A stretch of DNA of 64,000 nucleotides from Cephalotus follicularis. Taxonomy: Eukaryota; Streptophyta; Magnoliopsida; Oxalidales; Cephalotaceae. The DNA lies in NCBI GenBank assembly GCA_001972305.1, contig BDDD01003336.1:44217-108216 (forward strand). Reading direction: 5' to 3'. Within the stretch, counting starts at the first letter, position 1. Each line of letters begins with the position of its first letter. The position numbers and the translations under genes were made by a program. Below the pieces are notes generated by a model. It made no database searches and had not been told where the DNA came from. It worked only from the letters and a program-made list of their open reading frames with translations. Of the stretch, positions 1 to 64,000 are shown in pieces.

Positions 1-790
1 AAATCAAAGTAAACCACCTTACACTTGATTTTGGGTTCCGGGCGCAAATCAATCAAACACCTTACAAGGGTTCACTCCCCTCTTTTACAATGGATGATAA
101 GAAAAATTGGTTTTGTGTTTACAATAACCTCTTGAAGGTTGGATATGAAAGTGATAGCTAGTTACAAGCTTTGGATATGAAAGTTGTAAACAAAAGCTTG
201 ATGTTCTTTCTCTTTGTAAATGTGCATGTTAAGATATTGAGATTGGAAGATCAAATGTTGTGTTCCTTCTTATTTGATCTTGTTTCTTGGCTTGTATTTA
301 TAGCTTTCTTCAGATTATAGCCGTTGGTGAAGAAATAGAGTCGTTGGAGAAGTCTTGGAAGTTGTTGCACAAAGTTGGCTCTTTAAACAAGTTCTGTCAT
401 TGTTCCAGCCGACCAAAGAGTCGACGGTATTGCCTAAAGTGTCGGCGCTTAGGTTACCGTTAGGAGTTAAATTTGAATTTTCTCGTTTGGACGCTGGCGC
501 TTAAAACTGGGAGTCGACCGTTCGCATAAAGCGCGGACGCTTTACTTCTAAGCGTCGCTGTTTTGAGTACTTCAACTAATTTTGCGCTCCACTGGTTTAA
601 TCGGCTGACGCTTTGTTCTCAGGAGTCGACTTTTTGTCATAAAGCGCTGACGCTTTGATCAAGACCGTCGGCGCTTTGCTCTGTTTCTGCACTTCTTAAT
701 TTTGTTTATTTCTTTTCTTGCACAGAAAGTATCAAAGTTAAATACAAATTTGTAATCATTAAAACTTAGGATTGAGACTAAAAGTCAACA
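1..790 (-). repeat. 3' LTR of gag-only element 1 (partial)
   Basis: Reverse complement of the LTR seen at 35302-36326; the outer part lies beyond the window start. The inner boundary is the TGTTGACTTTTAG terminus at 790. It carries a cluster of GCGTCGACGC-like words between about 410 and 680. Confidence 0.8.
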
Positions 791-1399
791 ATCTCCCCCT
801 TTTTGATGATTACAAAAATTTGCTACATTAAGGAAAAAAAAATTATACCAATTGAAGACAAAAAGAGATTTTTCTTTAGATACCAAGAAAAAGATTTTCT
901 TTGGATGTCATCATAAAAACTTTAGATAAACTCCCCCTAAATATGTCATTTAATCTTCATTTTTCAAAAAATGGAGATTTATGCATATAATCTTATCTTT
1001 CTCCCCCTAAGCATAAGCTATAAATTTTTCCTTAAGCATTAAGCATTCTCCCCCTTTTTGTTAGCATCAAAAAGATTATTGATACAAAAATTTGATACCA
1101 ATTAAACCATTTTAAAGGGATACCAACAATATCAATTGAAATGAAATTCAATGAAAGTTAAAATATCAATATAAAAAAAAATTGAGAGATACCAATTGTT
1201 GGATAAGATAATACTAATACCAATTGTTGAAGCAATATTATCAATAAAATAATTTAAGATTTTGAAAGATACCAATTAAAAATTAAAGATCAAAACAAAG
1301 AGAGTAAAATGATACCTCCCCCACAAAAAGAGCTTTCTCCCCAAGTTATGTACTTGAACATATTGAGCTTTGTCTTCAAGTACACCTGCAAAACAAGGT

Positions 1400-3080
1400 T
1401 TAAGCTTTTGGTACCCATTTGAACTTGGGTCCTTTCAAGTTAGTCACAAGAGTTCCTTTTGGAACCCAAATCTTTCTAGTTTTACCATTACAAAGATTAT
1501 TTCTAAAAATGCAAGAAGTAGATATATGTCCTAATCTACCACAATAATTACAAACAATTTGAGGCTCTTCTTTCTTAACAAAGAAATTTTTAAAGTGCTT
1601 GACATTTTTCATTTCTTCAAAGCCTAAACAGGCTTTGTCAAAGACACATCTTTGTAAACCTAAAAGATTATCCAATTTAGCACTACTATTTGAAAAAATA
1701 GAAAAAGATTTTTTTAAAGCATCAATCTCAATTTTTAGCTTTTTATTTTCTTCCATGGAATCAATCGATAATTTTGAGGAAACATTTAAAATGTCAATTT
1801 CATTCATATAGAAACTATTTTTATCCTTTAGAGATTCAATTTCGTTCACATATTTGCTATTTTCATTCTTTAAATTATAAATTTCCTTAGAAATAGAAAT
1901 AGCATTTTTCTTTAGAGACTTGTTCTTTAAACAAATATTTTCATATTCTTTAAACAAGTTTTCATATGCAGTTTGCAACTCATCAAAAGTAAAGTTTACC
2001 TCATTTTCGCTTTCATCTTCACTTGTATCTTCTTCCAAAGCCATGAGAGCAAAATTTACAACTTCTTCATCACTTCCACTTTCATCGGAGCTTGAGAGAT
2101 CACTATCATCCCAAGTAGCTACCATTGCTTTCTTCTTTTTGGAATGCTCTTTGATGAATTTTTCTTTCTTCTTAAGATTTGGGCATTCGTTTTTGTAGTG
2201 GCCCGACTTTTTGCATTCATAGCAAGTTGGCCCTTCCTTCTTGCTTGATTCTACATTGTGAGGGAACTTCTTTAAAGCCTTCTTGCCCCTTTGACTTTTG
2301 AGAAACTTCTTGAATTGGGAAGTTATGAGTGCCACATCTCCATCTTCATCGCTTTCGCTTTCTTCCTTTGAGGCTTTTAGAGCGATTAACTTCTTCTTCT
2401 TGACTTCAGCATGCTCATGATTCTTCATTGTTGTCTCATGTGTCATCAAGGAACCTAGGAGTTGTTCGAGTGGGAGAGTGAAAAGGTCTTTAGCCTCCTC
2501 TATGGCCGTCACTTTGGGAGTCCAACTTCTTGGCAAGCACCTTAAAATTTTTCTTACAAGTTCTTGGTTAGAATATGATTTGCCAAGATTTTTAAGGGAG
2601 TTGGTAATAGTGGTAAAGCAAGTAAACATGTCACTTATACATTCATCATTATGCATCATAAACAATTCATACTCATGTACAAGCATGCTTATTTTAGATT
2701 CCTTAACTTGATTCGTGCCTTCATATGTGACTTCTAACAAATCCCACATTTCTTTTGCCGAATCACACGAAGAAATCCGATTAAATTCATTCGGGCCAAC
2801 GGCACAAAATAAAACATGTTTAGCTTTAGAATTTAATTGGAGCATCCTAAAATCATTATCATTATATTCAATTTCGGGTTTAGGAGAGACTACTCCTTCT
2901 ATTGTTCTTGTGGGCATTCTAGGTCCATTTACAACAATATGCCATAGTTGATAGTCTAAAGATTGTAAAAAAAATTGTCATCCTAGTCTTCCAAAAACTA
3001 TAGTTATTTCCGTCAAAGAATGGAGGTCTAGTAATGGAGGAACCTTCTAATCCTATGTTTAGATTCATTTGGTTTGCCAT
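1400..3080 (-). pseudogene. Copia gag (UBN2 type) of gag-only element 1, broken
   Basis: Gag of a copia element, which would form the RNA-packaging shell. From the start near 3080: a DUF4219/UBN2-like gag region, a basic linker, a CCHC zinc knuckle (CYECKKSGHYKNEC), an acidic serine-rich stretch, a long coiled coil rich in Lys, Glu and Asn, and a second knuckle-like motif (CNYCGRLGHISTSC), ending KFKWVPKA. In autonomous SIRE-type elements this tail continues into the protease; here the frame stops and only non-coding DNA follows up to the purine tract. There is about one interruption. Very similar to the gag at 33069-34745. Confidence 0.85.
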
Positions 3081-3135
3081 GGATCTTTATATCTCTAACA
3101 ATTAAGAATTATGAGATAACCGCTCTGATACCAAT

Positions 3136-3965
3136 TGTACGCAAATGTATGGCAACCTTAAACAAGTAATTAATTTGTTTGCGGAAATAACAAATAAAGA
3201 TTATGAAACTAAACAATCAAAAATCAATCAAACACCTTACAAGGGTTCACTCCCCTCTTTTACAATGGATGATAAGAAAAATTGGTTTTGTGTTTACAAT
3301 AACCTCTTGAAGGTTGGATATGAAAGTGATAGCTAGTTACAAGCTTTGGATATGAAAGTTGTAAACAAAAGCTTGATGTTCTTTCTCTTTGTAAATGTGC
3401 AAGTTGAGATATTGAGATTGGATGATCAAATGTTGTGTTCCTTCTTATTTGATCTTGTTTCTTGGCTTGTATTTATAGCTTTCTTCAGATTATAGCCGTT
3501 GGTGAAGAAATAAAGCCGTTGGAGAAGTCATGGAAGTTGTTGCACAAAGTTGGCTCTTTAAACAAGTTCTGTCATTGTTCCAGCCGACCAAAGCGTCGAC
3601 GGTATTGCCTAAAGCGTCGGCGCTTAGGTTACCGTTAGGAGTTAAATTTGAATTTTCTCGTTTGGACGTTGGCGCTTAAAACTGGGAGTCGACCGTTCGC
3701 ATAAAGCGCAGATGCTTTACTTATAAGCGTCGCCGCTTTGAGTACTTCAACTAATTTTGCGCTCCACTGGTTTAATCGGCAGACGCTTTGTTCTCAGGAG
3801 TAGACTTTTTGTCATAAAGCGCTGACGCTTTGATCAAGACCGTCGGCGCTTTGCTCTGTTTCTGCACTTCTTAATTTTATTTATTTATTTTCTTACACAG
3901 AAAGTAGCAAAGTTAAATACAAATTTGTAATCATTAAAACTTAGGATTGAGACTAAAAGTCAACA
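3136..3965 (-). repeat. 5' LTR of gag-only element 1
   Basis: TG...CA-bounded LTR next to the initiator-Met primer-binding site. It is shorter than the related LTR at 35302-36326. It contains the word cluster GCGTCGACGG (3593-3602), GCGTCGGCGC (3614-3623) and several more to about 3850. Confidence 0.85.
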
Positions 3966-6280
3966 TTTACAAAGGTTAAGTCTATATACAAAAGCCACAT
4001 TGCTTTACATATATATACAAATCAAAATTTCCTATAGCATAAAAGTAGATCCCCGATCTTCATGTCATAGGTCCATTGCATCCTCAGCTCCCAGCTGTCT
4101 AGCTCCTCTTAGCATCCTGCAAAGAGTTACAAATGCTAGTCTCACAACCTGAGTCCAAAAACCCAAATTGAACTTACATTGTAAGATAAGTGGAATATAA
4201 AAATATGACGGTACCTAACCCCGAGGCACCATCTGCAATGGAAGCAAGAAAGTTTTAGCAATTTCTCTTCCAGTATCCTAACTTCCAACACAGAAGCAAG
4301 ATATCTCCTTAATAAGCTATTTAATCCTCTAATGAATGGTATCCCCAAACCACATGAAATGGTTCCTTTTCTTTCTTCCTTATGAGCTCATTGCCCTTGG
4401 AACTGGATCCTCTTAATCCACCTATCCCTGAGGTTGTTCCAGAAGAAGGAATATGTGTCACAGATTGTTTTGATCCAGACTGGTCCAAAACTACCTTATC
4501 AGTCCTCGACTGTGTGCCAAACAACTCCTCAAGTTATATCAACACGGCACATAAGGTATGTGAAGAATACATAGCGTTTTCCAGTTTGGCATCAAGGCAA
4601 CACTCGCCATGTATTGAGGTCTATGATCGTCATCCCACCACTTAGCCACCCTGGCGTTGTGATGGTCAGATGCATTGATCTCTAATGTAGGGGGTATTTC
4701 AGGCATAACATGAACAATTCTCATGCTCGTGAGTACTATGCGCAACCATTCAAAAAAAGTGGATAATGTCGCTTAAGAAAATATAAAACATGCCAAATAA
4801 AGGTGTTGTCTGCCATTCGAGTATATAAAATATGTTATCTAACAACCTATTAGAAGAAACAATAGAGTAATTTAGCAGATCATTTGATTTTATGTTATTA
4901 CCATAACTCTTGGCCTTTAGTAATTATGGCTCCTCCCACTATTCTAATCGTATCCCACACCTCCATATGGAATTCAGGAAGCACCCGCTTCCTAGTGGGG
5001 ATCGAAATCTATTTCGCATTTTATGGTCTTCGCTAAGCGAACAAACCACAATACCAAATAGGTAGGCTTTCAAGGCCAATTTACATTAGGGCCTCGCCCT
5101 TGAAATGCAAGATCAGATACATCATTCGGTCTCCCAACCCATACAATCCACCGCTGAGCGGCGCTAATAGTATAAACTCGGTATAAGTCCGTACCCACAA
5201 TCCTCAAAGAAATGAACCAGTTTTGATATCCACTAGGAGACTAGTCAGAACACCAAAACTTAGTAATTTCCTTCAAGTGCTACCCCAGTACTGAAGCTGA
5301 ACAGTAATGGTCATAAAGGGGACCTCTGCTGAGCAGTGCCATCCCCAATATATCCATACCCTTCAACAAAGATTATGGAAGGACAACGATGGAACACCCT
5401 TGTGCCCCACCCCTTATGGACTTATTAATTCACAATTGGAGGAATTTGTGGTCTCATCAAATTTTAAATTACCAAAGCCGTTAATTAATAGATTTTATCT
5501 TCCAATCCATTTGAAAACGGCTTATTATGCTTGACGTGTTTGGATTGTTTGCAAAAAGTAAACATCCATCTCATGCATCCTATGATCCACATAGAAATAA
5601 AAATGGCCTGGCTAGGGATTAAATCTATGAGCGATCACACGAGCGTATGTGATCACTCGGTCTCCTAGGTGAACTATTCAAAACTACTTTATTACAAAAT
5701 GCACCATGCATACATGGCCTTCACTTGGTCTTGCATTTTCCTTGATCATCCTCTTTAAGCTCCTTTGCAATTATTCTCTTCTTTTATTTACAAAAATGAA
5801 ATTTACAAAAAATACATTTAAAAATAAAGAATAGAATACAAATGGAGGGAGAGAGAGAGAATTACACAAAAAAGGAAAAATGGTGCACGCAGGCAACCAT
5901 ATTACAGACCAAATAAAGTACACAAAAATAAAGCAATTTAAACCATCCACAAAAGAAACCAAAAGCTAGGTTCAATCCCATTGCCTACCATCATGCATAA
6001 GACATTTAAATCTATATCCACAATAGAAATAAATAAACACAAGCAATTTCAATTTCCGATGACCAATCGAAATAATCACAAGATTACCGATATTCCAATA
6101 AAACTCTGACTAAATTATTTAAAATCTAGTTTCCCTCGGTTTAAGAAAAACTTAATTTTATAAAACAACAATGGGAATGGAATTTAATTAGAATCTCAGC
6201 TACTTTAATCATTCCAAAATAGTCACCAAAAATTGAAATTAAAGTCCAATTGATATTAAAACGGATCGCTCTGATACCAC
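3966..6280 (-). mobile_element. Non-coding internal region of a long-LTR copia-type element (LARD-like)
   Basis: This stretch lies between gag-only element 1 and the LTR at 6281-8005. Its right edge holds a primer-binding site in reverse complement (CTCTGATACCA at 6269-6279), so it is the start of an internal domain read leftwards. I find no gag, protease, integrase or polymerase motif in any frame; the short ORFs (for example 5307-5534 plus and 4539-4745 minus) match nothing I know. A large retrotransposon derivative without coding capacity, or a chewed-up internal domain with captured sequence, would both fit. Confidence 0.5.
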
Positions 6281-8005
6281 TTATTGGAACCTGGGAGGGG
6301 GCCAGGTCGATTTTGGGTTTAGGATGCAAGTGTGTATAAATTAAATTTTTCAAAACACTAAGACTGCAAGTCAAGGTTCAAAATTACATCTTACTACCAA
6401 AATCTATGCGCCTAGGCTTCCCGTTTAATATTCAATCGAACAAAATGAAACAATCAAGCACACATCCACTTAACCGAAACCAATTCTGTAAACATTAAAA
6501 ACATAAGATTAGGAACCATACCAACGTTGGAGGCTCCATCACGTTCCCACTACGAGCTTGCCGAAGCAACTGCCGGTTACCGGCTCCACTGCCAGTTACT
6601 GGCCAGTCCATGAAAACTTTCAACCAAGAAACCAACGGACTCCAAAAATTTTGATCGACCCATTTCTGACGGAGACGCAACGAGAAACGCCCCGGAACAA
6701 GGTGAACAGCGGCGGCGACTCACTGAGTTCGGACTCAATGCAACTCGGTCAACGCATCATTGACCGACGGAGACATATGTGGACGACAAACACCCGATAA
6801 AGCCACTGGTGGCCGAGACTCGGTGAGACTCGGCCTGGAACGTGGCGAACAGATGGCGGCGAGTCAACCCTCTTGGAAAAAACAGGATCGCCGCGACACC
6901 GCACCCCCACAACCGGCACCTACAAAGCACGGCCAACACAACCCAACGCAAGACTCGCCGTGAATCGGCACGGAACGCCGACTCACGATGCACAACGCAC
7001 TGAGTCGTCAGGGTCGACTCAGATGCGCGAAACTGGCCGAAAATGCACCGAAAAACACCTAGTCTAAGGCCAAAATAGGCAGAGCCAAGCATGGCTCCAC
7101 CTACCGAGACACCGGCGGCGGAAGAGAAGCCGCGATAGTGGGTGACGCATAAAGCGTCGGGCAAAACCAAAGAGAGAGAGAAGAGAAAAATGGGAGAGAA
7201 AGAGAGAGAGGCTTACCATGGATGAAAGCCGGCCCCTTTCCTGGACCACCGACGCCTACGGCATCGTCTTCTCTGGCCGGAAGTGCCATCCAGGCGCTGG
7301 CGCACGCAACACGTGCGTCTCCCCTGTTTTGCGCGTTACCAGGCGCAATGGCGTGTTCAATGCCAAATTTTGACTTAGTAAAAAAAACTTTCTCTTTTAT
7401 TATATTAAAAAAATTTCTCTCAATGTTTTAATTATGTGCACCCCGCACATGGTATGTTAAACATACTCCCACTGTGGTTTCTCTTAATATATCAATTTGA
7501 CAATACGGTGGTAAATTTTAATAAATAAATAAACCACTAATGCCAAATTAATATATACTAGTTAAAACTAGATTTCCCGCCAAGCTAGCATGTGTGTAGC
7601 ATGCATCGCTTTTCCAATAATCAGGTGGGACCCGAAAGCCCGGTTTCAATCTAGTACGACTATAAATTTCTCAGAACATCCCAGGAGTTCTGGTACGACT
7701 ATTAAAACAGCCCCGGTGTGAATCCCATCACCCCCCGGATCCGTAGAATCAACTATGTCTATAAGTCGACATCCGGTTAAACCAGTACTTTATCTAGTCA
7801 ACGGCATATGTGTCATATATCCTACGTCATACTTGTCTCCGACCGCGACCTAGGGTTCAGAATAATGTCACCCCTACGTAAAGTCGAGATAACTATAAAT
7901 TCACATACGCATCGAGACTTTTGGCAAACTTCCCCGAAAACCCCGTTTCCAGTCTGCCTAGACCTGATCAGGGTTTTATGAGTCTCAACGGACATAAATA
8001 ATATA
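6281..8005 (-). repeat. Long copia-type LTR, copy A (incomplete)
   Basis: Homologous along most of its length to the LTR at 26025-28566: shared blocks include the start around 6285-6420, the GC-rich middle, and the stretch 7550-8005 with its run of C residues before GGATCCGT. The inner end sits next to an initiator-Met primer-binding site. The homology stops near 8005, where Athila-type sequence begins, so the outer third is absent. The middle carries words built on GACTCGG/GAGTCGAC. ORFs inside it (such as 6757-7170 minus) look like by-products of GC-rich repeats. Confidence 0.7.
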
Positions 8006-9085
8006 GAGCTTAGTACCAAAGTTCATTTTAATTTTGAAAGTATGAATAAATATTGATATACTTAGAAAAAATAGAAACCCCATAGGAGAAATAATAAAAA
8101 TTTTATTTTCAAGAAAAAGAAAAGGAATACATCTCAAGGTAGGAGTTTGTGCAAAAATTAAAAAAAAAATGAATGAATAAAGAGACTAATCTTTTGTGTT
8201 TTCAAGGTTTCATAAATCTTAGTAAGGGGGAGGATAAAGAATTAATGTTCTTGCATATATAAAAAAAAAGAGAAAAGAAAAAAAAACATATATATCTATT
8301 TTACCTATTTGAATTCAGTCTCGGTCTGTAGCCTATTTGATTCGCGTAAGTAAGCCTTAGGGGTGTTCTACATCAAGTTCCTTAAGGCCAACTAGCTTAA
8401 GAGTAACTAGTCCAAAACTCGCTGCATGGGTCTTATAGAAAGCTTAAGAGACTAAGACATTACACGAATTTAAGTTGGTAAAATGGATATTGATCTCATG
8501 TGAAAATTGTAAATTCTAAATCTACTTATTAATTTGGGTGTCTGGTGTATGCTCCATCCATGTCATTCAAACCAACAGTAGTGGAGGAATGAGTTCGATA
8601 AAAGAGAAAGAAAGAAAAAAAAATGTATGAGTAATAAGGTTATTTGTCTGACTCCAAAGTAAGATTTTATGTTACTGAGAATACATATCTTGATTGGAAA
8701 AAAGTGTATAATAAAAGAAAGAGAACAAAAAAATTCAGTGAGACTCCTTAATTGAGATGTGTTTTGACTCTAGAACTTGGAGCAAGATAATAAAATTCAA
8801 GTATGGGGGTTGTCTATTAATTTTTAAGTGGAGATACATTTGACCTATTAGCAAATTTATGATGAACTGAATTTTGTGTGTTTATTCTTTGAAAACACTC
8901 ACGAGACAAAACTCGTTCACTACGGACCCCTAGGGGTTTAAAGGCTTATTGCATATGCTAAATGCAATCGTGATTCCTACGAAAGTGAGTTATGGTTTTT
9001 GTTTTTATTTTTTATTTTTCTTTTCTTGTTTTAGCTTTCTATTTCATTTGCTTGAGGACAAGCAAAGTTTAAGTATAGGGGTATT

Positions 9086-10591
9086 TGTTTAGCATAAAAA
9101 TGTGTTATTTTTAAGGATCTATTTATGACGTTTTTATGCTTGGAACAGATTACTTTGGTTGTTTTATTTGATTTTCAGGTGCAAGGCCAAAAAGATAAAA
9201 ATGCATTAATAATACTCAACTTGGCGCGAATAGAAGACAAGAAGATCAAAGCTTGATGAATTGACAATTTTCTGTAGAAAACAGAGCAAAGCGTCGACGG
9301 GTTCCACTTAAGCGTCAACTCTTAAACTAAAGCGCCGACGGAATTTTTGTAAGCGTCAACGCTAGAGCCTTTGACAAACTCCTATAATTCTCTATACGAA
9401 ACCATCGACGCTCAGAAGAAAAGCGTCAACACTTAACTATGCTTAATATTAAAGTCAACGAGTAAAGTGCATCTCACCTCAGCCAACGCTTCACACAAAC
9501 CATCGACGCCAAGAAGAAAAGCGTCGACACGTACGATGCATCAGGGAACAAAATTGTAAAGTTTTTAGAGTTTGATTCAAATTGTAATATTTTCCTTTAT
9601 TAGATTAATTAGGTTAGATTATTTTTCATTTTTATACATGTTAAACAGTATAAAAGGAGGAGAGGCCAGCCATAAACAATAGCCACCCTCTTAGCCGTCT
9701 TTCTTCTTCTGTTTTTATAATCTAATTACCATGTTTTGTAGCTAAACTTTCAAGGTTTTTAGGGATAGAACAAAGCTATTAGATGTATTGATTCAACTCC
9801 ATTAATAAAATCCTTGAATTTTTTATTTGTTCTTCAATTTTTTGACATCTCCCACACTTTGTATGTCTGATTAAAATCCACATACACTTTGTCTGTAAAG
9901 AAGAAAGTTGTTGGATAAATGGTGTTATTAATGAAATCAATGGATGCCTACTCATACGTTTTGTCACGCTGAACACACTCCGTATAGACCTATCATGACT
10001 ACTCATACGATTTGTCATCATTGCCACACTCCGTATAGACATAGCATGACTACTCATATGATTTGTCATCACAGTCACACTCTGTATCGACCTAGCAGTT
10101 GTTGATTATTAAGGATTGAGCAATCAAGTAAGTGAGTTTTTCAATATAATCTATCGTGAGTTTCTATACCCTAAAACCAATTTATCTTGCAACTTTTATT
10201 CAGTTTATTTACTATTCTGCCAGTTTAACCATTTGCATGCGTGATTTCTTGTTTTGATTTTTGTTAGTTTCGCACCAGTACCCGTAACCGTCGATGCCTA
10301 CTTCGTAAGCATCGACGCTTTAAGTGTTTTCTTCAATTTTCGTTGATGCTTTACTGCTTTCAATTATAACCGTTGACACCTTCAAGCAAAGCGTCGATGC
10401 TTTTAGCTCCTATTTAAATAGTTTATTTTTGCATATTTAGGAGTAATTTTTGATAATAGTCCTTAATTTTGTATACTTCGCCTAGGTTGGATAGATTAAA
10501 AATAATTTAGCATGTTTCCTAGAGTTCGACCCGTTACTGCACAACCGTGCACTTGCAGTATAAATTTAATTCTTTTCAAAATTCGTGAACA
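9086..10591 (+). repeat. Athila-type LTR 1
   Basis: TG...CA LTR of about 1.5 kb. It shares with the LTR at 15052-16639 the first ~60 bases, a block from about 9725 to 9930, a three-unit tandem repeat, and the 3' end with its GTTCGACCCGTTACTGCA-like passage. At the position where the other LTR has CATGC words, this one has GCGTCGACGC-like words (9291-9530). Confidence 0.8.
9945..10099 (+). repeat. Three tandem ~51-bp units inside Athila LTR 1
   Basis: Units start near 9945, 9996 and 10047, each beginning like TGACTACTCATACG and ending like CCGTATAGACCTAGCA. The same three-unit array, diverged, lies at about 16088-16245 in the second Athila LTR, so it predates both insertions. Confidence 0.8.
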
Positions 10592-12663
10592 CTAGTCAAT
10601 ACCAATCCTGCTCCGCTTCTGGAGACACAGGATGACCCATCAACTGATAGCTTCAATAACCCCTTCTAATTTTTTGAGGAGACCTTTTCCATACACTCCG
10701 TAGGGGTATTATCTCCCACAAAATTAGCCAGGACCTGTGATTTTATTGTTGGTATGACTTCGTACTTCACGACGTACTCACCCAATTCGACAGACCACTT
10801 GAACAATCTTCCTTACATGTATGGCTTTGCTAGCACTTGACTAAGTGGCTTGTCAGTTAACATTTTGATAGTATGGGCTTGAAAATAAAGCCTGAGCTTT
10901 CTCACCGCAATGATCAGAACATAGGCAAACTTTTCTACCTCTAGATATCTCCCCTCAGCATCATTCAAGGCCTTGCTCACATAATATACTGACCTATGAA
11001 TTTTATCATCTTCTCTGACTAGCACTGCACTCACTGCGCCTTGTGTTACCGCAAGGTACACATACAAGTCTTCCCCATCTCTTGGTTTTAATATCAGAGG
11101 AGGGGAACCCAGGTATTCCTTCAATTTCTTGAAAGCTGCTTGACATTCTTCCGACCAAAGAAACCCCTTGAGGTCACTTAACACCTTGAAGAAGGGAAGA
11201 CATTTCTCTGCTGATTTAGAGATGAACATGCTTAAGGCTGCAATTTTGCCATTCAATCTCTACACATCTCTAATAGATTGAGGAGGCGTCATGCTCTGAA
11301 TCGCGGAGTTCTTCTCTAGGTTGGCCTCTATTCCCCTGCTGGAGACCATGAACCCAAGAAATTTACCAGAAGTGACTCCAAAGTGCACTTGGAAGGGTTG
11401 AGGTGTATCTTGTATCTTCTCAATACCTCAAAGGTCTCTTCCAAGTCTTTAATATGAGGACACCTCACTGGTGACTTGACGAACATATCGTCAATATAAA
11501 CCTCTATATTCCTCCCGATTTGAGGTTCAAAAATTTTGTTGACCAACCGTTGGTAGGTCACTCTGGCATTTTTTAGTCCGAAGGGCATGACTTTGTAACA
11601 ATACATACCCCTATCAGTGATGAATGTTGTCTTGTTCTCATCTGGTTCGTACATAGGGATTTGATTGTTACCAGAGTAAGCATCCAAGAAGCTCAACATT
11701 TTATAGCCAAAGGTTGCATCGACTAATTGATCAATCTTCGGGAGGGGGAAGTGGTCTTTCGGACAAGCTTTGTTAAGGTCTGTGAAGTCTACGCACATAC
11801 TCCACTTGCCGTTGGCCTTCTTGACTACGGTTCACCAGCCAGTCAGAGTATTGCACTTCCCTTATAAAAACCGATTGTAATAGCTTATTGACTTCATCTG
11901 CTATCACATGTTGCCTTTCGGGGGCGAAGTTTCTCTTCACTTGCCTGGTCGAAGGCCACATCAGATCCACACTTAGCCTGTGCATCATTGACTCTAGGCT
12001 TATCCCAAGGACCTCCTCTGCCAACAAGGCAAATACATCGCTATTATATTTTAGGAACATTATTAGTTCCTCTTTCTCCACCTCTCCAAGTTGGAAGTCA
12101 ACCTGGAATATTTTCTCTTCATCACCTTCCTCCAAAGGCACCTGCACGACCTCCTTCACAGGCTACGGATGCTCAGGCTCCACTTCTCCTCTGAGCTCCA
12201 TGTTTGCTATGGGAAGGGCTTTTCCCTTGCCCTTGCCCTTTATGGAAGTCTGGTAGCACTACCTGGCAACCTGCTGGTCTCCTCAGACTTACCCCACACC
12301 AAACCTGGTCAGGAATTTTACCAATAAGTGCCTTATCGACACTATTGCCTCCATCAAGTTCAATCATGGTCACCCAATTATAGCTTTGTACGGGCTTGGA
12401 GCATCAACCAACAGAAATTTCATCTGTACTTAGGTATAGCGTGGGGTCGCGCCTACAACGACTGACAAATCGATGGATCCCAGAGGATGGACCATCTCTC
12501 CCGTAAAGCCTACAAGAGGAGTCTTCACTGGCCTTAGCTGGTCGGCGGGAATCCTTAACTGATCAAAAGCATGTTTGTAGAGGATATCCGCCGAGCTCCT
12601 ACTATCAGTGAGAATTCTCTTCATAGTGAATAGTTCTACTTGAAGAGTCACTACCACAGGATC
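10592..12663 (-). mobile_element. Fragment of a Tat/Retand-type Ty3/gypsy element (protease to RNase H), broken
   Basis: Minus-strand pol fragment closely related to the full element at 43962-59839. Read leftwards: a protease-type region (12430-12657, with DSRSSADILYKHAFDQL), the linker before reverse transcriptase, reverse transcriptase (11328-11900, with YCYKVMPFGLKNA and VYIDDM), and RNase H (10813-11256, with AVSAVLVRE and YYVSKAL). Both LTRs, gag and most of integrase are missing. Several breaks (about four or more). It is bounded by an Athila LTR on the left and a copia-type LTR block on the right. Confidence 0.85.
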
Positions 12664-14470
12664 ATTGTGAGGGAGACATTGTCAGATAGGGTGACCGACA
12701 AGCCATTGGATAGACTTTTGTATCAAACCTATCTGTGTATATAAACAGTCTTATTCCAGATATAAGACATGTGCTATTTTATAATTTATATGACAATATC
12801 ACTTATGTTTTATCATATAATCGAAGTAATTAATAAAAACCTACTTACACTTGTGATGCCCTGACATAAGGTTGGATGCCAAGTATGGAGGCAGTGAGAT
12901 TGGCTACCTTATTCCTTATGTCGAATTAGTTCTAAGTCATAGGTTCACTTTGTGGGCATTAGTGAACTGGATAAACTTGCGCGTATGTTGCCTGCTTTTG
13001 GAATTGGAGAATGGATTCTCTTACTACCATCTGTGTTGCGATACTAGGGCAAATACGGGATGCGCGCTGGGAGCGTGTACACTGAACTGGACACGCGTAG
13101 GAAACTTTATTTGGATAGTCGCTACTCTCGTGTGAGTAATGACTCATACTTGTTGCGGTTGTGTATAAGTGTTAGTCACTTAGCGAGTTCTTGAACTCGT
13201 CTGGTCCTTAGACCTGAGCGACTGCTCTATATTGTATGAAGACGGTTATGCTTTGATCTCCACCTTACCCAATTCTTGCGCAGGGGTGGCAATCGGGTGG
13301 TATTTGGGTATGATCGAATCTATACGAATATAAGCGAGTGTACAATATGGGATTGTCACACCTTAGCGAAGGTGATCGGCCCTATTATGGTCTGATTGTA
13401 CTTTGGATTTATGAAATCCTTGGCAGAGATTGAGGTGGACTGAAAACTAGATTTCCGGAGAGTCTACCAAAGGTCCTAATAATAACAAGATATTTTATCC
13501 ACTGTGGTATTATCTAGGGTTCACACATATCCTTACCCTAGACCTAAATCGGGGCTAAGAATGACAAAGGATTATAGTACACGCGAACCGACGACTTAGA
13601 AAGTCTTGCGTTACGGCGGTGTGTAATAAATTATGAGAAAATTAATTAGATTAATTATTCATCTGGATAATAATGGATATTATTCAAGGAGCATTTAAAT
13701 AGGTTTGGAACTATTTTGAATGGCTTTACCAAACCCTAGGGGTATTTCAGTAATTTATGAACACCACCGATTCTAACCGAGATTTTAAAAAGTTCCTTGC
13801 CCGATAATGATTTCTTCATAAATATGTTGGACATATTTAAGTCTTGCTGAAATTTATAAAATCAAATATTGGTTAGGTAGATTTTTGCAATTTGTGGTGA
13901 CATATTTGTTTGATCTTATTTAATCAATATTCGAAGGGATATGTGGCATCACTAAAATGAGTTGGACTTATTTTAAGTAAGAGTTGGACTCAAAATGTTT
14001 AACCAGCCTTCTAAGCGTCGACACCTTTTGGAAAAGAATCAACACTTAAACCCCGTATAAGCGTCAATGTCTTTTGGTGAGGCGTCAACGATTAGCCTGT
14101 CTAAGCGTCAGAACTTTTGGAAAAGCATCGACGCTTAGAGAGGTAACATGGGTGCCCTACGTGGGCACACGACATGCGCACGCTTTCTCACTCCCACTCC
14201 CAGTAATTTTCTCTCATCATAGCTTAATAAGGAGCACGTTTATATCATGTGATCATGTTTCCTTAGAGGGTCATGATCAGTGAGTGGAGGAGTGGGTGCA
14301 ATTAGAGAGAGAGAGAGAGAGAAATCGACTGGAATAAAACATTGCAGATAAGTGGGATTTTAAAGTGTAAGAGATTATTAGGCAAAGAGTCGAACTTGCC
14401 GCACAATGAGTAGATCCTTTTATAGATTAGTTCACCAAGTTTTGAAGCTAACCTAGGGTGGATTGTTATT
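12664..14470 (+). repeat. Diverged copia-type LTR block
   Basis: Mostly non-coding DNA with scattered similarity to the LTR at 32094-32950: both contain GTCATAGGTTCACT followed by a TGAACTG passage, an ACCTGAGCG passage, and GGGATYGTCACACC. They are too different to be the two LTRs of one recent insertion. Boundaries are uncertain and I see no clear primer-binding site at its right end. It carries GCGTCGACGC-type words at 14015-14134 and a (GA)n stretch near 14305-14325. Confidence 0.45.
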
Positions 14471-14888
14471 GACAATCTTTGTCAATCCCAATATTCTCTT
14501 TGTGAGCATTGTGAGAGAGAGAGAGAATACAGTGGCCTGTCTTTCCTGTGTGCTCCATTACTGCAGGTTTGGAACCATTTGACTTGGAGGAACTCAAAGC
14601 TTGGAGAACCAACATGAGTCTACTCCAGCTTGAAGCTGCATTAGAGTTCAGTACTAGATATGATCCGGCAGCTGCAGGATGATGACTGCTGCTTCTATTG
14701 TGGGAAGTATGGACATTGGAGATCACAGTGCAGTGAGTTCCAAAAGTCCAAATCAGGAGGTGCCTCATGGTCAGGTACTTTCATGATTGAGCTTTTTCTA
14801 GCTACCAATGTTAGTTCAACTTGGGTTTTGGATTTGGGTTGTGGTACTAACATTTGTAACTCTTTGCAGGGGCTAAGAGGAGCTAGAT
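14471..14888 (+). pseudogene. Left arm of a split copia element: zinc knuckle and protease start
   Basis: Contains a CCHC knuckle (CFYCGKYGHWRSQC, near 14690) and the start of the copia protease (STWVLDLGCGTNIC, near 14815; the usual form is WVLDTGCGTHIC). It stops at the left end of the Tekay chromovirus, and the neighbouring part of the same polyprotein begins at 29040. TAGAT (14884-14888) and TAGAC (29040-29044) are the near-identical target-site copies. Most of the gag expected upstream is not recognisable. Confidence 0.75.
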
Positions 14889-15051
14889 TGTAACACCCCG
14901 CGCCCGCAGGGCGGACACATGGCATTACTCTCAATCAAATACACAATACAATGGTCGGGACTAGCAATATAAAAATGCGAAAAAACTTAAAACTTTACAA
15001 TACATATCATTGTGCGGAAGATACAATACAACAATCCATCCATACGGTACA

Positions 15052-16639
15052 TGTTTAGCATAAAAAAGTGTTATTTTTAATGATCTATTTATTATATTTT
15101 TATGATTGTAATAGGCTATTGTGATTGTGTTTATTTGATTTTCAGGTATTATGTCTATTATTTCAGAATAAGAGAAAATGAAGCTAAAATGCTACTTTTC
15201 GAGTTAAAGTGGTTTGAAGTCAAAGATCGGTTAAAGAGTGCACTCACTTAAATAAGAGAAGTCAAAATTTAATGTTCAAAAAATATTGAATATTGAGCTC
15301 ATTTTCTTTATAAAATTATTTGGAGCACTTTTTATTCTTGGACGGAGTCATTCTGAAACTCCGATGAAGAGATATTGCAAGAAAACAAATTTTGAAACAC
15401 GTAAAGCTCAATGATTACATCATCATGACATCACTGTCCATTTTTATAACTCTTTGCCGCTGCATTGTAACAATGCTCAAGTCTAATCCATGCGTCACAT
15501 GCATCAGCCGGCCTTGCATCTCTCACATGCCATCACCATGCAAAGCCCATGCGACCATGCGCATATGAGCCATCCAACAAGCCACAAGAGTCCATGCAGT
15601 CCATGCAACCAATTAACACATGCAGAAATCCATGCAATGCATCAAGCCTCATGCAAAACGCTTCAGTCGTCAATCCAGAGCCCATGCGTCACGAGTCCAT
15701 GCGCATCAAATCTTCAGCCAAACAACCAGCGCCACACGTTTTAATTGCTTAGGTCTTAGTAGGCGACATATATATATATATATTGCAAAAGGAAGAAACA
15801 TGCAGTAGAGAGATACAAAAATGCACCAGCCGCCTCTCTTATTTTCTTTGTCAGTTATTAGTTTAGTTTTATTTAATGTTTTGTAACTAGTTTCATAAGG
15901 TTTTTGGGTTAGAACAAAGTCTAGATTGTCATTGTTTCAATTCCAACAATAAAAATCTTTTGAATATTTGATTTGTTCTTCAATTTTTCTGCTTTCACAC
16001 ACACTTTGTCTGTTTGATTAAAATCCACAAACATCTTGTCGGTGAAGTTGAAAGCTGGTGAATAAATGGTGCTTAATTCAATCAATGGAGTCTACTCATA
16101 CGGTTTGTCACGCCGAACACACACCATATAGACCTAGCATGACTACTCATACAGTTTGTCTGATTAAAATCCACACTTCGTATAGACCTAGCATGACTAC
16201 TGATACGATTTGTCATCACAATTGCACTCAGTATCGACCTAGATGTCGTTGGTTATTAAGGTATGCTCGTTTAATTAAAGTGAATTGTTCAATACAATCT
16301 ATGATGAGTTTCTATACTCTAAAACCAGTTTTTCATTATATATTTTCTTTAGTTTTATTTATTACTTTAATTAGTTTTAATTTGCACGTGTTATTTTCTG
16401 TTATTTTCAATTATTTTAGTCTGTTATTTTATTTTATTTATTTCTTGTCTGTTTTCAATTGTTTTATTATTTTTGCATAATTATGAGTAGTTTTTGATAG
16501 TTTATCTCAAATTTGGTATAATTCGCCTAGATTGAATAAATTATAACTAGTTTAACGTTTTCATGTGTTCGACCCGTTACTGCATGATCCGTGCACTTGC
16601 GGCTATAAATTTTAAAACATCATTCTTTTTACGTGAACA
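15052..16639 (+). repeat. 5' LTR of Athila element 2
   Basis: TG...CA LTR of about 1.6 kb. It carries a cluster of CATGC words (15488-15705), a short (TA)n at 15768-15783, the three-unit tandem repeat (16088-16245), and a very T-rich 3' third. Confidence 0.88.
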
Positions 16640-17193
16640 AGTTTTTTGGCGCCGTTGCCAAGGAAACGTTTTAAATTAGTTTAAATTTATTTAACTGATT
16701 CGTAGTATTTAATTTAGATTTAATTTAAATACAAAAACAAAGAAACAAAGAAACAAAAAAAAATGGTTTGCTTTATTTTGTATTTTCTGCTTTAATTTGT
16801 GTTAGTTAATATAATTAGTTTATTTCTGCTTTAGTGTGTGTTTTGCGTTAGTTATTAATTCCCCGTGTGTGTGTTCCGTTTGTGTTTTGTTTTTTTGTCC
16901 GTTTCTACGTTAATGTATAACTATTTTATTTTTATTTTTATTTTTTTGGTTTTTTATTTATTTTCATTTTTTTGGTTTTTTATTTATTTTTTTTTATTTA
17001 TTTTTTTGTTTTTGTGTTTTTCTAACAATTCTAACTTGGATAATTATGTTCAGCATAACTTTTAACAATATTTTAACTTCATTTGCGTAAACTTTAACAA
17101 ATCTCTAACATAGATAATTTAGGTTCTCTGCTTTAACCTTGTGTTCGTTGCTTTAAATTTGTGTTCTACGTTCGTTAGTGTTTCCCTTAATGT

Positions 17194-18408
17194 ATGCTTG
17201 ATTGGGTGCGTGGTCACAATAATCACTTAGAAAGAATTAACCCACCAATTGCACCAATGGCGGACGCACGCTCCACCTTTTCTGGGCAGCCTTCCAGCAT
17301 TGGTGCCCCACCTTCACACTTTTCGGGACAACCTTCGAACTTTTCTAACCAGTCTGCACCACAGCAAACATTTCAAAGGTTCCCGCAAAATGAAATTTTT
17401 CCTTCCTTCCCACAAAACCAATTCAAAAAACAGCAATCACCTAGATTGTTGAACCAAAGGGAAGATACGTCTAGGATATCATCATTAGAAAAGAACATAG
17501 AGCTTCTCATGAGCACTATGATGACTAGTCAACACAAAATAGAAAAGCAAATCTCTTAGCTAGCATCTACAGTGCATACAAGAGAAAAAGGGAAGATGCC
17601 TTCCCAAATCGAACCGAATCCTAGGACGAATATGATTCAGCCCGATCGTATCCAACCGCAATCTAATCCGCAATACTCCTCTTCTTCCGACCCATCGGAC
17701 CAAGCATTTACCTTGCGAAGTGGAAGTGAGTACCAACCAGCGGATAAAACTGAAAATTCGAGCGAGGAGTTGGTTGAGTCATTTGCCCATGAAAAATCAA
17801 AAGAACAGTTGGTTGACTCCTTTGTGCAACCAACAAATTTAAATGCGCAATAAGAAGTTAGGGAAGGGAAAGAAAAAGAGAAAAAGGAACAATTACTGGA
17901 AATACCTAAACGTTCATTTGATCCCCCAGTTCCTTTTCCAAAGAGATTAGATAAGAAAGCCCCAGCGATGGAAAAGATCATCAATATGTTTACGCAAGTT
18001 CAAATCAATATTCCATTGCTTTCTTTTCCAAAAAAAAAAAATATATTCCATTGCTTGAAGTCATTGAACAGGTGCCCTCTTACGCAAAAGTCCTTAAAGA
18101 CTTATGCACTAAAAAGAGGATCATTCAAACTCCCAAAAAGGCTTGCTTGGCAGCCAATATCACTACGATTATTTCACAACCAAATATTCCAAAATACAAA
18201 GATCCTGGCTGCCCGACAATCTCTTGCGTAATTGGCAACACCAAAATCGATCATGCCTTGCTCGATTTAGGAGCAAGTGTGAATTTGTTGCCTTCGTCAG
18301 TTTTTGAGCAACTAGGTTTAGGAGAGTTGCGCCTGACCACCACGACTTTTCAATTAGCTGATAGGTCGGTAAAAGTTCCTAGAGGGAAAATTGAGGATGT
18401 TTTAATTA
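17194..18408 (+). pseudogene. Athila gag remnant and retropepsin-like protease
   Basis: 17194-17559 and 17572-17853 encode Gln/Pro/Ser-rich gag-linker protein (PQNQFKKQQSPRLLNQ; QAFTLRSG is a phrase often found just before the Athila protease). 18051-18408 encodes the retropepsin region, with PGCPTISCVIGNTKIDHALL and then DLGASVNLLPSSVF; the usual active-site triplet is DTG or DLG followed by ASV, so this is the catalytic loop. No later pol domain is present in this copy. Broken in a few places. Confidence 0.8.
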
Positions 18409-19995
18409 AGGTTGATTGTTCAATACAATCTATGGTGAGTTTCTATACCCTAAAACTAATTTTCCATTACATATTTTCTTTAGTTTTATTTATTGCTTTA
18501 ATTAGTTTTAATTTTCACGTATTTTCTGTTATTTTCAATTATTTTAGTCTGTTATTTTATTTTATTTATTTCTTGCATGTTTTCAATTGTTTTATTATTT
18601 TTGCATAATTAGGAGTGGTTTTTGATAGTTTATCTCAAATTTGGTATAATTCGCCTAAGTTGAATAAATTATAACTAGTTTAACGTTTCCCTGTGTTCGA
18701 CCCGTTACTGCATGATCCGTGCACTTGCGGCTATAAATTTTAAAACATCATTCTTTTTACGTGAACAGTACAACAAAAAACAAATCATTTACAATACCAA
18801 TCATTTACAATACAATATCGGACACGTCATGTCAATACATAAATCAAACTGTTCAATACAATATTACAATGAACTCTGTCAGATCCAGACGATCTCCTCG
18901 GTCGAAGAAATCTTCAATCCTTCGGTCCGCTGCTACTTGCTGCCCTACCTATGCCGCACACAAAATATACAACACAGCCCCACCCCGAAGGATGGGGTTA
19001 GCCACACTGGCTAAGCAGAAACCTCATGCAGCATGTATGCATGTACAATGTGCAATATTGGTGATAATCTATGCAATATCAATGTGCTGTGTACAATATC
19101 AATGCATGATATGGCAAATGCATGTGTACAATTGGTGATCCGACTACCCGTATGACAATGGCCTATAACAGAGCAAACGGATAGGATATATAACAATCAA
19201 TCAATGGTAGACACTCAATGGTGGTGTATAAAACACCAAATCAACCAATCAATGTCCTATAGAGCATGTGACCCCGGGTCAATACAATGTCAATCAGTTA
19301 GCAGTGATCAATCCCACAGAAGATAATCTTTCAAAAATGGTGGGAGATCTATCTATGTTTCTAAGACTAATCAGGCCCGGAACTCATAGATCTTCCAACC
19401 TATGGCTGGGCCAATGCAATCTCGATGAGCTACAACTGAGGGAGCTAAGGCCGCAGGGAGCATCAATCCTCAATCAATCAATAATGCTCGTAAGCACGAC
19501 AATACAATAGATGAAACAATGCAAAAAATGAAACGATCGACGGAATAGGTGGACATAGTCAACAACCTAACTTGCCGACACGAATCATAAGGTTGCTCTA
19601 TAGGATCCATGCAATACAATCAATCATGTCAATACACTGTCAAAGCAATGTCAATAAGTGATGGTGTCTAATGGAGAGATGGGAATGTACGTCCAACATA
19701 CCAACTTAGACTCACATCACTTATGACTCAAGCAATCAATCAATGTGTCAATACAATCATTAAAACCGATTTCAAACACTTGAACACCTCAACTGAGGCT
19801 CCAGTCAAGTGACAATGTGAAAAGAAGTTGAAAACCAGCTTAAAGTAGTTAAAAACTCCTTTCAGTCTATTAGGCGTCGATGTCCTTGGAGAAAGACGTC
19901 GACGTATCTTTAAAACGGTGGAAAGACATCGATGTCTTTCTCTATTTGTATAGAGATCTGGCCGAAGAACATCAATGTCTTTGAACAAACAGGCG

Positions 19996-22900
19996 ATCGG
20001 CACTTCCTACCATATAGGGCTTTATAAGGAGCCATATGTATTCTCTAGTGATAACTATTGTTATACGAGAACTCAATCAAATGTAAGTAGTCATCCCAAC
20101 TACCTCCAAAGTCGAGAACGTATGCACGAAGCATGTCGTCCAATGTCTGAATGGTCCTCTCGAACAAACCATCTGTTTGGGGATGAAAAGCATAGCTGAA
20201 ACTCAATTATGTACCCATAGCTTCCTGTAACTTCCTCCAAAACCCGGAAGTGAAGCGAGAGTCTCTATCCGAAACAATGCTAACAGGGGCTCCATGTGCT
20301 TTAACAATCTCTTTTATGAACAATCTGGACAACTTTTCTCTAGAATATGTCATCCGAATCGGTAGAAAATGGGCCGACTTCGTAAGTCGATCAACAATAA
20401 CCCATATACCATCATGTCTGTCGCGTGTCAGAGGTAGGCCAGACACGAAAACTATGGTGATATGCTCCCATTTCCACTCAGGAATGAGCAAAGGCTGAAG
20501 TAAGCCTGAAGGTCTCTGGTGTTCTGCCTTGACTTGCTGACAAGTGAGGCATCTCGATACAAACTCCACGATTTCTCTCTTCATGGCAATCCACCAATAG
20601 CTGATTTTTAGGTCATGATACATCTTCGTACTCCATGGATGGATGGAGAGATAAGATTTATGAGCTTGAGAAAAAAGCTCTTCTTCAACTCGCTATCGGC
20701 TGGAACGCAAATCCTGTTCCTGAATCTCAATAACCCATCTGTAGATAGAAAGAAATCGGGTTTCAATTCCCCAACAATAGAAGTAGCCACTTTCTGTAAT
20801 TCAATATCCACTATCTGAGCCTCTCTAATCCGGTCAAGCAATGCAGATTGCACCTGAATATGGGAAAGAGTCATACAAGACAGATTGCGACTCAATGCAT
20901 CTGCAACGACATTTGCTTTCCCCGGATGATATTCAATGACACAATCATAATCATTAAGAAGCTCAAACCACCTTCTCTGCCTCATGTTCAATTCCTTCTG
21001 TGAAAAGAGACATCTCAAACTCTTATGATCAGTGAAAACTGTGAACTTGGTCCCATAAAGGTAGTGGCACCATTTCCCAAGAGCAAAGACAATGAACGCC
21101 AACTCCAAGTCATGTACTGGGTAGTTTTCTTCGTGTGGTTTGATCTTTCTCGATGCATATGCTATCACTTTTCCATATTGCATAAGAACGCAACCAAGCC
21201 CAGTTCTAGAAGCATCGGTGTACATGACAAGGTCTTCGTTCCCGTATGGCAAGGCTAGGACAAGAGCAGAGATCAATCTATCTTTTAACTCTTGAAAACT
21301 TCTTTCACAATCACTTTTCCACTCAAAGGCAGCGATCTTCTATGTCAATTTGGTCAATGGTGTAGCAATACGGGAAAATCCCTCAACAAACCGACGATAA
21401 TACCCTGCTAAACCCAAGAAGCTGCGAACTTCAGAAACATTCGTCGGTCGTTTCCAATCTTTCACTGACTCTACTTTCGATGGATCCACTAATAAACCGT
21501 CACCAGAAACAATATGCCCAAGAAAAGTAACCTCCGATAACCAAAATTCGCACTTGTCGAATTTGGCATACAATCGATGGTCTCTCGATGTTTGTAATAC
21601 AATGTGGAGGTGTTGCGCATGCTCCTCATTGGTTTTTGAATAGACCAAGAGGTCGTCAATGAAGACCACAATAAATTGATCCCAATATTGTCTGAATAGT
21701 CGGTTCAGGTCCATGAAAGATGCGGGAGAATTAGTTACACCAAAAAGCATAACTAGAAACTCATAATGGCCATATCTTGATCTGAAAGCCATCTTCGGAA
21801 TATCCTCCGGTCTGACTTTCAACTAGTGGTAGCCCGATCTCAAGTCGAGCTTAGAAAACACTGTTGCTCCTCTAAGCTGGTCAAACAGCTCATCAATGTG
21901 TGGTAGAGGGTACTTATTCTTCACTGTAACTTTATTGAGTTGCCGATAGTCAATACACATTCTGAGCGATCCATCTTTCTTCTTGACAAAAAGAATAGGT
22001 GCTCCATAGGGTGAAGCGCTAGGCCGTATAAAACCTTCATTTAGAAGATTCGGTAACTGTATCTTTAACTCTGTCAATTCTATCGGTGCCATTCGATACG
22101 GTGCTAGAGAAATCGGTGCAGTTCCCGGTATCAAATCAATCACGAATTCAATCTCTCTGTCAGGCGGTAACGAAGTCAAATCCCGAGGAAAAAAATCTAC
22201 AAACTCGCAAACCACTGGAATATCTTCCAGTTCCGGCCGCCATCTATCTGTATGGAGCACATGTGCCAGAAACCCCTTGCATCCCTGTCGCAACAATTTG
22301 TCCGCATGCAAAGACAAAATCATGGGAACAAACAATGGCTCTAAAGTGCCAAGGAATTGAAAAGGTGGTCATCCCTGAGGACTGAAAACCACTACCTTTC
22401 GATGACAATCCTCCTGAGCAAAGCTAGCAGACAACTAATTCATGCCCAGAATCACATCTAGGCCATCCATAGGAAGAACAATAAGATCGGCTAATAAGCA
22501 ACGATCATCAATCTCAATAATACAATCTCTACACACTCGATCGGTAGTCGCTGACTCACCGAGAGGTGTGGATACCTCCATCAAGAAAGGAAGGTACTCA
22601 GGTCTCAAACCAACATGGGAGACAAAATGCAATGCAATGAATGAATGGGATGAACCCGGATCAATAAGAACCCGTGCTGGAAGCTGAAAGAGTCAAATGG
22701 TACCTCCGATCAAAACATCTGACCCTGCAGCAGCACTCAATTCCATAGCAAACACTCTAGCTTGAACTATCGGAGCAGAACTCATAGGCTATTTCCCTCT
22801 GGACTGCGAAGTCCCACGGGAAGAAGACGGTACAATGGTAGTCGATCCCTGTAGAGGCGGTGATTAATGTGTCTAATCAAATCCTCTGGAGCGGGGATTC

Positions 22901-23874
22901 CGTGAACAATCTCTAGCAATGTGGTCAGAACCACCACAAGCCAAGCAATGGCCCAAAAACCATCTACAATTCTCAGAAGTATGGTTGGTCTTCTGACAAT
23001 GCACACAAGGAACTGTAGCACTCTTATTACCGCTCCCAGAAAACCTGGAGGGTGTACCCTGAGTAGATGCTGAAGATCGGTCTCATCGGAGTGCGTTCCT
23101 CGATTTGCCTCTCCTCCAAGAACGGGACGGGTTCCCGCTATCCTGATTGCTACCATGAGAACCAAGTGAGGGGCTACTATCTGTCTTCTGCGATTTAGCC
23201 TTGCCACTGTAACTACCATTCTGCCGAGAAGAAGGAGTAGGCCTAGTGCGGGCTATATCTCTCATCAATTTAACCTCAGCTGCAATATCCTCAAGCTGCA
23301 TAGCTCGGGAAGAAATTTGCGATGTGGAGGTCAATCCTAAGGGAGTCAAGTGCCTCCTCAAATCCAATCTCAGTCCCCTAAAGAACTTCTTTGCTCTACA
23401 CTCTTGGCCTTCCACTAAGTATGGGGCAGATCGGGCTAACTGCATGAATTTCGCCTCATACTCAGCAACTGTCATGCTTCCCTGAACCAGGTTAGCAAAC
23501 TCAATCTCTCTTCTGTCTGTCTCCACTTATGGGTAGTACCTTGCATTGAATTCTCTTTTAAAGGCATCCCAAGAGTGGGTTGTACCATTTCTTGTCCAAT
23601 CTGTGTTCACCATAGCCCACCAATGCTCGGCTTCTCCTTGGAGCATATACACTGCCAATACCAATTTATGTTCATCATCACATCCCATGACCTCAAAGAT
23701 CTTCTCCAATTGAGTTAGCCAAGACTCAGCAAGGGTAGGATCAGGAAGTCTTACAAATGCCGGAGGCTGCAACTTTAGAAAGCGGCTCAACATGTCTTCC
23801 CTTCTTGGCCTACGTTCAACTCTAGCCTGTTGGCGTCCCATCAGAGAATGCATCTGTGCCATGGTGACACACAA
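19996..23874 (-). pseudogene. Chromovirus gag-pol of the Tekay element, broken
   Basis: Domains from right to left: gag (23874-23240; ESWLTQLEKIFEVMGC, GEAEHWW), zinc knuckle (near 22905-22950; CLACGGSDHIARDC), protease (about 22780-22435; ARVLIDPGSSHSF-like), reverse transcriptase (22335-21340; [43 protein letters not shown]), RNase H (21276-20830; [37 protein letters not shown]), integrase (20830 to about 19996; [37 protein letters not shown]). This motif set is typical of Tekay/Del/Reina-type chromoviruses. The end of integrase and any chromodomain are missing. Confidence 0.88.
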
Positions 23875-24192
23875 CTATCTCCAAACCTAGCGGTCAGCCC
23901 CGGCTGGTGGAGCATTAGGATCATACTCTGGAAGGTCATTACCCTGAGCCGGTTCATTAACAACAGGAGCGGGGGCAGGAGCATGAGCATTCCTTCCACC
24001 TCAAAGGCCACGCCTTCCCCTATTGTTCATTACAATAAAAGGCAACAATGGGATGATCAGATACAATCTCTTTCAATTCCAATATCAATCACTTTTCCAA
24101 TAAACAATGGCATGAATAAGCAAGAACATATATCATGCAAATCCATTCAGTCAATCTCAATCAATGCATTAATATACTTAGCTAGCAGGCCA

Positions 24193-24213
24193 ACCAATGT
24201 CTCTAATACTATT
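24193..24213 (-). other. Degenerate primer-binding site of the Tekay element
   Basis: Just inside the right LTR; read on the minus strand it contains AGTATTAGAGAC, a worn form of TGGTATCAGAGC, complementary to initiator tRNA-Met, the usual primer for chromoviruses. Confidence 0.55.
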
Positions 24214-26461
24214 CTGTAACACCCCGCGCCCGCAGGGCGGACACGTGGTATTCTTCTCAATCCAATACACAATACAATGGTCGAGACTAGCAATATAAAA
24301 AAGCGGAAAAACTTAAAACTTTACAATACATATCATTGTGAGGAAGATACAATACAACAATCCATCCATACAGTACAACACAAAACAAATCCTTTACAAT
24401 ACCAATCTTTTACAATACAATACCGGTCACGTCATGTCAATACATAAATCAAACTCTTCAATAAAATATTACAATGAACTCTATCAGATCCAGACGATCC
24501 CCAGGTAGAAGAAATCTTCAATCCTTCGGTCCGCTACTACTTGCTCCCCTACCTATGCCGCACACAAAATGTACAACACAGCCCCACCCCGAAGAATGGG
24601 GTTAACCACACTGGCTAAGCAGAAACCTCATGCAACATGTATGCATGTACAATGTACAATATCGGTGACTATGCAATATCAATGTGTTGTGTACAATATC
24701 AATGCATGATATGGCAAATGCATGTGTACAATATGCGATCCAACTACCCGTATGATAATGGCCCATAATAGAGCATACGGATAGGAACTATAACAATCAA
24801 TCAATGGCAGACACTCAATGATGGTGTATAAAACACCCAATCAATCAATCAATGTCCTATAGAGCATGCGACCCCAGGTCAATACAATGTCAATCAGTTA
24901 GTAGTGATCAATCCCACGGAAGGTAATCCTTCAAAAAGGGTGGGAGATCTATCTATGTTTCTCAGACTGATAAGGTCCGAAACTCATAGATCTTCCAGCC
25001 TATGGATGGGCCAATACAATCTCAATGAGCTACAACCGAGGGAGCTACTGTTACCGTTAGGGAGCTACGACTTCAGGGAGCATCAATCGTCAATCAATCA
25101 ATAATGCTCGTCAGCACGACAATACAATAGATGAAACAATGCAATAAATGAAACGATTGACGGAATAGGTGGACATAGTCAACAACCTAACTTGCCGACA
25201 CGAATCATAAGGTCGCTCTATAGGATCCATACAATACAATCAATCATGTCAATACAATGTCAAAGCAATGTCAATAAGTGATGGTGTCTAATGGAGAAAT
25301 GGGAATGTACGTCCAACATACCGACTTAGACTCACATCACTTATGACTCAAGCAATCAATCAATGTGTCAATACAATCATTAAAACTATTTTCAAACACT
25401 TGAACACCTCAAGAGAGGCTCCAATCAAGTGACAATATGAAAAGAAGTTGAAAACAAGCTTAAAGTAGTTAAAAACTCCTTTCAGTCTATTAGATGTCGA
25501 TGTCCTTGGAGAAAGACGTTGACGTATCTTTAAAATGATGGAAAGACATCGATGTCTTTATCTATTTGTATAGAGATCTGGCCGAAGAACGTCGATGTCT
25601 TTAAACAAAGACGTTGACGCGATTCAATAAAAGTAGCCTGGGAATGCGCATCGATGTTCAACATCAATGTCTTTCATGGGGAGAAGACATCTCAAGGTAA
25701 AGACGTCTATGTCTTTGCTGCGGAAACAAAGATATAGCACTCTGAAGCGAACGACATCGATGCCCATGGGCTGGGGGTCGATGTCTTTGCTGGGCAGGGT
25801 CAATTTTTGTGCAGAAAACACAGCCAATCTCAGGTCAAAATTCAATTTAAAGCCATTCTTTGAAAACTAAGGGTTAAAATCAATCATTTGGGGTTAGTAA
25901 AACTTGTTACAACCTTTAAATTGCAGTTTTAATCCTTCTAGATAAATTAGATCAAGGATATCGATAAAAAACCCTAGTTTTTCAATTCTATACAATACAA
26001 TCATTCAATCAATAATGCAATTAATGTTGGAAACCTGGCAAGGGTTCCCGGTCAATTTGGTCCAAGGACGCTAGTGTGTATAATTTTAATTTTTCCAAAA
26101 CACCAAGACAGGAAGTCAAGGTTCACACTGACATCTTAGTACCAAATAGAAAAGCCGAGGATCTTCGTTTAATGTTCAATCAAACAATTACGAAATCAAG
26201 CATGCACGAAAAAACAAAAAACATAAGTACAGCAGAAATCATAAAACAAATGGGAAGCGACCATACCAACGTTGGAGGCTCCACCACTTTGCCGCTACAC
26301 GCTTGCAGTAGCAACAGCCGGTCACCGGTATCATCGCCGGATTTCAGACGGTCCACGTTAGGTCCGATCTTGACACCACAGGACTCCAAAAATTATGCTC
26401 TACCCATTGCTGACGGAGATGCACCGGGACTCGCACCGGAACACGGCGAACAGTGGAGGTA

Positions 26462-26487
26462 ACTCACTGAGTTCGAACTCAGTGAGT
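26462..26487. repeat. 26-bp perfect palindrome in copia LTR B
   Basis: Arms ACTCACTGAGTTC and GAACTCAGTGAGT with no spacer. The matching place in LTR A (6718-6740) is a worn form. It lies in a cluster of GACTCGG/GAGTCAC words. Confidence 0.9.
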
Positions 26488-27174
26488 CTCGGTCAACTCG
26501 CCTTTGACCGGTCTTGACATATATGGATGCAAACCACCCGATCTTCACATCGGTGGCCGAGACTCTGCGAGACTCGGTCTGGAACACAGCGAACGGTCGG
26601 CGGCGAGTCACTGGGTTGACTCGCCGTTCGTCATCAGCAGCCGCCAAGCCACCAAATGGTTCAACTCCTTCAGCCCGACACACCCACGCCATAGACTCGC
26701 CGTGACTCGGTGCGGAACACCAAGTCACAGCAGCTCGACCCATCAACTCGCCCAGTTGACTCACCACGCACAAACACCGGCCAAACGACCGGAAAACGTA
26801 AAGGGAAGATCAAAATGGATAGAGCCAACGATTTGGCTCCACCCACTGTGATCATCGGCGGTGGAAGAGAGACGCCGAAGCAAGTGGCAGCAGAAAACGC
26901 AATCTGCCACCAGGGAGAAGAAAGAGGAGAAAAAACGGGGAGAGAAGGGAAGAGGCATACCGTGGAAGGACGCCGGCCATCCCTTGGCCACCGGCGTGGA
27001 GCGCCGGTCTTCTTCGCCGGTGAAACGCGCTCCCCACGCTCCAGCACACCCACGACGCTTTCTCTCTCTCGCGTAGCTCACGAGTGCGGGAGAGAATGTG
27101 AGAGAGGTGGGAGAGAGTGTGAGAGAGAGTTTAAAAAATTAGTAATAAAATGAATTTTTGACTTAATAAATAAT

Positions 27175-27176
<2 letters not shown>

Positions 27177-27216
<40 letters not shown>
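27177..27216. repeat. (CT)n microsatellite
   Basis: About twenty CT units inside copia LTR B, followed by a T/C-rich stretch. Confidence 0.95.
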
Positions 27217-27223
<7 letters not shown>

Positions 27224-28765
27224 TTCTTATTTCTCCTTTTTTAAAAAATCTCTTTCAATTTAATTTGTTTCTCTCCCAATTAATTAAAGACTCTCTCTTC
27301 AATTAATTTGATTTAATAAAATTAAATCATGCTCCTGCATTTAATCTCTATATATTAAAAAGGCAAATTACGGAGAGAGGAACAAATCACAAATGTCTAA
27401 TTAATATATACTAGTTAAAAACTAGTTTTACCACCAAGCGAGAATGTGTGCAGCATGCGTCACTTTTCCAATAATCGGGCGGGACCTGAAAGCCTGTCGA
27501 TCTTCGGTATGATAATAAATTCCCAGAGCACCCAATCATCTGGTACGACTACTTTAATAGTCACCGACTACTAGAATAGCCCCGGTGTGATTTCCAGTCA
27601 CCCCCCGGATCCGTGTATTACCAAGTGTATCAATCAGGGACCGAATAGCCAGTCGCTTTGTCCAGTCATCGGCATATGTGTAGTGTTTCCCTCTTCATAC
27701 GTAGCTCAGATCAACGGTCTAGGGTTTGGATGAATGTCACCCCTAGATTTAGCCGTGATACTAAATATCTGTGATCGCACTGAGACTATGACCGACCTCC
27801 CATGGAAAATACCCAATCTCCGGTTCGTCTATAACCTGATCAGGATTTTAAGTCTGCAACGTACATAGATAAATAGCGCTGGTCACCCCTGTCCGGGTGT
27901 GACGATCCCCTGTTGCGCGATCGCTCATACATCTCAATGCAGCTTCCACAAGGCCCAAAGACAACCCTTTTTCTAGCACGTGGCTAGTGCTGGGGAAGGC
28001 AAAAATCAAAGTCAAGCAGTCACCACACAATGCATGCTAGCCGCTCAGGTCAAAGGAACATCGTAGGCGTGGACCTACTAGTCACCATAGGAACCCCTAT
28101 TGACATGGGTATAGACTATCCAAATAGGGATCCTATTGGTGGGTCTGTTCAGCATCATGCAACCGCGCACGCACCCCACAGTAGCTTTAGGATAATACCG
28201 AATGGTCCATTAGATGGTCCATCCTCCCTCCGTGGGAGCAAGCGTAATGTGGCAAGTCTTTATCACGGTTCTACAATGGTCCAAAGATTGTGAACCTATG
28301 ACTTGGAACAAGTTTAGTCACAGGGAATAAGGATCTCGATCTCATGGCCTCCATGGCGAGAGATCCAACCCTTTGATGTGACAGGGCAATATATGGCATA
28401 CAGTTAATTAAGAATAATTATTCTGTTCCTTTTGGTTGGTTGGGATGAGCCATATATTCTTGACAATATAAATAAATTTGCACATAGAACATAATTGGAA
28501 CTAAGAACATTGAATCAGAGTGTACAAGTAGCCTCTCGTGGCTTGCAGGGACACCCAATTCCAACAGCAATAGGCAAATCAAGTAGAGAAGTCCTACCTT
28601 TAACGAAACTTCAAAAGTTGAGCTTCCAAACAATCAATCGGCAGGAATCACCCAAGAACCCGCTACTTTCTTGTTCAATCGGCAAGCCGCAACTTGCAAT
28701 CACTATCCTTGTTGATGGAGATGCAAATCTCGGGCTGCTAGGAAGGAAGATGGAGGTCGCTCAAC

Positions 28766-28766
<1 letters not shown>

Positions 28767-28807
<41 letters not shown>
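28767..28807. repeat. (GA)n microsatellite
   Basis: About twenty GA units inside the right LTR of the Tekay element, followed by more purine-rich sequence. Confidence 0.95.
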
Positions 28808-28810
<3 letters not shown>

Positions 28811-29039
28811 ATAGAGAGAGGGAGAAGAATGATAATATGAGAGGATAAGAGTAAGAATTGACTTATATAGTCAATTCAGTCAATTCTCTGAAACTCAGCC
28901 CAAAATCCCGACTATACATGCCTGCAATCAATACAATAACAATAGGTATAAGAATACCTTAATTCAATACAATTCGATACGGACCAATACGGTACCGTAT
29001 ATGCATGAACAGTACAAAGAGGGAATTCGGGTCGTCACA

Positions 29040-32000
29040 TAGACAACTGAGAGAGGCTGAAGCATTGGACTTGCGTCTAGGTGATGGATCGAGGATTCAC
29101 ACCATAAAAATAGGTGTTTTTGAATTGTCTTTTTGTAATGGAAATGTAATTAAAGTTGATACTTGTTACTTTGTAAAGAACTTGGTTAGAAACGTTGTTT
29201 CTGTTTCTTATTTGTATAAGATGGGCATAGAGCTCACTTTTTCTACATATGGCTGTAGACTTATGAAAAACGATATTCTTTTATGTGAGGGACACATTGA
29301 CAATGGGATCTAAGTTTTAAATACTAATGCACAAATGGCTTTAACAATTCAAACTGGAACAAGCACTAAAAGACAACGAGAGATAAGCGATGTAAATCCT
29401 TCATACATATGGCATTGTAGATTAGGTCATCCTAGTCTGGGTAGACTAACACACTTGATTAATGATGGTCTTTTAGACATCAAGGACATGGAGTCCTTTC
29501 CAGAGTGTGAGCCATGTATTATTGGCAAGATGACCAAATCTCCCTTCTCCAAGGTAGGAGAAAGGGATGTGGACATACTGGCTCATATCCACACCGACGT
29601 CTGCGAACCCATGTTGGCCAATGCTATTGGAGGTTTTCCCTACTTCGTCACCTTTACCGATGACTTGTCACGGTATGGTTATGTGTTTATGATGAAACCC
29701 AAGTCTGAGGCCTTTGAGAGGTTCAAAGAATTCAGACTTGAAGTAGAAAAGCAAATGGGAAAACCCATCAAGGTCCTTCGGTCAGATCGAGGTGGTGAAT
29801 ACCTATCTGCTGAATTCTTGGGTTATCTGATGGATAACAGAATTCTCTCTCAATGGACACCTCAGGAACACCACAGCATAATGGTGTTTCCGAGCGAAGG
29901 AATCGGACTTTGATGAACATGGTCCGGTCCATGATGTCTTTCACGGATCTTCCTATATCATTTTGGGGTTATGCACTACACGTGGTGGTGTACATCCTAA
30001 ACCGGATTCCTTCAAAATCTGTTCCCTCCACTCCGTACAAGGTGTACATTGGGAGGAAACCCAGTCTAAACCATTTGAGGGTTTGGGGTTATCCAGCTTA
30101 TGTTATAAAGGCGAAACCTTCTAAGCTGGAGGCGCGAGGGGATCATTTCCGGTTTGTGGGGTATCATAAGGAGAGCAAAGGATACTTCTTTTATCATCCC
30201 AACGATCAAAAGGTTTTTGTATCGCTTACTGCAAAATTCCTAGAGAAGGAATACCTGCTTGCAAGGAGTAGTGGGAGCAAGGTGGAGCTAAGAGATCTGT
30301 CACCTGGTGAAATCCCACAAGATGAGGAGGAATTGGAGGTTCAACCCTCTACAGATACAGTTGGGGAAGGTTCTCAACCTGAGAGTGGATCTCAGTTAGG
30401 CGCTCCTTTAACGAGGAGATCAGACAGAGTTCCAGTACCTCCTGAGAGATATGGCTTTCTCATTGAGGACACTGAGGAACTCAAGGACGTCGATGATGAC
30501 GAGCCTGTCAGCTACAAGGAGGTAGTGAAGAGCACTGAATCTGGGGCATGGCTAGAGGCCATGAAATCCGAGATGGACTCCATAGACGCCAATCAAGTAT
30601 GGAACTTGGTCGATGCACCGAGGGTATTAACCCTATTGGTTGCAAATGGATCTTCGAGAGGAAGATTGGCACTGATGGTAAGATAGAGACTTACAAAGCG
30701 CGATTGGTCGCGAAAGGGTATAGGCAAAGACAAGGAGTCGACTATACCGAAACTTTTTCATTAGTAGCTATGCTTAAGTCCATCCGGATATTGCTTGCTA
30801 TTGCCGCTCATTACGATTATGAGATGTGGAAAATGAATGTCAAAACAACGTTCTTGAACGGCTTTCTTGAAGAGGACATTTACATGTCCCAACCAGAGGA
30901 GTTTACATCCATGGAGCATCCACAGAGAGTGTGTAAGCTCCAAAGGTAGATTTGCGGCCTTAAGCAAGCGTTCCGTAGCTGGAACATCCATTTTGACGAG
31001 ACCGTTAAGAATTTAGGTTTCATCAAAAACGTTGATGAGACTTGTGTTTACCGGAAAAAGGATGCGCGAATATCAAGTTCTTGGTACTATACGTGGACGA
31101 CATACTAATCATATGGAATGATGTGGGTATGTTGCAGTCCGTCAAAGTATGGTTACCCAAGAACTTCTCCATGAAGGATTTGGGAGAGGCATCCTATGTA
31201 TTGGGTATAAAGATCTATAGAGATAGATCTAATAGGTTGCTGGGACTCTCCCAAAGCCAGTACATCAGCAAGGTGATGAAACATTATGGCCTTGAGAATT
31301 CCAAGCGGGGCCTTCTTCCGATTGGCCAGGGAATTCACCTCTCCAAGAGGATGTCTCCACAGAAAAATGAGGAGAAGATTCGCATGAGTAGGTAGCCATA
31401 TACTTCAGCAGTTGGCTCCATCATGTATTCCATTATGTGTACTATATCTAATGTCACCTATGCCTTGGGTATGGCTAGTCGATTTCAGTCTGATCCCGGT
31501 GAGAAACACTGGGAGGCCGTTAAGGGGGTACTCAAATACTTGAGAAGGACTCAGGATACCTTCTTGGTCTATGGAAGAGACAGTGAGTTGAAATTAGAGG
31601 GCTTTACAGACTCTAGTTTCAATAGTGATCCGGATGATCACAAATTCGTGTCGGGATATGTCTTTATCCTAAACGGAGGTGCTATGAGCTGGAGGAGTTC
31701 TAAGCAGGAGACTACTGCTGACTCCACGACTGAAGCAGAATATGTTGCAGCCTCAAATGCCGCTAAGGAAGCTGTTTGGATGCAAAAGTTCATTATTGAA
31801 CTTGATGTGGTTCCAACCATTGCACGTCCAGTTGTGGTATACTGTGACAACAATGGGTTATTGCACAAGCCAAAGAACCCTGGTCTCATCATCGCTCCAA
31901 GCACATACAGGGACGGTATCACCTGATTAGAGAAATCATCGACAGAGGAGACATTTCTCTTGAGAGAGTTTCCACAGAGGCAAACTTAGCAGACCCACTG

Positions 32001-32093
32001 ACCAAGGCCTTGAGCAGCATAGTTCTAGAGAGACATCAGAGTGCTATGGGCTTAGGCTATCGGTCATCGTGGCTATAGGGCCAAGTGGGAGAT
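29040..32093 (+). pseudogene. Right arm of the split copia element: pre-integrase to RNase H, broken
   Basis: Ty1/copia pol in the order typical of the superfamily. GAG-pre-integrase zinc-binding part (29400-29530; YIWHCRLGHPSLGRL, CEPCIIGKM), integrase core (29545-30100; HTDVCEP, FTDDLSRYGYVFMMK, LRSDRGGEY, RRNRTLMNMVRSMMS), linker with acidic Pro-rich region, reverse transcriptase (30620-31400; KARLVAKGYRQRQGVDYTET, LYVDDILI), RNase H (31440-32090; GFTDSSF, STTEAEYVAASNAAKEAVWM). It ends with the usual GLGYRSSWL and a purine tract (AAGTGGGAGA) directly before the 3' LTR. Roughly five breaks. The left arm is at 14471-14888. A long LTR suggests a TAR/Angela-type lineage, but I cannot fix this. 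Confidence 0.88.
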
Positions 32094-32950
32094 TGTTGGA
32101 TTATGGGTGTCCCTGTATGCCACGATATGGCTTGTTTGTATATGAACACTCTTAATTTAATGCAATTCTGAATTCCCTTTTATATTCTATGTGCATTTAT
32201 ATATGTTGGCAAAGCTATGTGGCTCATCCCAACCAACCAAAAGGAACAGATTAATTATACGTAACTAACTGTATGCCACAATAGCGTCTTATCACGTTCA
32301 AAGGGTTAGATCTCTTGCCGAGAGGGCTGTGAGAATGAGATCCTTATTCCCTGTGACAAATATTCCAAGTCATAGGTTCACTCTCTTAGGGGCCATTGAT
32401 GAACTGTGAAGACTTGTCACATAAAGCTTGCTCCAGGGTTAGCAATGGAGGTTGGTTATCTAGTAGCCAATTGGGGTAATCCCTAAAGCTAAATGTGAGG
32501 CGTATGCTAGAGACCAGGACACTGAATAGACCCACCAATAGGAAACCTATTTGGATAGTCTATACCCAATGTCAATAGGATTCCTATGGTCTCGGTAGTG
32601 TATAGTCTATGGTGACTAGTAGGTCTATAGCCTGCGTTGTCTCCTTTGACCTGAGCGGCTAGGATGTATTGTGTGGTAACTACTTGACTTTGATTTCTGC
32701 CTTCCCCAGCACTATCCAGGTGTTTGCAAAATGGTTGTCTTTGGATCTTGTGGGAGCTGCATTGAGATGTATGGGCGAGTGCGCAAGATGGGATCGTCAC
32801 ACCCGGGCTGAGGGTGACATGCTCTATTTGTCTATGTACGTTGCGCACTTAAAAGTCCTGGTCAGGCATAGGTGAATTGGGAACGAGAGGTTCCCATGGG
32901 AGGTTCGCCGATAGTCTCAGTGTGATCATAGATTCATAGCTATCACTTTC
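32094..32950 (+). repeat. 3' LTR of the split copia element (outer end missing)
   Basis: Starts TGTTGGATTATGGGTGTCC right after the purine tract. It matches, in inverted orientation, the right part of LTR B (about 27780-28566). At about 32945-32950 it changes abruptly into the last ~63 bp of the LTR of gag-only element 2. Confidence 0.8.
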
Positions 32951-33068
32951 ATAGTTTAGTTTGTTATTTCCGCAAACAAATTACTTGTTTAAGGTTGCCA
33001 TACATTTCCAACAAGTGGTATCATAGAGGTTATCTCATAAGTCTTAATTGTTAGAGATATAAAGATCC

Positions 33069-34745
33069 ATGGCAAACCAAATGAACTTAAACATAGGACT
33101 AGAAGGATCATCCATTTCTAGACCTCCATTTTTTGATGGAAACAACTATAGTTTTTGGAAAACTAGAATGACCATTTTTCTACAATCCCTTGACTATCAA
33201 TTGTGGCATATTATTGTTAATGGTCCTAAGATGCCAACAAGAACAATAGAAGGAGTAGTCTCTCCTAAACCCGAAAATGAATATAATGATAATGACTTTA
33301 GGATGCTCCAATTAAATTCTAAAGCTAAACATGTTTTATTTTGTGCCGTTGGCCCGAATGAATTTAATCGGATATCTTCATGTGATACGGCTAAACAAAT
33401 GTGGGATTTATTAGAAATCACTTATGAAGGCACTAATCAAGTAAAGGAATCGAAAATAAGCATGCTTGTTCATGAGTATGAATTGTTTATAATGCATAAT
33501 GATGAATGTATAAGTGACATGTTTACTCGCTTTACTACTATTACCAACTCCCTTAAAAATCTTGGCAAATCATATTCTAACCAAGAACTTGTAAGAAAAA
33601 TTTTAAGGTGCTTGCCGAAGAATTGGACTCCAAAGGTGACGGCAATTGAGGAGGCTAAGGACCTTTCCACTCTTCCACTCGAACAACTTCTAGGCTCCTT
33701 GATGACACATGAGACAACAATGAAGAATCATGAGCATGTGGAAGTCAAGAAGAAGAAGCCAATCGCTCTAAAAGCCTCAAAGGAAAGCGAAAGTGATGAA
33801 GATGGAGATGTGGCATTCATAACTTCCCAATTCAAAAAGTTCCTCAAAAGTCGAAGGGGCAAGAAGGCTTTAAAGAAGTTCCCTCACAATGTAGAATCAA
33901 GCAAGAAAGAAGAGCCAACGTGCTATGAATGCAAAAAGCCGGGCCATTTCAGAAACGAATGCCCAAATCTTAAGAAGAAAGAGAAATTCATCAAAGAGCA
34001 TTCCAAGAAGAAGAAAGCAATGGTAGCTACTTGGGATGATAGTGATCTCTCAAGCTCCGATGAAAGTGGAAGTGATGAAGAAGTTGTAAATTTTGCTCTC
34101 ATGGCTATGGAAGATGATAAAAGTGGAGATGAAAGCGAAAATGAGGTAAATTTTACATTCGAAGAATTACAAAATGCATATGAGAACTTGTTTAAAGAAT
34201 ATGAAAATATTTGTTTAAAGAACAAGTCTTAAAAGAAAAATGCTATATCCATGTCTAAAGAAATTGATGATCTAAAAAGTGAGAATAGCAAGTATTTGAA
34301 TGAAATTGATTCTCTTCAAAATAAGAATAGCTTCTATGTGAATGAGATTGACATTTTAAATATTTCTTCAAAATTATCTATCGATTCAATGGAAGAAAAT
34401 GAAAAACTGAAAATTGAGATTGATGCTTTAAAGAAATCTTTTTCAAATTTTTCAAATAGTAATGCTAGATTGGATAATCTTTTAGGTTTACAAAGATGTG
34501 TGTTTGACAAAGCCGGTCTTGGCTATGAGGAAATGAAAAATGTCAAACATTTTAAAAATTTCTTTGTCAAGAGAGTTGAACCTCAAATTTGTTGCAATTA
34601 TTGTGGTAAAATAGGACATATTTTCACCTCTTGCATCTATAAAAATAATTTGTCTCTTGGTAAATCTAGAAAGATTTGGGTTCCGAAAGGAACTCTTGTG
34701 ACTAACTTGAAAGGACCAAAGTTCAAATGGGTACCAAAAGCTTAA
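33069..34745 (+). pseudogene. Copia gag (UBN2 type) of gag-only element 2, broken once
   Basis: Starts MANQMNLNIGLEGSS. A DUF4219-like start (PPFFDGNNYSFWKTRM), UBN2 gag core (AKQMWDLLEITYEGTNQVKE, CLPKNWTPKVTAIEEAKDLS), CCHC knuckle (CYECKKPGHFRNEC, near 33920), acidic Ser/Asp stretch, coiled coil, then a second knuckle-like motif (CNYCGKIGHIFTSC, near 34595) and the end KFKWVPKA at 34745. High similarity to the gag at 1400-3080 through the very last residue shows that the stop after KFKWVPKA is shared by both copies. About one interruption. Confidence 0.88.
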
Positions 34746-35301
34746 ACTATGTTTTGTAAGTGTACTTGAAGTCAAGATCAATCATTTCAAGCACATAACT
34801 TGGGGAGAAAGCTCTTATTGAGGGGGAGTATCATCTTATCCAACAATTGGTATCTCTCAAATTTTTATGATGATATTGATATTTTAAATTTAAAATGTAT
34901 TTTTATTTCAATTGGTATTCCTCTATTCTCATTTGATATCCCTTTAAAATTGCTTAATTGGTATCTTTTTGATGATAACAAAAAGGGGGAGAATGCTTAA
35001 TGCTTAAGGAAAATTTATAGCCCATGCTTAATTTATAGCTTATGCTTAGGGGGAGATAGATATGAATTGTGATATTAAATGAAAAGTGTGTTAAGGGGGA
35101 ATTCATGGAAAAAGGGGAGCTAGATAAAATTATTTGCATAATTCTCCTTTTTGAGAAATGAAAATTAGATGTTATATTAAGGGGGAGTTTATCCAAAGAA
35201 ATCTTTCAATTAGTATCTAAAGAAAACTTCTTTTTGTCTTCAATTGGTATAAATTTTTCCTTAATGTAGCAAATTTTTGTAATCATCAAAAAGGGGGAAA
35301 T
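34746..35301 (+). other. Non-coding region with repeated purine tracts
   Basis: Between gag and 3' LTR. GGGGGA/GGGGGAG tracts occur near 34818, 34984, 35048, 35093, 35112, 35180 and 35292; the last, next to the LTR, should be the true polypurine primer. The mirror-image region in copy 1 (791-1399) has the same design. Confidence 0.75.
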
Positions 35302-36326
35302 TGTTGACTTTTAGTCTCAATCCTAAGTTTTAATGATTACAAATTTAAATTTAAATTTGCTACTTTCTGTGCAAGAAAAGCTATGAACAAAATTAAGAAG
35401 TGCAGAAATAGAGCAAAGCGACGACGGTCAAGATCAGAGCGTCAGAGCTTTATGCCCAAATGTCGACACCAAGAGAACAAAGCGTCTGCCAATTAAACCA
35501 GTGGAGCGCGAAATTAGTTGAAGCACTCAAAGCGGCGACGCTTGGAGTAAAGCGTCTGCGCTTTATACGAACGGTCGACTCCCAGTTTAAAGCGTCAGAG
35601 TCCAAACGAAAAGAATTCAAATTTAACTCCCAACGGTAACCTAAGCGCCGACGCTTTAGGTAATACCGTCAACGCTTTAGTCGGCTGGAACAATGACAGA
35701 ACTTGTTTTAAAGAGCCAACTTTTGTGCAACAACTTCCAACACTTCTCCAACGGCTCTATTTCTTCACCAACGGCTAGAAACTAAATGAAGCTATATATA
35801 GAGGCCAAGAAACAAGATTTGAGGGACTTGAAGAACAACATTTGAACATCCAATCAAAAAGATCATCTTGCAAAACAAAAGAGAAAGACAACAAGCTAGA
35901 GTTTTACACTTTCATATCCAAAGCTTGTAACTAAGCTACAACTTTCATATCCAACCTTTCAAGAGGTTATTGTAAACACAATCCAAACCATTTCTATCAC
36001 CCATTGTAAAAAAGGGGAGTGAAACCTTGTAAGGTGTTTGATTGATTTGCAACCGGAACCCAAAATCAAGTGTAAGGTGGTTTACTTTGATTTGAACCCG
36101 TAAGCCGAAAATCAAAGGTTGCTAGTGGTAACTAGTGGAATCTCAAGGGGTTCTTGAGAAAGTGGACGTAGGCACGGATTTGCCGAACCACTATAAATTC
36201 GTTTGCACACTCTCTAACCCTTATCTCTTTAATTTATTTGTTCTTGTGTGATTGTTTATTTTCATAGTTTAGTTTGTTATTTCCGCAAACAAATTACTTG
36301 TTTAAGGTTGCCATACATTTCCAACA
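35302..36326 (+). repeat. 3' LTR of gag-only element 2
   Basis: Complete TG...CA LTR. Contains AAAGCGTCGACGCTT-type words from about 35415 to 35690. Supplies the reference for the shorter copies at 1-790 and 3136-3965. Confidence 0.88.
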
Positions 36327-36509
36327 AACAGGTTGATATGTGACGGGACACATATCATTTGGTGAAAGGACAAAATCATGAAAGATGTTGTTTGGCTAGT
36401 GAGTATTTCATTTGCATGGATTTAGGTCCGTGCAATGCCACGGTGAAATATTCCATGCAAAGACTTATTTGGAAATAGAAGAGGTTGTCATTTTCTTTGT
36501 ATTGGGCGT

Positions 36510-39363
36510 TGTCACACCCCGTTTCTGATAAACAACATTTAAGTGATAAAAGCAATCAATAAAACATTATCCAGCTTATGCAATTTTACGAGTAAATTAA
36601 AAACTTGTGGAAGCATCATATAAATAAGCAGAATTTAACGCGTATCACGCATCCCATACTACATGATGCCAAATTATTGCATAACAATTCTCAACATCAT
36701 TGTCGATTGCTCTCAAACGGAGCGTGAGTAATAATACAAAACAGAATACAATACGATATCCAATTAAAATATCCTCCAACCATGATAAACATATTATCCA
36801 AGTAGTACAGTTATCCAAAAAACAAAAAAACCGTTAAATGATTACAAAATATAAGAGAGGACATCCAAGTCTTCTCTTCAACCCGAGAGCGCACAACCAT
36901 AAAACCAGCTGCGTCAATCTGAAATAGTAGGGGGTTAGCCTTTGTCCTCACTCGGCTAAGTAGTAAAGTTATAAATGTAATTCGGGACCAAGATAATGTA
37001 TGTCATGTAATGTATGCAATTGTGGATGCAATACATAGTATTACATAATAATACATATATATGTGTGTATATACATGTATAACTACCAATGGAGCAAACA
37101 TGCCGATTGGCTACAATCCAACAATCCAATGAACAAGCTACGAAGGCACCGCCAACTCCTGGCCCAGACACTGTACTCCTCACTCCAGTCACCATTCTCC
37201 GGATAACTCGAAGCAGGTCACAATCCAAAGTCACTGGCACGACGGCTAAGTGACAACAACATGGGTTCCTCCAGCCAACTCCTGGCCCCAAGAGTCCAAC
37301 CCGCCTATTAGGGTCAGTGGCGACGCCACCACCGTGACTAATATGGCACAATCCAATCACAATCCAATTCAAGTCAAGTCATTTATAAAAATAAATACTT
37401 AAAAACATATATATTTATCAAAATATATAACAATCCACTTTTCAAGTAAAATATGCATCATAAAATACTTGTAACAAGATATTTGTTCAAATATGTAACA
37501 ATCCTTTTTAAACTGCATGTTTATTCAAAACATGCTTCAATCCCATTTTAAAATTGTATTTCGGTTGAACATAACGGTTTATACAAAATAAGGATTTACA
37601 ATAAATCATGTGTGCGACTCTTTAAAAATGATAATTTATTTTTAAAGCAATAACAATCCAATTCAATCCACAAACCAAATTTCAGACCCAATACAATACA
37701 AGTGCAATGCAATCATATGCTCAACGTGCCTAGAGTCGTATTTAGAGTCGTTTCAGAGTTAATGGGTCCAATTCGGGTCAAAACTATTCAAACCAGGGGG
37801 ATAAGCATCAACGCTTATCCTCTGGGCGTCGACGCTTATGTCCTCTAAGCGTCAACGTTTCGTGCATTCACACCCAGGCGCAGCAAAACTACAGTCGTAG
37901 ATGCTTCCCAAAGGCGTCGATGCTTTTGTGATATCAGGAGATATCACTTCACCAATATCGATTCCAGGGGGTATCCTACCCCCAAACTTACATGCAATCC
38001 CATAAACGTTCTTTCATAGTGTAAAACGCACAGCATGTTATCAATATACATAACCAAAACACAAATCATGAACTGGTCATGCAATCCACGAGTGAACATT
38101 GCATGCAACCATAAACAAATATTACAGTTATGCAATTGCTCATATGAAGCGTCGACGTTTTATTTAAGCGTTGACGTCTATTGTCATAACGCACGAGGGC
38201 GTCGACACTTATAACGTGAGCGTCAACACTTAGGCAGTCCAGAACAACCATTTTCATCGTCCCAACCAAGCCTGGGGAAAACATTCCAATATCATGCAAT
38301 TCCAATCCATTTATTCTCATAGATTACACATGCATAATCGGTTTGCATATCACAGTAATCATTCCGTCAATCCAACAATACAAACATTCCGAAAAGAGCA
38401 AGCAATTCATGCATAATATCAATGGCATGAACATTAACTTGAATTCCAATTTTGCATGTATAAAACCACTACAATTTCCCTACCTTTTGTCCCAAGTTAG
38501 GAACTATAAAGTCCACCTCTTTGTGTTCCAAAACCGGTCACAGCAGCCTCGATCTTTGTCCAGAAACTCCAAGCTCAAAGCTCAAAAGCTTCAAGGTTCA
38601 ACAATGGTGTTCAACAATGGAGGAAATCCTCTCCTCCTTCTCTCTACCGATTCCCACGGTGTTTCCTCACCAACACTCACTGGTTCGTTGTGGTTTCCTT
38701 TCTCTCTCCGTTCGTTTTAGGAAGGGAAAAGGGTTTTATGCATATTGCATTTTGTTTCCATCTGCATAAATGCCAAATTTACTCCCTCTTCATACCTGGT
38801 TACATAGCGCACCAGGTGTCTTCCTCCTATTGCATTGCCTGTTACATGCATCCACAAGCCTTCTCTTTTCTGTCATTCTAGTCTTGGCAGACCAGGAAAG
38901 CTGGGTGTATACTAAACACGTCTCCTTGTCATCTAAAGGCGTCTGAACGATGCCCCCAACATGCCCTACTGCGCACATGTTTATGTCAGCATCAGAGCGT
39001 GTCTGATATTCAACACTAAGCGTCGACGTTTACATGCAGGCGTCGACGCTTTGGTCATTTCCTGCAATGGCGTCGACGTGTTCCTTACACGTCGACGTGC
39101 ATATGCATGTTTGTTTGACGCGTGTTTTATTGGCTTAGGCATCAACGCTTCCCTCAAGGAGTCGACGCTTTTGGCTCAAGACAACGACATTTTGCTTTAA
39201 TCGTTTTCCTTAAACATTTCTTCAACATTCATCTTTCAAAATTCAACATTTATAATTGGGAAAACATCACCAAAGTCGAGAATTTCGCTACTCTCATTAA
39301 TTCCATAATAAGTTTACATTTGAAATTCAAATATTACAATATGCGAAAATCACGGGCGTTACA
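36510..39363 (-). repeat. Tekay-type solo LTR with perfect target duplication
   Basis: A 2,854-bp LTR. On the minus strand it starts TGTAACGCCCGTGATTTTCG and ends GGGGTGTGACA, terminal forms of Tekay/Del chromoviruses. GGCGT stands on both sides (36505-36509 and 39364-39368). No internal domain remains, so it is the product of LTR-LTR recombination. It contains two word clusters (37800-38235 and 39018-39175), including perfect GCGTCGACGC at 37826-37835 and 39040-39049. Confidence 0.9.
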
Positions 39364-40525
39364 GGCGTTGACGCCTTGGTTGTGCGTCTATGCCAATGTC
39401 TAGTTGGGCTGCTGGGCGTTGACACGAAGGGATTGCGTTAACACTGGAAAAACCAGTAGCTTTACACGTCGATGCCAATAGGGCATCATGTCGACGTCTA
39501 AACTAGAAAGTCCATTGGGCGTTAATGCTATGGACAGCATTGCGTTAACACTGGAAAAACCAGGGGCTTTGTGTGTTGACGCCATGGGGTTTTGGTGTTG
39601 ACACGAAGACAAATGACACTATGCACTTGTCTCATATTATACACGGCGTTGACGCCTTTTCGTAATGTGAGACACGTAAAAGTCGACGCCTTGTGTACAC
39701 GTTGACGCCAAGAGGAGAGAGAAAGTCTGCACTATAAATAGTTTGAGAGAAACTTGCTGAACACACTTGGACTCTTTTTTTCTCTCTCTTTCCTCTCGTG
39801 AGATCTCTTATACCTGCTCTCGTACGCGTTGACGCCTATCGCCTACACATCGACGCCTGTGTCACCTGGTGCGTCAAAACAGTCATTTTCAAGTCTCATT
39901 TCACCACTCAAACGTCATTATAGGTGGAGATAACTTACACACTGCTTCTTATTTTTACCTAGAGTGATTTAGACTAGGTCAAAAACCTTGCCTTGTCCCA
40001 TCCGTGGCTTGTGGAAGAGCTTGGAGCTTTTGAAGCTTTTGGGGGACAAAATGTAGAGGGAGCTATCTTGAAGGAATGAGTCTTCACCTCCGGTAAGAAT
40101 CCGTTTCTTCCATCTTCTTGTGGTGCCATGGCAGTGGGTGTTGATGTGGGTGTGTGAACCCTTGCCAAACCTCCATGGTTCTCTTGCTTTGTTTTGTGTG
40201 TCATCCCTTAGGGTTAGGGATGTTGTAGGTGAGGGTTGATTGGGCTATGGCTAGGATTTTGTGTGTTATTCCTTGTGAGACATTGTTAATGTCCATTTCT
40301 AGGGTTTATGGCAACCCTAGCTTTATCAACCTGTTGTGCCCAATGCTTGGGTTTATGGTTTTGGTTTAATTGGATGTTGATTAGATGTTCCTTGGCATTT
40401 ATTGGGACCTTTTGGACTTAGCTTAGGGAATCCCATTGCTTGGGGATTAACCAATTGAGAGAATTTTAAAGTTAATCAGCCCTTAACCCCTAATTCCGAA
40501 TTGTAAAGTCTTCCGCTGCGCTCGG

Positions 40526-40584
40526 GCAGGGCGTTCCCAACATGCCCTGCTAGCGTGACCGAGTAGTCCGACTACTCCTTGGTC
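40526..40584. repeat. Two adjacent inverted repeats
   Basis: First: GCAGGGC (40526-40532) with GCCCTGC (40544-40550). Second: GAGTAGTC (40561-40568), one C, GACTACTC (40570-40577), extended by GACC/GGTC outside. Both could form hairpins in RNA. Function unknown. Confidence 0.75.
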
Positions 40585-40585
40585 G

Positions 40586-41561
40586 GGTCTCAATTCTCCG
40601 TGAGGCGTAGGATCTTGCTCAAGTCTCCTCCTCCTCCACTGTGTAATCCTCTTCCATCGGATCTTGCTCTGGGAGGTCTTGTCGTGGATTATAGCTATAA
40701 TCCCTGGCACTCAATGACTCAGCCCTCAGAGATGTATCAATCTCTGACTGCCTCGGAGGACGCATGACCCTCCTCGACGGGTTTCGCCTGGCCCCTTGGG
40801 GCTGTTGTACTTCAGTGGCTGGTCTGCTCGGCCCAGCCTGATCTTGGAGGGCTGGTCGGCTCAGACCAGCCTGATTTTGACTAACCAAATTATTCGCCAG
40901 CAGAGTTGTAAGCCTCCCCATTTCTTGGAGAAGCTGGTTGAATTGCTCACCGGTGATAGGAGCTTGCTTTGGAGCTTGACTGTCAGTGGCAGCTTGGCTG
41001 CCTACAACCGTGGAGTTGGTGATTCTTCTCGAAGACATGGTTCAAATAGCTTTTTGTTGCGTTTCCCACAGACGACGCCAACTGTTGATGTCGAAATCAA
41101 CACCACAACAGTCCCCTATGTGTAGAGGTTTGATATGTAGAGGAAAACGCACAAGATGATCTGAGGATGATGTAGGATATGTGTTTCGTGGTCATCCCTA
41201 CACACAAAAAGTAAACTAAACGAAGTTCTAGGAGGTTTTACTTTCGGGGATTCTCCGATATTTAAGTTAGATAGTGACAGAGAAGATACAGTAAGGTTCT
41301 TTAAGTCTAAAATTGACTGACCTGTGTAAAGTGTTTTGTTGTAGTATTTATAGGATCACCTGTGTGTAACTGCTTCCCCCCAATCTGCTTGCATTACGGA
41401 AATGATTATTATACCCCTATGAAATGGTTGAGTATCTCGCAACTTCCCTACCATTTTGGACTGTTAATGGCCCGACCACGTGTCTGTAACTCAAGAGGAC
41501 ACATGACTACATTTCCAGAGGGCACGAAACAATTTATTTGAGTAGAAATTTTTCCATATCA
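40586..41561 (-). mobile_element. 5' end of a Tat/Retand-type element (LTR, primer site, gag start)
   Basis: Minus-strand LTR at 41083-41561, starting TGATATGGAAAAATTTC (minus), like the LTR of the element at 43962, and ending next to a primer-binding site of the Tat kind (minus strand GGCGTCGTCTGTGGGAA, around 41063-41080). The gag start at 40619-41038 (SSRRITNSTVVGSQ, GEQFNQLLQEMGRLTTLL, ARRNPSRRVMRPPRQSEID) matches the gag of the larger element. The rest of the element is absent. Confidence 0.85.
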
Positions 41562-43030
41562 ATGACATTTACGTATAATAATTTTATCCGATAAATGAAA
41601 TTCACTAAAAATTCATACATGTTGAATTGTTGCGTATAAATGACACATTTATATATTTTAATTGATTTAAAAATTTGTATAAATGATCAATATAAATAGA
41701 AGATGAAATTCAACAATTAGATTTATAAAATATTAATATTAATTAAACGAATTATTGATAATTAAGAGAAACTTTTACACATTAATGCTTGAATAAACCT
41801 TAAATTTAAATAAGAGGCAGGGCAAGAATCATTTATAATTAAATTGATCAAATAACATGATTTTATAATGAGATCATATTATTTTCAAAAAAATCGTTAA
41901 AAAAAATAAAAAACTGTTGAGAACTATGTAGTTACCCCCAAAGAATAATTCGTCGTTAAAAGGTTATTTTAACTCGTTAATACACAGCAGGTGAGATGAG
42001 TAAACTTGAATGTTGGCGACCTTGGAGAATATAGCCTTCCTCGTTCTTATTGTCATGAATGCATCCAGCTTTCCACCGCGTGCAAAGGGTGAAAGAAACA
42101 AGGATTCGCAGCACCACAAACATTGACCCCACCCCCAACACAAAAACAAATGTCACAATTCACAATTCACAATTATTTCATTTTCTCTACCCACAATCAA
42201 AACCTGTATTTAATATTTATGCACGCTTCTGTTGCTGCCTGTCAACTCAAAAATTAATGAAATCTTCAAAAAAACCTATAAAAAGGATTTTTTTTTTAAA
42301 TATTACGATAACCAAACAAAAATAAATAAATACTCATTATAAATAAAAATAAGAGAATTAGTCTATTAATGTATGAAAATATTTTTATACTGTTAAAATA
42401 TTTAATATTAGATACCTTTTCATATGATTTTTTTAAATATTTTTATTTTTATTTTTTTCGAAATTTACTTATAAGTGACTTATGCAAACTATTGACTATA
42501 TTTTTTGTTCTTGGAAAAAATAATATTAATAAATTAGTTCAATTACAAATAAAATGAAGGTAACTATGAGTAGGAGTATTATAGTGCAACCTCAAACAAA
42601 CAGTTAACTATACATTTCTCCCCCAACAAAACAGCTGAACTAGTACCCCGTCCCTGCAGATTGTCCATCAAAAACCAGAAAAGACAAGAACAAAAAGAAA
42701 TGTCATAATAGACTAAAAAAAAAAAAGTAAAAAAAGAAACAGGATTTAAAGGAAAAAAAAGAAAAGAAAAGAAAAGTAAAGAGACAGGTTAACTTCAATG
42801 TCGTTTAGTCAGTATGAACCCAAAAACACAGAAAAGGTCAAATCGTAATAAATAATTTAAAAAATATTAACCATATAAAAACAGTAACACAAATAAAATG
42901 AAATCGTAAATAATCAGAAATAATTTATCAAAATATTATCAATAATTATTTTATTAAAAATTAAATTATTAATATTTAAAATTATCAATAATATTTTAAT
43001 AAATTATTTGAATTACATATGTGACAAATA
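41562..43030. other. AT-rich intergenic DNA upstream of the channel gene
   Basis: No LTR-element motif and no convincing ORF. Very AT-rich with many A/T runs; poly-A-rich stretches at 42715-42780. Probably gene-proximal DNA that has stayed free of insertions. I cannot name specific promoter elements with confidence. Confidence 0.5.
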
Positions 43031-43191
43031 AGTGTAGATGAACCATGGCATTATTCTAATAAAAATATTCTTTCCTTTCTGCTACTTCAAATTCCGTTAC
43101 ATTAACTTGCACAACAGTGCATATACATATTACCACCAATCTTTTAATTATCCCTTCCTCTCTCTCTAGCTTTCTCCTCTTGCGTTCTCCA
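43031..43191 (+). promoter_or_regulatory. Likely core promoter and 5' UTR of the OSCA/CSC1-like gene
   Basis: The DNA just before the ATG becomes C/T-rich (CTTCCTCTCTCTCTAGC, about 43155-43171), as is common in plant leaders with a pyrimidine patch. I see no clear TATA box at a fixed distance, so the start of transcription is unknown. Confidence 0.4.
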
Positions 43192-43505
43192 ATGGCAACT
43201 CTACAAGACATAGGAGTCTCAGCATTCATTAACTTAGTGTCTGCCTTTGCCTTCTTGTTGGCCTTTGCTTTGTTAAGAATCCAACCTATCAATGACAGAG
43301 TTTACTTTCCCAAATGGTACATCACTGGAGACAGGAAGAGTCCAAGGAGGTCTGGCAATTTTATGGCCAAATTTGTCAATCTCAACATCAAAACATACCT
43401 CACCTTCTTGAATTGGATGCCTCAGGCCATGAAAATGAGTGAATCTCAGATTATCAGCCATGCTGGCGTCGACTCCGCTGTTTTCTTGAGAATCTACATT
43501 CTTGG
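43192..43505 (+). CDS. OSCA/CSC1-like hyperosmolality-gated calcium-permeable channel, exon 1
   Basis: Encodes the first 104 residues plus two bases. It begins MATLQDIGVSAFINLVSAFA and contains FNDRVYFPKWY-like, FVNLNIKTYLTFLNWMPQAM and VDSAVFLRIYILG blocks, which line up with Arabidopsis OSCA1/CSC1 (MATLKDIGVSAGIN; RVYFSKWY; FLHWMPEALKM; LRIYWLG). OSCA proteins are dimeric, ten-or-eleven-helix channels, in plants opened by osmotic or mechanical stress at the plasma membrane and passing calcium. Residues about 8-28 form the first membrane helix (M0), followed by a cytosolic segment. The start is the only Met fitting the family. The donor is GG|GTAATC; the phase-2 codon is completed by exon 2. 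The frame is clean. The exact paralogue (OSCA1, 2 or 3 clade) cannot be fixed from the 201 residues visible. Confidence 0.93.
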
Positions 43506-43961
43506 GTAATCTCCCGCCCTCTCCCTCCCTCTCTCTCTCCCTCTCTCTCTAAGGAGTGCTTTTTTTTTTGTACACTTCAAAAAAGGTTATATGAACTGCA
43601 GTTTGCCTGGTTTTTAAGTTATATGTTTGGGTGGACTTCAACTCTTTAAGGGTCCCATAAAGTTTTGAACTTTGAAGTGGGATTATTAAGTTTGCTTGAT
43701 TTACTGTGCTGTTTTCCTCTGCAGCCAAACACTGGTATATTCAACGTTTCTTTTCTCACTCGGTTCATTTCCCTTCTTCTTTTCTTCTTATAGGTTTTGT
43801 TTGTTTCTCGAGAAAGTTTTAGAATTTTAAAGGGATATTCTGTAATTTGTTACTTGAGAGAATTGAGATATGAACTGCAGTATGCATTGTTATTGAGTTC
43901 CATACATGCGGGTACATATTAATTGTTGAGGATCCAAAAAAAAGAAATTCAACTTTGGGAC

Positions 43962-44456
43962 TGATATGGGAAAAATTCTACCGTAAACAATGACACGTGT
44001 ACTCGGAAAAATAAGGCAAATATCATCCAGAGAAATAGACACGTGATCGGACGTTTTGCAAAATCTGAGAAGATAACGCACAATAACGCTCTGACGTAAG
44101 ATCAGAGAAATGGCGAGATGCTCGGCATTTACTTAGGGGTTCAATAATCATCTCCGCAAGTCAAGCAAAACAGTTACAACAATACCCTATAAATAGAGAA
44201 ATCAAATATTTTACACAGATCCGCCATTTTTATTCTCTAAAGAACCTTTGTATTGACTTACTGTGTTTACTGACTATAGCATCATAGTCCCTGGGAGTGA
44301 AACCTCCTGGACCTTCGATAAGTTTGTTCTCTTTGTGCAGGAAAGGCAATCAAACACTCACCAAAACACCGTCTCTCGGAGGATTAACAGAGTTTCATCT
44401 GCAAATCAAAGCTTTACACGTGGGGTATTATTGAGGAGTTGATTTCAGCATCAACA
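43962..44456 (+). repeat. 5' LTR of the Tat element
   Basis: Starts TGATATGGGAAAAATTC and ends CATCAACA. TATA box CTATAAATA at 44188-44196. CACGTG cores at 43994-43999, 44040-44045 and 44417-44422, and a TGACGTAA site near 44092. It would start transcripts in gene orientation inside intron 1. Confidence 0.9.
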
Positions 44457-44510
44457 GTCGGCGCCGTCTGTGGGAAACGCTTCAATAAGCTTTCAGACGA
44501 TTACTCAATC

Positions 44511-46240
44511 ATGCCTCCGAGAAGAAATAACAACAACTCCGCAGCCGATGGCAGCCAAGCTCCTACTGGAAATCAACCCTCTGCTACCGGCCAAGTTGTC
44601 GCCACCGAGCAAGCTCCCATTATTGGGGAGCAATTCAACCAGCTGCTCCAGGAAGTAGGGCGTCTTATCACCTTATTGTCAACCAATCTAGCCAACCAGA
44701 ATCAGGTCGGATCGGCCCGACCAGTTAGCCGAGGACAATTTGGCTCGAGCAGGCCGGCTCCGGAGATTCAACAGTCCCAAGGGACAAGGCGAAACCCGCC
44801 GAGGAGGGCCATGCGCTCCCTAAGGCAGTCAGGGGTTGATACACCCCTGAGGAGGAGACCATAGATTAATACATCTCTGAGGGCAGAGTCTTCAACTGCC
44901 AGGGATCACAGCAACAATCCTAGGCTGGAGCATGCCGAGTAGGAACCAATGGAGGTGGATCGCCCATCAGATACCGAGGAGCCCCGACCACGCTTCACGC
45001 AGGACTGAAACATTGCGTGGGAGTAGGTCGGCCCATTCAGCCACATTGGCGGGGCAGTCACAAGTTTCTAGCAAGATTAGGAACATCGAGGATGTGGAGC
45101 AAGCAATGAACAAGAGGGTAGATGTGATAGAGAGGAGGCTCCGAGGAGCCGAGCAGTCAAAGGGGTACGTGTCCGAGTTACGTAATATCAGCGTCATTCC
45201 TTTCACATCCGAGATAATAAAGGAGCGTATCCCTAGGGGATTCCAGTTCCCAAGTCTCAAGGAGTACGATGGGTCCACGGACCCAATCCAGCATGTGCGC
45301 TATACACAGATCATGTTAGTGCACCAGGCCTCGGATGCGATCCTTTGCCGAAAATTCCCAGCAACATTGACTGGAGCAGCCCAGTCATGGTATTCCAGCC
45401 TACCAGTGGGTTCGGTGACCAATTTCGAGCAGTTTACGGAACTGTTCATTATCAAGTTCCTCAATAGCACTACGCAGAGTAGGAATTCAAGTAATCTGAT
45501 CAATGTGGTACAGAGGAAGGATGAGTCCCTGAGAGACTACCTCACTAGGTTTAACAAAGAGTCTCTAACAGTGAAAGACCTAGAACCATCCTTCGCCCTG
45601 GCAGCTCTGAACAGTAGATTGAAGGACAAATCCCCCTTCACTTTTCTCTCATGAAGAAGCACGCGATGGATATGGTAGACCTGCTGAGGAGAGCAGAGAA
45701 GTACGTCAATGCCAAGGAGGCGATGGCCACTAGGAAAAAAAAAACTTCCTGGTCGGGTCATCAGGTGGAGAAAGGGAAGTACTCACGAAGTGCTACCGGG
45801 AAGAAAGAGAGAGGAAGGAGAGGTCAGAGCTGTCTAATGACGACCTCAGACACAAGCTCTCCAGGAGAGAGGAGTCACCAAGGGGAGGGACGCCAATCCC
45901 GACCTACAATAACTTCGCCCCTCTCTTGGAGACACGCACCAGGATACTTGCTGTAGAGAAAGACAAAGTCTCAATTCAATGGCCAACACCATTGAGATCC
46001 GCGCCAGAGAAGAGGGACTCAGATAAATATTGTCGGTATCATCGTGACCACAGTCACGACACAGAAGATTGCAGGCATTTGAAGAATCAGATTGAGGACC
46101 TGATTCGTAAAGGTCATCTACGCAAATATGTTGACATGAATGCTCCTCAAGAAAGGAGGGAGCGCAGAGAAGAAGCTCCGCAACAACCTGAGGAGCAGCA
46201 GCCAAGAGGTGTCATCCACACTATCTCTGGAGGGGAATAG
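44511..46240 (+). pseudogene. Tat gag, broken
   Basis: Starts MPPRRNNNNSAADGSQAPTG. A variable N-terminal region with GEQFNQLLQEVGRLITLL, then the retrotransposon gag core (about 45200-45650: FPSLKEYDGSTDPIQHV, AAQSWYSSLPVGSV, FIIKF, ESLRDYLTRFNKE), and a Tat-type zinc motif (CRYHRDHSHDTEDC, near 46033-46075) with GHLRKYV. Several breaks. Confidence 0.85.
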
Positions 46241-46249
46241 GTCTAGAAA

Positions 46250-49200
46250 GGTATATGCAAGACAAACCTTTGCTGTGCAAAAGTACCAGCAGAGCAAAAT
46301 GTTGAAGACTGGTGGAGATGAAGAGGTGATATCCTTCTCTGAGGCAGACTATGAGGGAGTACGTCTCCCTCAAGATGATCCAGTGGTGGTGACTCTTCAG
46401 GTGGCGCTATTCACTATGAAGAGGATCTTCATTGATAGCGAGAGCTCGGCGGATATCCTGTACAAGCATATTTTTGACCAACTGAGGATACCAGCCCACC
46501 AACTCAAGCCCGTAAAGACTACCCTGGTGGGCTTCGCAGGAGAGATGGTCCATCCTCTGGGATCCATCGACCTGTCCGTGGTTGCAGGCACGACCCTACG
46601 CCAGACTCAAGTGCAAATGACGTTCCTGGTGGTTGACACACCAAGCCCATACAATGCTATAATCGGGCCACCAGGTCTGAATTTGCTGGAGGCGATAGTG
46701 TCAACAAGACACTTATTGATGAAATTACCAACAAGGTTTGGCGTGGGGGAAGTCTGAGGAGACCAACAGGTAGCTAGGTAGTGTTACAAGACTGCCGTAA
46801 TGGACAAGGGAAAAGATAAGGCCTTGCCCATAGCTAACGTGGTGCTCAGAGGAGAAGTGGAGCCCGAACGTCCATAGCCTGTTGAAGATGTGGTGCAAGT
46901 GCCCCCTGGAAGAGAGCAATATAGAAAAAGTTTTCCAAATCGGCTCACAACTTGGAGAGGTGGAGAAAGAGGAACTAATAACGTTCCTCAAGAACAGCAA
47001 AGATGTGTTTGCTTGGTCGGCAGAGGAGGTCCCTGGGATCAGCCTAGAGGTGATGATGCATAAGCTAAGCGTGGATCCTATGAGGCCTCCGACCAAGCAA
47101 AAGAAAAGGAACTTCGCTCTCGAGAGGCAACAAGTAATAGCTATTACAAGCGGGGTTCATTAGGGAAGTGCATTACTCTGACTGACTCGCGAACCCGGTC
47201 ATAGTCAAGAAGGCAAATGGCAAGTGGAGGATGTGCATCGATTTTACCGACCTCAACAAATCTTGTCCAAAGGATCACTTCTCTCTCCCGAAGATCGACC
47301 AGTTGGTGGATGCAACCTCAGGATACAGGATGTTGAGCTTCTTGGATTCATAGTCGGGTTATAATCAAATCCCCATGTATGGGCTCGACGAGAACAAGAC
47401 AGCTTTCATCACTGACAAGGGCATGTATTGCTACAAAGTCATGCATTTTGGATTGAAGAATGCAGGGGCGACCTACCAACGGTTAATCAACAAAATTTTT
47501 GAGTCTCAGATCGGGAGGAATATGGATGTTTACATTGGCGACATGCTCGTCAAGACGTAAGCAAGGAGCCCCCATATTAAAGACTTGGAGGAAACTTTTG
47601 AGGTACTGAGAAGATACAAAATGAATCTCAATCCTTCAAAGTGTACTTTTGGGGTCACTTCTGGTAAGTTCCTCGGGTTCATGGTTTCGAGCAGAGGGAT
47701 AGAAGCCAACCCAGAGAAAATTTCAGTAATTTAGAGCATGAGGCCTCCTCAAACTATCAAGGATATACAGAAATTGAATAACAAGATAGCAGCCCTGAGA
47801 AGGTTCGTTTCAAAATCGGCGGAGAAGTGCCTTCCATTCTTCAAAGTGTTGAGAGATCTAAAGGGATTTTCTTGGTCGGAAGAATGTCAAGTAGCCTTCG
47901 ACAAGTTGAAGGAATACTTGGCTTCCACTCCTCTGATATCAAAGCCGAAGGATGGGGAAGACTTGTATTTGTACCTTGCGGCAACAACAGGCGCAGTGAG
48001 TGCAGTGCTTGTCAGGGAAGAGCAAAAAATTCAGAGGTCGGTGTACTATGTCAGCAAGGCCTTGAATGATGCTGAGGGGAGGTATCCAGAAGTAGAAAAA
48101 TATGTTTATGCTCTGATCATAGCGGCCAGAAAATTGAGACCATACTTTCAGGCCATACTATCAAAGTCTTGACCGACAAACTACTAAGACAAGTACTGGT
48201 AAAGCCAGACGTCTCGGGTAGATTGATTAAGTGGTCGGTCGAATTGGGCGAGTAAGATGTAAAGTACGAAGCCAGACCATCAATAAAATCGCAAGTCTTG
48301 GCCGACTTTGTGAGAGACCATACACTTACGGAATGTATGGAAGAAGACACCTCTGAATATGAGAAGGGGTTATGGAAGTTATCAGTGGATGGCTCATCCT
48401 GAATCACCAGCACTGGAGCAGGATTGGTGTTAACTAGTCCAGATGGGTGGACCTTGGAGTATGCTATGAGATTCAGGTTCAAAGCGACAAACAATGAAGC
48501 TGAATGAGAAGTTATAATCGCCAGGTTGACAATTGCAAAGCATTTAGAGGACCGAAATGTAGAAGCCTCTAGTGATTCTCAACTAGTGATTGGTCCGGTG
48601 AGTGGAGAGTATGAAGTCAGAGAAGACTTGATGGCTAAATACTTGGCATATGTACAGAGTTTAAAGTCGGTTTTCCAGATATTCAGAGTTGTGAAAGTGC
48701 ACAGAGCAGAAAATGCCAGAACAAACCAGTTGTCAAAACTATTTACAGCGGAGGAATTGGAGAAAAATTGAACCGTGCTAGTAGACTATCTGAATAGGCT
48801 CGCCATCTCTAAGGTAGACGTAATAGACATTGATGCACCACAAGAGCCGAATTGGATGACTCCGTTAGTCAGTTGGCTAAGCGATGGAATTTTGTTAGAG
48901 GACCCAGAGGAGGCAAGAAGATTGGTGTACAGATCAAACAGATACCAATTCTGAGAAGGGATCCTCTACAAAAGGTATTTCTCTTTCCCATGGCTAAGAT
49001 GTTTGACCCCCTCATAGGCCGATTATACTCTCAGGAAGTTCATGAAGGAGTATGTGGCGATCACACGAGGGGCAGAACCTTGTCCAACAAATTATTGAGG
49101 CATGGCTATTTCTGGCCCACCATGCATCGGGATGTCATTAATTTTGTGAGAAAGTGTGATAAGTGTCAGAGGAATGCTAACATAAGCAGAAGACCCTCAG

Positions 49201-50068
49201 AGCCTTTGACGTCTATCATGACCCCTTGACCTTATACACAATGGGGAATGGACTTCGTCGGACCATTACCAGTAGCAACAGGGCAGAGGAAATACTTGAT
49301 TGTGGCAGTGGACTACTTCACCCAATGGGTAGAAGCGAGCCCCTGGCTACAATAACATAGAAGAACACGGAGAGCTTCGTATGAAAATCAATCATCTGTA
49401 GATTCGGAGTCCCGAGGATAATAGTATCAGATAACGAGAAACAGTTTGATTGCCAAGCATTCCATGACTTTTGCAAAGAATGGAGAATTGAGCATAGGCC
49501 TGCTACAGTAGCCTACCCCCAGAGCAATGGCCAAGCCGAGGTGATTAACAAAGAGATCATCTCGGGGTTAAAAAAACGATTAGAAGACAGCAAGGGAAGA
49601 TGGACAGAGGAGTTAAAAAGTGTATTATGGGCTTATAGAATCACTCCTCGGATCACGACTGATGAGTCCTCATTCAGCCTTTGTTTCGAAGCAGAAGTTA
49701 TGATACCGGTAGAAATTGGAGTGCAGTCACCAAGGGTTGTGCATTTTAGTGAGGAAAATAATGAAGAAGGATTGAGAAAACTCCTTGATTTAGTGGAAGA
49801 GTTTAGAGATAAGGCAGCCATCAAAGTTGCAGCCTACCAACATAGGGTGAGCCGTTATTACAACAAAAGGATAAACCACCGACCACTAAGGAAAGGAGAT
49901 CTAGTCCTTCGCAATGCAGCTATTGCTGATCCAACCGGTACCAGAGGAAAATTAGCTCCCAACTGGGAAGGGCCCTATAAGGTGAAGAGAGTGCTCCGAC
50001 CAGAAACATTCAAAATCGAAACTCTGGGGGCAGAGAGATTCCTGGAGCTTGGAATGACGAGCATCTGA
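46250..50068 (+). pseudogene. Tat pol: protease, reverse transcriptase, two RNase H domains, integrase, broken
   Basis: Protease region 46250-46757 (IDSESSADILYKHIFDQL, PYNAIIGPPGLNLLEA). Reverse transcriptase 46980-47740 (RPPTKQKKRNFALERQQVI, CIDFTDLNKSCPKDHFSLP, YCYKVMHFGLKNAGATYQRL). RNase H 47738-48172 (AVSAVLVREEQK, YYVSKALNDAEGRY). A second, archaeal-type RNase H about 48370-48770 (GAGLVLTSPDGWTLEYAMRF, SSDSQLVIGPVSGEYEVRED), which marks the Tat/Ogre lineage. Integrase 48860-50068, with H...H...C..C zinc part (HEGVCGDHTRGRTLSNKLLR, CDKCQR), the WGMDFVGPLP core and the NKRINHRPLRKGDLVLR tail. Many breaks. Confidence 0.88.
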
Positions 50069-51191
50069 GAAAATACTATCAGTGACTATTGTAAGTTGTA
50101 CAAAATTCAAGAATATCAATAAAGTTGAATTTTTTCTCAAAAAGTGCATGTCCAAGATTATAGTTCCAAGTTTGCAAGGGACCGGAAGCTCAATGTTCAA
50201 GTCCTTAAACCTCTAAACAGCCGCCGATAAGTTCCCTCAGTCAAGAAGCCTTAATAAAAGTTTGTCCGACCACGCTCCAAAGGGAGCAATCAGAGCAGGC
50301 TTTGATACAGGACCCGAGCTCTCTAAGTCTCACGAAGACGTAAAACTCCTAAGGGAGTAAACAAATACAGGCTAAAAGTCTCGAACAGACCGAGGTCTCA
50401 AATCAACAAAGACTCATTCCGAGGACCGCCAAAGACTCCCATCTGAGGATCGCCAAAGACTCCCATCCGAGGAGCACCTAAAAGTTCATCTACAAAAGAA
50501 TCCTAAGGGAGCAAAGTTAAAAAGACTTCAAAGGAAGCAATAAAACTCCCAAGAGAGCAAACACTGGTCGGCATTTCTCTATCCGACCAGACCAATATTG
50601 TGTCTTTAGAGGCGAATCCATAAGATCTCGCAACGATCAAGTTCGTTGGACTGAGCACTTTGAAACAAGTGTTCCTATGAGGACTGCAAGCTCAGACGAC
50701 TTGGTCGGGTAAAGCCCGACCAGACGAGATCCTGCTTGGCAAACCTGTAAGAACTTGTACGAGCAGACCTAAAACTTGATCTACGAACACTTAAGAACTC
50801 GTAAAGACAAAGCCTCTTTGCCTAAGCACTTTTTATACAAAGTGTAATATGGAAACTAGAAAGCTTAGGTAGCTCGGTCTGAAAAATGTAAGACCACAAT
50901 ATAAAAAGTCTATAAGTTAGACTAAGCTAAAATTCCTAAGGAGAATTATGATGCTTAAATGAAGCAAGTCAAGTTCTATTACTTACATTAAATTATCCTA
51001 AGGGAATTGTAAGTATTCGAATAGAGCCCAAGCATACAATGCAAAAAACATGCAAGATCATAAATAAAGAATCCGAGCTTCCAAAAGTCTTGAATTTTAT
51101 TAATCAGAAGAGAGATACATTGCAAAAGGAAAAAGTAAAAGGAAAAAAGAAGGAAAAAATTCTACTCTAAGCTTGATCCCCTGAAGGGATG
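50069..51191 (+). other. Non-coding 3' region of the Tat element with short tandem repeats
   Basis: No ORF of note. Three ~24-bp units like CAAAGACTCCCATCTGAGGA lie at 50407-50478, and related phrases (AACTCCTAAGGGAG and the like) are scattered around. Tandem repeats in this place are known for Retand-type elements. Confidence 0.7.
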
Positions 51192-54100
51192 CGTTAATCA
51201 ATATTGCTTACTGATAATTCTCATTAACTTTATTGTTGAGTTTACACAGCATATATATAGACTAGAATCCCCAAACACATAATCCTAATAGGGATAGACT
51301 TAGTAAAAAGGATTATGGGCTTAAGCCCACCTACTAAACACAACTTAACATAAACATAAGACTTCTAACACTCCCCCTAAAGTTGGAGCATAAATGTCTA
51401 TCATGCCCAACTTGTTACAAAGATATTGCACTCTCACATTCCCAAGGAACTTAGTAAATATTTCAGCTAGTTGTTCTCCAGTCTTCACATGACAAGTTGA
51501 AATAAGTCTGCTGTATCTTCTCTATTACAAAGTGACAATCTACCTCAATATGTTTAGTTCTTTCATGGAATACTGGATTTGATGCAACATGAATTGCAGC
51601 CTGATTATCACACCACAATTGCATGGGTGAAGCCTCGGTAAAACCTATATAAGTAAGCAACTGTCTCACCCACATTAACTCACATGTTGTATGCGCCATG
51701 GCTCTATACTCAGACTCTGCACTTGACCTAGCTACAACTGATTGTTTCTTACTTTTCCATGATACAAGATTACCACTAACAAATACACAATATCCAGTGG
51801 TGGACCTTCTATCAACAGGGGACCATGCCCAATCAGCATCAGAAAAACCCTCAACTCATCGATGGCCATAATCTCGATAAACTAACCCGCGTCCAGGATT
51901 ACCCTTAAGGTATCGCAAAATTCGGATCACAGTATTCCAGTGTGTGATTTTTCGGGCTAGCTAGTAACTGACTTACCACACTTACTGATAATGCTATATC
52001 ATGTCGAGTGACTGTCAGATAATTAAGTTTTGCTACCAGCCTTCAATACTTCTCAGGATCATTTAATGGCTCTTCATCTTCAACTGTAAGTTTTATATTC
52101 GGATCCATGGGTATATCAACAGGTTTAGAACCCAACATTCCTGTTTACTCCAGAAGATCAATGACATATTTTCTCTGTGATAATGAGATACCCTTATGAG
52201 ATGTGGTTATCTCAATAACCAGAAAATACTCCAGACGTCCTAAATCTTTGGTCTGAAATTTCTATTGTAGATGTATCTTTAAAGCACTAATCCCAACCTG
52301 ATCATCTCCAGTAATAACAATATCATCGACATATAAAATCAACACAATTTTCCCTGTATGGGACTGGCGATAAAACACCGAGTGATCACTGTTACACCGA
52401 GATAGTCCAAAAGATAAGACTACATCTGTAAATCTCCCAAACCATGCTTTTGGAGATTGTTTCAGACCATATAACGATCGTTTAAGTTTACACACCTTAT
52501 TAGACTCCCCCTGAGCAACAAACCCTGGTGGTTGCTCCATATATACATCCTCATGAAGATCCCCATTCAAAAAAGCATTTTTAACATCAAGCTGATATAA
52601 GGCCAATGATGTATAGCGGCAAGAGAAACAAGTAATCTAATGGAGGACAACTTAGCCACAGGAGAAAAAGTATCTGAATAATCCACCCCATAGACCTGAG
52701 CATAGCAAACAAACATGCTTTTAATCTACCAATAGAACTATCAGGATTAACTTTAACTGCATATACCCATTTGCAACCAATTGCAGATTTGTCTGTCAGT
52801 AAGGGGTCCAGATCCCAAGTATTATTGTGCTCTAAAGCCTGCATTTCCTCTTCCATAGCTTTCCTCCATCCAGAATGAGATAATGCCTCTGTGATAGACT
52901 TAGGTAACGGATGAGATGCAATGGTAGAAAGACAAGTGCGAAATGTAGGAGATAGATGAGAATAAGTAACAACATTAGAAATGGGATGATGAGTACAACT
53001 ATGTTTACCTTTCCTTTGAGCAATGGGAAGATTCATATCAGACATAGAATCATCAGAAACAGGATCTATGAGAACTGGTGACACAGCGGGATCTTCCGAC
53101 ACAGAAACTGCTGCAGGGTCACGTATGACTGGTGGTACAGACTGGTGGCGACATGTATAGACATGACAAACAACAGGAGATTGGTGAATAATAACAGACG
53201 GGATATCATCACTACAATGGTCATCTACGACAGACACAAGAGGGGATGCAGATGATAATGGTGTAGACTCGAAGAAAGAAACATCAGCTGTAGTGAAATA
53301 ACGATGAAGATCAAGGGAGTAACATCTATAGCCCTTTTGGTGTCGAGAGTAACCGACAAAAATGCATTTAAGTGACTTTGGATCAAGTTTAGACACCCTG
53401 GACGATGATCACGAATAAAACATGTACAGCCAAACACTCGAGGAGGAACAAAAAACAAAGGTTGAGAAGGATATAATATGGAATAAGAAATATGACCATT
53501 CAATATTGAGGAAGGCATATGATTAATTAAATGACAGACAGTCAAAACAGCATCGGCCCAAAACGATTTAGGGACATTCATATGTAGTAATGCACGAGCT
53601 GTTTCCATTAAATGTCGATTTTTACGCTCGGCCACCCCATTTTGTTGTGGAGTATCGACACAAGAGGATTGATGAACTATTCCATATTGAGTCATGAATG
53701 AAGTAAAAGATTTAGAGAAATACTCTTTAGCATTATCACTGCGAAGAATACGTATATGAGTATTAAATTGAGCATGAATTTCAGATACAAACACACATGA
53801 AACAAAATAAAGCTCAGAGCGATTCTTCATTAGATATAACCATGTAACTCGTGAGTGATCATCGATAAAAGTTACAAAATACTGAAAGCCAAGTTTAGAA
53901 ATTACAGGACACGGACCCCATACATATGAATGAACAATATCAAACAGGCTCGTAGACCTTTTATTGACTAGACTTGGGTAAGACACACGATGATGCTTAC
54001 CAAATTGACATGACTCACAATCTAGACTAGAAATAAACCGAAGAGTAGGCACGATTTTCTTCAAGCTTTCCAAGGAAGGGTGACCCAATCGACAATGTAT

Positions 54101-56330
54101 TTGAAGGGGAGAAGCAATGCTAGAACACGCAACGGGGACAAACTCTTCAAAAACATACAAGCCACCAGACACACGGCATCTACCAATCATCTTCTGTGTC
54201 GTAAGATCCTGAAAGATACAAAAAATAGGAGAAAAAATGACAGAACAATTAAATTCTTTTGTAAATTTACTGATAGAAATAAGATTGAACGGAAAACCAG
54301 GAATGTGAAGAACCGAAGACAATGAAATGGAAGGAGTCAGATGAACGGTACCATTGCCTGTAACTTTGGCAACGAAACCATTTGCTAAAGTAACACCGGG
54401 ATTTGAAGACATAGTTGTGTAAGAAATAAAATTACCTGGATCTCCGGTCATATGATCAGAAGCTCCAGAATCAAGTATCCAGGGATGGGTAGTAGACAAA
54501 CATGCAAAGGCATTCCCTGTAGTCTGAACAAAAGTAGCTGTGGAGGAAGAAGGTGCCTGAGTAGCCAACTGATATTGTAAGAAAGCTGTATATTGCTCAT
54601 TGCTCAAGTTAACTATTTTCTCTTCAGATGGAAGATTCACGGACGGAGAATCAGTAGATTCAAATGGATTGGCAACTGTATTGGCATACCTAGGTAGAGT
54701 TGGTCGACCATACAGTTTCCAACACTTCCTCTTTATATGTCCAGTCTCTCCACAGTGATAACAAACTAGAGGTGCAGAACCAGTACCATCAATAGTTGGG
54801 TACTTACCAACTCCCATACCACGACCACCATTAACCCCAAGAGATCTACCAATTCCTGTTCCACGTCCACCACCTCGTGGACCACTTCAGCCACCAATAC
54901 GACCTCCCCTTCCAGAAGGTACAACAAGAGCAGAACTTTCTCTAACATCTCCGGGCACAATAGCATTCGAAGTGTGAGGAGAGAGTCTCATCAGACGAGC
55001 AAAGGTATCAGCAAGAGTTGGTACCACAGAGCCACCCAGCACTTGGGAACGAAACCCCTCAAACTCAGGACCAAGAGAACCCAAAAGACCCATAACAACC
55101 AACTGTTCGCGTTGTTCCTGCATCTTTGGTATATCAGCAGTAATAGGAAGTAGAACATTTAACTCCTCATACATACGTTGATAATCTGCTACATATTCAG
55201 CTAAAGGACGATCCCCACGAGTCACCCGATAAAAATCTTGAGATAAGGAAAAAATGCGATAAATATTGTCTTTTCCGGAATATAGAACAGCTAAATAATC
55301 CCATAATTCTTTAACTGTATTCTGATAAGCCACAAGACTCAAAACTTGAGGCTCCATTGCATCCAACATCTGTCCCAGAATTTGAGCATCCCTACACTAC
55401 CATACCTCATCAAATACGTCTTTGGGTTGAATACCCGTCAAGTGACTTCCTAGCTGGCGCCCAATGATGGCCAATCGCACCAGTTTTTGCCACTGCTGAT
55501 AATTGGTAACTCCCTTCAGTTTAAGATTAGTCAAACGACTAGATGAGGAAAAAACTTCTGTAAAATGCATGGACCCAAAACCAGTAGTTTCCTTATTATC
55601 CATATTACTACACAAATAAAATCAGAAAAAGTTCTAAAATATATATCCCCAAGTATGCTGTGCACATAGCCCAAAAATAAACCTACACTTACAGTGTAGA
55701 AACTGGGACAAGAAATAGAGGATGTCTTGCTCAATGGAACCGAACTCCACAGTCGACACAACACCAACCGTTCATCACCACAACCCAAATCGTCGCACTG
55801 TTCATCCGATCACACCTAAACCACTGACCATAACAACCCAGCTCAACACAACATCCCAGACCCTGCCTCCAATCGGTGTGCTGCAACTTAGATCACGCCA
55901 TCGTCACGTCGTCAAAGTCACGATACGCCGTCGAAGTCGCAATCTTCTTGTCGACGCCGTCGAAGTCGCGATCTGTCACCAACAAGATCATTTCACTATA
56001 TGACCTTGTCAGCGAAATCGTGATCTTCTTGGCAACGCTGTCGAAATCGCGATCGTACGCGATCGTCACCAACCAGATCGTTTTCGTTTTCGTTTTTTTT
56101 TTTTTATTTTAGGTATTGCTGTAGACTAGAACCCTAATGGCTCTGATACCATGTTAATCAATATTGCTTACTGATAATTCTCATTAACCTTATTGTTGAG
56201 TTTGCACAGCATATATATAGACTAGAATCCCCAAACACATAATCCTAATAGGGATAGACTTAGTAAAAAGGATTATGGGCTTAAGCCCACGTACTAAACA
56301 CAACTTAACATAAACATAAGACTTCTAACA
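51192..56330 (-). mobile_element. Ale-type Ty1/copia element nested in the Tat element, broken
   Basis: Minus-strand element with very short LTRs (51192-51370 and 56152-56330, 179 bp each), typical of the Ale/Retrofit lineage. Only about four differences separate the LTRs (about 98%), so it is the youngest dated insertion in the window. The initiator-Met primer-binding site lies at 56141-56151 (reverse complement of TGGTATCAGAG) and the purine tract at 51371-51386. Gag-pol is complete in order but has roughly eight breaks. I see no clear target duplication. The region 55622-56140 is the untranslated leader, with a CG-rich GTCGAAGTCGCGATC-like repeated phrase. Confidence 0.9.
51463..55615 (-). 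pseudogene. Ale copia gag-pol, broken
   Basis: From right to left: gag (55615-54820; LKLKGVTNYQQWQKLVRLAI, TVKELWDYLAVLYSGKDNIY), CCHC knuckle (CYHCGETGHIKRKC, near 54740), protease (WILDSGASDHMTG, near 54460), pre-integrase (HCRLGHPSLESLKKI, CESCQFGKHHRVSYPS), integrase core (53950-53400; FVTFIDDHSRVTWLYLMK, LRSDNAKEYF, HQSSCVDTPQQNGVAERKNR), reverse transcriptase (52800-52200; LDVKNAFLNGDLHEDVYMEQ, LYVDDIVITGDD), RNase H (51720-51463; WCDNQAAIHVASNPVFHERT). Same family as the element at 61385-64000. Confidence 0.9.
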
Positions 56331-58755
56331 GTCATGTACAATGGGAGAAGAAGGCAGTGGAGGTTCCTCGGCTGAAGACTCAAAATCGGGATCCTCGGCA
56401 GGTGCGATGAGTGGAACCATTGCAAGAGAATCTGCTACAGGCGATCTTTCAGGATCCCGAGCATGACTTTGTTCCTCATCGTAGGCCCGAAGAGCTTCAT
56501 TTTCTGCTTCGTCGACCCCATCGGGAATAAAATCATATTCGGTCACCGATGGACCACAAATAAGGGAGTCCAGTGGAAGCTCAGAATGACATCCGACCAA
56601 GTTTCGATAGGTATAAAATCCCCGACGATAAAGGGCCGAGGACTCCTTAAGGACATCCTTGTTAAAATCATCAGAGGCCTTAAAGTCATCAACAGCCTTG
56701 GTCAGAGCATCCTGAAACTCCGAAGAAGCTCTGAAGTCCTCTACAGCCTTGGCCTGAGCATCTCGGAACTCCGAGGAAGCCTTGAAGTCCAGAATAGCTC
56801 TATCCACCGCTGCCTTGGTCCGAGCAGTCTCAAGTTCATGAAACTTTGAAAGCTTTGCACTATAAGCCTTCAACTTGTCCTCAAGCCCGATGTTGTTGTG
56901 AACCGCGACCTCCTTGATCCCCTTCTCCACTGCCTGCTCCTCAAGAGCCCGACTTTTCTCTGCAATGATAGTCTCTTGGGCCCCGAGCACCTCCTCCAGT
57001 TGGGCGCGAGCCTCGTTAGTCGACCTCCTAAGCTCGGCATTTTCAGCCCCGAGCTCCTCAATCAAGGCCTCATCCTTCTTAGCTTTCTCCAACAGGAAGC
57101 AGGCGTCACCCATGGCCTTAAAAAGAAACACAAGGTTAGGAAAGGAGCAAAAATTCTTCTAAAAGGAAAATATGGGAGGAGCTCGCATACCCTGAAGTTA
57201 CTTTGGAAGAGGTGAGCCCACATTTGGCCAATTGACCATTTCTGCCTAACTTCCATCTCGGGGGAAAGAGACCCGACCTGCCGAGCTCGATCGCGACCCC
57301 TGGCGTCTTCAAACTAATACCAGAGCTGCCCAGCTCATTGAGGATCTGTCTTACTTGCCCGAGCTCCTCGGGCGGATCAGGGAACTCGGGGTCCTGGGAG
57401 CTCGCCTCAGAAGCCCCATCCCGAGATGCACCTCCCTCATTTGTCCTCCTCTGCCTTCTCGAAGGATGGGACAGTTCTTCAGTAGCATGCCTTTTGCCAT
57501 GGGCGATCTCGACCATGGCCTCCTCGGCCTCAACCTGAGCTCGGGCCTTAGCCTCAGCATCAGCCTTCGCCTTAGCAGCAGCCTCCTCAGCTACCCTCTT
57601 GGCCTTTTCGACATCAGCTTTTTGAAAGGCCTTTTTCTTCCTTAAGGCTTCCTGCCTTTGCTCCTCGGTCCTGGCAGCTTTGGCTTTCTCCCGACCAGCC
57701 CTTATGACATCAATAGTAGGTTGCCGAGATGCCATCGCTGCAAGGAATCACAAAGAAAGAGTTAGAAGCATATCAGAAAACAAAATGAAATAAAATTGAA
57801 GACAAAGTATCCAGAGGAAAGCTTAATACGGCTCTATCCTTCAACAACTGCTGAGGACACAGGACCATCTCGGGCATCCTGATCTCCCTCTCTCTCTACC
57901 CCCTCGGGGATCTCTTCATCCACTTCCAGGCGAATCCGACGACCTAAGGACATGCTCAGCCTGACTGGACGTAAGCGATCCTCCCATACTACAGAGTTCA
58001 CCTCCTCGGGAGCCAGAGCATATAATTTCTCCAGGTCGGCTTTCTCGGTCTCGAACAAGGCGATCCTCTGGTTGAGTTGTTTGGTGTTCAAGGTATCGCA
58101 CCACGGGCAGGGAGTGAAACCAAGGAGGTTCCTAACCATAAAATACCTCCCCCTCCAGCCTTTGACCGACTTGGTAGGTTCCACCAATAGCTTCTGAGCT
58201 CGGCTTACACGTGACTTGAAATAAAAGCCACGCTTGCCTGGGGAAGCGTTGACAGAGTGAAACTCTTTGAAAAACCCCACAGTGGCAGTCACCCCTGTCT
58301 CCAGTCACCTCACCAGGAAGTCGATGATGAACCCCCAGGACTGAGCTTGAAGATTGATGGGTGGATTTGGTAATGCCTCAAGATAGATATAGCAAATGAC
58401 GGAAGAGGAAGCCTTAGCCCGTTTCCAGAGCATCCAGAAATACCACGAAGTGGCCAGGTTTGCTCTCCGTGACCTCCTTGAGATCGTATGGAAGTCCGTA
58501 TACCAGGCAGCTCGAGAAGGAGTATTTTTCAGCTAGTTCCTCCACCTTCCTCGGGCGAAGCACACTTTGGTCGAAATGGGTCCTAAAAACTTGGACCCTA
58601 TCCTCGGTTGAAGCAACATCTGGGGCCCCCGCAGCAATGGCCTCCATGTCCTCCTCGGCACCGAGAGGACGCTCAGCTATGGTTACCCCTCCCGTTGCTC
58701 GGGCTACTTCCTCGGGAGTTCTAATATACCTCTTGGTTTGCTTGGTTCTAGCCAT
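56331..58755 (-). pseudogene. Antisense ORF region (aORF) of the Tat element, 'putative gypsy-type transposon' family
   Basis: Coding-like frames on the minus strand between the purine tract and pol, opposite to the element's own direction. Tat elements such as Grande and Retand are known for an extra antisense ORF here. From the right: 58755-58414 starts MARTKQTKRYIRTPEEVARA and contains SCLVYGLPYDLKEVTESKPG and FVVFLDALETG, like the Pfam family 'putative gypsy type transposon' (Transposase_28, from memory). Then a basic-aromatic region (KRGFYFKSRVSRA, GWRGRYFMVRNLLG), a highly charged Ala/Lys/Glu-rich helix with RRQRRTNEGG (57735-57136), and a long coiled coil with three 17-residue repeats (56637-56789). 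The start matches the first residues of histone H3 (see findings). Role unknown. Broken in a few places; some gaps may be introns. Confidence 0.75.
56637..56789 (-). repeat. Three tandem 51-bp units in the antisense ORF
   Basis: Each encodes about 17 residues: DFKASSEFRDAQAKAVE, DFRASSEFQDALTKAVD, and a third, diverged unit starting DFKASDDFNKDV. They extend a coiled coil by whole heptad-like blocks. Confidence 0.85.
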
Positions 58756-58763
58756 TGCAGTTT

Positions 58764-58859
58764 CTGTGCAGAGAGAGAGAGACGAAGATATGGTGGTCGA
58801 GAAAAAACCCTTGGGTATCCAAATGAATCGACAAGAATAAACAAGAAAAAGTAATTCAC
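58764..58859 (-). other. Candidate 96-bp intron in the antisense ORF leader
   Basis: On the minus strand, CCCAG|GTGAAT (donor, 58859) and a pyrimidine-rich TCTCTCTCTGCACAG (acceptor, 58764) flank 96 bases just upstream of the ATG at 58755. Both sites fit the plant consensus. Not provable without RNA data. Confidence 0.45.
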
Positions 58860-59341
58860 CTGGGTATTTTCACTATGAAGATGAAGGAAACTTGGTTTGA
58901 GGATCGAGGAAATAGTGAAATTTCAGAGAATACAGGGTTCTTGGAAGACAAGAAAGCGTAAAGGTTATCACCAGAAGAAGGGGGAATTTAAAGAACTTTG
59001 AATCATTTTTAGACCTTTGGATCTCTGTTAATCTAAACGATGGAGATTGACTTTTCAAGTCAGGTGCGGGAAATGAAGGGTTTATGCGCGGTAACCGAAA
59101 AGATAAAGGCGTGCAAAACCCCTCCCCTTCCGCATCATGATTAGCATTAATTAAAGAGAAGCGAAATGGAAGCGACATTTGTCATGCCGCGTCACATTAA
59201 ATGCCCGACCTGGGCCGAGTAGCAAGGCCCAATAGAAGATTTGGCCCATTTCATAAGTGGACAGCAAGCCCCGCTCAAGGCCAGGCCACAAATGGTCTCC
59301 ATAGTCTACCAAACCCAGAAAATGAAGACCAGGGGGGCATA

Positions 59342-59839
59342 TGATATGGGAAAAATTATACCCGTAAACAGTGCCACGTGTCCTCGAGAAAACAAGATAA
59401 ATGTCATACAGAGCTATAGACACGTGGTCGGGCGTTTTGCAAAATCTGAGAAGATAATGCACAATAACGCTCCGGCGTAAGATCAGGGAAATGGCGAGAT
59501 ACTCGGCATTTCCTTAGGGGTTCAATAATCATCTCCGCAAGTCAAGCAAAACAGTTATAACCAGGCCCTATAAATACAGGAATAAAACATTTTACACAGG
59601 TCAGCCATTTTTATTCTCTAAAGAACCTTTGTATTGCCTTACTGCCTTTACTGACTTTAGCATCGGAGAGTCCCCGAGAGTGAAACCTCCTGGACCTTCG
59701 ACAAGTTTGTTTTCTTTGTGCAGAAAAGGCAATCAAACACTCACCAAAACACCGTCTCTCGGAGGATTAGCAGCGTTTCCTCTACAAATCAAAGCCCTAC
59801 ATGTGGGGTACTGTTGAGGAGTTGATTTCAGCATCAACA
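59342..59839 (+). repeat. 3' LTR of the Tat element
   Basis: Full LTR in gene orientation, 468 bp upstream of exon 2. TATA box CTATAAATA at 59568-59576; CACGTG at 59375-59380 and 59421-59426. About 90% like the 5' LTR by eye. Confidence 0.9.
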
Positions 59840-60307
59840 GCGACTAAATGTCTTGTATTGCTATGTTGTTTTAGTGAGAAGTCACTATTATGTACTTAAT
59901 TGTGCTCTCTATTCTTGTTATCATGGTCTTTTTGTTTTGTTTTGTTTCTTGAAAAAGCGCTGAAATTTCGGCTGATAGCGTGTAATTTGGATTGATTTGA
60001 GTTACAAATATGTGACTATGTGAGTACTTTTCCGGATCAAATAAAATTTCGGACTTTGTTCTTGGAAATTTCTTAAGTTTTTGAATTTTCCCTAAACCAG
60101 CATTTTCGGCTCCTGTGCCCCCTCTGCCATCACTCTCTTGAGCAGCTTCTATGTTAGATTTTATTTTTATGTTGTACTATATTGATTGCTAAAAGCTGGT
60201 AGAAGAAAACAAACCGTGCAATCCAACCACGCATGCTGTGAAATACAATATGTTCAGTTTCTTATTGTATGAAGTTGTTAATAAGTAAATTTCGTTTTGT
60301 TTGGCAG

Positions 60308-60460
60308 CTTAAAGATATTTCTCCCTGTTACGATCTTGGCTCTTCTTATCCTCATTCCAGTGAACGTATCAAGTGGAACATTATTCTTTTTAAAGAAAGA
60401 TTTGGTTGTGAGTGACATTGATAAGCTTTCAATATCAAATGTACGTCCAGGATCTATAAG
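60308..60460 (+). CDS. OSCA/CSC1-like channel, exon 2
   Basis: 153 bases between acceptor TTTGGCAG and donor AAG|GTACGC. Translation in the phase set by exon 1: LKIFLPVTILALLILIPVNV, a membrane helix (M1 of the family), then a loop with SDIDKLSISNVRPGSIR. Arabidopsis OSCA1 has LKIFAPIAMLAWAVLVPVNW and SDIDKLTISNIPEGSNR at the same place. The exon keeps phase 2 at both ends, so its splicing to exon 1 across the 16.8-kb intron leaves the frame open. No damage is seen. Confidence 0.92.
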
Positions 60461-61113
60461 GTACGCTTGTTTTTCAGTTAAACATGTTATTATACATATG
60501 GAAGAGAGAACCTATGATTATATCTAATGCCAAGTCTTTTCTTCCCTTCTTGTCTTGAATTTCTCAAAATCACAATTTGATGACAAAATACATGAGTTTT
60601 CAGCATTAATAAAGTTTAAGGTTACACCAAACACATGCTCCTAGCACCATAAGAAGAGAAAAGGCTCCAAAAATCTATTTAAGTCATTCATGCTTGGTAT
60701 TGCTATTGCACCTTCTATCAAGAAAAAAGTGGTATAATAGTGATAACCTTTTTGTTAAGATAGAATTATAAGCTGTTGGGTTTATATTAGTTTAGAGTGC
60801 AAAATCTGTGGAATATGTGGGTTTTACAATGACTTGTGCATTGAATTCTCTGAACTTCTTTGGGCCAAGAAGCAGAATATATTCTGTAGACTTATTGTTA
60901 GTTTTCGTGAAACTGTTGCTTTCCTTGAATCTCAACTTGCAGACACATGATTGCCTCGTGCTCATGCTTTAGCTATTTTCCTGATACCTAGTCACAAATA
61001 TGGTTCTTTGCAGTCAGATTTCTTCGCATTCATTTTAATATTCACTTTCTTAATTACATCGTTGTGGTTGTATATTGACTATGGAGTGAAAACATGCTAT
61101 GTTCTAAATTCAG
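60461..61113 (+). other. Intron 2 of the OSCA/CSC1-like gene
   Basis: 653 bases, GT at 60461 and AG at 61112-61113, T-rich, no repeat element recognised. Its normal size contrasts with introns 1 and 3. Confidence 0.88.
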
Positions 61114-61249
61114 GTTTTTTGTTCACATAGCCCTGGAATACTTGTTCACAATATGGACGTGTTACTTGCTTTACAAGGAATATAATATTGTAGCATCAAT
61201 GAGGCTGCATTTCTTGGCTACACAGCGCAGGCGTGTGGAACAGTTCACG
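61114..61249 (+). CDS. OSCA/CSC1-like channel, exon 3
   Basis: 136 bases between acceptor AAATTCAG and donor ACG|GTGAGT. Translation: FFVHIALEYLFTIWTCYLLY, a membrane helix (M2), then KEYNIVASMRLHFLATQRRR and VEQFT. Arabidopsis OSCA1 has AHIIMAYAFTIWTCYMLMKE and MRLQFLASEGRRPDQFT. The exon ends in phase 0, at the start of the cytosolic domain of the family. About 201 residues of an expected 700-770 are in the window; the remaining exons lie to the right of 64000. Confidence 0.92.
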
Positions 61250-61384
61250 GTGAGTTGAACTTTTAAGCAGCTCTTTGATTGATTAAAAACCATCACTTGA
61301 TTAGCAAGCAGATTTGAGATTGTTATGTTTACATTACTTCTCCTCTGAGACCCTATTATCATATTATTTAGATCAGTTGAATAT
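61250..61384 (+). other. Start of intron 3 of the OSCA/CSC1-like gene
   Basis: Donor GTGAGT at 61250, then ordinary intron-like sequence up to the Ale element at 61385. The acceptor is off-window. Confidence 0.8.
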
Positions 61385-64000
61385 TGTTCGACAATATTGC
61401 ATAATGATAATAATTCTCATTAACCTTATTATTGAGATTACAAGCACATATATATAGACTAGAATTCCCACTTACATAATCCTAATAGGGATATGATTAG
61501 TAATAACGATTAAGGGCTAAAGCCCACCACCTACTAAACACAACTTAATAATATAAACATAAGCCTTCTAACACTCCCTATCAAGTTGGAGCATAAATGT
61601 CTATCATGCCCAACTTGTTACAAAGATATTGCATTCTCCCATTCCCAAGGGACTTAGTAAATATATCAGCTAGTTGTTCTCCAGTCTTCACATGACAAGT
61701 TGAAATAAGTCTCTGCTGTATCTTCTCTCTCACAAAGTGACAATCTACCTCAATATATTTAGTTATTTCATGGAATACTGGATTTGATGCAATATGAATT
61801 ACAGTCTGATTATCACACCACAATTGCATGGGTGAAGCATCGGCAAAACCCATCTCAGTAAGTAACTGTCTCACCCACATTAACTAACATGTATGCGCCA
61901 TGGCTCTATACTCAGATTCTGCACTTGACCTAGCTACAACTGGTTTCTTACTTTTCCATGATACAAGATTACCACCAACAAATATACAATATCCAGTGGT
62001 GGACCTTCTATCAACAGGGGACCCTGCCCAATCAGCATCAGAAAACCCCTCAACTCGTCGATGACCATAATCTCGATAAACTAACCCACGTCCAAGGTTA
62101 CCCTTAAGATATCACAAAATTCGGATCACAGCATTCCAGTGTGTGATTTTTGGGGTAGCTAAAAGCTGACTTACCACACTCACGGAGAATGCTATATCAG
62201 GTCGAGTGACTGTCAGATAGTTAAGTTTTCCTACCAACCTTCGATATTTCTCAGGATCATTCAATGGCTCTCCATCTTTAATTGTAAGTTTTACATTCGG
62301 ATCCATGAGTGTATCAACAGGTTTAGAACCCAACATTCCTGTTTCCTCCAGAAGATCGATGACATATTTTCTCTGTGATAAAGAGATACCCTTATGAGAT
62401 GTGGCTACCTCAATACCCAGAAAATACTTCAAACGTCCTAAATCTTTGGTCTGAAATTTCTGTGGAATATGTATCTTTAAAGCACTAATACTAACCTGAT
62501 CATCTCCAGTAATAACAATATTATCAACATATACAATCAACATAATTTTCCCTGTATGAGACTGGCGATAAAACACCGAATGATCACTGTTACACTGAGA
62601 TAGCCTAAAAGATAAGACTACATCTGTAAATCTCTCAAACCATGCTCTAGGAGATTGTTTCAGCCCATATAACGATCGTTTAAGTTTACACACCTTATCG
62701 GACTCCCCCTGAGCAACAAACTCTGGTGGTTGCTCCATATATACATCCTCATGAAGATACCCATTCAAAAAGACATTCTTAACATCAAGTTGATATAATG
62801 GCCAATGATATATAACAGCAAGAGAAACAAGTAATCAGATTGAGGACAACTTAGCCACAGGAGAAAAAGTATCAGAATAATCCACCCCATAGACCTGAGC
62901 ATACCCTTTAGCAACCGCACGAGCTTTTAATCTAGCAATATAACCATCATGATTAACTTTAACTGCATATACCCATTTGCAACCAATTACGGTTTTTTCT
63001 TTTGGTAAGGAGACCATATCCCAAATATTATTGTGCTCTAAAGCCTGCATTTCTTCTTCAATAGCTTTCCTCCATCCAGATTGAGATAATGCCTATGTGA
63101 TAGACTTAGGTAACGGATGAGATGCAATAGTAGAAAGACATGTACGAAATGTAGGAGATAGATGAGAATAAGCAACAGTATTAGAAATGGGATGATGAGT
63201 ACAACTACGTTTACCTTTCCTTTGAGCAATGGGTAGGTCCATATCAGACATAGAATCATTGGAAACAGGGTCTATGAGAACTTGTGACACAGGGGGATCC
63301 TCCGACACAGAAGCTGTTGCAGGGTCACGGATGACTGGTGGTACGGACTATTGGCAACGTGTATAGACATGATGAACAACAGGAGATTGGCGAATAATAA
63401 CAGAAAGAATATCATCACTACAATGTTCATCTATTACAGACACAAGAGGGGATGCAGATGTTAACAGTGTAGACTCGAAGAGAGAAACATCAGCTGTAGT
63501 GAAATAACGATGAAGATCAAGAGAGAAACATCGCCCTTTTGGTGTCTAAAATAACCGACAAAAATGCATTTAAGTGACTTTGGGTCAAGTTTAGTCACCC
63601 CTGGACGATGATCACGAATAAAGCATGTACATCCAAACACTCGAGGTGGAACAGAAAACAGAGATTGATAAGGATGTAATATGGAATAAGGAACATCACC
63701 ATTAAAAATTGAGGAAGGCATACGATTAATTAAATAACATGCAGTCAAAACAGCATAGGTCCAAAAAGATTTAGGTACATTCATATGGAGTAGTAAGGTA
63801 CGAGCTGTTTCCATTAAATGTCGATTTTTTCGCTTGGCAACCCCATTTTGTTGTGGAGTATCCACACAAGAGGATTGATGAACTATTCCATGTTTAGTCA
63901 TGAATGAAGTGAAAGATGTAGAAAAATACTTTTTAATATTATCACTGCGAAGGATACATATATGAGTATTAAATTGAGCATGAATTTCAGTCACAAAAGT
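61385..64000 (-). mobile_element. Second Ale-type copia element, in intron 3, cut by window end, broken
   Basis: Minus-strand element of the same family as 51192-56330. Its 3' LTR (61385-61573, 189 bp) is recognisably like the others but more diverged. AATAT before it could be half a target duplication. Inside, read leftwards from the window end: integrase core (63994-63461; SSCVDTPQQNGVAKRKNRHL), linker, reverse transcriptase (63050-62112; [50 protein letters not shown]), RNase H (61880-61581; WCDNQTVIHIASNPVFHE, GEQLADIFTKSLG). At least five breaks. It lies antisense to the host gene, as the first copy does. Confidence 0.9.

Follow-up and report, generated by a model that had tools for sequence, protein, structure and literature searches.

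This locus raises the question of why a single palindromic, CpG-rich word, GCGTCGACGC, should recur in clusters within the LTRs of several retrotransposon families. All counts given here come from one window, a 64-kb stretch of Cephalotus follicularis contig BDDD01003336.1. The word holds three CpGs within 8 bp. A sequence-only reading had proposed that the word itself recurs without common descent of a surrounding block and had considered three explanations: a protein-binding site, a spreading or homogenized motif, and a hairpin-forming RNA element.

Excess and specificity of the word

With up to two mismatches allowed, GCGTCGACGC has 62 matches in the window, compared with 4.69 +/- 2.07 in 100 dinucleotide shuffles, the highest of which reached 9. 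We then counted 16 word classes of the form (CpG|TpG|CpA)x(CpG|TpG|CpA)y(CpG|TpG|CpA), in order to tell the word apart from overall CpG richness. The word's own class, with x=T and y=A, gave 76 matches versus 23.6 +/- 4.8 in shuffles, and 38 versus 1.8 expected (largest shuffle, 8) among matches with at least two intact CpGs; the remaining 15 control classes, held to the same two intact CpGs, gave at most 7 matches each. Five of these controls (G_G, C_A, T_G, C_G, and C_T, with 5 to 7 matches) also went above the maximum of their own shuffles; CpG words of this kind are therefore somewhat abundant in the window as a whole. The reported recurrence in clusters across several LTR families is thus borne out by the excess over dinucleotide shuffles and by class specificity, and the perfect copies lie where they had been placed, at 37826-37835 and 39040-39049.

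Individual words were called with a penalty of 0.5 for each deamination-type change (half weight), using a general cut-off of 2.5 and a strict one of at most 1.5. At a penalty of at most 1, 38 words fall within the 2,724 cluster positions and 1 within the other 61,267, a count that is descriptive, the clusters having been picked for holding words. In agreement with the earlier observation, word calls and class counts both show ACRTCGAYGT as the main form in the clusters at 19874 and 25494. No word at a penalty of at most 1.5 occurs in seven further repeated LTR-like stretches of the window, some of them copies of one another. We know of no clear fit between the intact word and the plant E2F, TGA, WRKY, ARF, or RY sites.

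The LTRs that carry the arrays

The words fall into six families, A to F, whose arrays are given without a strand except in F. Family A, previously described as gag-only copia, is, judged by its sequence features, a Sirevirus, because it combines a gag with a zinc knuckle, an exact 16-mer junction, four AGGGGGAG tracts, and an AT-TG ending. Its A2 LTR (3136-3965, minus strand), the 5' LTR in the sense direction, was delimited by self-BLAST, the LTR/PBS junction, and the gag domain, and aligns by self-BLAST over 745 bp at 97.3% identity with its partner A1 at about 46-790. The Sirevirus LTR/PBS junction 16-mer CA-ATTGG-TATCAGAGC lies at 3122-3137 (minus strand) with 0 mismatches, its first two bases being the LTR end. 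This is its sole exact match in the window; it is absent at the A3 element, whose second LTR was not found in the window. Between the A1 and A2 LTRs, a copia gag with a zinc knuckle is the sole ORF of at least 150 residues. Four AGGGGGAG octamers occur at 793-1055 (minus strand) in this element and four such polypurine octamers at 34821-35187 (plus strand), upstream of the second Sirevirus LTR, A3, which starts at about 35302 in plus sense. The last tract is followed by AT and TG, as AGGGGGAG-AT-TG at the A1 LTR and AGGGGGAA-AT-TG at A3, so that family A shows the Sirevirus arrangement of several AGGGGGAG copies near the 3' LTR, the last of them followed by AT and TG. The arrays themselves comprise 8 words in A1 (418-674), 7 in A2 (3593-3849), and 7 in A3 (35418-35675).

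The family B LTR spans 9086-10591 (plus strand, by self-BLAST), and we take it to be Athila-like, following its earlier label. It carries two arrays, B1 (9291-9530, 8 words) and B2 (10288-10400, 5 words), the latter located past the TATA box and close to the LTR 3' end. A related Athila-like LTR at 15052-16639 (plus strand), 79-85% identical in its BLAST-aligned parts, contains 0 words at a penalty of at most 1.5 (15053-16639 examined) and is followed by TGGCGCCGTTGCC, presumably a PBS of the Athila/Tat type. The flanks of the U3 slot align between the two LTRs at 79-85%, and the slot, which gives no strong BLAST alignment, holds 8 words in B, whereas in the relative it holds CATGC 13 times within 214 bp. 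The second B array sits in a stretch of 170 bases, compared with 65 bases in the relative. This pattern fits what would be seen if the U3 slot served as an exchangeable enhancer cassette.

Family D is represented by a Ty3/gypsy LTR at 24215-25784 (minus strand; upper limit not found), with its array at 25494-25784, and by the array D1 (19874-19978; self-BLAST and word calls) in the other, incomplete LTR of the element. RVT_1, RT_RNaseH, and Integrase_H2C2, the Ty3/gypsy set, lie between them. Sireviruses being Ty1/copia elements, neither D, with its Ty3 domain set, nor B, whose relative precedes TGGCGCCGTTGCC, qualifies as a Sirevirus. Family E is a solo LTR (TGTCACACC...GGGCGTTACA, 36510-39363) with the target duplication GGCGT and arrays at 37805-37923, 38149-38229, and 39020-39168. 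It is inserted inside the first word of the family F array (39364-39856, plus strand, 15 words), which belongs to another LTR. Family C comprises 5 called words at 14015-14134 and owes its copia label to the earlier note; the labels of E, F, and C (Tekay, copia) stem from that note or from resemblance, without a classifying domain. Families D to F may descend from a single Tekay ancestor. Because of this possible kinship, and because the words of F and C are partly local duplicates, the independent cases may number only three or four.

An array shortly upstream of a TATA box is found in A2, A3, B1, and F and is lacking in B2, C, and D. The TATA-proximal word of A2 is 115 bp from TATAAA at 3472-3477 (minus strand), TATATA at 35793 lies 117 bp past the A3 array, and B1 is 118 bp upstream of TATAAA at 9649. 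In F, TATAAA at 39733 follows the thirteenth word by 24 bp, and the words at 39826 and 39847 lie past it. In the assumed sense, no TATAWA follows the arrays of C and D. In E, for which neither sense was assumed, TATAWA occurs in various places on both strands, always at distances unlike those of A and B.

Spacing, descent, and folding of the arrays

Spacings between successive words peak at 21 bp, which we take as firm. Among all called words (cut-off 2.5), 85 words give 73 successive spacings, of which 22 are exactly 21 bp, 39 are 19-23 bp, and 11 are 30-32 bp. With one copy kept per homologous cluster, 66 words give 57 spacings, with 15 at 21 bp, 30/57 at 19-23 bp, and 10/57 at 30-32 bp. When families are pooled, the best period is 10.3-10.4 bp, and a 10.4-bp repeat gives a mean cosine of 0.57-0.63, compared with about -0.07 for random placement in the same spans (P=2e-4, the floor of 5000 draws; P=0.0002 to 0.0022 for A, B, and C only). 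This helical fit is mostly due to the 21-bp peak, and 21 and 50 are the sole lags at which the averaged autocorrelation of the word score rises above 0.06. A full 10.4-bp helical series is likely but less firm: spacings of at least 25 bp are in phase at P=0.0031 for strict words (penalty of at most 1.5) and <5e-5 for all words. Without F, the fit is weak for strict words (P=0.067; all words, P=0.0034). For A to C alone, the phase of these longer spacings is not significant (P=0.21 strict, 0.10 all words). By way of contrast, the CATGC array in the wordless relative of B is unphased (cosine 0.16, P=0.25).

Because of this helical spacing, a protein-binding site is the best of the three explanations considered earlier. 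We put at roughly 60% the probability that each array groups dimeric DNA-protein sites and acts as an LTR enhancer or operator, most likely as an enhancer. A host or element-encoded protein would bind the dyad CGTCGACG, whose arms read AAG/CTT in four families. The bound protein would occupy several sites along a single helical face, placed in A, B, and F upstream of the TATA box, and the transcription of unrelated retrotransposons could thereby be switched jointly. Weighing against this reading are the weak longer-range phasing of strict words outside F, the lack of clearly better conservation of words than of filler, the place of B2 past its TATA box, the absence of TATAWA behind the C and D arrays, and the differing TATAWA distances in E.

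The arms of the words bear on how the sharing arose. Words of families A, B, C, and E come closer to AAGCGTCGACGCTT, and the flanks of D and F differ. From 60 non-redundant words (capital at least 60%, small at least 45%), the family consensuses are AAAGCGTCGgCGCTTT for A (6 words), aAAGCGTCGACGCtTt for B (13 words), AAGCGTCgACGccT for C (4 words), GAAaGACGTCGATGTCtTT for D (8 words), AgGCGTCGACGcTT for E (14 words), and GCGTTGACGCC for F (15 words). Flank similarity is 5.33/10 within families versus 4.61/10 between them, a difference of 0.72, the largest of 500 label shuffles reaching 0.31. Among A, B, C, and E, between-family similarity of the arms (5.26-6.04/10) is near that within families (5.21-7.00/10). 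Left-right compensation inside words does not go past the family consensus, a neutral outcome. The longer arms and the 21-bp spacing, like the Sirevirus identity of the gag-only copia elements, did not figure in the sequence-only reading.

The longer arms common to A, B, C, and E, about as similar between these families as within them, are what would be expected if one sequence had spread, in other words, if the word or a two-word module had passed from family to family, whether through recombination, template switching, or gene conversion, and if the filler had decayed afterwards, with no need for a common regulator. Likewise, unmasked sequence gives a 45-bp alignment of A with B (78%, E 7.7e-6) and a 43-bp alignment of A with E (79%, E 5e-4), both of which are the word pairs themselves. 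Against such spreading, masking the words with 4-base flanks left 0/72 filler comparisons at P<0.01 (smallest P, 0.015; nine clusters, both strands, 8 comparisons within family), a chance-like outcome. Furthermore, D and F have distinct flanks of their own, and a decay that erases filler but spares words would still demand selection on the words. We regard this homogenized or transferred word as an unlikely origin, which nevertheless stays a rival to the protein-site reading. The masked comparisons agree with the earlier statement that the filler cannot be aligned between families and, together with the class counts, with a word that recurs although no block is shared. They rule out one ancestral block behind all clusters.

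Growth within each array by local duplication or CpG-rich expansion, starting from a chance word in each LTR and without function, appears improbable. It has in its favor that the F array repeats about 40 bp of one unit and that the clusters yield a single short array in tandem repeats finder, at 37802-37857. No further tandem arrays were reported in the clusters at the score used, however, and such growth leaves unexplained both the presence of the same word in several families and its specificity over sister words.

Possibly, the arrays act in the transcript instead, with neighboring palindromes pairing into hairpins (a stem of about 14 bp and a loop of about 7 nt) that would feed small-RNA production or another RNA function, a role proposed for the palindromes of maize Sireviruses. 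The 21-bp spacing would yield a compact hairpin of this kind, the folds of all 10 clusters lie 7 to 33 kcal/mol below the mononucleotide-shuffle mean, and a small-RNA excess is described over maize Sirevirus palindrome clusters in the accessible sections of one study (PMC10760457). When the filler was shuffled and the 10-mers were kept, z was negative in 9/10 clusters but small, ranging from +0.6 to -2.1 in 9/10 and reaching -4.3 in D2; with 18-mers kept it took both signs (+0.9 to -1.9). Adjacent words were no more complementary than re-paired words in 5/6 families (the exception being F, P=0.037; C provides just 2 pairs), spacings near 31, 42, and 52 bp are left unexplained, and Rfam gave no match in the whole window at the gathering score. 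With folding near the filler-shuffle level in most clusters, pairs that are mostly non-compensatory, D2 and F borderline, and no Rfam match, an RNA hairpin is not favored as the main function; the hairpin element thus finds little support among the earlier explanations, and we hold it to be rather unlikely.

Copy pairs provide a view of how the words change. Divergence between A2 and A3 is 8.2% in words and 9.3% in filler; between LTRs of a pair it is 7.1% in words versus 2.0% in filler for A1/A2 and 8.8% versus 6.2% for D. Purifying selection on words relative to filler is not seen in these three comparisons, and conservation of the words is unsupported, since their divergence is similar to or greater than that of the filler. 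Of the A1/A2 word differences, 5/7 are at CpGs and 6/7 are transitions, changes that would fit methylated CpGs, and this CpG decay suggests that the words may become methylated once the elements are silenced. The same differences, together with the three CpGs in 8 bp, could be read as the mark of a silencing target, that is, of CpG-dense palindromes recognized mainly by the host methylation machinery. A pure liability should disappear, however, and ordinary silencing also brings methylation and decay; we consider this reading quite unlikely.

Known motif arrays and a possible shared regulator

The arrangement has a precedent, and the earlier statement that no such class had been described was mistaken. 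A 2010 survey of 13 elements by Bousios et al. reports palindromic CpG-rich repeated motifs clustered upstream of the TATA box in Sirevirus LTRs (PMC2829016). As there, the window shows many CpG-rich palindromes in the upper LTR, upstream of TATA, with diverged filler between them, and family A is itself a Sirevirus. The inner GTCGAC of the Vitis Sirevirus motif CGGTCGACCG, as given in the available text, is common to the word here. If a repeated motif is a palindrome occurring at least 8 times per element and clustered in the upper LTR, the word is palindromic and clustered, with 8, 7, and 7 copies in the three A LTRs at our own cut-off. In the available parts of the survey, a CGG-CCG core is present in 12/13 motifs, the Tnd-1 motif being without it (PMC2829016). 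The word here, with the consensus AAGCGTCGACGCTT or other arms, has no such core, and strict membership therefore fails even though the arrangement matches. The accessible text also describes the motif as specific to Sireviruses and lacking in the classic elements, themselves Ty1/copia (PMC2829016); here, in contrast, the word occurs in Ty3/gypsy LTRs as well, the published comparison having covered Ty1/copia. No spacing rule like the 21-bp spacing found here is apparent in those parts of the paper, which state that no common binding factor had been found in 2010 (PMC2829016).

Other systems share single aspects, as far as the available portions of the respective papers go. Maize Sirevirus palindrome clusters likewise lie in the LTR regulatory region and are discussed with hairpins and small RNAs (PMC5311732, PMC10760457), whereas protein sites are favored here; in the 2023 maize study, Ty3 elements showed no evident peak of miRNA-like structure (PMC10760457). 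Brassicaceae COPIA LTRs carry heat-responsive elements, host factor sites gained independently in several families (PMC5059998), and resemble the present case in having clustered host transcription-factor sites in several LTR families; they differ in involving copia families and a known heat shock factor with the motif nGAAn, the word and spacing here being others. VANDAL transposons contain dense arrays of a VANC target motif bound by an element-encoded anti-silencing protein (PMC5735166). These, too, are dense arrays of a short word marking non-coding regions of mobile elements, but with another word, in one orientation, and rare outside their own transposon family.

The unusual part of our finding is that one word is common to Sirevirus and Ty3/gypsy LTRs of one genome. 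No word shared by Ty3 elements and Sireviruses was found in the open-licence literature searched, and the papers matching literal GCGTCGACGCTT are microbiological by title. One genome pattern scan gave 0 matches, and scans of viral contigs matched 0 and 4 contigs; none of the 4 resembles a plant LTR, two being GC-rich (0.67 and 0.68) and two (0.54 and 0.56) having their matches inside longer-unit repeats. Protein scans with the A gag, a D RNase H piece, and a piece of another reverse transcriptase of the window found no relative.

Conceivably, one host DNA-binding regulator presides over a regulon of unrelated LTR retrotransposons (Sirevirus, Athila-like, and other Ty3/gypsy), whose helically phased arrays of one palindromic operator would occupy an exchangeable LTR slot and would each have been gained by convergence or cassette exchange; on sequence grounds we advance this extension tentatively, as a possibility open to considerable doubt. 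If the word does recur at helical intervals across unrelated superfamilies of one genome, the array is better read as a platform for protein on DNA than as an RNA structure. A single factor could then be sought with a defined 14-bp probe, by pull-down or DAP-seq, and unrelated retrotransposons in one host would be seen to converge on, or to exchange, one switch.

Arrays in the Athila-like LTRs

The stretch of the Athila-like LTR B (9086-10591, + strand) that holds an array of the palindromic CpG-rich 10-mer is occupied by a different word array in its wordless Athila-like relative (15052-16639, + strand): where B carries the palindromes, the relative carries, at the same place, 13 copies of CATGC (15489-15702). 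CATGC is RY-like, and no helical phasing was found for its array. A tandem repeat within B, comprising three 51-bp units (ATGACTACTCATACG...; 9944-10097), was also found in the relative.

Similar words outside the LTRs

An imperfect copy of the palindrome at 43466 lies inside the coding sequence of a host gene for an OSCA1/CSC1-type stress-gated cation channel, the start of which was detected at 43192-43506 (E = 1.3e-41), and looks like a chance occurrence. A short array of GACGACGCGTCAACG repeats in the viral contig IMGVR_UViG_3300031669_000615 (contig positions 11549-11716) has, as far as seen, no relation to the plant LTRs.

Nested insertions

The left LTR of the Ty3/gypsy element D is split into two stretches (14889-15051 and 18765-19989) by Athila-like sequence inserted between them. 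The solo LTR E, flanked by the target duplication GGCGT (36505-36509 and 39364-39368), is inserted in the interior of one palindromic word (GGCGTTGACGCC) of the word-bearing LTR F. PMC6911290 reports that plant LTR elements show a weak preference for palindromes.
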